Origin: Okapia johnstoni
Taxonomy: Eukaryota; Chordata; Mammalia; Artiodactyla; Giraffidae
NCBI GenBank assembly: GCA_024291935.2
Contig: CM044316.1
Span: 2,410,501-2,474,500 of the forward strand
Direction of reading: 5' to 3'
DNA length: 64,000 nucleotides
A model generated the notes under the pieces. It saw nothing but the letters and a program-made list of their open reading frames with translations, was not told where the DNA came from and searched no databases. A program made the position numbers and the translations under genes. Shown one piece after another: positions 1 to 64,000 of the stretch (the stretch's first letter is position 1; each line of letters starts with the position of its first letter).

Positions 1-50
1 CGCAGGTCACCCGCTGGGTGTCCAGGCCCACACTCTGGACTATGGATCCC

Positions 51-130
51 TCAGCCCAGTCCGTTCAGTGTGCTTCTGACTCCTTCCACAGACTCTGCAG
101 CCCTCACGTCTGTGAATCTGGTGGGCAGGG
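51..130 (-). pseudogene. Relic of an X1-type Ig exon, 5' part only
   Basis: Reading the minus strand from 130, after a good acceptor (tctccag), the frame gives [16 protein letters not shown], matching the opening of X1 ([17 protein letters not shown]). It then meets an in-frame TGA at 51-53 before the domain core. No Ig core or donor follows. It looks like the surviving 5' end of a lost exon copy. Confidence 0.7.
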
Positions 131-429
131 CTGGAGAGGTTAGAAGGTATGGAGAACATCCGACTCTGCAGAGGTCACTGGGGGACAGGATGGAGTGAAA
201 GACGCAGGCCCCAAAGGACACAGGACAGAACTTTCAGTGACATGAGGGGTGGGAAGCAGCTCAGAGGCGTGTTTCTCAGGGTTCACACAACAGCCCAGGA
301 AGGAGGAAGGAATTCTGTTTAGTTATGGGAAGAGGATAAGGCTGAGATGAAGAGGGGTTAGGGTAATATGCCATAGGTCAATAACTGGACACCAAACAAC
401 AGCTCTGCATGGCCACACATGGTCTTTAC

Positions 430-693
430 CCCTGACGGTGAGCATGGCTGAGGTCCTCTCCTGTCCGCACACACATGAATATTCTCCAGCATCCTCCAGG
501 GTCACATCACGGATCTCCAGCTCACACACGGCTCCGTCCTGCCTCAGGCTCACTCTGTCCCCAGCTCTGAGGGTCTTGGGCCCCTTCCTCCACTCCACGG
601 GGGCCACCTTGCTCAGCTCACAGCGCAGCTTGACTATGGCCCCTTCCACAGCCTCTTCCTTCTCCAGACCTTTTGTGAACTTGGCAGGCAGGG
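430..693 (-). CDS. OBSCN: Obscurin Ig exon X1
   Basis: This exon is 264 nt (88 codons) with phase-1 boundaries; the acceptor lies after 693 and the donor before 430 (AGGG|GTAAAG). Counting the split first codon as residue 1, the domain has the B-strand Cys at 25, Trp at 35 (PVEWRKG), and Tyr 72 and Cys 74 in DAGEYSCVC. It is the most C-terminal intact domain in the window. It is nearly the same as X2 and X3, so it is a recent duplicate. The start was set by splice sites and not by the internal Met. Confidence 0.92.
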
Positions 694-3600
694 CTGGAGG
701 TGGTCAGAGAGACACACACTATCATGCTCTCTGAACCCACAGATTAGATAGGTCCTGGACATCACAGAGAAGACACAAAACCCAACTGGATGCAGGTCAC
801 CTGCTGGGTGTCCAGGCGCACACTCTGGACTATGGCTCCCTCAGCCCAGTCCGTTCAGTGTGCTTGTGACCCCTTCCACAGACTCTGCAGCCCTCACGTC
901 TGTGAATCTGGTGGGCAGGGCTGGAGAGGTTAGAAGGTGTGGAGATCATCTGACTCTCCAGAGGTCACTGGGGGACAGGACGTGACAGGATGGAGTGAAA
1001 GACGCAGACCCCAACAGGACACAGGACAGAACCTTCAGTGACATGAGGGGTGGGAAGCAGCTCAGAGGCCCGTTTCTCATGGTTCACACAACAGCCCAGG
1101 AAAAAGGAAGGAATGTTATGGGAAGAGGGTAATGTTGAGATGAGGAGAGAAGGTGGAACGAGTATAGGGAGATGCCATGAAGTTAATAACTGGACACCAA
1201 CACGCAGCTCTGCTTTGCCACACGTGGTCCTTACCGCTAATGGTGAGGGTGGCTGAGGTCCTCTCCTGCCCGCACACACACAAATACTCCCCAGCATCCT
1301 CCACAACAAGGTCACGGATCTCCAGCTCACACATGGCTCCCTCCTGCCTCAGGCTCAGTCGGTCGCCGGCTCTGAGGGTCTCAGACCCCTTCCTCCACTC
1401 CACGGGGGCCGCCTTGCTCAGCTCACAGTGCAGTGTGACCGTGGCCCCTTCTGTGGCCTCCTTGTTTCTCAGTCTTCTTGTGAACTCAGCAGGCAGAGCT
1501 GAGGACAGTAAGATATGTAAGCATCAGAGTCTTGGGGGAATTTTGAAAGCAGGACATGACAAGACAGAGGAAAAGACACAGATGCCCACAGGACACAGGA
1601 CACAGGACAGAACCTGCAGTGACACAGGAGGTGGGAAGCAGCTAGGAGGCTGGTTTCTCGTAGTTTACACAACAGCCCAGGAAGGAGGAAGGAATTCTGT
1701 TTAGTTATGGGAAGAGGGTGACACTGAGACGAGGAGGGAAGGTGGGAGGAGTGCAAGGAGACTACACGAAGTCAGTAACTTGACACCAAACCACAGCTCC
1801 GCTTGGCCACATGCGGTCTTTACCCCTGACGGTGAGCGTGGCTGAGGTTTTTTCTTGCCCGCACACACATGAATATTCTCCAGCATCCTCCACAGTCAGG
1901 TTACGCATCTCCAGCTCACACACGGCCCCGTCCTGCCTCAGGATCACTCTGTCCCCAGCTCTGAGGGTCTCGGGCCCCTTCTTCCACTCCACGGGGGCTT
2001 CCTTGCTGAGCTCACAGTGGAATATGGCCGTGGTCCCTTCCGTGACCTCCTTGCTTCTCAGTCTTCCTATGAACTCAGCAGGCAGAGCTGCAACAAGGCC
2101 CAGTGGACACATCACCTTCATCCTCCCACAAAGGATGAAAGGGACTGTGTGGGACTGCATAGTGTCACATGGGCCGAGTGGCTGAAGATGCTTACCCTTT
2201 ATGGTGAGCCTGGCCGATGTCATCTGGTCCCTGAAACAGCAGAAGTACTGCCCGCTGTCCTGAGGCCGCAGGTCTCGGACCACCAGCTCCAGCACGGTCC
2301 CGTCCTGTCGCCAGCTGTACTTGCCTCCAGGCTGCAGAACCTCATCACCGCGCCGCCACTCCACGGGCCTGACCACAGATGACAGCATGCAGCGCAGGGT
2401 GGCAGCACCCCCCTCCAGCACCTCCATGTCCTTCAGGCCCTCTCGGAACTGCACTGGCCGAGCTGTGGACAGGCATGAGCTCAGTCAGTACAGCCCGCAC
2501 CTGCTGCCTCCCACAGGCCTCCCCGCACGGCTAAGGATGGTGGAGGGCAGAACCGGCAGAGGCAGGCAGGCCCACCTCGCTGTCTGCACTGGGGACTAGT
2601 GATGGGGACCTCGAGACCTCTGCCTGTCCAGGAGGGTGAGCCAAACAGCAGGAAGCAGAGAAGGTGGGGTGTTATGGGCTACATTTAATCCCCCAAATTC
2701 ACCTGCTGGAGCCCTAACCCTCAGGACCAAAGAATGGAGCCGTATTTGGAGATAGGGATCTTGAAAGGGATGATTAAGGTAAAATTAGGTCAGTAGAATG
2801 GGTCTTACTCCCATATTATTGGTGTCCTTACAAGAAATGGAAATTAGCACACAGACACACACAGAGGGATGACCAGGTGAAGACACAGGGAAAAGATGGC
2901 CATCTAGATGCCAAGGAGAAAGGCCTCCAGGGAAACCAGGCCTGCAACACCTTGATCTCAGACTTCTGGTCTCCAAACCTAGGAGACAATAAGTGTCTGT
3001 CTTTTAAACCACCCAGTCTGTGGTACTTGGTAGCCAGGCCAAGCCAAATGAGATGGAGATGAGCCAAGCCAAGAGAAGGGAGACATGGCAAAGTAAGCAC
3101 ACAAGATGGTCAGCAATGAAGTTAAAAAAAAAAAAAGACTGCTGCCCAGAAGACCAAGAGTGGGTGACAGAGGCTTTCAGGAGCAGAAGAAACCCAGAGA
3201 CAGGGTAGCCAGCGGGCAGAGTGAGATGGACGAGCTGCTGAAGATACAGGAGGACGGAAGGAGCCTTAGGACACCCGGCATCCACACAAAGAGGACAGTG
3301 AGAGTCCTGGAGTCCCCCTGGCCCTGAGCAGGATGAGGGACGTGGGTGTCAGGAGTGTGGCTGGAGGCTGCCCAGCACCCCTCTCCTGGGGCTCACCATG
3401 GACCCTGACAATGGAACTGCTCCAGGCGCCCGCGGCCTCACACTTATAGCGCCCACTGTCCTGCGGGGTGGTGTCAGTGATGACCAGCTGGGCCCGGCGG
3501 CCCTCATAGGTCAGCCGGCACCGGGCCGATGGCCGCAGGGGCTTCCCATCCTTGGTCCAGCACACAGGGCTGTCGGAGGCAGAAGTCTCACAGACCAGGG

Positions 3601-6600
3601 TCAGATCCTCCCCTTCCGTGACTGTGGCATCCGTGAGCCCCTGGGAGAAAACACTTGGCTTCTCTGCAGACAGAGAGGGATGCATAAGACTTGCAGGCTC
3701 CTGCAGGAGAAGTTCCAGGCCTTGCTACACACCAGGCAACACTCCTAGTCAGTGCCCACCCGCCCCCACACCCCCATTCTGGGCTGCAGACAGGACTGCT
3801 GGGAGAACAGGACAGGTTCCATGTGGCCCAGCCCCCACACTGACCTTGGGTTCACCTCTGCATACCATGTCTTCAGACAGCACCACTCAGTCCTGGGATC
3901 CAAGGCCCCAGCCCAAGGGAAGCCTACGATGCCTTCCTTCTCTGTGAGCCCCAGGGCCTCACCCAGGATAGAGCCAAGCCACTGCCTTGAAGTTGCACAC
4001 TCAATCATACGGACTGGCCCGCACCATGCACTGGGCTCTGGGCCTCCAACCTACCTGTGACCTGCAAGGCAGCTGAGGTTCGTTGGTCACCTGCCTCAAA
4101 ATGGATGGTGCCTGAGTCCTTGAGCGCCAGCTGCCGCAGGGTGAGCACATGGTAGCCACCTGGCTGGGCCTCGATCTCATTGAGTTCATTGGCAGACAGG
4201 GGTGTTTTGTCCAAGAACCAGTGGACAGGCTTGTAGTCGGCAGGGGAGATGCGGCAGCAGAAGGTGGCCGAGGAGCCCTCCTGCACCTCCACATCCTCCA
4301 GGTCCTCTGTGATGAGCACTTTCTGGCCTTCAGAGACACAAACAGGCACGTCAGGGACCCCGTGGACAGCTGCCAAGGCAAACGGGGTGCTCCTCAAGAC
4401 CTGATCTGGGGTGGCTCTCATCAGGGAGCGAGCAGATGACTTTAACAAAAAATATTAAGTGGGTCTGAGCTGAACGGCCCAAAAGCATTTGTTTTAGGCC
4501 CACCAATGAGCCCTCAATCCACCTCTTGGGTCTTTCTGCAGAGCACACAGGCAGACCCACAGCACGGCCCTCCATCAAGCTGAGCTTCATACATGTCTAT
4601 ATCCATTGTCCCTGTCACAGAAATCACTTCATGCCATTCAATTTTGTATTAACAGAAGTGTGAAAAAAAAAAAGAGACATGCAGCTATGATAACATTTAA
4701 ACTGAATGATTTGTAGGACTGACAACATGCATTTCTAGAAAAAAAAATTTTTTTTTGCTGCTGTCTTAGGTATGGTGAAAGCTTAAGAAGTCATAAATAC
4801 TGACTGGCTTCCAGATTCCTTCTGCATTCACAGATGTCTTGAAGCTATTGCACACCAGAAAGCATAGATGGCACATTTGTTCTTGTTCTTGTTCAGTCCC
4901 TAAGTCGTGTCTGACTCTTTGTGACCCCATGGACTGCAGTACGCCAGGCTCCTCTGTCCTCCACTATCTTCCTGAGTTAGCTCAAATTCACATCCATTGA
5001 GTCAGTGATGCTATCTAACCATTTCATCTTCTGCCACCCCCTTCTCCTTTAGCCTTCAATCTTTCTCAGCATCAGGGTCTTTTCCAATGAGTCGGCTCTT
5101 CACATCAAGTGGCCAAATACTACAGCTTTGGCTTCAGCATCAGTCCTTCCAATGAATATTTAGAGTTGATTTTCTTTAGGATTGATTGATTTGATCTTCC
5201 TGCAGTCCAAGGAACTCTCAAGAGTCTTCTTCAGCACAATTTGAAAGCATCCATTCTTCAGTGCTCAGCCATCTTAATGGTCCAAATATCACATCCGTAC
5301 ATGACTGCTGGAAAAAATGTAGCTTTGACTGTATGGACTTTGGCAGCAAAGTGATATCTCTGCTTTTTAATATGCTGTTTAGGTTTGTCATAGCTTTCCT
5401 TCCAAGCAGCAAGCGTCTTTTAATTTCATGGCTGCAGTCACCGTCCACAATGATTTTGGAGCCCAAGAAAAGAAAATCTGTCACTTTTTCCCCTTCTATT
5501 TGCCATGAAGTGATGGGACCAGATGCCATGATCTTAGTTTTGAATGTTGAGTTTTAAGCCAGATTTTTCAGACTCCTCTTTTACCCTTACCAAGAGGCTC
5601 TTTAGTACCTCTTTGCTTTCTGCCATTAGAATGGTGTCATCTGCATATCTGAGCTTATTGATATTTCTCCTGGCAATCTTGATTCCAGCTTGTGCTTCAT
5701 CCAGCCCTGGGATTTCACACGATTTACTCTACATATAAGTTAAATAAGTAGGGTGACAATATACAATTTACTCCTTTCCCAATTTTGAACCAGTTCATTG
5801 TTCCATGTCCGGTTTTAACTGCAGCTTCTTGACCTGCATACAGGTTTCTCAGGAGACAGGTATGGTTGTCTGGTATTCCCATCTCTTTAAGAATTTTCCA
5901 CAGTTTGTTGTAATCCACACAGTCAAAGGCTTTAGCATAATCAATGAAGCAGAAGTAGATGTTCTGTAATTTTCTTGCTTTCTCTATGATTCAGCGAATG
6001 TTGGCAATTTGATCTCTGGTTCCTGTGCCTTTTCTAAAGCAGGCAGATGCTTTACCGCTGAGCCACCAGGGGAGCCCATTGTGAGATGAGTGCAACTGTA
6101 TAGTAGTTTGAGCATTCTTTGGCATTGCTCTTCTTTGGGACTGGAATGAAAACTGACCTTTTCCAGTCCTGTGGCCACTGCTGAGTTTTCCAAATTTGCT
6201 GGCATATTGAGCGCAGCACTTTGATAACATTAGATGGCACATCAGGAGGGTGACTTATTCAAAAGGAGATAGGCACTGATCTCCTTATCTTTGTGTGTCA
6301 GTTGTGATTCATGAACTGACACACAAGGAAAAGGCTTTGGCAGGAAGCAGTAGCCTAGCACAAGCCTGTGTGTTCTGAATTTGTCCAAAGACTATATGTT
6401 GTTATTATGGTACACTCTCTTTTATAATTGTGTGTTAGTCACTCAGTCGTGCCCTACTCTTTGCAACCCCAAGGACTGCAGCCTGCCAGGCTTCTCTGTC
6501 CATGGGACTTTGCAAGCAAGGATACTGGAATAGGTTGCCATTTCCCTCTCAAGGGGATCTTCCCAACTGAGGGATCAAACCCAAGTGTCCTGCATTGCAG

Positions 6601-9600
6601 GCACATTCTTTACAGACTGAGCTACCACGGAAGCCCCACTTTTGTAACACATGAATTTATTTATTTACCATCTATTTAGCTGCATTAGGTCTTAGCATGG
6701 GGCTTCAGTAGTTGTGGCATGCAGACTTAGCTGCTCCAAGGCATGTGGGATCTTAGTTCCCCAAGCAGGGATTGAACCCACATTCCCTGCACTGCAAGGC
6801 AGATTCTCAACCACTGTACCACCAGGGAAGTCTGGACACTCGCTTTAATTGCCTTTTTAAAGTACTAACATTCACTTTAGATTAGACAGCTTCCGTTGCA
6901 CTAACGAAATGTTTTCACTGAGCTCAGTGGATTCACTGTGTTTCACTGAAAAAGAGGAAAAAATCAAGAGTGGGGCTTCTTTGTTATTTTCTACGGACAG
7001 ATCCTGGGAAGGACAGCTGACTTCACCCTGATGCCAGCCCTGGGATCAGTAGGGCTAGACTCAACCCGGCCCTGATGCCTACTTGCCCTGCAACCTTGGA
7101 CCAGCCAATAAGCCCTAGTGAAGTAGGGGAATGACAATCTTCATCCTGCCGGCCTGGTGAAAACTGCTGTTCAAACCTGAAGACATCCCTGAGCCAGTGA
7201 CTCTCCACAGGGGTAGAGGAGGTACATTCATGTGTAAGTACATGCAGAGCCCATGCATGGACACATGCTGGAAGGGCTCCAGAAACATTCACCCGGCAAA
7301 CAAATGCACAAATAGACAAGGGCTGCCAACTCATTGATACAAGGCCCAGTGACAAGACCGCCCAGGGCAACCCTCCTTGGAGATGGGGAAACCGAGGCTG
7401 AGTTAGTCCAGGGCCAGGCAGAGCTCTGATCTCTGCCCACCTCCAAATCCACTTTAAACAAAGCTTATACCTGAGCACACCACAGGCCTTGAAATCTAGC
7501 GGGCAAATAAAAGCAACAGCACAGTGCCCACGCCTAACCTTTCACCAGGAGCCGAGCCTGGGACTGGGCCTGGCCAATGTCGCAGGTGTAGGTGTCACTG
7601 TCTGCCTTCTCCAGGGCACTGATGGTGAGCCGCAAGGTCAGGCCCTCCTGGCTGGGCGCATGCTTCCCCGAGGCCTGCAGCTCTGTGAGGCCCTTGCGCC
7701 AGGTCACTGAGCCTGCAGGGCGCTCCGTCTTGCAAGTGAATGTGGCTGTGCCCTTCTCCTCCACGTGTAGGTCAGCCAACGGCTCTGTGAACCGGTTTGC
7801 CTTTTCTGGTGGAGGGGCAGGAATGAGTGGGAGGGTGAGGCCTGTGCGGATGCCATGTAGGCCCTCAGGACAGGAAATCACTCCCATCACAGGTGGTTCT
7901 CCTGGCCCACCCACAGATCCTCAGGGACCTGGGAGAGTCCCTTCTCTGCTGGGTGCCTCTCCCTTCCTACCTGGGACAGAACGGCTCCCCGGGGGCAGCC
8001 CCAGGCTCTCATGTGGGTTACCTTCCACTTGGAGACTGGCTGTGCTTTTGGAAGACTCCGTCTCACATGTGTATTTGCCCGAGTCTTTGAGTGAGGCTGC
8101 ACGGATGACCAATGAGGCCCGAGTGCCTTCGGTGAGCAGGTCATACTTCTGACTCTTGCGAATGGCCTTCCCATCCTTCAGCCAGCGCACTGGGGTCCCC
8201 TCCCGTGACAGCTCACACCTAAGCACCACATCCTCACCCAGCATGGCCTGCTGGTCTTCCAGTGGCTTTATAATGTCAACTGACCTCTCTGGAAAGAACA
8301 GAGATGTGCCTGATAAGGCCTGGCCAGAGCTCCACCCATGACCATGGCCCTAGCCATGCCTGGGGTTAAGACAAGGCAAGCATTCAAGAGCTTCCAAGCT
8401 CTGGAGGCTGAGACCACAGAACCTACAGCTCTAAAACTTCCAACTCTGGAACCTCAGGCCCAGGGGCCTCAGAGCCCTGGAATACCAGGGGAGGACCCTG
8501 GGAAAGAGAGCTATTAGACCACAGAATCTTATGTTCTCATCACTGTTCAGAGCTCTGTAACTCAAAAAGCATGGCCATGGGCTGAGCTTTACCCATTGGC
8601 ACCAAGTATTTATGCTGGAAGTAGCAGCTCATAAATTTCAATGGCAATTTCACTACCAACATGAGCCATGCACCCTGGGAGCTACCAGAGCAGTTGAACC
8701 ACGGACTGAAGCTTACAAATCCTGCTCCTGCCCAAAGGCTCCAGAACCTCATCCTAAAGGGTAATCCTGGTCGTCCACACAGTTCTAGATGACCAGAACC
8801 GCCCAGTACTCCAACAGATGCCTCTAGGTGCTCATCAGGGGCTGGGGAGACAGTCACTAGACACAAGCCCTTGCAGCTTCCAAGCCCAAGACCCCGGCTC
8901 CAGGCTTCCTGGGGAGTGCCCAGGCTCAGGAGCTCTCAAAGCAGCCCCTGGACACAGCCCCTTGACCTGCCCCAGCCAGTCAGTTCCCACTGCCAGCATT
9001 CACCCACCTTTGATGATGAGCGAGGCTTTGGAGGTGAGGCCCCGCACAGAGAAGACCACCTCCCCAGCGTCGCTTGGCATGGCATCTCGGATAGCTAGAG
9101 TGTACTTGCGGCCCTGGCGCGTGGCACAGAAGCGGCCGGAGCTGCCCACCGTTTTCCCGCTCACTGTCCACACAGCCACATCGCCAGTGTTCTCATGAGA
9201 CAGGATGCACTCGAAGCTGCAGCTCTCGCCCTCCAGCACCTCCACTGTCTTCAGCCTCTTGGTGATGCCCACGTGCAGCTCTGTGGGCCATGGGAGACAG
9301 CTGTCATGCCGGCTGGGCCCACGGAGGCCTGCCCCACGAGATAGGCACCATCAAGCCGATAGCAGCATCAGGCCAGACCCCAGGAGGGGCACACCTCTGG
9401 TTGACCTGCATAGCCCCCCTCTCTAACCCTACTCCCAGGAGGCCTGCTGCCTCTCTCAGCAAGCGTCCTTTCCACCTCCTGCTGTCCACACTCTGGCAGT
9501 TAGATGGCTGACGGCTGTGAGTGGCAACCAGGGTGACTCCTTTCACATTTGCTAGAGGATAACGTGGAGAGAATAAACACCACCCAGTTGCCACCAGCTT

Positions 9601-12600
9601 ATACACTCCATAAAAAGAACAGCTGCCCCAAATGAAGGGGAATCCAGCTCTAAGACAAACTCACCACACCACCCTTCCCCTTCGTGTCTCATCACAAACT
9701 GGCCAGACCATCAGGGACAAGCCAGGGGGTCACTGGGCAACACGCCTGCCAAACACGTAAGAGAGGAAAGGACTAGGGGAATGGAGTTAGAACAGAGACA
9801 TATACAGGACATCAGGTACCCATCAGGAAGCATGCCCAGACTGGAAGGAGCCTGGGAAAAGAAAGGTGACCTGCCCACAAGCCACCTTCACCAGGCGGCG
9901 CCGTGGCCTGGGAGTCCTCCTGGGGCACCCCCCGCCTGACATTGCAGCCTCTCCCACGCACCACCCTCCTGATGCCTCTCTCTGGGGCCCCTGTGCCTGC
10001 CCACACATCCCCGGGTGCAGAGGGAAGTTTCCAGCCTCTGCTGGGACTCAATCAAGCAGGGCCAGTCTGTCTCCCAGGCTTTGCTCTGTTGCCTATTACC
10101 CCTGGCCCACCTGCCTGCACCTGGGCCTTCTAAGACCCTGTCAAGCCCACTCCTTCAGGAGTCTGCCCTGATCTCTCCAGGCTCAGCAGAGCAGACCCTG
10201 GTCTCCGAGAATGGGCGGGTCCCCTGAGCACAGGCACTCCCACACCCAGAGCCACACCCCCAGTGCCCTGGCCCCACCGTCTGGAGCTGGCCACAGCACG
10301 CACCATGTACGCTGACACGGGCACGGGTTTCCTCAGTGCCCACGTTGCAGGTGTACAGGCCGGCATCATCCTGACTCAGGTTGTGCACCACGAGGCCTCG
10401 CATGCCCGCCGTGTGCAGGAAGTCATACTTGTCACTGGGGTCCAACGCCACGCCGTCCTTCCGCCACACCACCTGGGCGCGGTGGTCAGATACCTCGCAC
10501 TGCAAGGCCAGTGTGCCCCGCTCCTCTGCAGACACATCATCCAATGCCTTCAGAAACACCACTGGCTTCCCTGCAGGAAGAGTATGGGCGACTCAGGGGA
10601 CGCACTGCCGCCTCGGGCCCTCTGGGGAAAGGGTGCGTGTCCCAAGGGTCCCCACGCGCCACACAGAGCCACCTCACCTTTGACCGCCAGGTGGGCGGAG
10701 GCCGTAACCTTGGGGGAGGAGATGCACACGGTGCCCCTGTCAGCCTGCTGGACCCGCTTCAGCACCAGGGTGTGGTGGCGGCCCTCGTGGGTGATCTCGT
10801 GAAAGCTGTCATTATACAGCGGTGTCCCGTTGAGCAACCACTCCACTTCTTCATCCTCGTGCGACAGCTCGCAGGAAAAGCAGGCACGGCCCTCCTCCAG
10901 GACCTCCACGTCCTCCAGCGGCTGTGTCACCGTCACCTTCCGTTCTGCCAGGAGCATGAGGCAGCTTCAGCGTGACCGCTGCCGCTGCCTCCTCTAGAGA
11001 CCCTCGGGGGCCCCACGCCCCTCACTCTCTACCTTCCACAGTGACCTCCTAGAGACCCTTGGGGGCCCCACGCCCCTCTCTCTCTACCTTCCACAGTGAC
11101 CTCTGCGCTGCTCTGGGCGCTGCCGGCCTGGCACCGGTAAACACCAGCATCCGCAGGGGTGAGCCGCAGGACACGCAGCTCCGCCATGTGGCCCTCCAGC
11201 CTCATCTTGAACTTGCTGGAAGGCGCCAGGGGCGTCTCCTCCTTGTACCACTGCACAGCCTTGGGAGGAGGCTTGAAGTCACAGGACAGGACGACAGACT
11301 GCAGCTCACGACCCATCTTGGGCTCCAGGGGCCGTGTGAGCACCACGGGAATGTCTGCGGTGGGAGGAAGAGGGAAGCAGGCATACAATGGGCCAGACCA
11401 TGAGGCCGGAACCCCTGCCCCTTCCCAGGCCCCCTCCACCCTCAGCTGAGCCACAGGGCAGTGCTCTCTCACCTGAGACCACCAGGGAGGCAGTGGAGCG
11501 TGATTTGCCAATGGTGAAGTGCACCGGCCCCGTCATGGTGGAGCAGGTGCGCCGCAGTGTCAGCCGATGCACTGTGCCCTCCTGCTCTATCCCCACATCA
11601 GCCCCCGCCTGCAGCACCGTCCTTCCCAGGAGCCACTTGGGGGGCCGCACCGAGGGGATGGAGGTCTCACACTCGAACCAGGCGGGGGCGGGCTCCATCA
11701 CCGTCACATCCTGCAGGCCCCGCACGACCACAATGGACTGCTCTGTGGATGAGGGCCAGTCACCCGGGCAGTCCCGTGGGAGGGTCATGAGCCGCGTCCC
11801 ACCCCCCCACCTCTGCAGGGTTTGCTCCTGGGAACAGACCCTCTCGGGCACACTCACATCCTCCTGGGAGCACCCCGAGGCCACCAGTAGGGCCCTCCTC
11901 AGAGCTGTATGCTCAGTAGCTGCAGCTGTGTCCAGCTCTGTGCAACCCTATGGACTGAAGCCCGCCAGGCTCCTCTGTCCGTGGGAGTCTCCAGGCAAGA
12001 ATACTGGAGCGGGTTGCCATGCCCTCCTCCAGGCGATCTTCCCAACCCAGGGGTAGAACCCATGTCTCTTACGTCTCCTGCATTGGCAGGCAGGTTCTTT
12101 ACCACTAATGCCACCTGGGATGCCCAAGCCTCCAAGTGCCACAGGCCACAACCCCTTTCCTGGGGAAAAAAGGAACAGCTTCACCCAGCCCTGCCCAAAC
12201 CTTCTACGAAGAACTGTGCACTGGTCTTCACATCACCAGCATCGCACGTGTAGGTGTCCTCGTCCTCAGGCTGGACAGCTTTGATGACCAGCTTGCGGTA
12301 GAGGCCATCACTGACCATCTCGTACTTGGCCCCAGGATGCAGCTCCACGCTACCCTTGAACCACCGCACCTGGGCACTGGCCCTTGACATCTGGCACTCG
12401 AGCATGCCGCGGTGCTTCTCCATCGCGATCTTATCCCGCAGCGGGCGGAGGATGGACACAGGCAGCTCTGGGGGTACACCCCACGGGGTCAGAGTGGGCA
12501 CACAGCGAGCCCGAACCCACCAGCCAAACTGGGACCCCACGCTCAGGCTAGAAACAGCCCAGACAACCTGCCCACCAGAGCCAGCAGGCAGCAAGGCGGA

Positions 12601-15600
12601 GTCTCCCCTTCGGGCTGGCCTGGGACGTGCTGCTCACCTCTGACCACGAGGACAGAGCACACACCCACACACCTGCTATCGTCCAGTGGGCCCTCGGCAT
12701 GTGCGTGCCTGCCCCACCCCAACACCCCATCCATCCTCTCGCCACACAGCCTTACTCTCACCCTTCACACCCGAGTCCACTGCACCCTGTCTTCACCATA
12801 TGTATCCAAGCATCCCAGGCCCCCTACCCTCAGCCTGTTCCCAGGCCCTTTCTCCCTCCTGCCCCACCATCACCTTGACTCTCACCAAGGTCACCAGGTA
12901 AAAGGCTGGTATGCTCACCTCCTGCCGGGGCCTCACACCCTTTCTCTCCAGCATTCGCTGAGGTCTCAGGAGGGAGAATTTACTGGTAACTACATTTTAA
13001 ACAAAGAAGGAGACCCCAAGACTGCCTCCCCTAGTCCACTTTCTTCCTGCTGAGGAGGGAACACCCCTTTCCCTCCTCCGGGGTCATTTCTAACTTCATT
13101 CCGGGAGGGACCCCAGAACAAAGACAACTGGCCTTCCAGCCTTGTAAGACTCAGCACGTATGCTTGTTCACACAGACACTCTCCAGCCCATGCCTTGTCC
13201 GGGGCTGCCATTACCTTTTACTCGGAGCTGGGCTCGCGATTCTGCATTTTCCGCTACAAACTTGATTTCCCCTGCATCTTCCACCAGGACCCTCCGATAG
13301 ATGAGAATGTATGTCCTTCCTGGGAACAAAGCCCACTCGGCACTAAAGGGCAGGGTGGCCCGGGGACAGGGAGGGGCTACCTGGGGGCAGGAAGTGGGGA
13401 GAACGCCTGCTGTGGCCCCCACACTGTCCCTGTCTCACCTTCCTGGCGGATCCTCACGTTGTCACTGGGCCGGAGCTTACTGTCCTCCCAGAACCACTGC
13501 GCAGGCACCTCATCGTGGGAGACCTCACAGGAGAAGGTGGCAGCCTCTTTCTCCATCACTTCCATGTCCTCCAGAGGCCTCACGATCTGCACATTCCGGC
13601 CTGGGGCACACAGCAGGCCTTGCTACTCCCTGAGCCACAGACCTCCTATCTGACCACCGCCCCCGGCCCAGCTTGCTGACCAGAGGGCCAGGCACCTGCT
13701 GGGGGACGCAGCAGGGGCCCAAGAGGTCCTTGCCCCCACCTGTCCAGCCCTCACCTTGCACCTTCAGGGAGGCAGAGCTCTGAGCATCGTGGGCATCACA
13801 CACATACACGCCCTGGTCTCCAAGCTCACATCGGTAAATGACGAGACTCCTGCAGGCCCCCTGGGCCATCATGCCCATGGTCTTGCTTACCCGCAGCTCC
13901 ACATTGTCCTGTGAAGGAATGAGGCCGGGTCAAGGGCTGGAACTGCCCAGCAGAGTGGTCTGACATTTGCCCACCCCTGGTGAGAGGCAAGAGGGGGCAG
14001 AGGAGTTCACACGCACCTTCAGCCAGCGCACGTCCACATTGGGGCGTGAGAGCTCACAGTCCAGGGCCACCCTTTCCTTCTCTGTGGCCACCACATCCTG
14101 CAGAGGGCGGATGAACTTCACAGGCAGCTCTGGGAAGACAGGAAGGAAATGCTGAGAAGCAGGGCCTCTGTGCGGGGACAGGGTCTGAACTGGCTGGAAT
14201 CACTCAGCTGATTTTAGGAAGGAGTTCCCCCCCCCTACGATGCCCCACCTGCATCCCTGGCACTGTAGGGACAGGGGCAGGCACTCTGGAGTGAGTTCTG
14301 CCCCACCTATGAGCACCCACCAGTGACGACCAGATGAGCAGAGGTGTGCACACCCTCCGCCCTGAAGGCCACCAAGCCACTGTCCTGCCTCTGCAGCTGT
14401 GACAGCGTGAGGGTGTGGGTGGGGCCGTGCACCGCAAGCTGGCAGTTGGGTCCTGGCTGGAGCCGAAGACCGTCTCGAGTCCAGTTGCCCTCCACGTCAG
14501 CGTGGGACAGCTCTACTTCCATAGTGGCCGTGCCCTGCTCCTGCGCCTCCACGGCCTGCAGGCCCCGCACGAGCCGGACCTGGCGCACTACGGGGCAAAA
14601 AAGGGGAAGGATGAGCCACTGCAGCAAGACCCTAGCCCTCAGGCCAGCCCCTGTCACTGCCCCAGGGAGCCTCACGGTGCCCTGGAGGGGAGGTCTCCCC
14701 TCCCTCACTGCCTCCCCCTCCTCCCCAGCCCCTGCCAACTGCAGGGTCTTCTTCCCTTTTCCTCCTTTCACAAGGCCCTGCCCCCAGACAGAGATCCCCT
14801 CTCCTCCTACCCTCTCTACCTCCTCAATGCTCAACCCTCAGACCAAGCTCGCTTAGCTGCTCACTTTCCACAGTCAGCTTGGCCTGTGTCTTATCGTCTG
14901 GTGTCTCGCAGCCGTAGAAGCCACGGTCAGCGAAACCCACACCATGGAGAACCAGACGGTGACTTGCGCCCTCAGCACAGATTTCCACTTTCTCGCCCGA
15001 CGCAAGTGCTACAGCATTGCGTGTCCACTTGACCTCCGGCCACGGCCGCGTCAGCTCCACCTCCATAGTCACTGAGCTCCGCTCCTCCACGGTCTGTGGC
15101 TCCAGCTTCTTTCTGAACAACACTGGAGCCTCTGGAGTCATGAGAGAAGGAGATCACAAGAGCCACTGTTTCCTCTCAGAAAATCAAGGCAGAGGGACCC
15201 TGCCCCTGACCCCCAGCCAGCAGAGCTGCCCTCCATCACATTCTGACTCCGAGCTAGGGAAGGTCTTGGCCATACTCAGGGCCCAGCTGCACATGTGTGC
15301 AGGTATGATTTCATGGATGGATAACAGCAATTCAGCTGGAGGAAGGCATGGCAACCCACTCCAGTATTTTTGCCTGGAGAATCCCTTGGACAGAGAAGCC
15401 TGACAGGCTACCGTCCATGGGGTCACAAAGAGTCGAACATGACTGAGCGATTGCGCACACACACAACCACACTTCAGGAGGGCTTCTTCCCCAGTCCCCC
15501 TTGCACCTACTCTTCCGCTCTTCTAAACAATCTCTTGCCATGCCCATAAGAGCCTGGAACTCCTAAGTGCGGCTGGTGAGCAGAAGCATCGGGACACAGA

Positions 15601-18600
15601 GAGCTCTTGAGACAGGCAGACTCCGAGCCCCCAGACCAGCTGCACCAGAGTCCCTGTTCGACTAGGCCCTGGGTGCACCACATTAAGGAAGAGAAATGTT
15701 TGAGGAGTCCTCCCAGACTCAGGTTGTGCCATGGGCAGAAGTGAATCTACCCGTATTACTCCCTTCCTCAAGAACATGAGATGGCTTGGCTCCCCTGGGG
15801 TAAAGTTCTGGCTCTCCCCACGCAACCTGGCTTCAGCGAGCAAAGCACATCCCCATCACATGCATATGCTTGCTCACCTTGCCACCTCCCCCACCTCTGG
15901 GCTCAGTCAAGGTCCTTTCCTCTAGGAAGACTCCCTGGATCACGACCTCCACCCACTCTCCCGCCAGGTATCCACTGCAAGAGTTTACCATCTCCCCTTC
16001 AGAGCAGGTGCCTGGCTCCATGGTCCCACTATGCAGCTGACAAACCCACGTCCTCTGAAGTCAGCCCAAGGAGCTGGGTCTAGGCCGGCAGCACGGCGTG
16101 TCAGTACAGCCACCTTGGAACCAGCTCACTAGGAGAAGCTGGCTACAAGAAGCCGTGGCGCCCTCCCTGCCGCCCCACAAGCTCACCTCGGACCCGGAGG
16201 GCAGCCGTGGACTCGATGCCCTCAGCCTCCGCAGTGACCTGGCCGGCATCCTCCAGGGACAGGCTTAAGATGGTCAGGCTATGGCTGGCACCCTTCTGCG
16301 ATATGAAAAACTTCTCGCCGGACTGTAGTTGGACACCATCTCGGAACCATGTAACTGCCACATCGCTGGGGGTCACCACACACTGGAAAGTGGCCTCACA
16401 CCCCTCCTCTGCAACCACCGCGCTCAGCCCAGATGTGAACTTGACCACGTGGGGTACTGTGGACAGGGGCTCCACTTGAGATACAGACAGGATAGGCAGG
16501 GTCTCCCCCTCTTGCAGACTCCACGGAAGGACACCTCTTCCAGGAAGCCTCCCAAGAATGCTCCGCCAAGCCACCCACCCTCCCAGGCGACCCAGCCCGC
16601 GGACCAATAACGCGCATACCAATAACGGTGAGCATGGCACTGGTGTGGTCGTCGCGGCTCTCACACATGTACTCCCCTGCATCCTCTGCCCTCAGGCCCG
16701 ACACCGTGAGCGAGCGCTGAGGCCCCACAGCTGCCATCTGGAAGCGTTTGCCGGACCGGAGTTGCGTGCTTCCGTGGCGCCACACCACCTCAGCCTGCGC
16801 AGGGCTCAGCTCACAGACCAGCGTCACTGTGCCACCCAGATTCCCGCTCACAGGCTCCAGGGGACGGCAAAACTTGGCAGCCACCTCTAGGGGAGGGAAG
16901 GGGACGTCAACCTGGCAGGGTTCAGGCCGCGGGACCAGCTCCGAGTCGCCTGGTTGCACGCCCTGAGCCCCACCCGGTCTCCACTCCAGGATGCTGCCAA
17001 CAAGGGGTTCCCAGAGGACCGCCCCATGGAGCCACTCACCTTCCACCTGCACGGGGAAGTCCTGCCCCTCTGCACCCACGCGGCAGCTGTAGACCGCACT
17101 GTCCAGGGGCTGTGCGCCACGCATGGTCAGGGTGTGGGTGTCCCCCAGGCTGGTCATCTCATGCCGCTTACTACGGCGAATCTCCACACCATCTTTGAAC
17201 CATGTCACCGTGGCCACAGAGGGCGTGGCCAGAGTGGCTGTCAGGATAATGTCCTCGTGTTCCCTGACCACCAGTGGTTCCCTGCGTCTGGGTTTCTCTG
17301 GGGCCGGGGGCTCAAACTCTGGCTCTGGGTGGGGGAATAACAAAGGAGTGTTAGAGAGGGGACCCTCTCATCCTTGGCCTGAATCTCATCCCCACTCCAG
17401 GCCACGTAGAGCGGGAAGACTTGAAATGAAACTGCCTAGGCTGTCCGCCTCTCCACCGCTGCCTCTCTGGCTCAGCAAGCCAGAGAGTGACATATCAGGG
17501 CCACACTCCGCCTGCCAGGCACCATCCAGGCTCCCGGGGCAGTGCAGGGCAGCAAGGAGGAGCCACCTGGGACCACAGGCCCGGGGGCCACAAGCTCTGT
17601 CCACCAAGAGCTCAGAGTCCAGGATCCCTGCCCCACCCCAAGGGGAGATGGGCCCCACGAGCAGCTAAGGCAGGGAAAGCGGGGCACATAACGACCCTGA
17701 TGCAGCCTGGGGCTGGGCCAGAATTCCAGAAGAGCAGGAGGGAGCGGGGCCAAGGAGGGCAGCAGAGGAGGACAATCTCAGTAGAGGAAGCCCCCTGTGG
17801 GAAGGGGAGAGACCAGGCAAAGACTGAGAGGTGTGAAATAGCCTGAGTGCCTCCAGCAGCCAAGCATGGGGCAAAGGCCAGGGCTGAGAATGGGGGAGAG
17901 GGAGGCCCTGGGAGGGGGCCTAAGAGGGTCTCTGGGAGGGCTGATCCCGGGGACCACCTGGCTGCTGGATCAGATGCCAGAGCCACAGCTGGGGACAGAG
18001 ACGGTGTCAATGAGCTCAGGACTCTGAAACCCAGTGATGTCACCAGCAGCAAGAGGGACAGGAGCAAGCAGGCAATACATCCGCTTGGCTCAGGCCCAGA
18101 ACAGAATGGGCATCTGAGCAGAGGCCAACACAACAGGCTGACCTAAATACAGCTGGACGGTCAGGGGTCCAAGCCACAGTCAGGGGCTCCAGACCCAGTG
18201 AAGGCAGGGGTGTTCAAGGCCAGAAGTTCCCCAGAGCAGGGCTCCACAGCTGCCCAGGAAGACTTAATATGGGAATAGTGCCCCCTGCCGACCACAGACA
18301 CAGAATGGCCATTTCAACAGATTACAGGCTTTCACAGCCTGCAGACGGCTGAGAAAGCCTCTGAGGCAGGTTTCATGCTGGGAAAGGTATGGATGTGGTG
18401 GAGAGAAGCAGGAATCTGGAGAAGCAGATGTCAAGAGTGTCCTGGACTTGGGGCTGTGGCAGGCATCCTGCAACTCAAGGACCTTGCCAGGGGACAGAGC
18501 CCTGGAGCTGACTGCATCCGTGGAGAACCCAGCTGAGGACCCCATGTCCCAGCATGTCCCCGCACTCATGTCCCCCACCCTGCCGGAGATGTGCTCATTT

Positions 18601-21600
18601 CCTCCAGTTTGTCAGGTGCTCACTCCCTCCACTCAACCCTGGCACCCACCTGTGACGTCCAGGTGGAAGGAGACCTTCTGGCCCCCGGCCTCGCAGCTGT
18701 ACTCCCCGGCATCCGCCTTGCCCGCCTGCTGTACCACCAGCTGCCGGGTGCAGCCCGTGGCCTCCACAGTCACTTTCGCACTCGAACTCAGCTTCTTCCC
18801 ATCCTTGTACCATGTCACCTCCGTCTGGGCCTGGGCCACCTCGCAGCTCAGCATGGTGCGGGCTCCTGCTTTGGCCTGTACCTCCCTGTGCACTGCCTGC
18901 TCCTTGGCAAACACCACCACAGGCTCTGCAGACAAGGAAGGATGCACAGGGTCAAAGACACCATCCAAGACAGGAATCCAGCAGTATGGAAAGAAGGCCT
19001 GGGCAGATAGAAAGGGGGACTGGACACAGCTCCAGGCTCTGTGTTGGGCCACAAGTGCCCACAATTTATCTATACATTCTGTGCATGCTGTTCCAAGTGG
19101 GGACTCTGAAAGATTTCTTCCCTGCACATATTCCTCTAGGAAAGGAACTGTGGGATCAGGATGCATGTGCCCTTCACCCTTCCTAGATGACGCAGTCTTT
19201 CTCACATGACTGTACAGAGAACATCCCCACCCACAGTGCAGGAGAGTTCACGCTCCATGCTCTCAGTGCTGTCAACTGGTGGCAAGCCAGTAGGGAGCAT
19301 CGTTGTACTTCCTGAGCTTTCTTTTGCACAGTACTAACGACTTCCAAAGTGAAGCACCATTTCTGATCTTTTTGGCTTTTGGTGTTTGCCCTTCTGCAGT
19401 ATCACTGCCAAACTTTTACCCCATTATCAGTAGCATTGTCTGTCTTTTCCTTTTTCATTTTCAGGAGCTCTTCATATATTTATATTAAAACTTTGACAAT
19501 TATGGGTGTGTCAATATTTTCTCCATCTTTGCCACTTGCTTCTTTATTGTTTATGTGTCTTCTGTTGACATAAAGGTCTGAGTTTTAACACCGGCAAGTA
19601 TGTCAATTGTCTTTTGTGCGACCCTCTTACACTGTTCGTGGGAATGCAAACTAGTACAGCCACTATGGAGAAAAGCGTGAATATTCCTTAAAAAACTGGG
19701 AATAGAACTGTCATATGACCCAGAAATCCCACTGCTGGGCATACACTGTTTAATAGCTAGGACACCTGATGCAAAGAACTGACTCATTGGAAAAGACCCT
19801 CATTCTGGGAAAGATTGAAGGCAGGAGGAGAAGGGGATGACAGAGGATGAGATGGTTGGATGGCATCACCAACTCGATGGACACAAGTTTGAGCAAGCTC
19901 TGGTAACTGGTTATGGAGAGGGAAGCCTGGTGTGCTGCAGTCCATGGGATCACAAAGAGTTGGACACATCTGAGTGACTGAACTGAACTAAGGATATGGA
20001 AGCAACCTAGATGTCCACTGGCAGATGAATAGATAAGGGAGATGCGGTACATATACACAATGGAAAAATATTCGCTATAAAAAGGAAAGCATTTGAGTCA
20101 GTTCTAATTAGATGGATGAAACTGGAGCCTGTTATACAGAGGGGAAGTAAGTCAGAAAGAGAAACACCAATACAGTATACTGATGCATGTATGTGGAATT
20201 TAGAAAGATGGTAACAGCGATCCTATGTGCAAGGCAGCAAAAGACACACAGATGAAAAGACTTTTGGACTCAGTGGGAGAAGGTGAGTGTGGAAAGATTT
20301 GAGAGAACAGCATTGAAACATGTATATTATCATATGTGAAATAGATGACCAGTGCAAGTTCGATGCATGAAGCAGGGCACTCAAAGCCGGTGGCTCTGGG
20401 ACAACCCAGAGGGATGGGGTGGGGAGGGAGGTGGGAGTGGGGTTCAGGATGGGGGGAACACCCCATGTGCACCCATGGCTGATTCATGTCAATGCATGGC
20501 AAAAACCACCAGAATATTGTAAAGTAAGTATCCTCCAATTAAAATTAATTAATTTTAAAAATGTATCCTTTGTGATTAGTATATTTATATACTGCTTAAA
20601 TCTTTTATTACCATCAGGTCATTAAATAATCTATATTAGCTGTTAAGAGCTTGTTTTAACTTTTATATTGGTGTCTCTAACCCACCTGGAGTTGGTGTCC
20701 ATGTGTGCTGTGAGGGAGACGTCAATTTTTATTATAGAGGAATAGATATAAATAGACATATATATGGTTATATGGTATTAGCACAGTTTATGAAAAAATT
20801 ACTCTTTCTCTACACCACACACTGGCACTACATAGTTAAAAAACAGAAAAGGGACAGGAGAGTTTGGTTAAATGCAGGGCTGTTTCAGAGATCACTATTC
20901 TATTTCGTTGTATTTACCCTTGCACTGAAACCCAGCTGTTCACTACTGTAATTTTATAATGTTTGATATCTTACAGATCAAATGCTCTCATTTTACGAGT
21001 GCTTGCGTTCCACTTGACCCTTGTAATCAACTTGTCAAATTTGACACACCTACAAAAGATTTGGATTTTGATTCACCAATGTGCTCAGTTGTGTCCAGCC
21101 CTTTGCAACCCCAAGGACTGTAGTCAGCCAGGCTCCTCTGTCCATGGAATTCTCCAGGTAAGAATACCTGGACTGGGTTTCCATTTCCTTCTCCAAGATT
21201 TTGAGTAGGAATGGACATCTTTGTGCCTTCCATGCATAGCTCACCATTCATTTAGATCTTCATTGTCTCCCTAAAATGTTTAATAATATCCTCTCTTGGA
21301 AGCCTTAAACATATTTTATTAGACATGGAGTTAGAAGCATGATACTTCTGATGTTATTGTAATTGTCTTAAAATATCATTTCTGACTCTCAGTTGCTAGT
21401 ACATCAACATAGAAGTGTTTTCTGTGCATTTTGTATGTGGTGATTATTCTTAACTTTCTTACTAACTTTAAAAATTCTTTCTATTTTCTGCATTAATAAT
21501 ATTATCACCTAGGAACTCCACTTTTTGCTTTATCTAAATTTTACTTTATATTTTTCCTGATAGTCTCTACAATATTGGACATAAGTTGTGATAGTGGAGC

Positions 21601-24600
21601 CACTTGAAATGCTCCAATTAAAAGAAAAGCTTTCACGGTTTCTCTGTAAGTGTGATGTTTGCTGCTGTTTTCTTTAGTACTCTGTACCAAATTAAGGAAC
21701 TATCCATTTATTACTAGTTCAGTAAGAAGTTATCAAAATTAATATATGCTGTATTTTATAAAACTCAATCTAGCTATGATGCAAATATTTTATCAAGCAC
21801 TTTTATTCTGCATTTTTAAGGCAGAAATATGCCTTTTCTCCTTTAGCTTCTTAATGTTATAGACTGATTTTTCTAATGTTCTGGTGCTGAACAAACCTCG
21901 CATTCCTGGATTAAGATCTTCATGTACTGCTCCATTCACTTTGCCAATACTGTGTATAGGATTTTGATACTGACATCCAAAAAGACTGGCCTGTAATTTC
22001 TATTATTTATACTTTGTCAGATTTTGGTATCAATGCTATGGTAGCTACATAAAATGAGTTAAAGAGTGTCTGTCTATATATACACACACACACACACACA
22101 CATATAAATAGACATACACACACACACATACACACACACATATATATATATCCCTTTTCCATTCTCTTAAAGAATCTCCAAGAATATGAAATAGTTTTCT
22201 AGAATATTTCATATAATTTGCCAGTAGAGCCACTGAGCTTAATCTTGTTCTATGAGATTATTTTATTATGGTTCCATTTATGTAAAAGATGATAAGACTG
22301 TTCAAGTTTATTTCTTCTTGTGTAAGTTTTGATATAGTTTTCTAAGAATTGGCCAATATTTCAAAACTCTTCAAATTTACTTGTGTGAAATAATATTATA
22401 TTTTATTATAATAATGTCAAAATGATTCACAGTGGATTTCTTGGTATCTATATACACCTATGAATCAGTATATACTAATACAATATCAAACTGTTATGTG
22501 GTGGCACTTAGGAGTCAATATAGGACCACAGCCCATCTCTGTTTGAAGTTAACCTCTCTTAACAAAAGGAAACTAAAGTTAGTCTGCAGACATCTCTGTG
22601 AACCACCTCAGAAGGTACAGAAAGACACGTGTCATTAGGAAATGCTATGAAATAAATACTGCTCTACCAGTCAGTAGTGCTACTATAGTACCTCACCTTT
22701 AAGAAAGTCTATTGGTGTAGGGAAAGCTCCTTAATACTCTCCATTTCTAAATTTATAAATCAAGCTCCATAGGGAATACTGACACAGAACGTACTAACTG
22801 AAGGCAAAAGAAAACCAAAATTTGCTTTTAAAAGAATGTACCATATCTCAGAGGTGCATATCAAAGGCACGAATCCTCTTCCCTTGGTTTACTTTGCACA
22901 GACGTTGCAACAGAACAGGAACCTAGATTTTGCAACATTTAGGTTCACAGATAACTTCTATAACCATGTGCAAGAAAGAAATAGTGTCCCATAAAAACTA
23001 AAATAAATTCAGACTTGAGGTAATGCCAAGTATGATTATGTGGCTGAAATCTTCTTATCAGGTTCAAAAAACTACAAACATCTCTGAATAGGGAGAATCC
23101 TCATACAATGCTGGGAGAGAGAATTTGGATATTGCTAAAACATCCAAAAAGTACATTCACATATCCCGAGGTGAGAGATATCTGGTCTACTTGAGACCCC
23201 AAGGGCCAGATGGAGCCAAGGTCCTGGACACTAAAGATCACCCAGAACCCTACAACACAGAAACACCACTGGTGGTGCATGAGAGAGGCCCCTCCTCCCA
23301 CACACACCATTCCCATCCAGTGTCCCTGGGATCAGCCATGAGCATGAGAATGGGAGGTGGGAAGATAGGAGATATGAAGAGGTTAAACGCAATGAAAAGA
23401 TCCTGTCATGGCTGTAAGTCAGCCAAATCATCTCCAAAAAGGGCTAATTTAGATCCTCTCAAATAACTGACCTGTGACACCCAGGTGGAAGGAGACCTTC
23501 TGGCCCCCGGCCTCACAGCTGTACTCCCCGGCGTCCGCCTTGCCCGCCTGCTGCACCACCAGCTTCCGGGTGCAGCCCTTGGCTTCCACACGCACTTTCG
23601 AGCTCGAACTCAGCTTCTTCCCATCCTTGTACCACGTCACCTCCGTCTGGGCCTGGGCCACCTCGCAGCTCAGCGTGGTGTTGGCTCCCGCCACAGCCTG
23701 CACTTCACTGCGTGCTGGCTGCTCCTTCGCAAACGCCACCATGGGCTCTGGGGACAGAGGGATACATAGGGTCGGAGACACCATCTCAGTCAAGATGCAG
23801 CACTGGGGAAGAAGGACTAAATGGTGAAGCAAGAGAACTGGAAACTTCTCTAGATCCTGGCTAGCTATGTGGCGTGGAAAACCCTACCTCCTTCTCACAG
23901 AGTAACTGCATTTTACCTATGTATTCTCCCACTGATCCATGGGTGTTGTTCCAGGTGAAGACGCTGCAAGAGCACACCTCTCTGGGAGAACTTCAGGGTC
24001 CTGAGGCATTGGTTCCTCAACCTCTCTAAATGAGCACCCAAAGGTCAGTGTAGGATCACAGCCACAGTTATCTGATCTTAACACTCTCCACAGGACAGCT
24101 CAGGGAGGGGTGCACTCCCACCTGCAGTGCAGAAGCGATCTTGAGCCTCCACCCTCTGGTCTACGCTCAGCGTGTCAACTGTGGCCAGTTGGGTGGGGGT
24201 GAAGTTGTGTCCCCTTGGCTACCTCTTGCATGGCACTCATGACTCAGAAAGTGGAGCAACCTTTTCAGTCTTTTGGCCATTACGGTTTGCGCTCCTGTGG
24301 TGTCACTCTTCAAGTGTTTCAGCTGATTTTCAGTAGCGTTTTCTGTCTCCCCCATATTCATTCTCCAGATCTCTTTATGTGCTTAAGTGCTAGAGATTGG
24401 ACAAATGATGCAGTGTACGAATACTGCACCCATCTGCATAACTTGCCTTTTCACTCAAGTTTTTGTTTTAAATCTGTTTATTTATTTGGTTTCACCACAC
24501 AGCTTGTGGGATCTTAGTTCCCCAACAATGGATCAAACCTGTGCCCCCTGCAGTGGAAGCAGATTCTTAACCACTGGACCGCCAGGGAAGCCCCCAAATT

Positions 24601-27600
24601 TAGTTTTAATGTAGTCGAATATAGGATATTGTTCCATTGTTCTACTTAAGACTTCCTTTACCCTGAAGCCATTAGATAATCTATATCATCATCTGATGTT
24701 TTATGGTTTTCCTTTCATACTCTTGTCTCTAACCCACCTGGAGTTCCTTTTTAAGTGCTGTTCCAGTTACCTATGCAATTTTTTATGATTAAATGCTGAA
24801 AACATCATATTAAAAAGACCATCCTTTCTCCATTGCTTATACAAGCTCACCGGTTTAAAAACAAAAATGGTGGGGATGGGGGCAGAGTTGGAAGTTCATT
24901 CATTCACAGGTCTGATTGTGAGTTCACTATTCTGTTCCTTTGATCTGATAACTATTCCTGTATTGTAACCCCAGTATCTTTATTGCTGTAGCTTTATGGT
25001 AATTCTCTTTTTCAAGGTCAAGGTCAAGGTCTACTTGACCTTTGGAATCTGCTTCTCAATTTTCAACTATCCAAAGAAAAACATTTGTTGGATTTTGATT
25101 GGATGTGACTATATCTGAATCTTCCATAGATTTCCATCTATTTCTTCAGGCATTTTTTACTCTCTCTCTCAAAAATGTTTAACCATTTTTCCCCATTAAT
25201 GTCTTAAACATCTTTATTTTACTTGGAATTGGAAACATCATACTTTTCACAATGTTGTAAATCTTTTAAAATTTCATTTTCCAACTATGCAGCTACTAAA
25301 TGGAAATATATGTTTTCCACATATTGACTTTTTACGTGGCAATTTTCTCAACTCTGATACTAAGTCTGATTAGTCTTTTAGATTTTCTGAGTTGATATCC
25401 ATGTAGCCTGTGACCTCTCACGCTTCATGCTTCACATTGATCTGCTCTGTGTCTGAAGCTACATAAGCCTTGCAGTACTGGAGTACAGCCTTTATCACAG
25501 TGCACTGTCTTCTTGATATATTGCTGAATTCAGTTTCCAAGTATTTTGTCCAGGGTTTTCCTTTGACAGCTATAATAAACTGACCTGTAATTTTAATTCT
25601 TGGTACATTCCTTGTCCGATTTTGGTGTCCATGTTATGTTACCTACAGAAAACCATTTGCAGAGTGAATCTCCTTCTATTCTCTAGAAGAATCTTCATGA
25701 ACATGGATTAATTTCTTTCTAAAATATTTAATATAATTTACCAGGAAAGCTACTGGGCTTAGATCTTTCTGAGAAAAATGATTTACTGTGGTTCAGCTTA
25801 CTTAAAAGGTTTAGAACTGTTAGAGTTGTCTAATTCTTCTGTGTTACTTTTGGTAATAGTTTTCTAGGAACTGGCCAAATTGTCAAAATTTTTCAAATTG
25901 ACTACCATAAAATAATGTGTCATATTCTCTTAAAATATTAATAACATTTGATAAAGGTACAGAGTGAGTTTCCTGGTATCTATACATACCCACAAACTAT
26001 TATGTACAGGTACAATACCACACTGTTAGTTATTGGCAACCAGAGGTCAGTGTAGGATCACAGCCACAGTTATTTGACATTAACAACCTCTTTTTTTAAA
26101 ACTATTTATTTATGCTTTTAATAGTATAATGATCAATGAATCCACTACCCACTCAAGAACTAATACATTCCCGATCAGTTATCTCCCTGTAACAAACTTC
26201 TAATGAAAGGAAAAGAAATTTAATCTCAGACCTCTCTGTGAAGCAGCCAGGGAGCCAGAAACACACTAACCATGAGGGCAATTCTATAAAGTAAATACTG
26301 TTTTATGAGACCATGGCTGCTGCTACTATAAAAGCTCATCTTTAACAAAGTGTAGTGGTATAGTATTAGCTACTTATTCGTTTCCATGTCTAAGCTTACA
26401 AATCAAACTCCAAGAATACCGACACAAATGTTCTAACTGAAGACAAAGGAAAACACTATGTTGTTTGAAGAGAGCATTCTAAACCTCAGGCACATATCAC
26501 AGGTACATACCTACCAACAGTCAGCTCCTTTTTTACTGATCACAGGCACCGAGACAAAACCTGGATCTAGAATTTGGTACATGGAATGAAAAGAGAAAAC
26601 AGCCTTCCAGAACACCTAAACTACTATGAACCAAATTTTAGTTTTGAGATAATTCCAAGCATGATTATGTGACCAAAAAGAAATGTCCCCTTAATTTTGG
26701 TTCAGTGAAATTCAAACAGGTCTCACTAGTAAGAACTCTCACGTGGTGTTAGGTGAGGGATGTGGGAACAGCCAAAACATTCAACAGAAGGATATGCACA
26801 TATTCCCAGGTAAGAGACTTCTCATCCACTTCAAACCTCAAGTACCAGGTGGATCCAGTGCCCTCAATACGGGGACGATTCTACACAGCTGTTGGGACAT
26901 GTGAATAAGTGTCACATCAAACACTACTTGAAGTTTACAAGAATGGCCAAACTCCCTTCCATATACATGCCCCTCCAATTTAAATTCCCTTGGTTCAGCC
27001 ATGGGCGTAAGAGTAGGAAGTAGAAGGATGGGAGACTTGAAGAAAAGAAGTCTTATGTAAAGAGCACTAGGGTCCAGTGAGTCTATTAGTCAGTCCCATC
27101 ATTTCCTCCAAATGCTCTCAGTCACAACCCCCTGTGATGTCCATACGCAAGGAGACCTTCTAGCCTCCAGTCTCAGAGCTGTACTCCCCAATGTCTGCTT
27201 TCCCTGCCTGCTGCACCACCAGCCACTGAGCATGGCCCTGAGTCTCTTCATGCACTTTTGAGCTGGCACTCAGCTTCTTCTCATCCTTGAACCATGTCAC
27301 CTTCTTCTGGGTCTGGGCTACCTTGCAGCTCAGCATGGCTGTCCCCCCAGTCACAGTATGCCCTTCACTCAACACTGGCTGTTCCCTGGCAAATGATGTA
27401 CAGCCATGGACGCTGGGGACAAGGAGGGAAGTACAAAGTCAAAGACATGATCATCTAAGGCAGGAAGGCAACAGTGGAGAGAAAGGGAGTAAACAGGGAG
27501 GTAGGAGGACTAGAAACTTGTCTAAGCTCTGCACTAGATATGTGCCCGAGACACCCCATACCTTATCAGCAGTTGTGACACAATTTATCTATACATTTGG

Positions 27601-30600
27601 CCACAGCTCCAAGTGGGCATTTCTAAGTAAGAACACTGCAAAAGACTTCTCTGTATATAGGATCTGCAGTGGTGGTGGGGGGTGTCATGATCCATGCAAC
27701 CTTCCTAGATGAAGCCAGAGTCTTCTTCCTAGATAAAGCCTCAACCTTCCTAGATGAAGCCAGAGTCTTCTTCCTAGATAAAGCCTCAGTCTTCCTAGAT
27801 GAAGCCAGTCTTTCCCACTCAACTGTGCAGAGAGCATCCCTACCCACAGTGCATGAACATTACTGAGGCTCCACCCTCTTGCCTATTGTCAGTGTGTCAG
27901 CTGTTGTCAAGCTGGTGGAGGTGAGGTGGTACTTCCTGTGGCTGTCTGCTGTGTGGTTCTGGTGACCCACAAAGTAGAGCAGCTTTATTAATCTTTTTTG
28001 TCATTATGGTCATTTTTTGGTCTTTTGCTCTTTTGTGGTGTCGCAGTTAAAGAACTTGCCTGATTTTCAATAGCACTGTCTGCCTTTTTCATATTCATTT
28101 TTAGGATTTCTATTTGCATGCTAAAACTTTTCTCTTCCATATCTGTGTGACTTGCATGCCACTCTTTTATGGTGTCTTCTGATGAATCGAGATGGCTGGA
28201 TGGCATCACTGACTCAATGGACATGAGATTGAGCAAGCTCTGGGAGATGGTGAAGGACAGGGAAGCCTGGCATGCTGAAGTCCATGGGGTCACAAAGAGT
28301 TGGACACGACTGAGTGACTGAACTGAACTGAATGAATCTAATGAAAGCTTTTAGTTTTGTTTTTTTTATTATGATTGTAAAGCTTTTAGTTTTAATGCAG
28401 TCAAATGTGTCATTCTTGTTCCATGTCAGGAATCTCCCCTTACCCAAAAGCCACAAGGCAATCTAAGTCATCATCTAAGAGTTTTTATGGTTTTATCTCT
28501 TACCCTAAGGTCTCTAACTGACGTGGAGTTGGTTCTATGTGGTTTGCGTTATCAGATGAACTTATTTTCCTTATATGGTCAAATTCAAAAACAATTCTTA
28601 CAAAAAGACCATCATTTTCCACTCCTTGCACACTAAAAAAAAAAAGTGGGGGTGGAACAAAGGTCCATCTGTGGACAGGTCTTTTGCTAAACTCTCTCTT
28701 CTGTTCCTTTGGTCTGATAACTGTCCCTTCATTGATCCATCTTTCTACATACTGTAGCTTTATAATAGTTTTTAACATTGATAGAGCAAATACTCACACT
28801 GAATTTGACTGTCAATTCTCAATACTTTCCACCCTCCCAAAGAACATCTGCTTGGATATGGACTGTTATTGAACATCTTAGATTCTTTCATGGATTTCTA
28901 TCCATTTATTTAGGACCTTCTTTATCATCTCTCAAAAATGTTATTTCCCCCTCCAGAGCCATTAAGCACCTTGCATTATATTTGGAATTATAAACACGAT
29001 ACCTCTGATGCTATTATTAATATTTTAAAATTCTATTTTAAAATAACTGTTCGTAATTAGTATATAAATATAGTAGTGTTTTCTGTATGTTAATATTTGT
29101 GTGCATTTATGTTTCCAAATGCTCTAAGTCAAGTCATTTATCCTTGAAATTTCAGCATTGATAATCATGTCATCTTTGAATTCCACCATGTTTTTCCAAC
29201 TTTTATGCATTTCATTTACCTCCCTTCTGTTTTGTGCAGTGTTGGACAGAAGTGGTGACAGTTGGCCTCCTTCTCTTGTTCACTAACTCATATTAAAACT
29301 TTCAAGGTTTTACTTTAAACGTGATGTTGGCTGGTGTTTTCTAGAGTGCCATTTATCAAGGTAAGGGAAAGTTCGTTTACTGACAGAATTTTATGGCATA
29401 AATTGATGACAAAATTATGGTGTTAAAATTTATCAAACTTTTATTCTGCATTTACTGAGAAAAATCACATCATTTATCACTTCCAATCAGTTAATGTCAT
29501 GTATTATATTGGTTTTCTAATGGTCAGAATATTAAATCAATGTTGCATGCCTGGACCAAGTCTTTCATCATAATCTATTCTCACCCTCATATATTGTTCA
29601 GTGACTTTGCCAATATTTTGTTGAAGATTTGGCCTCAACATCCACAAGATTTGTTGTTACTGCTCAGTTGCTCAGTCGTGTCCAAGATTTTGTGACCCAT
29701 GGACTGCAGCACACCAGACTTCCCTGTCCTTCACTATCTCCTGGAGTTTGCACACACTCATGTTCATTGAGTCAGTGATGCCATCCAACCATCTCATCCT
29801 CTGTTGTCCTCTTTTCCTCCACAAGATATTGGTCCATAATTTTAATTCTCCTTACATTCCTTGCCACATTTTGGTATCTATGTTATCCCATAGTTACATG
29901 AATCAAACCAGAGAGTAAATCTCCTTGTTTTATTCTCTAGAATCTCCGTGAATATGGAGTAATTACTTAACAGAAATTTGGCATAATTTATCAATAGAAC
30001 AGGGCTTCCCTGGTGACTCAGATGGTAAAGAATCTGCCTGCAATGCAGAAGACCTGGGTTCAATCCCTGGGTCAGGACTATCCCCTGGAGAAGGGAATGG
30101 CTACCCACTCCAGAATTTTTGCCAGGAGAATTCCATGGACAGAGGAGCCAGGCAGGCTACAGTCCAAGGGGTCGCAAAAAGTTGGAAATGACTGAATGAC
30201 TAACATTTTCACTTCATCAACAAACCAATGGGCTTAGATCTTTCTTTATGAATTTTTTTATTACTGGTCCCATTTATTTAAGTTTTAGGGGAAGCAGAGT
30301 CCAGATGATGGAGGGAGAAGATGCAGAGTCCATGTCTCCCCACCAATAGGATATTTACCAGATGCTGGTGTAGGACCTTGGACACCCAGGAAGACCAGAG
30401 GACGCTCCGAGCAGGTAGGATGTGGGGGGTAGCGAGGGGGGAGAAGTGGAGGCTGGACATGGCAGGTACACCCGAGGGGTGGCTGGGTAAAGGGAGGGGT
30501 TTACACACCTGAAGAGACACATTTACCTTCCAGGGATCACCAGGGACTAGGAGGGACCCAGAGGGGTTGGAGGATCAGGGAAATACATATAGCATTCTCC

Positions 30601-33600
30601 ATCCCTGGTCACTCAGCTCCAGGGAGCTTGCTGAGGCCCTGGGCCTCTAAACCTTGAGGCCAGAGGCACTCCAGAGGTCCCCTACAGGCCAGGCTGAGCC
30701 TGGGCACCACCCCTGACACCCACTGAGGGCCTTTCCTGGCCTGGGTCCTAAGCCTAAACCCCACCCTGCCTAAGGTCTGCCCTGCCTAAGCCCTGCCCCT
30801 CCACAGCCAAGGTTTTTTCTTGTCCTTTTTATTTTGGTTTGGTTTTTGGTTTTTTCCTTTGCTACTGGAGTTTTATTTTACCTTCTGGTGTTTGTTTCAT
30901 ATATAGTCTTATTTTTTCTAATATATCTGCTGGTTTTCTAAATTGCAATTTTTATTCTTTGATTTTGTTCTGCTTTTTTTTTTTTTTGCAGTGTCTTATG
31001 GTTTGTGGGATTTCAGTTCATGGGCCAGAGATTGGAAATGAGCTCTAGTGGTGGGAGCACTAAGTCTGAACCACTGAACTAATAGAGAACCTCGGACCCC
31101 AGGGAATACTAATCAGAGTAAGGTCTCCCAGAGGTCCACATCTCAACACCAAGACTCAGCTCGACCCAACTGTCTGCAAACTCCACTACCAGAAACCTCA
31201 GGCCAAACAAACAGTAGATAGGAACACATTCCTACTCATCAAAAAAGAAAAAAAAATAGGATGACAAAAAAATATGTTACAGACAAAGGAGCAAGGTAAA
31301 AACCTACAAGATCAAATAAATGAGGAGGAAATAGGCAACTATCTGAAAAATAATTCAGAGTAGTGATAGTAAAGATGATCCAAAATCTCAGAAATAGAAT
31401 GAGGAAAATGCATTAAACAAACACCTAGAAGAACAAAAGAATGAACAAACTGGTGAAAAATGCAGTAACTAAAATTAAAAATATGTTAGAAGGAATCAAT
31501 ATCAGAATAACTGAGGCAGAAGAACAAATACGTGAACTGGAAGATAGAATGATGGAAATAACTTCCAAGGAGCAGAATAAAGAAAAAATTGAAGAGAACT
31601 GAAGATAGTCTCAGAGCTCTCCATGACAATATTATATTAAATGCACCAACATTTGAATTATAGGGATCCCATAAAAGAGAAAGAAAAAGGGTCTGAGAAA
31701 ATATTTGAAGAGATTATAGTTGAGAACTTCCCTAACATGGGAGAGGAAAGAGTCACCAGAATCCAGGAAGTATAGAGAGTCCCATATAGGATAAGCTCAA
31801 GGAGAAACATACCAAGACACATATTAATCAAACTAATACAAATTAAATACAAATAAAAACTATTAAAAGCAGCAGTGGACAAGCAAAAAATAACATACAA
31901 GGGAGTCCCCATATGGCTATCAGCTGATTTTTCAACAGAAGCTCTGCTGGCCAGGATACATGTAAAGCGATGAAAGGAAGAAAGCCTACAACCAAGACTA
32001 TACAGCAAAGACCTCATTCAGATTTGACAGAGAAATCAAAAGCATTACAGACAAGCAAAAGCAAAGAGAATTCAACACCAATTAAGAAAACAGTAGAGAA
32101 AATGGTAATAGGAACATATAAATCATACATAAATGTAAATGGATTAAATCCCCCAGCCAAAAGACACAGACACTGAATGGATACAAAAACAAGACCCGTG
32201 TATATGCTGCCTACGAGAGACCCATTTCAGACCTAAGGACACATACAGACTGAAAGTGAGAGATGGAAAAAGATAGTCCATGCAAATGGAAATCAAAAGA
32301 AAGCTGGAAAAAAAAGAAAAAAGAAAGCTGGAGTAGCAATACTTGTATCAGATAAAATAGACTTTAAAATAAAAATTGTTAAAGAGGATCAAAGATTCAA
32401 TCCAAGAAGATAAAACAATTACAAATAGTTATGCGTAGAAATAGGAGCACCTCAATACACGAGGCAAACACTAACAACCATGAAAGGAGAAATCAACCAT
32501 AACACAATTAATATTGAGGGACTTGAGCTCCCCATTTATACCAGTGGGAATATCATCCAAACAGAAAATAACTAAGCAAACACAAGCTTTCAATGACACA
32601 ACAGACCAAAAAGAGTTAATTGATATTAAAAGGACATTCCACCTGAAAGCAGGAGAACAAACTTTTTTCTCAATTGCACATGGAACATTCTCCAGGATAA
32701 ACCACATCTTGGATCATATATCAAGCCTCAGAAAATTTGAGAAAATTGAAATCGTATCAGCATTTTTTCCTACCACAATGCTATGAGATTAGAAATCAAT
32801 CACAGGGGAAAAAAACTGTAAAAAACACAAACACATGGAAGCCAAACAGTGCACTGCTAAATAACCAAGAGATCACCAAAGAAATTAAAGAAGAAATTAA
32901 AAAATACATAGAAACAAATGATGCTTAAAACACGACAACACAAAGTCTATTGGACACAGTAAAAGCAGTTCAAAAAGGGAAGCTTACAGCAATTTAATCT
33001 CACCTCAAGAAACAAGAAAAAATCTCAAATTAACAATCTAACTAACTAGAGAAAGAGGAGAAAGAAAACCCAAAGTCAATAGAAGAAACAAAATGATAAA
33101 GATCAGACCAGAAATAAATGAAACAGGAAACAAGAAAACAATAGCAAAGATCAATAAAAGTAAAAGTTGGTTCCTCGAGAAGGTAAACAAAACTGATAAA
33201 CCTTCAACCAGATTCCTCAAGAAAAAAAGAGCAAGGACTCAATAAAATTAGAAATGAAAAAGAAGAAATCACAACTGACACCACTGATATACAAAGGATC
33301 ATAGAGACTACTATGAACAACTGTAATCCAATAAAAAGCAACAACCTGGAAAAAACGGATAAATTCCTGGGAAGATACATGCTTTCAAGACTGAACCAGG
33401 AAGAATTAGAAAATGTAAACAGGCCAATCACAAGTAGTGAAATTGAAAACGTAATTAAAAATATTCCAACAAAGAAAAGTCAAGGACCAGACAGCTTCAC
33501 AGGCAGTTTGAGCAAACTTTTAGAGAACAGATAACATCCATCCTTCTCAAACTCTTCCCTCAAAATCTCTGAATTACAAACACTGATAAATTCATTCTAT

Positions 33601-36600
33601 AAGGCCACTATCACCCTGATACCAAAACCAGAAAAGATATCACACAAAAAAAGGAAATTACAGACCAATATCACTGATGAACAAAGACACAAATATCTTC
33701 AGCAAACTACTAACGAACAGAAGCCAACAACACGTTAAAAGGACCATACATCACGATCAAGTGGTTATCCCAGGGATGCAAGGATTCTTCAATATATGCG
33801 AATCAATCAATGTGATAACCATATTAACAAATTAAAGAATAAAAATCATATGATCATCTCAATAGAGGCAGAAAAAGCTTCTGACAAAATTCAATAACCA
33901 TTTATGATAAAAATTCTCCAGAAAATTGGCATAGAGGGAACCTACCTCAACATAATAAAGGTCATATACAACAAAGCCACAGCAAACCATCATTCTCAAT
34001 GGTGAAAAACTTAAAGCACTTCCTTTAAGATGAGGAACAAGACAAGGATGTCCACTCTCAACACTCTTATTCAACATAGTTTTGGAAGTCCTCACTATGG
34101 CAATCATAGAAGTAAAAGAAATAAAAGAAATCCAAATTGGAAAAGAAGTAAAAGTGTCAGTGTATGCAGATGACAGGTTATCACACATAGAAAATTCTAA
34201 AGATGCCACTAGAAAAACTACTGGATCTGATCAATGAATTTAGTAAAGCTGCAGAAAACAAACTTAATACACAGAAATCTCTTGCATTCCTTTATACTAA
34301 CAATGGAAGAGTAGAAAGAGAAATTAAGAAAACAATCCTGTTTACCATCAAGACAAAAAGAATAAAATATCCAGAAATAAACCTACCTAAGGAAGCAAAA
34401 GATCTGTACTCACAAAACTATAAAACACTGATGAAAGAAATCCAAGAGGACACAAACAGATGAAGAATAGACCATGTTCTTGGATTGGAAGAATCAATTT
34501 ATAGTGAAAATGACTACACTATGCAAAGCAATCTACAACTTCAGTGCAATTCCTATCAAATTACTGATGGCATTCTTTACAGAATTAGAATAAAAAATTG
34601 TATAATTTGTATGGAAACACAAAAGACCCCGAAGAGACAAAGCAATCTTGAGACAGAAAAATGGAGCTGGCTCTCTGACTTCAAACTATAATACAAAGCT
34701 ACAGTCACCAAGACAGCATGGTACTGACACAAAAACAGAAGTATAGGGCAACAGGATAAGATGTAAAGCCCAGAGATAAGATATGGGCACCTTGTCTTTG
34801 ACAAAGGAGGCAAGAATATACCTTGGAGATATTGAGAATATGGAGAAAAGACAGCTTCTTCAATAAGTGGTGCTGGGAAAACTGGACAGCTACATGTAGA
34901 AGAATGAAATCAGAACACTCCCTAACACCATGCAGAAAAATAAACTCAAAATGGATTAAAGACCTAAATGTAAGACTGGACACTATAAAATTCTTAGAGG
35001 AAAACATAGGAAAAACACTCTTTGGCATAAGCCACAGCAGTATCTTTTTTGATCCACCTCCTAGAGCAATGAAAATAAAAAGAAAAATAAACAAATGTTA
35101 TATAATTAAACTTAAAAGCTTTTGTTCAGCAAAGGAAATCATAAATAAGACAAAAAGACAACCCTCAGAATGGGAGAAAACATTTGCAAACAAAGCAACA
35201 AAGGATTAATCTCCAAAATATACAGGCAACTCATGGAGCTCAATATCAAAAAACAAACAACCCAATCAAAAAATGGGCAGAAAACCTAAATAGACATATC
35301 TTCAAAGAAGACATACAGATGGCCAAGAGGCATATGAAAAGATGCTCAACATCACTATTAGAAAAATGCAATTCAAAACTACAATGAGGTATCATCTCAC
35401 ACAGGTCAGAATGGCCAGCATCAAAAAAAATCTACAAACAATAAATACTGGAAAGGGTGTGGGGAAAAGGGAACCCTCTTACACTACTGGTGGGAATGTA
35501 AATTGATACAACCACTTTGAAGAACAGTATGCAGTTCATTAAAAAACTAAATATTAAACTACCATATGACCCAGCAATCCCACTACTGGGCATATAACTC
35601 AGAAAACCATAACTCAAAAAGACACATATACCGCAGTGTTCACTGCAGTACTATTTACAACAGCCAAAACATGGAAGCAACCTAAATATCCATAGACGGA
35701 TGACTGGATAAAGAAGATGTGGTACATATGCACAGTGGAATATTACTTAGGCATAAAAAGGAATAAAATTGAGTCATCTGTAGTAATGTGGGTGAACTTA
35801 GAGCCTGATATACAGCATGAAGTAGGTCAAAAAGAGAAAAACAAATATTATATATTAACACATATATGGAATCTAGAAAAATGATACTGATGAACCTATT
35901 TGCATGGCAGGAATAGAGATGCAGACACAGAGAACGGACTTGTGGATGGGGTGAGGGGGAAGGAGAGGGACTAATTGAGAGAGAAACACTGATGTATATG
36001 CACTACCATGTGTGAAATAGATAGCTAGTAGGAAGGTGCTGAACAGCACAGGGAGCTCAGCTTTGTGCTTTGTGATGACCTAGAGGGGTGCAATGGGAAG
36101 GGGGAGTGGGAGGCAGTCTCAAGAGGAAGGGGATATATATATACACACACTTATGGCTGATTTGCATTGTTTTATGGCAGAAATGCTATGGAAGAAAAGC
36201 TTCCATGACCTTGGAAGAAAAACTATGACCAACCTAGACAGCATATTAAGAAGCAGAGACATTACTTTGCTGACAAAGGTCCGTCTAGTCAAGGCTATGG
36301 TTTTTCCAGTAGTCATGTATGGATGTGAGAGTTGGACTATAAAGAAAGCTGAGCACTGAAGAATTGATGCTTTTGAACTGTGGTATTACAGAAGACTCTT
36401 GAGAGTCCCTTGGACTGCAAGGAGATCCAACCAGTCCATCCTAAAGGAGATCAGTCCTGAATATTCATTGGAAGGACTGATGCTGAAGCTGAAGCTCCAA
36501 TACTTTGGCCACCTGATGTGAAGAGCAAGCTCATTGGAAAAGGCCCTGATGCTGGGAAAGATTGAAGGCAGGAGAAGGGGATGACAGAGGATGAGATGGT

Positions 36601-39600
36601 TGGATGGCATCACTGACTCAATGAACATGAGTTTGAGCAAGCTCCAGGACTTGGTGATGGACAGGGAAGCCTGGCGTGCTGCAGTCCATTGAGTCGCAAA
36701 GAGTCGGACATGACTGAGTGACTGAACTGAACTGGAATGGCAGAAACCAACACAACATTGTAAAGCAGTTGTATCCCAATTTTAAAATTTTCATAGGACT
36801 ACTTGAGTTACCTATTTCTTCTTGTATGGCTTTTTCATATGGTTTTCTAACATTTGACCAATTTGTTGAAAATTTCAGAATTACTACCACAAAATAACTT
36901 AGTCTCTTAAAAACAATTTTAGGAAGATACATAAATATTTTAGTTATCTGTTCAGTTCAGTTCAGTTCAGTCGCTCAGTCATGTCCAACTCTTTGCGACC
37001 CCATGAATTGCAGCACGCCAGGCCTCCCTGTCCATCACCAACTCCCGGAGTCTACCCAAACCCATGTCCATCGAGTCGGTGATGCCATCCAACCATCTCA
37101 TCCTCTGTCGTCCACTTCTCCTCCTGCCCCCAATCCTACCCAGCATTAGTTATCTGTACTCACCCACAAATCATTAATATACTGACATACAACCAAACTG
37201 TTACATGTACATAATATAATACCATCACCCACATCTTCCTAATGTTGAGATCCACTTAACAAAAGGAAATAAATTGTTATCAGACTTTTCCATGAACCTG
37301 CCAGAGTTGTACAGACACATACTCCTCAGGATGTGCTCTAGAATAAATACCAACTTATCAGTAAATGGCTGCTACTATAAGGACTCATGTTTAACAAAGT
37401 GCACTGATACAGCTTAGGCTACTTATTTCTCTCCATTTCTAAATTTACAAATCAAACTCCAAGAAGAATTCTGACACAGAATGGTCTTACTAAAGACATG
37501 AATTCCAGACCTCACATGTGCGTGTCTCAGACACATACCTACCAGTCCTCTGGTCTTTTTTATTTCCCACAAACACTGCAAGAGCATATCTAGATGTTCT
37601 TAAAAATAGGAGCACAGATAACTTCTACAGGCACACCTTGTTTTATTGTACTTTGTTGAGGTTGGCAGATATTGCATTTTGTACAAATCGAAGGTTTGTG
37701 ACAACCCTGCATCAAACAAATCTTTCAGTGCCCTTTTCCCAACAGCATTTATTCACTTCATGTCTGTGTGGCATATTTTGGTAACCTTTGCAATATTTCA
37801 ACCTTTTTCATTACTATCTTAAAGGAAATAAGTCCTGAATATTCATTGGAAGGACTGATGCTGAAGCTGAAATTCCAATACTTTGGCCACCCGATACAAA
37901 GAACTGACTCATCTGAAAAGAGTCTGATGCTGGGAAAGATTGAAGGCGGGAGGAAAAGGAGAAAACAAGAGGATGAGATGGTTGGATGGCATTACCGACT
38001 CAATGGACATGATTTTGAGCAAGCTCCAGAAGTTGATGATGGACAAGGAAGCCTGGCGTGCTGCAGTCCATGGGGTTGCAAAGAGTGGACATGACCGAGA
38101 AACTGAACTGAACAGAAATATGCTATGGTAATCTTTGATCAATGGTCTCTGATGTTACTACTACTCACTGAAGGCTCATATGATGGTTAGCATTTTTTAG
38201 CAATAAAGTATTTTTTGCCTAAAGTATGTACATTTTTAAACATAATGCTATTGCACACTTAACAGACTACAATATAGTGTAAACATAACTTTTATATGCA
38301 CTGGAAAAACAAAAAATCTGTTAAGTCACTTTATTGCAATCAATATTCACTTTATTACAGTGGTCTGGAACCAAACCCATAATATCTCCTAGGCATGTCT
38401 ATATATAAATGTGCATGAGGGTCTTAAAACAAATAAAATATTAATAACCCAAAGTTTAGTCAACCTTATACTTATACAAAGAAATTGAAATGTCTCTGAC
38501 TGGTGAGAACCCCAATATAGTTCTAAGAGAGGGCATACCCAGACATCCAAAAAGGTAGTCATGTAACTCAGGTGTGAGATGACTAGTCTACTTCAGAATT
38601 CAAGCACCCAACAGAGCCACAGTCCTGGACACCAAGGAACATGACAAGGGTCGTTGGCAGGTGCTCAGGATGCATGATTAAGCACTACTATATGGAAGCA
38701 CCACAAGGTGTTCTAGAACAGTCCCTCTTCCTCTCATACACACCCTTTCCATCTTGTCTTCCTTGGCCCAGTCATGGGCATGAAAATAGGAGGGAGGAGG
38801 ATGGGAGGCCTGAAGAGATGACATCTGAGAGAGCATCAGGGTCTAATGCAATTCAACCAACATCTCCAAACAAGACTAAGTACCACAAACAACTGACCTG
38901 TGACGTCCAGGTGGAAGGAGACCTTCTGGCCCCCGGCCTCGCAGCTGTACTCCCCGGCATCCGCCTTGCCCGCATGCTGCACCACCAGCTGCCGCCCACG
39001 GCCCGTGGCCTCCACACGCACTTTCGAGCTCGAACTCAGCTTCTTGCCGTCCTTGTACCACGTCACCTCCGTCTGGGCCTGGGCCACCTCGCAGCTCAGC
39101 GTGGCACTCGCCCCCGCCACGGCCTGCACTTCACTGCGCGCCAGCTGCTCCTTGGCAAACACCACCGAGGGCTCTGGGGACAGAGAGATACACAGGGTCA
39201 AAGAGACCATCTCAGTCAGGAAGGCAGTAACAAGTGAGACAATTTATGCATTCTCCCACTGCTCCTTGGCAAACACCACTGAAGGCTCTGGGGACAGAGA
39301 CCCCATCTATGTCAAGATGCAACACTAAGGAAAGAATGATTAAACAGGGAGGCAAGAAGACAGGAAAATCCTCCAGGCTTTGCACCATGTCTGTGACCTA
39401 GAGAAATCCACCACCTTCTCAGCAACAAGCAACACAATTTATTTCTACATTCTACCCCTGATCTGTGGAGGCTGTTCCAATGAGAAGCTGTGAAAGACTT
39501 CTCTCATGCACAAATCCTCTAGGAGAAGAATTGCAGAGTCATGCGTTCCTCAGCCTTCCTATGGGAGGCCAGACTCCTTCCCATACAGCTGTACAGGGCA

Positions 39601-42600
39601 CGTTCTCATCTGCAGTGAATGAGAGCTCCTGAGGCTCCACCCTGACCACACTTTCAGTATTGTCAGCTGTTGGCCACCTGATGGGAGTGAAGCTACACCG
39701 CTGTGGCTATCTATTGTGTGGTCCTAATGATTCACAAACTGAAGAATGTGAGTTTTACAGTTATTCTGTAGTTTACTCCTGTGGTTCAAGTTTTGTACAA
39801 TTTTCACAATTTGCAGTCTGTTTTTTCCAGATTCATTTAGGAGCTCTGTATATAATTAAATGTTATACAGTGTTGATGGTTCAGTTCAGTTCAGTCGCTC
39901 AGTTGTGTCCAACTGTTTGAGACCCCATGAACCATAGCATGCCAGGCCTCCCTGTCCACCACCAACTCCCAGAGTTTACCCAAACTCATGTCCACTGAGT
40001 CAGTGATGCCATCCAACCATCTCATCCTCTGTCGTCCCCTTCTCCTCCCACCTTCAATCTTTCCCAGCACCAGGGTCTTTTCAAATGAGTCAGTTTTTCA
40101 CATCAGGTTGTCAAAGTATTGGAGTTTTCAGCTTCAACATCAATCCTTCCAATGAATACTCAGGACTGATTTCCTTCAGGATGGACTGGTTGGATCTCCT
40201 TGCAGTCCAAGGGACTCTCAAGAGTCTTCTCCAACACACAGTTCAAAAGCATCAATTCTTCGGTGCTCAGCTTTCTTTATAGTCCAATTCTCACATCCAT
40301 AAATGACTACTGGAAAAACCATAGCTCTGACTAGACAGATCTTTATTGGCAAAGTAATATCTCTGCTTTTTAATATGCTGTCTAGGTTGGCCGTAACTTT
40401 TCTTCCAAGGAGTAAGCGTCTTTTAATTTCATGGCTGCAGTCACCATCTCCAGTGATTTTGGAGCCCCCAAAATAAAGTCTGACACTGTTTCCACATCTA
40501 TTTGCCATGAAGTGATAGGACTGGATGCCATGATCTTAGTTTTCTGAATGTTGAGCTGTAAGCCAACTTTTTGACTCTCCTCTTTGAGAGAAGACTCTAC
40601 ACATGGACATCACCAGATGGCCAACACTGAAATCAGATTGATTATATTTTTTGCAGCCAAAGATGGAGAAGCTCTATACAGACAGCAAAAACAAGACTGC
40701 AAGCTCAGATCATGAACTGCTTATTACAAAATTCAGACCTAAATTGAAGAAAGTAGGGAAAACCACTAGACCATTCAGGTACGACCTAAATCAAATCCCT
40801 TATGATTATACAGTGGACGTGAGAAATAGATTTAAGGGACTAGATCTGACAGACAGAGTGCCTGGTGAACTATGGACTGAGGTTCGTGACATTGTACAGG
40901 AGACAGGGATCAAGACTATCCCCAAGAAAAAGAAATGCAAAAAAGCAAAATGGCTGTCTGAGGAGGCCTTAAAAATAGCTGAGAAAAAGAAGAGAAGCGA
41001 AAAGCAAAGAAGAAAAGGAAAGATATACCCATTTGAATGCAGCGTTTCAAAGAATAGCAAGGAGAGATAAGAAGCCTTCATCAGCAATCAATGCAAAGAA
41101 ATAGAGGAAACAATAGAATGGGAAAGACTAGAGATCTCTTCAAGAAAATTAGAGATACCAAGGGAACATTTCATGCAAAGATGGGCTCAATAAAGGACAT
41201 AAATAGTATGGACCTAACAGAAGCAGAAGAGATTAAGAAGAGGTGGCAAGAATACACAGAAGAACTGTCCAAAAAAGACCTTAATGACCCAGATAATCAC
41301 GATGGTGTGATCACTCACCTAGAGCCAGACATCCTTGAATGTGAAGTCAAGTGGGCCTTAGGAAGCATCACTATGGACAAAGCTAGTGGCGGTGATGGAA
41401 TTCCAGTTGAGCTATTTCAAATCCTCAAAGGTGATGCTGTGAAAGGGCTACACTCAATATGCCACCAAATGTGGAAAACTCAGCAGTGGCCACAGGACTG
41501 GAAAAGGTCAGTTTTCATTCCAATCCCAAAGAAAGGCAATGCCAAAGAATGCTCAAACTACCGCACAATTGCACTCATCTGACACACTAGTAAAATAATG
41601 CTCAAAATTCTCCAAGCCAGGCTTCAGCAATACGTGAACCATGAACTTCCAGATGTTCAAGCTGGTATTAGAAAAGGCAGAGGGAACTAGAGATCAAACT
41701 GCCAACATTGGCTGGATCATCAAAAAAGCAAGAGAATTCCAGAAAAACATCTATTTCTGCTTTATTGACTATGCCAAAGCCTTTGACTCTGTGGATCACA
41801 ACAAACTTAAAGAGATGGGAATACCAGACCACCTGACTTGCCTCTTGAGATATCTGTATGCAGGTCAGGAAGCAACAGTTAGAATTGGACATGGAACAAC
41901 AGACTGGTTCCAAATAGGGAAAGGAGTACGTCAAGGCTGTATATTGTCACCCTGCTGATTTACCTTATATGCAGAGTACATCATGAGAAATGCTGTGCAG
42001 GAGGAAGCACAAGCTGGAATCAAGATTGCTGGGAGAAACATCAATAACCCCGATACCACCTTTATGGCAGAAAGTAAAGAAGAACTATCTTTCAATTTGT
42101 TAATGTAGTGTATTACATTGATTGATTTGCGGATGTTAAAGAAACCTTGCATTCCTGGGATAAAGCCCACTTGGTCATGATATATGATCTTTTTAATATG
42201 ATGTTGGATTCTGTTTGCTAGAATTTTATTAAGGATTTTTGCATCTATGTTCATCAGTGATATTGGCCTATAGTTTTTTTTTGTGTGTGACATCTTTGTC
42301 TGGTTTTGGAATTAGGGTGATGGTGGCCTCATAGAATGAGTTTGGAAGTTTACCATCTTCTCCAATTTTCTGGAAGAGTTTGAGTAGGATAGGTGTTAGC
42401 TCTTCTCTAAATTTTTGGTAGAATTCCGCTGTGAAGCCGTCTGGTCCTGGGCTTTTGTTTGCTGGAAGATTTCTGATTACAGTTTCGATTTCCGTGCTTG
42501 TGATGGGTCTGTTAAGATCTTCTATTTCTTCCTGGTTCAATTTTGGAAAGTTATACTTTTCTAAGAATTTGTCCATTTCTTCCAAGTTGTCCATTTTATT

Positions 42601-45600
42601 GGCATATAGCTGTTGGTAGTAGTCTCTTATGATCCTTTGTATTTCTGTGTAGTCTGTTGTGATCTCTCCATTTTCATTTCTAATTCTGTTGATCTGATTC
42701 TTCTCCCTTTGTTTCTTGATGAGTCTGGCTAATGGTTTGTCAATTTTGTTTATCTTCTTGAAAAACCAGCTTTTAGTTTTGTTGATTTTTGCTATTGTCT
42801 CTTTTGTTTCTTTTGCATTTATTTCTGCCCTAATTTTTATGATTTCTTTCCTTCTACTAACCCTGGGGTTCTTCATTTCTGCAGACATTTCTCCAAAGAA
42901 GACATACAGATGGCTAACAAACACATGAAAAGATGCTCAACATCACTCATTATTAGAGAAATGCAAATCAAAACCACAATGAGGTACCATTTCACACCAG
43001 TCAGAATGGCTGCTATCCAAAAGTCCACAAGCAATAAATGCTGGAGAGGGTGTGGAGAAAGGGGAACCCTCTTACACTGTTGGTGGGAATGCAAACTAGT
43101 ACAGCCACTAAGGAGAACAGTGTGGAGATTCCTTAAAAAACTGGGAATAGAACTGCCATATGACCCAGCAATCCCACTTGTGGGCATACACACCGAGGAA
43201 ACCAGAATTAAAAGAGACGCGTGTACCCCAATGTTCATCGCAGCACTGTTTACAATAGCCAGGACATGGAAGCAACCTAGATGTCCATCGGCAGACGAAT
43301 GGATAAGGAAGCTGTGGTACATATACACAATGGAATATTACTCAGCCATTAAAAAGAAGACATTTGAATCGGTTCTATTGAGATGGATGAAACTGGAGCC
43401 CATTATACAGAGTGAAGTAAGCCAGAAAGAAAAACACCAATACAGTATACTAATGCATGTATATGGAATTTGAAAGATGGTAACGATAACCCTATATGTG
43501 AGACAGAATAAGAGACACAGATGCATAGAACAGTCTTATGGACTCTGAGGGAGAAGGTGAGGGTGGGACGTTCTGAGAGAATAGCATTGAAACATGTATA
43601 TTATCATATGTGAAACAAAACACCATTCCATGTTCGATGCATGAGACAGATGCTCAGGGCTGGGGCAATGGGATGACCCAGAGGGATGGGATGGGGAGGG
43701 AGGTGGGAGGGGGGTTCAGGATGGGGAATACATGTAAACCCGTGGCTGATTCATGTCAATGTATGGCAAAAACCACTACAATATTGTAAAGTAATTAGCC
43801 CCCAACTAAAATAAATAAATTTATTAAAAAAAAAAAAGAAGAAGAACTAAAAGAGCCTCTTGATGAAAGCGAAAGAGGAGAGTGAAAAAGTATTGATGGT
43901 TACATGTGTTTATCTATCCTCCCACTTTTGTGTCCTATTTTTTCATTTTTTATAATGTTTCTGGTGAGATTATTTAATTAAGGCAAATATATCAATTTGT
44001 CCTTTGCTGTTTCTGCATTTGTATTGTTTAAAAGTCTTTCACTATCCCGTGGTCATCAAACAGTCTTTATTATCAGATAAAAGCTTGTTTTACCCTTCAC
44101 ACAGAGGTCTCTGACCTGCCTCGAGTCAGTTCTTTGTGTGGCGGGAGGTAGATGCCAATGCTATTTTATTTTTCCGTAAGGTTGATGGCCTCACCATCAA
44201 TGATGAAAAGATCCTCCTTTCTCTACACTTCAGTGTGAGTTCACCATTCCATTCCTTTGGGTTATTTATCTGTGTTGAGACCCACTTGTCTAAATTGCTG
44301 TGACTTTTTTTTTTTTTTAAGTCCTGATTAGGTTGGAGCAAATGTCCTCATTTTGTTAAGACTCAGTTGGTTCTCTTTGGCCGTTGCAATCAACTTGTCG
44401 ATATTCTAACACCCAAAAGAACTGTGATTTGGCATTTAATGGGAAGCGGACGTCTCTGAGTCTTCCATAGATTTGTATACATTTATTTATATCTGTTTCC
44501 CTGCCTCTATGTGATGCTTAATATTAATACTTTCACAAAGTCCTCAAGACCTTTTATTAGACTTGGAATTAGTAACATGACCCACATACTGTTATTGTCA
44601 TTCTTTTAAAATTTCATTTTCCAGTTGTTTGTTTTTGGTATATAGATAGAGAATTGTTTTCTGCATATTGTTTTTGTGTGCAGTAATGTTTACCAATTCT
44701 CTTACTAAGTGTAGTGGTATTCAATGTTTCTAGATTTTCGAAATTGCTAATCATATCATCAGCATGTTTCATTTTTACTTTTCTAAGTTTTAATCTTTTC
44801 TTCTATTTCCCTCCTTAGTGTGTTACGAATGCAGCATCAAAGTGGTGGCAACTGGCTTCCTTACCCTGTTCCCTACTTCAAAGGCAATGCCTTTAAGGTT
44901 TCACTTTGTGTACAAGGATAGCCAGTTTTTCTCTATACTGCCAATTATTAAATAAAAGAAGAATTCTTATACTTTGGTAAGAATTTCATGGTGGGAATTA
45001 ATGCTCAATTTTATCAAGTATTTCTCTTGGATATATGTAGCTATATTTTATTGAGTATTTTTATTCTCCATTTATTAGGGAAATCATATCATTTTTCTTT
45101 TATTTTATTGACATTAAGCTTTCCATCAAATTTTCTACTGATTCTTCTTTTAAACCATCCTTGTGCTCCTGGAATATGACTGTTGCTGTAGTGTATTTTC
45201 CTCTTAATAAACTGCTGAATTCAGTTTACTATTATTTTGTGGCAGATACTAGGCTTAATATCATCAGTAAATTAAACTGTGTTACTTCTTCATAATTACC
45301 TTGTCAGATTTTGATATCAATGATATGTTCTCCATGTAAGACACATTAGAGAATGCATTCCATTTTTCAATACTACAGAAGAATCTCTGTGAACATGGAA
45401 TAATTTCTTACCAGAATACTCAGTACAATTTGACAATAGAGTAATTTGGCTTACATATTCTGCTGTGAGAAGAGTGTTTATTATGGTTCCATTTATTTAA
45501 AATGTTGGGGCCTTTACAACTTGCTTGTTTTCCATTTTGTGAGTTTTGACATAGTTTTCTAGGAACTGATCAATTTGCAATCTTCTCTATTTTCATGAAT

Positions 45601-48600
45601 TTTGTACACACATTACAACAAAACATGGACTAGATTTTGCTACATCTGTGTTCAGGGGGTTTATTTACCCATGTGAAAATTGCTATCCCAGAATATCTAA
45701 AGATTTATAAGCCAAAATTCTGCCATGAATTAGTTCCAAGCATTACTGTGTGGCCAAAATTTTCTCTTATTCTGGTTCAGTGAATTCAGCTATCTCTTGC
45801 TAACAGGAACTCTCAAGTGTTTTGGGTAAGAATCTGCCAGGAAAACCCCAGGGGAAAGATATCTTGTCCACCTCAGCCCCATAGATCAGGTAAAGCCCGA
45901 GTAATAGACACCCAGGACCACCAATGGAGTCTGAACACTTGTTGGGAAAATGTGACTAAGCATCATTACATGGAAAACAATGCATGGTATAAAAGAACTG
46001 CCTCTCTCCCTCCAGAATACACTCACTCATCTATGCTTTCTTGGCTCAACACTGGCAGTAAAGATGGAAGAATACAGGATAAGAGAATTGAGGAAATCAA
46101 TTTAAAAAAAAAAAAGAGCACCAGAATCTCTTGGCTATACAGCTGTCCAATCCTCATTGCACACTATGATAATTTGGTATCCCCAGAAAACTCACTTATA
46201 TAGATGGAAAAATACATTCAGGTCCCAGGAAAAACAGAATATTACCTGATGTCAGTCTTGCCAAACTGATGTACAGACAGCTACATCCCGAAGGCCTTAA
46301 CTCCATACATATTTTCAAACTCGACTCAGCTTCTTCCCATCCTTATACCACCTACTCAATCTAGTTATACACTACCTCACATTTCAGCATGAAAAAGCAC
46401 TACTTTGACCCATACCACTCTACATGCCAGGTGCTCCTTGAACACCACTGAGGACTACAGCAAAAGGACTGACACCCAGGATAAAAGACACCATATGACA
46501 GAAACAGAAACATGAACACAAGGTCTGGAAGGTGACAGGGAAAGAAAACTTCTACAGGCTTTCTACCAGCCCGCTGTGCTGCAAAGCTCCCTCTGCCTAT
46601 CGCAGCAACAAGTAACATTCTCCCACTGACCTCCTGTATCTAGCAAAACGGAGGGAAGACCTCCCAGAAACCTCAAGTTTGATCATTCAAACTTTGCTCC
46701 TGAGAGAATGGGAAAGAAGATTGTCAGGGATACATCACACTGAAACAGCTGACCGAGAGCTCGGATAAGGTGCCTGATGAGGTTGTGTGCTGGCTCTCAG
46801 GAAAAATGCATGGTGGGAGCAAAGCCACACATCCCCAGGCCTGCCTCAGCCCCCAGACATTGGGGAGAGCCAGGGGCCCGACACCAGGAGAAACAAGAAG
46901 GTTCCAGGCAGCTGCTAAGACGGTGTGACTGAGCCCCACTTCCTGGCAACAGGGGGACAGAAACAACCTTTCTTCTTTCCACATGCACTCTCCCATCCAT
47001 CCCTTCCAGGTCAAAATGGGTCCCCAGATGGGATGCAGAAGACAGGGAGGCTGAAGAGATGAAGGTTCAAGGCATTCATGTCTGAAAGCCAGTCCCCTCA
47101 CATCTGCACACAGGCTAGCTCAGCAACCCCCTCAAGGACTGACCTGTGACATCCAGGTGGAAGGAGACCTTCTGGCCCCTGGCCTCGCAGCTGTACTCCC
47201 CGGCGTCCGCCTTGCCCGCTTGCTGCACCACCAGCCGCCGCCCACGGCCTGTGGCCTCCACACGCACTTTTGAGCTTGAACTCAGCTTTTTGCCGTCCTT
47301 GTACCACGTCACCTCTGTCTGGGCCTGGGCCACCTCACAGCTCAGCGTGGCACTCGCCCCCGCCACGGCCTGCACTTCACTGCGCGCCGGCTGCTCCTTG
47401 GCAAACACCACCAAGGGCTCTGGGAACAGAGAGATACACAGGGTCAGAGAGACCATCTCAGTCAGGAAGGCAGCCCCGGGCAAAGAAGACCTGGATAGGA
47501 AGCCAGGAGGGTCCAGGAAGGGGTAGTGAAGCTGGAGACTTTTCCAGGCTCTGCAACAGCCCTGTGCCCTGCAGAGGTCCTTCAGACATTCTCAGGAACA
47601 AGTGACACAGTCTATGCATTTCCCACAGGTCCATCTGTATGAGCTGGTCCCACATGGGAATGGTCATTGGAGAAGACATCTCCCTGTTTATGACATCTGC
47701 AGGATAACAAGGCAAGTGTCCCCATCCTTCCTACATGATGCCCTAGTCTTCTCCATACAATTATGCAGGGAACTTTTCACCTGCAGTCCATGGAGATGGC
47801 TCGGTGCCCTTGCCTCCTCTCAGCATTGTCAACTGGTAGCAATCTGGGAGGAGTACTTCCACTTCCCTGTGGCTTTCTTTGTCATTGTCTGAGGAATGAA
47901 GAAGTAAGTACCTTCTCCCTTAGAACTGGGTTCCCCATTACAGTTTTCTTCTTTCTAGTGAAACCATTCAAATCTTTTCTCCACTTACTAATATAGTAGG
48001 CTCTCTGTTCTCAAGATTCACCTCTGGCCACTATTTATCTATTTAAATACCAGAGAATGACACATAGGTAGGTTTTAAGGATGTTCCCAACTATGTGACT
48101 TGCATTTTCACCCTCTGATAGAGTCCTCTGTTAAATCAAAGTTTTTCCTTCCAAAAGTGTCAAATGTCCATTTCAAAGCCCCTTGAGTTTGCAGCATTTG
48201 TGTTTGTACTTAAGAAATCTTTCCTTACGTTAAGTCTTTAAAGAAATCATGTTATCATCCAAGGGAATTATGGGTTTTACCATTTACACTGAGGTTCTAA
48301 CCCATCCTGAGTTGACTTTTGTGTGTGGTGTGAACTGCTGGTACAATTTAAGTTTTCAGAATGGTCAAACAGTGCAAGTACCATTTATGAAGACAGCACT
48401 CTTCTCAACTTCTCCAATAGACACCACAGTATCAAGTCGAAGGTGAGGGTGGGTAAGTGGGTGGTGCAAAAATCCATTTATGCAAGGAACTACTTCTGAG
48501 CTCACTGTTCTGTCCCTCTGATGTGGTAACTATCCCTGCACTGGCATCCTCTTATCTTTACAATTGTAGCTTTGTGACATCAGGTCCCAGTGAATGCTCC

Positions 48601-51600
48601 CACCATGCTTTCCTTCAAGAAAACAGTGCATTTCTGGCACCTGGCCTTTGGAATCTGCCTGTTATTCTTCCATCAGACCACCCAAACAGAAATTTGGTTT
48701 CAATTCTGGTTGTTAATAAGCATCTTTGATTTTTTCCTCTCAGTTTCCTATCTCTTTATTCCAAATTCTGTCTCTCAAGAATCTTGAATAACTTCCCCAC
48801 ACACAGCCACTTAGCAACTTTTATCAGACCTGGAATTAGAAACATAATGTAATTGTGCTAGTCTAACTCTAACATAAAGTTTCATTTTCCAGGTATTCTT
48901 TGCCAAGACATAGGCAAAGAAATGCTTCCTGTATAATTATTTTTTTACACACTAATCCTACTCAAGTATCTTACACATTCTAATAATTTATCTTTGGGAT
49001 TGTCTGAGTTGATCATCCTATCATTAGCAGCTTCTACCCCGAGTTTCAGGGTTTTTTTTCCAAATTGTTTGCCAGTGATTTTATTCTCCTCTTTACCTGA
49101 CTTGGTGGTCAGGGTGGCCTAAGTGTGCTGTCCCTCAGGTCAAAGATTTCCAGGTACCTTAGGTGGGATGTTGCTGTTGTTGCTGTTCTAATGCTGTTGC
49201 AGGAATTTTATAATATTTTTTAAAAAGAACACTTTTATACTGTTCGCTAAGAATTTTATGACAGGAACTGATGCTCAATGTTATCAAACTTTTTGTCTTA
49301 ATGTATGATATTCAAATTTAGTCAACCATTTGATACTGTACTCATGGAAATGATGACATCTTTTTGCATCTTGTCTCTTTTACTAATATTCCCCAAAGTA
49401 ATAAAAGTATATTTATTTGCACTGTTTACAACAGCTAGGACATGGAAGCAATCTAGATGTCCACTGGCAGATGGATGGATAAGGAAGCTGTGATCGATCC
49501 ATATACACAATGGAATATTACTCAGCTATAAAAAGGAATGCACTTCAGTCAGTTCTAATGTGGTGGATGAAACTGGATCCCACTATACAGAGTGAAGTAA
49601 GTCAGAAAGAGAAATACCAGTACAGTATATTAATGCATATATATGGAATTTAGAAAGATGATAACGATGATCCTATATGCAAGGCAGCAAAAGAGACACA
49701 GATATAAAGAACAGACTTTTGGAGTCTATGGGAGAAGGCGAGGGTGGGGTGATTTGAGAGAATAGCATTGAAACATGTATATTACTATATATGAAATAGA
49801 TGACCAGTGCGAGTTTGATGCATGAAGCAGGGCACCCAAAGCTGGTGCTCTGGGACAATCCAGAGGGATGGGGTGGGGACGTAGGTGGGAGGGGGATTCA
49901 GGATGGGGGACACATGGGCATCCATGGCTGATTCATGTCAGTGCATGGCAAAAACCACTACAATATTGTAAAGTAAGTATCCTCCAAATAAAATTAATTA
50001 ATTAATTTAAAAAAAACTACAAAAAACAACAGTGCCAATAAACAGGAATTTGTCATAATTGTTAATCTGGGGCTAGTGCACCGTACTGATAAACCAAGGT
50101 TTTTAGCAATTGAGTTGCTGGCCTAGTTAATATAGACTAAAATTGTTAATATAAATAAAACAAAAGCACTGAAGGTAAAAAAGTATTCTAAAAATGAGTC
50201 TTAGATAAACTTCAATTGATATTCTTCTGATTAGACTTAATAAGTAGGTTTCTAGCGTACTTTGAACTTATTAGAAAAAGAATAATGCAGAGTAGTTCTG
50301 CTTCTCCTTGTCCTCTTCATGAAAAACATTTTCCTTTTTGACAAAGACTGATTCTAATGAAAGAAAAATAAAAATAAGTCTGTCTCCAGCCATGTCTAGC
50401 TTTCTCTTTCAAGTATTTTCAAATTCCTTCTTTCAAGTGTATTTGGCACGTAAGTGCTTTGCCTTGTTCTCAACTGTGGTGTTCCTATCCATGATGGACT
50501 TCCTCCCACTATGTTGCTGATTAGCAGTGAGGAGTTCAGCCCCTGTTCTCACTTACATTATGTTGTTCCCTCTACTTTGACTCAGCAAGTAGGGGTGGGA
50601 GAGGAATGGAAAATCTGCTTCCTACCTGTCTACCAAGCTTGGGTACATACCTTTACCAACACACGTTTGAGTCCTGAGCCCCCAAAACTCTGGGTTCATA
50701 TATCTCTCCTTGAATACTTCTGTTCCTAGAGCTATCTTTGTCCAGGACTCTTGATCACTGTAATAGCCATTCACACCTCCTTTATTAATTGTTAATGAAT
50801 CATGTCTTGTATTAAAACATTCAACAAATAGATATTAAGCCTCTGTTTTGTACAAAGCACTGTTAGATGCTGGGGATACAAAGGAAGGGAATGGAAGATG
50901 TTAAGCGGGACACTTAAGGGGGAGAGACAGCTCTTAAAGGGCTAATTCTACAATTAATATTCACTAATAATTTTTGATAAGTCTCCTGGGAAAGAGGCAT
51001 ATTACAAGGGGCCCACCTTAGTCTGAGGGTCAAAAAGTTTTTCATGAGGAGATGAGATGTGAGCTATGTTATGAAGCACGAGTTGAAGAGAAAAGGGGGT
51101 GGTGGCGGAGACCACTGCTGGCAGAGAACACAGTCTGTACAGGGGAAGGGGTGAGCTGGTTTTTTGGGGGTGCGACTTCATCTGTTGGAGTGGGGATCAG
51201 CCAGAGAAATGGGGGTGTTTGACATTATCCATGTTGTACTTTCAGATGTTCATCCTGTCTGATGTACGGGGTGTTTGGAAGGATGATGGGTACAAAGCAG
51301 ACATGAGGAATCCAAGTAGCATGTTGTTATGTGTCTCAGGGAAGATGGTGGGGCCCTGGTATAGGACAGTTCAGGTAGAGAGCAAAATAAAAAGATGACG
51401 TTTAAAGCTAAGGTAAAACTGCCAGAAGTTAGCACTTAGTTAGTTGGATGTGGGAAGAAGTTAAAAATGACCCCTAGGTTTCTGATCTACTAAGGACAGG
51501 GTGTGGAATGAGAATGAAGGAGGGCCTTAAGCCAGCAAAATGATGCCAAGAAAAAATATTCAGGTAGGGAGAAAGAAATCCAGCAGGACGTGGGGTTGTA

Positions 51601-54600
51601 AAAGCTGATGAAAGGCTTATAAACAGAGCTTGAACATGTTCAACAAGCCATCACTACCCAATAATCTGACAGCAGGTTATAGAGCAGTAGAAAGGTCATG
51701 GGTAAGTCTGGGCATGCACAATATAGCGCACGTTAGGATCCTTCTTGCACAAGACAAAATGCTTTGTTTATAGTCAGCAACTCACCTCCAGAAACCATCT
51801 TGAATCATATGTTGCAAGAAACAAAGGTTTTCAGCACAGAGGTCTTAAGCAATATTTAGGAAGAAAAAAATTTCCTAAAACACATAATGTCTTCAGAGGT
51901 GCAGTTCTAGGCACAGCTAACACAAATTTCATGATGTCGTAAGGGGTAGTTTGGCCTGTTAGAGGCGCCTGAATCACTTCATTCCAGACTGGGGCCTTTC
52001 ACTTATTCAGTCCAACCAGAAGGTTCACTGAGGTTGGTCTGGTTCTCATTAGGTTGTTATAACTGTTTAGTTAGTTAGTTTTGGGCAAATGGAGGGATTA
52101 CACTTCTCCACTCTCTTGCTTAAATATGTGCAATCACTTACTGTTAAGCTTTCTACCTATTAACATGCTAACATTAAAAAACAATGTGCAATTCTGGACT
52201 ATGACTTTCATCACTAATCTCTAACAACAGATGCACCGCTGAACTCATTTTGCTAACATTTAATTTATGATTTTGGCCTTGATACTCGGAGTAGATTGGT
52301 CTGGAATTTCATTCTCCTTGCATTTCTAGTGCAATTTTGGCACTAATGTTATGTTCTGTATGTGAAGAGAGTTATAGAATGTATCTCATTCTTCTCTCTC
52401 TAGGACTATCTCCATGAGCATGCAATATCTGTTTCTGGGTATTTTGCATAGTGTACCAGAGAACTACAAGTGCTGAGAAGACTTTTCATTATTGCTCCTA
52501 CTGATGACAAGTTATACAATCTTTAACTTCTTTATTCTTTTTTCCATTTTCATGTAGTTTAGAAGCAAAAGGCAAAGGAGAAAAGGAAAGGATATACCCA
52601 TTGGAATGCAGAGTTCCAGAGAATAGCAAAGAGAGGGAAAGGATTCCTAAGTGAACAATGCAAAGAAAAAGAGGAAAACAATAGAATGGGGAAGACTAGA
52701 GATCTCTTAAAGAAAATTAGAGATACCAAGGGAACATTTCATGCAAAGATGACCACAATAAAAGACAGGAACGGTACGGACCTAACTGAAGCAGAAGATG
52801 TTAAGAAGTGGCAGGAATACACAGAAGAAGTATACAAAAAAGGTCTTAATGATCTGGACAATCCAATAGTGTGATCATTCACCTAGAGCCAGATACCTTG
52901 GAGTGTGAAGTCAAGTGGGCCTTAAGAAGCATTACTACTAATAAAGCTAGTAGAGGTGATGGAATTCCAGCTGAGCTATTCCAAATTCCAAAAGATGATG
53001 CTGTGAAAGTGCTGCACTCAATATGCTACCAAATTTGGAAAACTCAGCCAAGGCCACAGGACTGGAAAAGGTCAGTTTTCATTTCAATCCCAAAGAAGGG
53101 CAATGCCAAAGAAAGTTCAAACTACCACACACTTGCAGTCATTTCAAATGCTAGTAAGGTAATGTTCAAAATCCTTCATGCTACGTTCCAACAGCCCGTG
53201 AACTAAGAACTTTCAGATGTACAAGCTGGATTTAGAAAAAGCAGAGGAACCAGAGGTCAAACTGCCAACATCCGTTGGATCATAGAAAATGCAAGGAAAC
53301 TCCAGAAAAAGTTCTACTGCTTCACTGACTATGCTAAAGTCTTTGACTGTGTGGACTGCAACAAACTGTGGAAAACTCTCAAAGAGATGGGAACACCAGA
53401 CCACCTTACCTGCTTTCTGCAAAACCTGTATGCAGGTCAAGAATCAACAGTTAGAACAAGACAAGGAACAGTGTACTGGTTCCAAATTGGAAAAGGAGTA
53501 TATCAAGGCTGTATATTATCACCCTGCTTGTTTAACTTATATGCAGAGTACATCATGCGAGATGCCAGGCTGGATGAAGCTCAAGCTGGAATCAAGATCG
53601 CAGGGAGAAATATCAATAACCTCAGATACACATATGACTACACCCGAAAGGCAGAAAGTGAAGAGCAACTAAAGAGCTTCTTGATGAAGGTGAAAGAGGA
53701 GAGTGAAAAAGCTGGCTTAAAACTCAACATTTACAAAATTAAGATCATGGCATCCGGTCCCATCAGTTCATGGCAAACAGATCAGGAAAAAAATGGAAAC
53801 AGTGACAGACTTTATTTTCTTGGGCTCCAAAATCACTGCAGACAGTGACTGTAGCCATGAAATTTTTTAAAAGATGCTTGCTCATTTGAAGAAAAACTAT
53901 GACAAACGTAGACAGCATATCAGCATATTTAAAAGCAGACATCACTTTGCCAACAAAGTTCAGTCTAGTCAAAGCTATAGTTTTTCCAGCAGTCATGTAT
54001 GGCTGTAAGAGTTGCACCATAAAGAAGGCTGAGTGCCAAACAATTGATGCTTTTGAACTGTGGTGCTGGATAAGACTCTTGAGAGTCCCTTGGCAGCAAG
54101 GAGATTAAACAAGTAAATCCTAAAAGAACTCAACTCTGAATATTCATTGGAAGGACTGATGCTCAAACTGAAGCTCCAATACTTTGGCCACCTGATGTGA
54201 AGTACTGACTCACTGGAAAACACCCTGATGCTGGGAAAGATTGAGCGCAGGAGAAGAGGTCGACAGATGATGAGATGGTTGGATGACTCAATGGCCATCA
54301 ATTTGAGCAAACTCCAGGAGATAGTGCAAGACAGGGAAGCCTGGGGTACTGCAGTCCGTGGGGGTCTCAAAGAGTTGGACATGGCTGAACAACAACTATT
54401 TAGCCACATTTCTCAACTTTTCTGTGATTTTATCTTAGAATACACTCTAACATTCTCAAAAACAAAAAACATTCCAGAACAATGCATGCTGAGATCTGGG
54501 ATATCTGTACACATCCACAAATCATCCTACATTATTAGTACAGTCAAAAACTGTTAGGTGTTGGCACCTAGAAATCAAGGTAGGATGGCAGCCCAACTCT

Positions 54601-57600
54601 ATTCAGCATGAAGATTTCCTTGCCAAAAGAAGAATAATCTGATTTCTCAGACTGTCCTGTGTTCTAGGCACAAGGCAGAGACTCATTCACCATTAGGAAA
54701 ATGCAATGAAATAAAGACTGCTTTGCCAGTCAGAGGCTAGTAGGACAGTAACTCCTCACCAGCAAAGCCTAGTGATGTGGCAGAAGTGACTTTTTCCTTT
54801 CAATTCCTAAATTCACCAGCATCACACCAAAGAGAATACAACCTGCAACATCCAAGCTGTTTGAAGACAAAGGCAAAATCATATTTTGCAATCTAAGATC
54901 ACCCCAAATGGCACACGTGACGCTCTAGCAATCATCCTTCCTTTCTTCCTTTTGCAAGGACCTGACAACATAACAGGGGCCTAATCTGGCTACCTACAGA
55001 CAACCAGAGCAGGAACAGGAAGGAAGGGCATCCCAGAAACTTCAAATTTCATCATCCACACTTCATTCCCAAGAGAATTCCAAGTAGGACTGTGTGGTCA
55101 ATATTTCTCCTAAACTGGGATCCATCAAACTGAAACACTTCTGGCCAACCGAGACCAGCAAGAGGTACCGGATGAAGGCCTATGCTAGCTCTCAGGAAAG
55201 AGATGATGGGAGGAAGGTCAGTTATTCCCAGGCCTACCTCAGCCCCCAAGCATCAGGGAGAGGCAGTGTCTCAACACCAGAAACAACAGGCAGATTATGA
55301 GCAGGTGCTAAGAAAGTGTGACTGAGCCTCACTGCCTGAAAACACATGGACCAAAAACACCCCTCTTCTCTCCATGGACACCCTCCCCATTCACGCTCCC
55401 CAGGGCCAAAATGGGTACCAAGATGGGACATGGGAGACTGGGAGGCATGAAGAGATGAAGGATCCAGGCAAGGGCACACACATCTGGTGAGGCTGGAAGC
55501 CAGTCCCCTCATCACCTGCACACAGGCTAGCTCAGCATCCTCTTCAAGGACTGACCTGTGACGTCCAGGTGGAAGGAGATCTTCTGGCCCCCGGCCTCGC
55601 AGCTGTACTCCCCGGCGTCTGCCTTGCCCGCTTGCTGCACCACCAGCCGCCGCCCACGGCCCGTGGCCTCCACACGCACTTTCGAGCTCGAACTCAGCTT
55701 CTTGCCATCCTTGTACCACGTCACCTCCGTCTGGGCCTGGGCCACCTCGCAGCTCAGCATGGCACTCGCCCCCGCCATGGCCTGCACTTCACTGCGCACC
55801 GGCTGCTCCTTGGCAAACACCACCGAGGGCTCTGGGGACACAGGGATACACAGGGTCAGAGACCCCATCTCAGTCAGGAAGGCAGCCCTGGGCAAAGAAG
55901 ACCTGGATGGGAAGATGGGACTTGGGGTGGTGGGAAGGGGCAGTGGAGCTGGAGACTTCTCAGGTTCTGCACCAGCCCTGTGCTCTGCAGTGGTCCCCCC
56001 ACCTTTCTCAGCAGCAAGTGACATGATTTATGCATCCTCCCATAGGTCCCTGGCAGCAGGTCCAAGGTACAGGACAAATGGAACAGACTTGTCCCCTGCT
56101 CATGACAACTGCGAGGTCTCAAGGCAAATGTTCCCCATCCTTCCTCAACAGTGTCCCAGTCTTCCCCATACTGTTTAACAGCAGGGAACTTTTCATCTGT
56201 AGTCTATGGAGATGGCTGAGGCTTGGTGTCCTTGTCCACTCTTAGTATTGTCAACTGATGGCAATCTGGGGCAGTGCGTGCACCTCCCTGTGGCTTTCTT
56301 CGTCACCGTCTGAGGAATGAATAAACTGAGCACCTTTCCCTTTAGGACTGGGCTCGCCATTACTGTTTTCTTCTTCCTGGTGACACTAGTCAAATCTTTT
56401 GCCCACTTATCAACAGTAGGCTCAATCTTTTCTTGATTCAACTCTGGCCACTCTTCAAACATTTAAATACTAGAGAATCATAAACAGGTAGATTTTAAGG
56501 ATATTCCCAACTGTGTGACTGCCACTTTCACTCTCAGATCCAGTCCTCTGATATATCAAACTTTCTCCTTCCAATGGTGTCACAAGGCCCATTTCTGCCC
56601 TTTGAGCTTAGAGCATTTGTGTTCTATTTAAGAAATAGTTCCTTACCTTAAGTTTTTAAATAAACCACTTTCTCATCTGAGGTTTTTTATACCCTGAGGT
56701 TTCTAACCCAACATGAGTTGACTTCTGTGTGTGGCATGAATTGCTAGGACATTTTAAGTTTTCCATGTGGTTCACTGGTTCAGCAACTATTTTTGACTAA
56801 AACATCCTTCCTTGACTTCTCAAATAGACAACACAATAACAAATGGAAGATAAAGAGGCTCTGTGGGGATGGTGGGTGCAGGAATCCTTTTATGCAAAAA
56901 CTGTTTCTGAGCTCACTATTCTGTTCCTCTGACGTGATAACTATCCTGAACTGGGATCCCATTATCTTGAAAAAACTGTAGCCTTACAATAATTCCTGAC
57001 TCCAGGTCCCAGTAAATGCTCCCATTGTGATTTTCTGCAAGAAAACAACATATTGGCAATACCTTGCCTTTGATCTGCCTGTTATTCTTCCATCTGCCAC
57101 CCAAAAAAGAAATTGGGTTTTGATTTTGATTGTTAATAAGCATCTTTGATTTTTCCCTCGAATTTCTATCCACATACTGCAACCTCTGACTATGTTTCAA
57201 GAATCTTGAATACTGTCCCCCACACAGCCTCTGAGTAACTTTTATCAGATCTGGAATTAGAAACATGATACAATTTTGCCAGTCTAGGTATTTCACACAA
57301 ATTTCATTTTGCAAGCATTCCTTGCCAGGACTTAAGACATAGAAATAATTTCTGCATATTGATTTTTTTTTTTAACACACTAATCTTACTCAAGAATTGG
57401 ATGCAATCTAATCATTTATCTCTGGGATTGTCTGAGTTGATCATTCCATCATCAGCAAATTCTACCTTTAGTTTTTCAGTGATTTTATTCTTCTCTTTAC
57501 TCAACTCAGAGGTTAGAGTTGGCCTGAGTGCTGTCCCTCATGTCAAAGATCTCCTGGTACACCTTAAGTGGGATGCTGTTGTTGGGCTTGTTCTTGTTTT

Positions 57601-59844
57601 TGCAGGAGTGTGATAACATTAAAAAGAACTCTTTAATATAGTTTGCTAAGAATTTTATGGCACAAACTGATGCTCAATCTTATCAAACATTTTGTCCCAA
57701 TGTATGACCTTCAAGTTCAATCAACTATTTGATTTTGTACTCATGGAGATGATCACATCTTTCTGCATTCAATCCAATGTCAAGCTTTCTACCTATCAAC
57801 GATGCCAACATTGACACCACGTGCAATCCTGAACTATGACTTTCACCATTCACCACTCGTGGATACACTGCTGAGTTCTTTTTATTAACATTTAATATGT
57901 GATTTTGACCTTGACACTCACAGTAGATTTTCTGGAATTTAATTCTCCCTGCCTTTCTAGTGCGATTTTGGTATCAACGCTATATTCTGGACATGAAGGA
58001 GTTATGGAGGATATCTCATTCTTCCCTCTCTAGGACCATCTCCATAAGCATGAAATAACAATTTTCCAAATATTTTGCATACCTTACTAGAAAACTACAG
58101 GGCTGAGAAGATTTTTCATCACTGGTACTACTGATTCACAAGTCACACACTCTTTAAATTTACTCTGTCTTCGTGTGTCCAATTATCACATAATCTCCTA
58201 GGATTTAGCCATACATCACAATTTTTCAAAGGTTTTACCATAAAATACTTTCTAATGTGCTCCAAAAAAGCCACATTCTAAGAGATGCATGGTGGGACCT
58301 GGGGTATATACACACCCACACATCCTGCTACACTGGCATAGTCTCAAACTCTCACATGCTGGCACCTAGGAGTCAATGTGGCATGGTAGCCACCCCTATT
58401 CAGTATGAAGACTCTCTTCCCAGAAAAAGCATAACCTGATTTCTCAGACTGCCTGACATTTCAGCCATGAGAAAGAGACACTCAATGACCACAACGAAAA
58501 TGCAAGGAAATAAAGGCTGCTTTGCCAGTCAGAGGCTGCTAGGACAGTAACTGCTTATTAGCAACACCTACTGATGTGGCAGAAGAGATTTTTTCCTTTC
58601 CATTTCTAAATTCATCAACTGATGCCAAGCAGAATACTGACCTGCAACATACAAACTTGTTCGAAGACAAACACAAAATTATATCTGATCTAAGAAGATC
58701 ACTCTAAATAGCACAGGTGACTATCAATAATCCTTTCTTTCCTCCCTTTGTAAGGCATGCCTGTATACTAAGTCGCTTCAGTTGTGTCCAACTTTTTGTG
58801 ATCCCATGGACTGTAGCCCATCAGACTCCTCTGTCCATGGTATTCTCCAGTCAAGAATACTGGAGTGAGTTGCCGTGCCCTCCTCCAGGGGATCTTCCCA
58901 AACCAGGGATCAAACCCACATCTCATGTGGCTCCTACATTGCAGGCAGATTCTTTACTGCTGAGCCACCAGGGAAGCCCCACTCTGTAAGGACCTGACAA
59001 CAAAACATGGTTGTTGTTTTTTCTTGCAACATACAGGCTACTGGAGCTTCTATATCCAGAGAAAGGAAGAAGTGGCATCCGAGAAACCTCAAATTCAATC
59101 ATCCGAAGTTCACTCCTGCAAGAATTCCAAGTAGGATTGTGTAGCCAGTATTTCCCCTAACCTGGAATCCATCAAATTGAAACACCCAAGAACTTGCATG
59201 AGGTACCAGATGAGGGCATGTGCTAGCTCTCAGGAAAGACAGATGATGGGAGGAAAGTCATATACTCCCAGGTCTACCTCAGCCCCCAAGCATCAGGGAG
59301 AGTCAGAGTCCCGACACCAAGAACACAAGCAAGGTTCTGGGAAGGTACTAAGACAGTGTGACTGAGTCTCCCTGCCTCCAAAGAGGTGGACAGAAATGGC
59401 CCTTCTTCACTGAAGGTGCTTCCTCCCCATCCACCCTTCCTCAGGGCCAAGATGATATGAAGATGAGACATTAAAGGCTACAGGCGAGTACACACATCTG
59501 TTGAGACTAAAAGCCATCCCTTCATCCTCTGCACACAGGCTAGCTCAGCATCCTCCTCAAGGACTGACCTTTGACGTCCAGGTGGAAGGAGACCTTCTGG
59601 CCCCCGGCCTCGCAGCTGTACTCCCCAGCGTCCGCCTTGCCCACCTGCTGCACCACCAGCCGCCGCCCACGGCCCGTGGCCTCCACACGCACTTTCGAGC
59701 TCGAACTCAGCTTCTTGCCATCCTTGTACCACGTCACCTCCGTCTGGGCCTGGGCCACCTCGCAGCTCAGCGTGGCACTCGCCCCCGCCACGGCCTGCAC
59801 TTCACTGCGTGCCGGCTGCTCCTTGGCAAACACCACCGAGGGCT
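430..59844 (-). CDS. OBSCN: Obscurin, tandem-Ig segment (partial gene, 29 coding exons)
   Basis: Minus-strand exons, each coding one Ig I-set domain, run from 59844 down to 430. All have AG acceptors and GT donors in phase 1, so they join into one frame of 27 Ig domains. Array domains with FAKEQ and WYKDGKKL motifs, followed by domains such as [13 protein letters not shown] and the CELSK..PVEWRKG type, match my memory of vertebrate obscurin. Obscurin is a very large muscle protein that links M-band/Z-disc titin to the sarcoplasmic reticulum. The start codon, the later FN3/SH3/DH-PH part and any kinase domains are outside the window. OBSL1 is unlikely because it has far fewer Ig domains and no FAKEQ array. 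Confidence 0.93.
841..920 (-). pseudogene. Second relic of an X1-type Ig exon
   Basis: This is the copy of the 51-130 relic, exactly 790 bp further on. The acceptor, the frame ([16 protein letters not shown]) and the in-frame TGA at 841-843 are the same. The shared stop shows the exon was already dead before the unit was duplicated. Confidence 0.7.
1235..1498 (-). CDS. OBSCN: Obscurin Ig exon X2
   Basis: This exon is 264 nt with acceptor cctcag|CTCTGCC and donor AGCG|GTAAGG. It opens [17 protein letters not shown] and has Cys 25, PVEWRKG and [10 protein letters not shown], so both core cysteines are kept. It lies between X1 and X3 in the local tandem array and differs from them at scattered positions only. 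Confidence 0.92.
1824..2087 (-). CDS. OBSCN: Obscurin Ig exon X3
   Basis: This exon is 264 nt with acceptor gttgcag|CTCTGCC and donor AGGG|GTAAAG. It opens [17 protein letters not shown] and contains [14 protein letters not shown] and [15 protein letters not shown]. It is the most N-terminal member of the X1-X3 trio. Only a 108-bp intron separates it from X4. A long open frame runs across that intron, but good splice sites on both sides argue against read-through being the normal form. Confidence 0.92.
2196..2462 (-). CDS. OBSCN: Obscurin Ig exon X4
   Basis: This exon is 267 nt (89 codons) with acceptor gtccacag|CTCGGCC and donor AAGG|GTAAGC. It opens [18 protein letters not shown]. The B-strand Cys precedes [16 protein letters not shown], and the F strand reads DSGQYFCCF with a double cysteine. 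Its opening and its GAATLRC block place it as a relative of the X1-X3 type that has diverged. Confidence 0.92.
2463..3396. other. Intron X5-X4
   Basis: This is a 934-bp intron. Its right two-thirds hold an MLT1-like LTR and a short A-run near 3124. The remaining sequence (2463-2670 and 3060-3396) shows nothing I can assign. Confidence 0.8.
2672..3055 (+). repeat. MLT1-like LTR (MaLR, ancient)
   Basis: The order of segments (a TGTTATGG-type start, 'tatttggagatagg', 'ggtgtccttacaag', 'gaccaggtgaagacacaggg', 'gatggccatctaga' and a terminal 'ccacccagtctgtggtac') is that of MLT1-type solo LTRs of mammals. No internal coding region is attached. It is an old, non-functional intronic copy. Confidence 0.75.
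3397..3663 (-). CDS. OBSCN: Obscurin Ig exon X5
   Basis: This exon is 267 nt with acceptor tctgcag|AGAAGCC and donor CATG|GTGAGC. It opens [19 protein letters not shown]. The core is [21 protein letters not shown], with an extra Cys just before the Trp, followed by [11 protein letters not shown]. Both core cysteines are present. Confidence 0.93.
4055..4327 (-). CDS. OBSCN: Obscurin Ig exon X6 (F-strand Cys absent)
   Basis: This exon is 273 nt (91 codons) with acceptor tctgaag|GCCAGAA and donor ACAG|GTAGGT. It opens [17 protein letters not shown] and has a double Cys in ATFCCRIS, then PVHWFLDK. The F strand reads [10 protein letters not shown], so the usual Tyr-x-Cys is replaced by Ile-x-Phe and the canonical B-F pair cannot form. 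It resembles the Cys-less class seen at X9, X11, X13, X15, X17 and X19. Confidence 0.92.
4877..6230 (-). mobile_element. BovB LINE, 5'-truncated
   Basis: The + strand is the reverse complement of BovB. At the low end is the 3' tail as a (TTGTTC)n run and the 'gttcagtc..taagtcgtgtctgactc' end. The minus strand then codes RTE reverse transcriptase pieces ([34 protein letters not shown]). The perfect 12-bp target duplication TAGATGGCACAT flanks it at 4865-4876 and 6231-6242. The frame is broken many times, so the copy is dead. An internal piece has been replaced by a SINE end at about 6041-6079. Confidence 0.93.
6429..6638 (-). mobile_element. Bov-tA SINE
   Basis: The reverse complement of the tRNA-Glu-derived ruminant SINE is recognisable from 'gttagtcactcagtcgtg', 'ctctgtccatggg', 'gatactggaat' and the end 'gagctaccacggaagcccc'. 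Confidence 0.88.
6650..6837 (-). mobile_element. CHR-type SINE
   Basis: The sequence has the landmarks 'tgtgggatcttagttccccaa', 'cagggattgaaccca' and 'aaccactgtaccaccagggaagtc', typical of the artiodactyl CHR-2 family. The A/T-rich tail lies at the low-coordinate end. Confidence 0.75.
7539..7805 (-). CDS. OBSCN: Obscurin Ig exon X7
   Basis: This exon is 267 nt with acceptor ccaccag|AAAAGGC and donor AAAG|GTTAGG. It opens [18 protein letters not shown]. The core is [20 protein letters not shown] and the F strand is [11 protein letters not shown]. Both cysteines are kept. Confidence 0.93.
8022..8288 (-). CDS. OBSCN: Obscurin Ig exon X8
   Basis: This exon is 267 nt with acceptor tttccag|AGAGGTC and donor GAAG|GTAACC. 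It opens [19 protein letters not shown]. The core is [21 protein letters not shown] and the F strand is [11 protein letters not shown]. It is a classic Cys/Trp/Tyr-x-Cys I-set domain. Confidence 0.93.
8289..9007. other. Intron X9-X8
   Basis: This is a 719-bp single-copy intron. I see no repeat family, RNA gene or extra exon. The open frames on either strand here lack codon bias and domain content. Confidence 0.7.
9008..9280 (-). CDS. OBSCN: Obscurin Ig exon X9 (F-strand Cys absent)
   Basis: This exon is 273 nt with acceptor gcccacag|AGCTGCA and donor AAAG|GTGGGT. It opens [18 protein letters not shown]. The core is [18 protein letters not shown]. The F strand is [11 protein letters not shown], where Val replaces Tyr and Phe replaces the Cys. 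It starts the alternating series that runs to X20. Confidence 0.92.
9281..10303. other. Intron X10-X9
   Basis: This is a 1-kb single-copy intron, GC-rich toward X10. I recognise nothing in it beyond the splice sites. Confidence 0.7.
10304..10570 (-). CDS. OBSCN: Obscurin Ig exon X10
   Basis: This exon is 267 nt with acceptor cctgcag|GGAAGCC and donor CATG|GTGCGT. It opens [18 protein letters not shown]. The core is [20 protein letters not shown] and the F strand is [10 protein letters not shown]. This is a Cys-containing ('even') member of the alternating series. Confidence 0.93.
10678..10944 (-). CDS. OBSCN: Obscurin Ig exon X11 (F-strand Cys displaced)
   Basis: This exon is 267 nt with acceptor ctggcag|AACGGAA and donor AAAG|GTGAGG. 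It opens [18 protein letters not shown]. The core is [20 protein letters not shown]. The F strand is DRGTVCISS: the Tyr position is Val, the Cys position is Ile, and a Cys sits between them pointing to the other face. This is an 'odd' member of the series. Confidence 0.92.
10994..11103 (-). repeat. 55-bp tandem duplication across the X12 donor site
   Basis: 10994-11048 and 11049-11103 are the same 55 bp with two mismatches. Each copy holds the last 16 nt of exon X12 plus a GTAGAG donor, so there are two candidate donors, before 11088 and before 11033. Use of the second would add 55 nt and shift the frame. Confidence 0.93.
11088..11354 (-). CDS. OBSCN: Obscurin Ig exon X12
   Basis: This exon is 267 nt if the first donor (GAAG|GTAGAG, before 11088) is used. 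That keeps phase 1 and the family length, which is why I chose it. The acceptor is ccgcag|ACATTCC. It opens [17 protein letters not shown]. The core is [20 protein letters not shown] and the F strand is [11 protein letters not shown] second identical donor lies 55 nt further into the intron. Confidence 0.92.
11473..11742 (-). CDS. OBSCN: Obscurin Ig exon X13 (F-strand Cys absent)
   Basis: This exon is 270 nt with acceptor atccacag|AGCAGTC and donor TCAG|GTGAGA. It opens [19 protein letters not shown]. The core is [20 protein letters not shown]. The F-strand region is TGPVHFTIG, with no Tyr-x-Cys and no D-x-G before it. It is one of the more divergent domains here. Confidence 0.9.
11908..12124 (-). 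mobile_element. Bov-tA SINE in intron X14-X13
   Basis: The sequence is the reverse complement of Bov-tA ('ctctgtccgtggga', 'caagaatactggagcgggttgcc', 'cttcccaacccaggg', 'ctttaccactaatgccacctggga'). It is well preserved and therefore fairly young. It ends 76 bp from the X14 donor. Confidence 0.9.
12201..12467 (-). CDS. OBSCN: Obscurin Ig exon X14
   Basis: This exon is 267 nt with acceptor acccccag|AGCTGCC and donor GAAG|GTTTGG. It opens [20 protein letters not shown]. The core is [20 protein letters not shown] and the F strand is [11 protein letters not shown]. It is an 'even', Cys-containing domain. The GTTTGG donor is weaker than its neighbours. Confidence 0.92.
12468..13214. other. Intron X15-X14
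   Basis: This is a 747-bp intron, pyrimidine- and C-rich on the + strand between 12640 and 12900. No transposon or exon is recognisable. The open frames here are low-complexity shadows. Confidence 0.7.
13215..13319 (-). CDS. OBSCN: Obscurin Ig exon X15b (3' part of a split Ig domain)
   Basis: This exon is 105 nt with acceptor ttcccag|GAAGGAC and donor AAAG|GTAATG. It codes [20 protein letters not shown] and the final strands of the domain. The F strand [11 protein letters not shown] has no Cys. Added to the 162-nt X15a it gives exactly 267 nt, the normal domain size. That confirms the two exons make one Ig domain. Confidence 0.92.
13439..13600 (-). CDS. OBSCN: Obscurin Ig exon X15a (5' part of a split Ig domain)
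   Basis: This exon is 162 nt with acceptor gccccag|GCCGGAA and donor GAAG|GTGAGA. It opens [18 protein letters not shown]. The core is [20 protein letters not shown], ending in the RIRQEG turn. The extra intron (119 bp) is phase 1 and falls between strands C' and E. This sequence is close to what I remember of human obscurin. Confidence 0.93.
13755..13908 (-). CDS. OBSCN: Obscurin Ig exon X16b (3' part of a split Ig domain)
   Basis: This exon is 154 nt with acceptor cttcacag|GACAATG and donor CAAG|GTGAGG. It begins [17 protein letters not shown] and has the F strand [11 protein letters not shown]. With X16a (113 nt) it totals 267 nt. The internal intron is phase 0, unlike the phase-1 split in X15. 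Confidence 0.92.
14017..14129 (-). CDS. OBSCN: Obscurin Ig exon X16a (5' part of a split Ig domain)
   Basis: This exon is 113 nt with acceptor cttcccag|AGCTGCC and donor GAAG|GTGCGT. It opens [18 protein letters not shown]. The core is [18 protein letters not shown], where the exon ends directly after the C-strand Trp-Leu-Lys. The intron to X16b is 108 bp. Confidence 0.92.
14321..14587 (-). CDS. OBSCN: Obscurin Ig exon X17 (both core Cys absent)
   Basis: This exon is 267 nt with acceptor ccccgtag|TGCGCCA and donor ACTG|GTGGGT. It opens [18 protein letters not shown]. The B strand is [16 protein letters not shown], with Val where Cys is usual. The F strand is [11 protein letters not shown], with Phe. 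Trp and D-x-G are kept, so the fold is probably normal without a Cys pair. Confidence 0.92.
14865..15131 (-). CDS. OBSCN: Obscurin Ig exon X18 (B-strand Cys absent)
   Basis: This exon is 267 nt with acceptor actccag|AGGCTCC and donor GAAA|GTGAGC, the only donor here without a final exonic G. It opens [18 protein letters not shown]. The B strand is [16 protein letters not shown] without Cys. The F strand is [11 protein letters not shown] with Cys. X17 and X18 share the unusual TMEVEL B strand. Confidence 0.92.
15132..16186. other. Intron X19-X18
   Basis: This 1.06-kb intron contains a Bov-tA SINE remnant and otherwise nothing I can assign. Confidence 0.75.
15335..15465 (+). mobile_element. 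Bov-tA SINE, 3' part
   Basis: The + strand reads 'ggcatggcaacccactccagtatttttgcctggagaatccc' and later 'ggggtcacaaagagtcgaacatgactgagcg', the 3' half of Bov-tA. It is followed by a short CA run. The tRNA-like head is missing. Confidence 0.87.
16187..16456 (-). CDS. OBSCN: Obscurin Ig exon X19 (F-strand Cys absent)
   Basis: This exon is 270 nt with acceptor gtccacag|TACCCCA and donor CGAG|GTGAGC. It opens [18 protein letters not shown]. The core is [20 protein letters not shown]. The F strand is [11 protein letters not shown] with neither Tyr nor Cys. It is the most N-terminal 'odd' domain of the alternating series. Confidence 0.93.
16620..16886 (-). CDS. OBSCN: Obscurin Ig exon X20
   Basis: This exon is 267 nt with acceptor cccctag|AGGTGGC and donor ATTG|GTATGC. 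It opens [18 protein letters not shown]. The core is [20 protein letters not shown] and the F strand is [11 protein letters not shown]. It is an 'even', fully canonical domain. Confidence 0.93.
17040..17324 (-). CDS. OBSCN: Obscurin Ig exon X21 with Pro/Glu/Arg-rich lead
   Basis: This exon is 285 nt (95 codons), the longest in the window, with acceptor cacccag|AGCCAGA and donor GAAG|GTGAGT. It starts with [16 protein letters not shown], a charged, proline-rich lead of about 16 residues that other exons lack, followed by [16 protein letters not shown]. The B strand has no Cys. The core has [12 protein letters not shown] and the F strand has [10 protein letters not shown]. It joins the FAKEQ array to the mixed domains and may act as a hinge (inference). 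Confidence 0.92.
17325..18649. other. Intron R1-X21
   Basis: This 1.3-kb GC-rich intron marks the change from the mixed Ig exons to the repeated FAKEQ exon array. No repeat family or exon is recognisable. Confidence 0.7.
18650..18925 (-). CDS. OBSCN: Obscurin FAKEQ Ig exon, array copy R1
   Basis: This exon is 276 nt (92 codons) with acceptor gtctgcag|AGCCTGT and donor ACAG|GTGGGT. It opens [20 protein letters not shown]. The core is [20 protein letters not shown] and the F strand is [20 protein letters not shown]. It is the most C-terminal and most divergent intact member: it has [15 protein letters not shown] where the R4-R8 copies have [14 protein letters not shown]. Confidence 0.94.
19604..20550 (+). 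mobile_element. L1 3' end (ruminant), interrupted by BovB
   Basis: The + strand carries the L1 ORF2 end and 3' UTR ('accctcttacactg..gtgggaatgc', 'tatgacccag..atcccactgctgggc', 'ggaagcaacctagatgtcca', then the A/T-rich tail 'cctccaattaaaattaatt'). It is 5'-truncated and non-coding. Confidence 0.88.
19764..19990 (+). mobile_element. BovB 3' end nested in L1
   Basis: The sequence 'gatgcaaagaactgactcattggaaaagacc' through 'tgagtgactgaactgaac' is the BovB 3' end. It splits the L1 between 'agctaggac' and 'aggatatggaag', which are adjacent in intact L1. The short repeat AGGAC/AGGAT at both borders fits a target duplication. Confidence 0.87.
21079..21200 (-). mobile_element. Bov-tA SINE fragment
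   Basis: The sequence 'tgctcagttgtgtccagccctttgcaacccc' to 'ccatttccttctcc' is the 3' half of Bov-tA in reverse. The tRNA-like head is missing. Confidence 0.82.
22075..22151. repeat. CA/TA microsatellite
   Basis: Two CA runs are separated by 'tataaatagacata' and flanked by TA runs. The sibling units lack it. Confidence 0.95.
23472..23747 (-). CDS. OBSCN: Obscurin FAKEQ Ig exon, array copy R2
   Basis: This exon is 276 nt with acceptor gtccccag|AGCCCAT and donor ACAG|GTCAGT. It opens [20 protein letters not shown]. The core is [20 protein letters not shown] and the F strand is [11 protein letters not shown]. It keeps EAKGCTRK, like R1's GCTR, placing it between R1 and the R4-R8 group in sequence as well as in position. 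Near the end it has HLGV where the others have HLDV. Confidence 0.94.
24474..24597 (-). mobile_element. CHR-type SINE
   Basis: The landmarks are 'cttgtgggatcttagttcccc', 'tggatcaaacctgtgccccctgcagtgg' and 'aaccactggaccgccagggaagccc'. Confidence 0.82.
24690..25960 (-). repeat. Ancient L1 fragment of the duplication unit (R3-R2 intron)
   Basis: This is antisense L1 ORF2 sequence on the + strand ('ctctaacccacctggagttcc', 'ctgaattcagtttccaagtattttg', 'tccgattttggtgtccatgttatg'). It aligns block by block with 20640-22420 but is shorter. Confidence 0.75.
27132..27412 (-). pseudogene. OBSCN: FAKEQ Ig pseudo-exon, array copy R3
   Basis: The homology to R1/R2 is clear ([21 protein letters not shown] core with several substitutions), but three lesions disable it. 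There is a 5-nt gain before the FAKEQ start, giving 281 instead of 276 nt and a frameshift. There is a TAG at the Gln of the GGQKV segment. The donor reads CACAG|GGGGTT instead of |GTCAGT. The acceptor AG survives. It should be skipped. Because flanking exons are phase 1, loss costs one domain but not the frame. Confidence 0.9.
27701..27810. repeat. 45-bp minisatellite
   Basis: A 45-bp unit starting 'cttcctagatgaagccagag' begins at 27701, 27746 and 27791 (third copy partial). Each unit is itself two similar halves of about 22 bp that share 'cttcctagat'. Other array units have a single half at the matching place (for example near 19180), so this is a local expansion. Confidence 0.92.
28184..28331 (+). 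mobile_element. BovB 3' end
   Basis: The sequence 'gatggctggatggcatcactgactcaatgga' to 'gactgagtgactgaactgaactgaa' is the BovB 3' terminus. It is severely 5'-truncated. Confidence 0.88.
29648..29820 (-). mobile_element. BovB 3' end
   Basis: The reverse complement of the BovB terminus is seen ('cagttgctcagtcgtgtccaa', 'ggactgcagcacaccaga', 'ttgagtcagtgatgccatccaaccatctcatcctctg'). Confidence 0.87.
30000..30216 (+). mobile_element. Bov-tA SINE, complete
   Basis: This is the full sense element. The tRNA-like head 'gggcttccctggtgactcagatgg' and B-box 'ggttcaatccctggg' are followed by the body 'ccactccagaatttttgcc' and the end 'gaaatgactgaatgacta'. Confidence 0.92.
30287..36790 (+). mobile_element. 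Near-full-length L1 (dead), interrupted by BovB
   Basis: A GC-rich 5' UTR runs from about 30287 to 31250. An ORF1 region with coiled-coil-like codons and 'agagtcccatataggataag' lies at about 31430-32050, and the ORF2 endonuclease/RT region at 32100-35800. A 3' UTR ends in 'acattgtaaagcagttgtatccca'. Without the 553-bp BovB the element is about 5.9 kb. Both reading frames are broken repeatedly; the longest ORF2 pieces are under 130 codons. Confidence 0.85.
36184..36736 (+). mobile_element. BovB 3' part nested in the L1 3' UTR
   Basis: The + strand codes the BovB C-terminus ([34 protein letters not shown]) and ends 'gactgagtgactgaactgaactgg'. The exact 10-bp duplication ATGGCAGAAA flanks it at 36174-36183 and 36737-36746. 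The two L1 halves join perfectly when it is removed. Confidence 0.94.
36952..37145 (-). mobile_element. BovB 3' end with 12-bp target duplication
   Basis: The sequence '(ttcag)n tcgctcagtcatgtccaact' to 'ctcctgcccccaatcc' is the BovB terminus in reverse. TTAGTTATCTGT occurs at 36940-36951 and again at 37146-37157. Confidence 0.93.
37628..38400 (+). mobile_element. DNA transposon remnant (Tigger/Tc1-like), interrupted by BovB
   Basis: The left end is 'caggcacaccttgttttattgtactttg' and the right end is 'cccataatatctcctaggcatgtct', which are imperfect inverted repeats (CAGGCAYACC type). TA lies next to both ends. The body ('atcgaaggtttgtgacaaccctgcatc', 'acagactacaatatagtgtaaacataac') matches a common mammalian non-autonomous family. 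I am unsure of the family name. Sibling units appear to lack it. Confidence 0.65.
37822..38116 (+). mobile_element. BovB 3' end nested in the DNA transposon
   Basis: The sequence 'aggaaataagtcctgaatattcattgg' to 'gagaaactgaactgaac' is sense BovB terminus. It separates two halves of the transposon that are contiguous in other copies of the family. Confidence 0.85.
38898..39173 (-). CDS. OBSCN: Obscurin FAKEQ Ig exon, array copy R4
   Basis: This exon is 276 nt with acceptor gtccccag|AGCCCTC and donor ACAG|GTCAGT. It opens [20 protein letters not shown]. The core is [20 protein letters not shown] and the F strand is [11 protein letters not shown]. It belongs to the EATGRGR group (R4, R6, R7, R8). 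A private change gives QHAGKADAG where the others have QQ. Confidence 0.94.
39259..39287 (-). pseudogene. Duplicated 5' tip of a FAKEQ exon with acceptor
   Basis: Some 85 bp upstream of R4 (gene sense) lies a second copy of the acceptor (gtccccag) and the first 29 nt of the exon (PSVVFAKEQ frame). It joins directly to sequence normally found elsewhere in the unit. No donor follows at a useful distance. It is probably a by-product of a small rearrangement. Confidence 0.85.
39882..43892 (-). mobile_element. BovB with inverted 5' part (twin priming), itself split by L1
   Basis: 39882-40585 is the BovB 3' part in minus orientation. About 40590-42086 plus 43849-43892 is the BovB 5' part in plus orientation, coding RTE endonuclease/RT pieces ([38 protein letters not shown]). 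The direct repeat TTGATGGTT at 39873-39881 and 43893-43901 brackets the whole, so it was one insertion event. A stop ends the RT frame at 41581. Confidence 0.9.
42087..43838 (+). mobile_element. L1 with inverted 5' part, nested in BovB
   Basis: About 42890-43838 is a sense L1 3' end with poly(A) at 43826-43837. About 42087-42885 is L1 RT-region sequence in the opposite orientation; the minus strand has a 218-codon open frame with [28 protein letters not shown] flanks it at 42077-42086 and 43839-43848. BovB is continuous without it. The minus frame is well preserved, which suggests a fairly young insertion. Confidence 0.92.
44080..45600 (-). repeat. Ancient L1 fragment of the duplication unit (R5-R4 interval)
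   Basis: This is antisense L1 ORF2 sequence ('aggtctctgacctgcctcgagtcagttc', 'tgctgaattcagtttactattattttgtggc', 'cagattttgatatcaatgatatg'). Confidence 0.75.
46192..46456 (-). pseudogene. OBSCN: FAKEQ Ig pseudo-exon, array copy R5
   Basis: This is a strongly decayed copy. The best block is 'actcagcttcttcccatccttataccac' ([12 protein letters not shown] on the minus strand), with weaker matches on both sides such as 'gtgctccttgaacaccactgagg'. It is about 265 nt long against 276, with indels, so no frame survives. The acceptor has become tgctgt|AGTCC and has lost its AG, and no donor is visible. R5 lies only about 0.7 kb from R6, so most of that unit was deleted. Confidence 0.8.
47144..47419 (-). 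CDS. OBSCN: Obscurin FAKEQ Ig exon, array copy R6
   Basis: This exon is 276 nt with acceptor gttcccag|AGCCCTT and donor ACAG|GTCAGT. It opens [20 protein letters not shown]. The core is [20 protein letters not shown]. The F strand [12 protein letters not shown] has Arg where the other copies have Gly. By my count 15 of 276 nt differ from R8. Confidence 0.94.
48280..49418 (-). repeat. Ancient L1 fragment of the duplication unit (R7-R6 intron)
   Basis: This is antisense L1 ORF2 sequence ('gaggttctaacccatcctgagttgac', 'gatgctcaatgttatcaaactttttg'). It continues at 52190-52560 beyond the insertions ('agtagattggtctggaatttcattctcc'). Confidence 0.75.
49419..50020 (+). mobile_element. L1 3' end
   Basis: The sequence 'cactgtttacaacagctaggacatggaagcaa' to 'gtatcctccaaataaaattaatt' is the terminal 600 bp of a ruminant L1, ending in an A/T-rich tail. 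Confidence 0.9.
50021..52110. other. 2.1-kb block absent from sibling units, origin unknown
   Basis: The block directly follows the L1 tail and stops where unit homology resumes near 52110. It contains a short stretch like a common old mammalian repeat ('caaagcactgttagatgctggggatacaaagg', about 50856-50890). I find no gene in it: the longest open frame, under 100 codons near 51100-51400, has no domain features. Confidence 0.6.
52563..54398 (+). mobile_element. BovB LINE, 5'-truncated
   Basis: This is sense BovB with RTE RT pieces ([45 protein letters not shown]) and the full 3' end ('ggacatggctgaacaacaact'). The RT active-site region reads RYTYDY instead of a YADD-like motif, and several stops follow, so it is dead. 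TTTAG flanks it (52558-52562 and 54399-54403). The sibling unit near 58200 shows the empty site. Confidence 0.9.
55556..55831 (-). CDS. OBSCN: Obscurin FAKEQ Ig exon, array copy R7
   Basis: This exon is 276 nt with acceptor gtccccag|AGCCCTC and donor ACAG|GTCAGT. It opens [20 protein letters not shown]. The core is [20 protein letters not shown] and the F strand is [18 protein letters not shown], with Ile where the others have Val. By my count 10 of 276 nt differ from R8, nine of them transitions. Confidence 0.94.
56690..58260 (-). repeat. Ancient L1 fragment of the duplication unit (R8-R7 intron)
   Basis: This is antisense L1 ORF2 sequence, uninterrupted here ('ctgaggtttctaacccaacatgagttgac', 'gatgctcaatcttatcaaacattttg', 'agtgcgattttggtatcaacgctat'). 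Confidence 0.78.
58756..58981 (-). mobile_element. Bov-tA SINE
   Basis: This is the reverse complement of Bov-tA with its head at the right ('ctgagccaccagggaagcccc'). CTTTGTAAGG before and CTCTGTAAGG after (58982-58991) form the target duplication with one mismatch. The matching position in the R7-R6 unit is empty. Confidence 0.92.
59569..59844 (-). CDS. OBSCN: Obscurin FAKEQ Ig exon, array copy R8
   Basis: This exon is 276 nt with acceptor gtccccag|AGCCCTC and donor AAAG|GTCAGT. It opens [20 protein letters not shown]. The core is [20 protein letters not shown] and the F strand is [11 protein letters not shown]. Private changes are QQVGKADAG and a final HLDVKG where other copies have HLDVTG. 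It is the most N-terminal domain in the window. Confidence 0.94.
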
Positions 59845-61168
59845 CTGGGGACACAGGGATACACAGGGTCAGAGACCCCATCTCAGTCAGGAAGGCAGCC
59901 CTGGGCAAAGAAGACCTGGATGGGGAGCCAAGGAGGAGGTGTGTGTGGTGGCAGTGGAGTCGAAAACTTTTCTGGGCCCTGCACCAGCCCTGTGCTCTGC
60001 AGAGGTCCCTGCCTTTCTCAGCAAAAGTCACACAGTTTATGCATTCACCTCTGAGTCCAAGTGAGCTGGTCCAGCTGGCAGGGTGGCCACTGGAAAATAC
60101 TTCTCCCATGCTCATGGCATCTGCAGGGTCACGAGGCAAGTGTTCCCGAACCTTGCTAGATGGTGCCCTAGTCTTCTCCATTTATGCAGGAACTTTTCGC
60201 CTGCAGTCCACGGAGATGGCTGAGGCTCGGTGCCCTTGCCGACTGTTAACTATTGTCAGCTGGCGGCAATCTGGGAGGAGTGCTTCCATCCCTTTCCGTG
60301 GCTTTCTTTGTCATTGAGCAATAAAGAAGCTGAGTACCTTTCCTCTTAGCACTGGGCTCACCATTCCTATTTTCTTCTTCATGGTGACACAATTCAAATC
60401 TTTTGCCCACCTACAAATAGTAGACTCTTCTTCAATTCAACTCTGGCCACTCTTTATACCTTTACATACCAGGGAATGACACATACGTAGGATTTAAGGA
60501 TACTTCCAACTGTGTGACTGGCATTTTCATTCTCAGATCCAGTCCTTTGATAAATCAAAGATTTTCCTTCCAACAGTTTCACAATGTCCATTTCAGCTCT
60601 TTTGGGCATAGATGATTTGTGTTCCATTTAAGAAATTTCTCCTTGTGCTGTCTTTAAAGAAACCACATTATCATCTGAGGGGTTTTTTGGGGTTTTGCCT
60701 CTTACCCTGAGTTTTCTAACCCACTCTGAGCTGACTTCTGTGTGTGGTGTGAATTGCAATTTAATTTTTCCGTATGGTTCAGTGGTCCAACACCATTTAT
60801 TAGACAACATCCTTCCTTGAGTTCTCCAACAGATAACACAGTAACAATGGAAAGGTGTAGGGGGATGGAGGGATGGGTGGTGCAGGAAGCTATTTATGCA
60901 AGGAACTGTTTCTGAGCTCACCATTCGGTTCCTCTGATGTGGAAACTATGACTGCACTGGGATCCCCTTATCTTGAAAACTACAGCTTTAGGATAATTCC
61001 TGATTCATGATAAACAGTCAGGCTGGTCCCCCCCGGAGCAGGGATCACGCGCCCACACACACGTGGCCTTGCAGCCGTGTGCAGAGCTGGCATGCATGGG
61101 TGTGTCTGCTTCTGCAGCCAAGAGTGTCCCAAGCAGGAGCCTGCTTTTGTAGACAGCTCTGTGGTTTC

Positions 61169-61394
61169 AGAGGGCTTCCCTGTGGCACTAGTGGTAAAAA
61201 GTCCACCCGCCAATGCATGAGACATAAGAAATGCGGGTTTGATCCCTGGGTGGGGAAGATTCCCTGGAGGAGAAAACGGCAACCCACTCCAGTATTCTTG
61301 CCTGGAGAATCCCACGGACAGAGAAGCTTGCCTGGTAAGCTATAGTCCACAGGGTTGCAAAGAGTCTGACATTACTAAAACGACTTTAGCATAA
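61169..61394 (+). mobile_element. Bov-tA SINE with GC-rich companion
   Basis: This is a sense SINE ('gggcttccctgtggcactagtgg', 'cgggtttgatccctggg', 'ccactccagtattcttgcctgg'). Compared with 56995-57010 in the sibling unit, extra sequence starts at about 61003, so about 165 bp of GC-rich DNA entered together with or next to it. Confidence 0.85.
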
Positions 61395-62145
61395 CAGGTC
61401 CCAGTAAATGTCCCCACCATGCTTTTCTTCAAGAAAACAGTGTATTGGCTGTACCTTGCCTTTGAAATCGGCCTATTATTCTTCCATCAGACCACCCAAA
61501 AAAGAAAATTCTATTTTGATTGTTAATAAACATCTTTGACTTTTTCCCTCAGATTGCTCCATCTAATGCAACTTCCCACTGTCTCTCAAGAATCTTGAAT
61601 ATAATTTCTCCACACACAGCCTCTTGGTGACTTTGAACAGACCTGGAATTAGAAACACGATACAACTGTCCTAGTCCAACTCTTAACACAAATTTCATTC
61701 TTCAAGCGTTCCTAACAAGGACTTAGATGTAGGAATTATTTCAGTATGTATGCTAATTTTTTTCCTCAAGAATCACTCACAGTCTAATAATTTATCTTCA
61801 GATTTTCTGAGTTGATAATCACATCATCAGCAAATTTCACCTTTAGTTTTTCAAAATCATCTGCTGGTGATTTTATTCTCCTCTTTACTGGACTCAGGGG
61901 TTGCACTTGCCTCCGTGTATTATCCCTCACTCAAAGATTTGCAGGTAAACCTTAAGCGGGATGATCTTATCACTGTTGTTCTTTTTGCAGGAATTTTATT
62001 ATGTTAAAAGAAAAAATATCTTATACAGTTTCCCAAGTATTTTATGGCAGGGACAGACACTTGATGTTATCAAATATTTTGTCTTGATGTATGATGTTTG
62101 AATTTAATTAACCATTTGATTCTGTACTCATGGACATAATCACAT

Positions 62146-62216
62146 TTGGGATCTTCATGGAACAAGGATTAAACCACTGTCCCTGGCATTGGCATTCTGG
62201 ACCACCAGGGAAGTCC
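62146..62216 (-). mobile_element. CHR-type SINE fragment
   Basis: The sequence 'gggatcttcatggaacaaggattaaacc' to 'ggaccaccagggaagtcc' is the end of a CHR-type SINE. The sibling units lack it. Confidence 0.7.
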
Positions 62217-62566
62217 TTGCACTCTATTTCTTAATATCAAGCTTTCTATCTATTAATATATCCAATGTTAAGCCCATTGTGCAACCGTAGACAACGACTT
62301 TTATCACAGATCCCTACTCCTGGATACACTGATTAATTCATTTTGCTAACAAATATTATGATTTTTTATTTTGGCCTTGATATTTGCAGTAGATTGGTCT
62401 GGAATTTGATTCTCCCTGCCGTTTCTGGGTCATTTTGGTATTGATGCTATGTTTTGTATATGAAGAAAGTTACAGAGTCTATCTCCTTTTTCTCTCTCTA
62501 GGATCATCTCCACAAGCACAGAATAACAATTTTCTAGGACATTTTGTACAGTGTTCCAGAGAACTG

Positions 62567-62778
62567 GTTTCCCTGGTGGCTGGGCAATAAGGAATCTGCC
62601 TGCAATGCAGGAGATGCAAGTTCGATCCCTGGGCCAGGAAGATCTCCTAGAGAAGGAAACAGCAATCCACTCTAGTATTCTTACCTGGGAAATCCCATGG
62701 ACAGAGGAGTGGGGCAAACTACAGTCCACAGGGTCACAAAAGAGTTAGACATGACTTGCAAATAAACAACAACAAAAG
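62567..62778 (+). mobile_element. Bov-tA SINE
   Basis: This is a sense element ('tttccctggtggctgggcaataaggaatctgcc' to 'gagttagacatgacttgc') with an A-rich tail (aaacaacaacaaaa). CCAGAGAA is repeated at 62556-62563 and 62779-62786. The sibling units show the empty site ('ccagagaactac'). Confidence 0.92.
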
Positions 62779-64000
62779 CCAGAGAAGTCCAGGGCTGAGA
62801 AGACTTTTCATTACTGGTCCTACTGATTGACACGTCTTACAACACTTTGACTTCTCTCTGTCTTCTTGTGTTCATAGAGCTTACAATGATTTAGCCACAT
62901 TTCACAAGTTTTTAAAAGTTTTACTTTCAAATACTCTCTAATGCGCTCCAAAAAACACATTCTATATAGATGAACTGTGGGATCTGAGGTATCTAATCAA
63001 ACCCACAAATCATTCTATATTGGCACAGTCTCAAATTACGTGTCAGCACCTAGGAGGAAATGTGAAATGGCAGCCCATCCCTCTTTGGCACGAGACTCTC
63101 TTCCTGGAAGAAGAATAAGCTGATTCTAAGACTGCCCTATCTTCCAGTCACAAGACAGAGACACTGATCATCAGGAAACTGCAAGGAAATAAGCACTGCT
63201 TTGCAGTCAAAGGTTGCTAGGACAGTAACTCCTTCTTAGTAAAGACTATTGACGTGGCAGAAGTGACTGTGTTCCTTTCTGTTCCTAATTCCCTCGGCAG
63301 AATGCAAACAGGAGTACTGATGGGAAAATCCAACCTGTTTGAAGACAGAGGCAAAAGCATCTTTTATCTAAGATCAGCCTAAATAGCACAGATGTCTCTC
63401 TACCAATCAGCCTTTTTTCTTCCCTTTGAAAAGATGTGACAACAAACATGGGCCTATTTCCTGCTACCTCTAGGCAACTGGAGCTTCTATATCCAGGAAA
63501 AGGAAAGGCCTCCCAGAAATCTCAAATTTCATCATCCAAAGTTCACCCCTAAGAGAATTCCAAGTAGGATTGTGTGGCCAATATTTCTCATGATCAGGGA
63601 TCCACTGAATTGAAACACCTCTTGACAGCTGAGAACTGGCATGAGGTGCAACATGAGGGAATGTGCTGGGTGTTAAGGAGAGACTTACAATGGGAGTAAA
63701 GTCACATATCTCCAGGTCTACCTCAGCCCCCAAGCCCAAAGAGACGCAGGGTCTCAACACCAGGAGTAACCGGCAGGTTCTGGGCAGGTGCTGGGACAGT
63801 GTGACTGAGCCTCACTGCCAGGAAAAGATGTGGGCAGAAATGGACCCTCTTTGTTGCATACACACCTTTCCCAATCACCCTCCCCCAGGGACTGAGATGG
63901 GACATGGAAGACAGGGAGGCTTGAAGAGATGAAGGTTACAGGCAAGTGCACACAAGTTTGGGGAGGCAGGTAGCCAGTCCTCTGATCGCTTGCACAGGCT

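What the first reader, a model, noticed from the sequence alone, without database searches (positions are those of the whole stretch)
18650..64000. Exon-by-exon amplification of one obscurin Ig domain as a ladder of about 4-kb genomic units
Eight copies of the same 276-nt FAKEQ exon, plus a ninth implied at the edge, each sit in a homologous 3.7-4 kb unit once younger insertions are removed. For example, R8-R7 starts are 4013 bp apart, R3-R2 3660, and R2-R1 4822 with a 0.95-kb L1 end. Because every exon is phase 1-1, each new unit adds one in-frame Ig domain and can lengthen the protein. Human obscurin, as I recall it, has a similar run of FAKEQ domains; the copy number and state in ruminants may differ.
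Basis: partly seen in the sequence, partly recalled or inferred. Interest (0 to 1): 0.8.

Follow-up and report, generated by a model that had tools for sequence, protein, structure and literature searches.

The report
Repeated muscle-protein exons copy each other
This stretch of a ruminant's obscurin (giant muscle protein) gene holds eight copies of one exon on an old ladder of duplicated DNA, and several working copies seem to have overwritten one another by gene conversion while the DNA between them drifted apart.

Summary
The ladder is real. The window's minus strand carries eight copies of the obscurin FAKEQ Ig exon: six intact (276 nt, phase 1-1) and two dead (R3, R5). A 29-nt stub lies beside R4, and a ninth exon is implied just past base 64000. 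The seven long introns chain collinearly in 21 of 21 pairs. Reversed sequence gives almost nothing, though shared repeats inflate some chains and one pair does not beat its reverse-complement control. 'Each unit adds an in-frame domain' fails for two of eight copies; two intervals are contracted.

R4, R6, R7 and R8 are about 95% identical over the exon plus 53-80 intronic bases, then fall to about 70% or less in the next 40. R8 and R7 share 80 of 80 bases of upstream intron, so coding selection cannot be the cause. Exon-limited gene conversion explains it.

In 33 tetrapod obscurins plus the window, the nearest relative is in the same species for 314 of 420 FAKEQ domains, against 166 of 1226 other Ig domains; human, macaque and the window are exceptions.

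A new, clear case of a known process.

The parts
59569..59844 (-). R8: intact FAKEQ Ig exon, 276 nt, phase 1-1
   Evidence: AG acceptor and GT donor, open frame
55556..55831 (-). R7: intact FAKEQ Ig exon, 276 nt
   Evidence: AG acceptor and GT donor, open frame
47144..47419 (-). R6: intact FAKEQ Ig exon, 276 nt
   Evidence: AG acceptor and GT donor, open frame
46187..46456 (-). R5: dead FAKEQ exon with several indels; low end approximate
   Evidence: nhmmer score 76, E 6.4e-23; stops in all three frames; GC 0.42, 2 CpG
46457..47143 (-). Contracted intron between R6 and R5 (687 nt): both ends of a normal unit intron, about 3 kb missing
   Evidence: Chains to the R8-R7 intron at its positions 1-525 and 3545-3636 only
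39259..39287 (-). R4 stub: first 29 nt of a native exon, preceded by an acceptor
   Evidence: splicing here would read FAKEQWENA then stop
39227..39258 (-). 32-nt filler between the stub and the R4 block; resembles intron about 174-218 bp upstream of R6, R7 and R8
   Evidence: Best match outside itself: rc 16369-16408, 83%
38898..39173 (-). R4: intact FAKEQ Ig exon of the R6-R8 type in a diverged intron context
   Evidence: dS 0.047-0.131 to R7, R8 and R6; identity falls outside -53..+282
27132..27412 (-). R3: dead FAKEQ exon (donor GG, 5-nt longer 5' end, TAG)
   Evidence: GC 0.547, 2 CpG
23472..23747 (-). R2: intact FAKEQ Ig exon, 276 nt
18650..18925 (-). R1: intact FAKEQ Ig exon, the last of the array in this window
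   Evidence: in three of four Bos proteins it is closest to the last copy (8-9 differences, against 13 or more at other positions); the fourth has no such copy
59528..59924 (-). Homogenised patch around R8 (about -80 to +316 from exon start)
   Evidence: R8-R7 intronic segment: 1 mismatch in 120 sites against 71.6% background; 0 of 2000 shuffles reach it
55515..55911 (-). Homogenised patch around R7
47102..47496 (-). Homogenised patch around R6 (about -77 to +317)
   Evidence: R8-R6 8 mismatches in 118, R7-R6 11 in 136 intronic sites; 0 of 2000 shuffles each
38892..39226 (-). Homogenised patch at R4 (about -53 to +282)
   Evidence: 51 of 53 upstream, 263 of 276 exon and 6 of 6 donor bases match R6; 5 of 17 and 6 of 18 just outside
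62883..63996 (-). Intron that follows a further FAKEQ exon lying just beyond the window's right edge
   Evidence: Aligns to the sequence from 33 bp after the R7 exon, 1144 columns, 73.9%

Best explanation
The region is the FAKEQ Ig-domain array of a ruminant obscurin gene (minus strand). SHOWN: units of about 4 kb, each with one 276-nt phase 1-1 exon and its intron, were duplicated in tandem in at least two age classes (introns about 60% and about 73-75% identical). The array also contracts and decays: two dead exons, one stub, one intron lacking about 3 kb. SHOWN: R4, R6, R7 and R8 are homogenised over patches of roughly 335-410 bp that include 53-80 intronic bases upstream and stop abruptly. 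INFERRED: the mechanism is non-allelic gene conversion between exon copies. Protein selection keeps exons alike enough to pair, conversion then re-synchronises them and their edges, and the drifting introns stop the heteroduplex, so exons become islands of homogenisation. INFERRED, less sure: R4 received its exon by repair that began inside the native exon at a short homology, copied from an R6-like unit, and rejoined at the exon's 3' end. INFERRED: the result is a run of similar, frame-neutral Ig domains whose number and inclusion can change protein length.
For: Ladder: 21 of 21 long-intron pairs collinear, near-empty reversed control. Patches: R8-R7 differ at 0 of 80 intronic bases upstream of the exon but at 17 of 40 in the next 40; a max-segment test on intronic sites alone was reached by 0 of 2000 shuffles in each of the three pairs tested. 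Synonymous divergence is 0.047-0.186 among R4, R6, R7 and R8, against mostly 0.2-0.5 K2P in the flanking introns of R6-R8. R4: 29 of 30 sites from -54 to +267 that separate R6-8 from R2 are of the R6-8 type, and of 30 such sites from +282 to +392 only 9 are (16 R2 type, 5 neither). Dead copies R3 and R5 have 2 CpG each against 13-23 in intact exons, as expected if they dropped out. Protein level: nearest neighbour in the same species for 313.6 of 420 FAKEQ domains (33 species plus the window) against 166.1 of 1226 other Ig domains; Desmodus 13 copies 99.7%, Vulpes 14 copies 99.1% identical. Unlabelled protein hits show the same exon motif in several intron contexts.
Against: No DNA of another species' array could be read, so tract edges are shown in one sequence only. 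The window's own copies have their nearest protein relatives in other species (0 of 6 within), as do most human and macaque copies (about 1.1 of 12 and 0 of 11) and most of Castor and Catagonus (fractions 0.23 and 0.33), so protein homogenisation is not universal. Elsewhere it could come from recent unit duplication; protein data cannot separate the two. Some intron chains include shared repeats, and one pair does not beat its reverse-complement control. The flank upstream of the exon may carry some splicing constraint. Short-read misassembly was not excluded.
Confidence: 0.82

Rival explanations
1. Only tandem duplication: R4, R6, R7 and R8 are simply recent whole-unit duplicates, and exons look alike because proteins are conserved.
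For: Introns 9-8, 8-7 and 7-6 are a younger class, 73-75% identical; dN/dS is below 1 in all 15 pairs.
Against: High identity is confined to the exon and a short collar; R8-R7 0 of 80 intronic bases differ and then 17 of 40; low dS; R4 has no comparable intron similarity to R6-8.
Confidence: 0.06
2. Splicing or other RNA-level constraint on exon edges and silent sites holds the patches identical without conversion.
For: The 63-88 columns just upstream of R2 and R1 are more alike to those of R8, R7 and R6 (74-82%) than the rest of the intron (about 60%).
Against: R6 differs from both R8 and R7 at 7 of 80 sites where R8 and R7 do not differ at all; R1 and R2 differ there at roughly a fifth of sites or more; R4's upstream edge is near -53, not -80.
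Confidence: 0.07
3. R4 arose by a deletion fusing two neighbouring exons (stub plus next exon) rather than by templated replacement of one exon.
For: Stub, filler from upstream intron and full exon lie in the right order; a short CAG match at the junction (read by eye).
Against: Unlabelled proteins P0023 and P0025 have stub-like upstream and R4-like downstream intron around one normal exon, which suggests a single ancestral exon; but this rests on short intron translations and the upstream type recurs in P0008 and P0012.
Confidence: 0.4
4. The near-identical patches are an assembly artefact: repeated exons filled with one consensus.
For: Patches of about 335-410 bp exceed a short read; the assembly method is unknown.
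Against: Exon pairs among R6, R7 and R8 still differ at 10-15 of 276 sites and edges differ between R4 and the rest; similar homogenisation in proteins from many independent assemblies.
Confidence: 0.06

Closest known systems
Human obscurin (OBSCN) tandem Ig region
   Same: Same domain family: PDB 7r67 and 7r68 (obscurin) and 2eo1 (listed as FLJ14124) match at about 1e-40 or better (the top row there is a multi-domain myosin-binding protein C chain); 12 FAKEQ domains in human P0194; a review says the Ig tandem region has 10 exons not used in obscurin A (PMC12812942, passages read)
   Different: Larger predicted arrays in ruminants such as Bos (14) and Ovis (15); human copies show little within-species homogenisation
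Titin and nebulin intragenic segmental duplications
   Same: Repeated exon blocks inside a giant sarcomere gene, with copy-number change (PMC9142044, abstract and outline read)
   Different: Here one exon per unit, units old and diverged, and homogenisation limited to the exon and its collar
Teleost piccolo b zinc-finger exon array (8-16 copies)
   Same: One exon amplified singly in tandem; birth and loss by unequal crossover proposed (PMC3484663, passages read)
   Different: There conversion was not favoured; here intron edges point to it
Dscam duplicated Ig exons
   Same: Tandem Ig-coding exons
   Different: No gene conversion was found there in Daphnia arrays 4 and 6 (PMC3236188, passages read)
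Homogenised protein repeats in general
   Same: Repeats within a protein more alike than their orthologues, in at least one species, in about 30% of repetitive proteins (PMC5120217, passages read)
   Different: There mostly attributed to recent duplication; here the introns separate conversion from duplication

Membership tests
Obscurin FAKEQ Ig domain | Sequence match to obscurin Ig domains of this type | tested here: met
   PDB 7r67, 7r68 and 2eo1; Ovis, Bos and Cervus proteins at 97-99% identity to the R8 domain
Obscurin FAKEQ Ig domain | One 276-nt exon, phase 1-1, usable splice sites | tested here: met
   Met by 6 of 8 copies; not met by R3 and R5
Tandem intragenic duplication | Collinear intron homology between units | tested here: met
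   21 of 21 pairs of the seven long introns, 20 of them above the reverse-complement control; the 687-nt R6-R5 intron matches 4 of the 7 long introns (577, 637, 641 and 105 columns) and 3 not at all
Concerted evolution by gene conversion | Patch of high identity with abrupt edges in non-coding sequence | tested here: met
Concerted evolution by gene conversion | Paralogues within a species closer than orthologues between species | tested here: inconclusive
   Met overall (313.6 of 420) but not in the window (0 of 6), human or macaque; protein level only
Concerted evolution by gene conversion | Phylogenetic conflict of exon and intron DNA across species | not testable with these tools
   No other mammalian DNA was obtained; some searches did not complete, scans found no relatives
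Expressed protein domain run | Exons joined in muscle transcripts | not testable with these tools
   No RNA data; predicted proteins only

The most novel reading that the evidence does not exclude
Across tetrapods the obscurin FAKEQ exons are a self-sustaining homogenisation island: conversion, initiated preferentially in or near the GC-rich exon, keeps recopying 9-17 Ig domains inside single genes while their introns drift. Its strength varies by lineage (nearly complete in fox and vampire bat, stalled in human and macaque), so the giant protein keeps a run of mechanically uniform, interchangeable domains, and dead copies are those that escaped repair.
Probability: 0.35. Interest if true: 0.65.

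Novelty: new member of a known kind. Interest (0 to 1): 0.5.

Why it matters
Homogenised repeats inside proteins are mostly put down to recent duplication (PMC5120217, passages). Here the introns work as a clock that separates duplication from conversion within one gene, so the cause of homogenisation can be tested copy by copy. It also warns that short-read variant calls in this part of OBSCN, a gene studied in muscle and heart disease, may confuse copies, and that exon trees cannot date the duplications. I saw no description of this in my searches for obscurin with gene conversion or concerted evolution: one search found 2 papers, neither on this; one search listed 20 of 407 papers, none on this by title and abstract start, and its word-start matching also takes in 'obscuring'. 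That library lacks most subscription journals.

Tried and rejected
Coding conservation as the cause of exon identity: rejected because the identity runs into introns and stops sharply. A ladder of eight working exons: rejected, two are dead. Searching viral and genome contigs for contaminating relatives with DNA context: 25 and 440 pattern matches, none confirmed. Looking for the letters FAKEQ in papers: 7 hits, none about obscurin by title and abstract start. Paper searches brought background only. HPRC2 preprint PMC13419748 (passages): its 'obscurin' match was the word 'obscuring'. PMC3859903 (passages): general structure background, not used further. PMC4969671 (passages): a GENECONV scan of haplotypes of 42 human genes reported only CYP2A7; OBSCN stands in its abbreviation list; it concerns haplotypes, not exon paralogues, and is no test of this claim. 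Placing the species: of 15 obscurin proteins compared with window 1-17500, the three Bos are closest (85.1-85.4% over 20 exon hits, some read-through included); no FAKEQ copy of 15 artiodactyl proteins matches a window copy exactly (best 2 differences); species not determined. Position-specific orthology of end copies: weak; first copies have a first copy as best other-species neighbour in 9.5 of 33 and last copies a last copy in 4.9 of 33. GC-biased conversion: exons are GC-rich and dead copies poorer, but CpG decay alone would give the same, so not claimed. Dating in years was not attempted. In one search, domains were dropped if their score lay between 60 and 80 bits or below 5, if the match did not span model positions 20-70, or if shorter than 85 residues; identities were counted without gaps.
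Full report
WHAT IS THERE. The gene lies on the minus strand; below, 'upstream' and 'downstream' follow transcription. A model of the intact exon blocks finds eight full-length copies in the window. Six are intact: 276 nt, AG acceptor, GT donor, one open frame of 91 codons entered and left in phase 1. R3 and R5 are dead. R3 has GG at the donor, five extra bases at its 5' end that shift the frame, and a TAG in the domain frame. R5 carries several indels and stops in every frame. A ninth exon is implied beyond base 64000, because the last 1.1 kb of the window aligns to the intron that starts 33 bp after R7.

THE LADDER. I split the region into its introns and chained blastn matches between every pair. 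All 21 pairs of the seven long introns (the 687-nt R6-R5 intron left out) chain collinearly over 1046 to 3659 columns. With the subject reversed, 20 of 21 give nothing and one gives 45 columns. The reverse-complement control gives matches in 14 of 21 pairs (60-1317 columns in one to three pieces), and five tiles of up to 4 kb from the rest of the window give 0-698 columns; I read these as interspersed repeats. One pair (introns 5-4 and 4-3) has 1310 columns forward and 1317 on the other strand, so it does not beat that control, and some other forward chains include shared insertions. There are two age classes: introns 9-8, 8-7 and 7-6 are 73-75% identical to each other, the rest about 60% outside shared insertions. 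Removing the large insertions visible in the chains gives six units of roughly 3.3 to 4.0 kb (my arithmetic). Two intervals do not fit: R6-R5 has a 687-nt intron that keeps both ends of a normal one, and the R4 stub starts 114 nt before R4. So the array has grown, shrunk and decayed.

EXONS AND INTRONS HAVE DIFFERENT AGES. In the aligned R6, R7 and R8 units, intron bins outside the patch are 45-85% identical, but the exon and a collar around it are 90-100%. R8 and R7 have 0 differences in the 80 intronic bases before the exon, 17 in the 40 bases before those, 10 in the 276-nt exon, 4 in the next 54 bases and 12 in the following 40. Using intronic sites only (each gap run counted as one mismatch), the best-scoring segment spans -80..+316 for R8-R7 (1 mismatch of 120 sites), -77..+317 for R8-R6 (8 of 118) and -77..+335 for R7-R6 (11 of 136), against backgrounds of 71.6, 67.0 and 68.7% identity. 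None of 2000 site shuffles reached the observed score in any of these three pairs. Synonymous divergence is 0.047-0.063 among R4, R7 and R8, 0.131-0.186 between these and R6, and 0.237-0.523 for pairs involving R2 or R1.

THE R4 LOCUS. R4 shows replacement most clearly. Its exon and 53 upstream bases match R6 (263 of 276 and 51 of 53), the donor hexamer matches 6 of 6, and identity to R6 then falls to 5 of 17 upstream and 6 of 18 downstream. At the sites where R6, R7 and R8 agree against R2, R4 has the R6-8 base at 29 of 30 sites from -54 to +267 (the exception is +183), but at only 9 of 30 from +282 to +392 (16 are R2-like, 5 neither). Just upstream lies a relic: an acceptor and 29 nt of another FAKEQ exon, followed by a 32-nt filler that resembles intron 174-213 bp upstream of R6 (83%) and the like position of R7 and R8. 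Using that relic acceptor would give FAKEQWENA and a stop. Two readings remain: templated repair that began inside the native exon, or a deletion that fused two exons. Two unlabelled proteins, P0023 and P0025, read from a stub-like upstream intron through one ordinary exon into an R4-like downstream intron. That favours one ancestral exon, but the evidence is short intron translations from unnamed contigs, and similar upstream intron occurs with other downstream contexts (P0008, P0012).

OTHER SPECIES. A second protein search returned the best 120 of 1054 matches, all 4908-7952 residues long and most named obscurin. Domains separate cleanly by score, other Ig domains below 80 bits and FAKEQ above 100. 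Copy numbers in these predicted proteins are, for example, 15 in Ovis, 14 in Bos indicus, Bos javanicus and Cervus, 17 in Manis javanica and Microtus, 12 in human P0194 and 13 in the frog Spea. Taking one protein for each of 33 families plus the window, the nearest neighbour is in the same species for 313.6 of 420 FAKEQ domains, against 166.1 of 1226 other Ig domains from the same 33 proteins. Desmodus copies are 99.7%, Vulpes 99.1% and Lemur 97.1% identical within the species. Against this, the fraction is 0.09 in human, 0 in macaque, 0.23 in Castor, 0.33 in Catagonus and 0 of 6 in the window. These are predicted proteins, one isoform each, and recent unit duplication would give the same protein pattern; the tract evidence is therefore the stronger part, and it rests on one window.

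HOW IT PROBABLY WORKS. Shown: tandem unit duplication; dead and contracted units; exon patches with abrupt intronic edges. Inferred: non-allelic gene conversion. Selection on the Ig domain keeps exons similar enough to pair; each conversion resets exon and collar; the introns drift, so later heteroduplexes stop near the exon, which fits the near-coincident edges in three pairs. Dead exons drop out: R3 is about 74% identical to R8 over the block, and R3 and R5 have 2 CpG each against 13-23 in intact copies. Effect on the protein, inferred: a run of similar domains in symmetric exons that can be skipped or included without a frameshift. The review PMC12812942 (passages read) notes alternative Ig exons in human OBSCN and cites Young 2001 for 10 extra ones; I did not read Young 2001.

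NOVELTY. Repeated domains in giant muscle genes, single-exon amplification and concerted evolution are all known (PMC9142044 abstract; PMC3484663, PMC3236188 and PMC5120217 passages). Searches for obscurin with gene conversion or concerted evolution listed nothing on this subject in the titles and abstract starts shown (2 papers, 20 of 407 listed); the library is partial. I rate it a new, unusually clear member of a known kind.

Noticed in passing
window 434-2430: Another run of obscurin Ig domains: three ending in CGQERTSA or CGQEKTSA (434-2049) and a less similar fourth (2200-2430), close together; possibly another homogenised cluster.
   Followed up: no
window about 49-54 kb, 40-44 kb, 30-37 kb: Large insertions of recurring repeat families, some in inverted orientation, account for the long intervals R7-R6, R5-R4 and R4-R3; families not identified.
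   Followed up: partly
protein hits P0010, P0016, P0019, P0026, P0034, P0049, P0074: One downstream-intron context is joined to several different exon variants in unlabelled contigs, as conversion predicts, though contig chimeras could do the same.
   Followed up: partly
P0231 (Spea bombifrons): A frog obscurin has 13 such domains, 93% alike among themselves but about 54% to the nearest mammalian set.
   Followed up: no
P0194 and P0215 (human, macaque): These two arrays show almost no within-species homogenisation, unlike fox, vampire bat or lemur.
   Followed up: no
window 39288-39330: The R4 stub's acceptor region is about 18 bp shorter than that of R2, as if part of the polypyrimidine stretch were lost (read by eye).
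   Followed up: no
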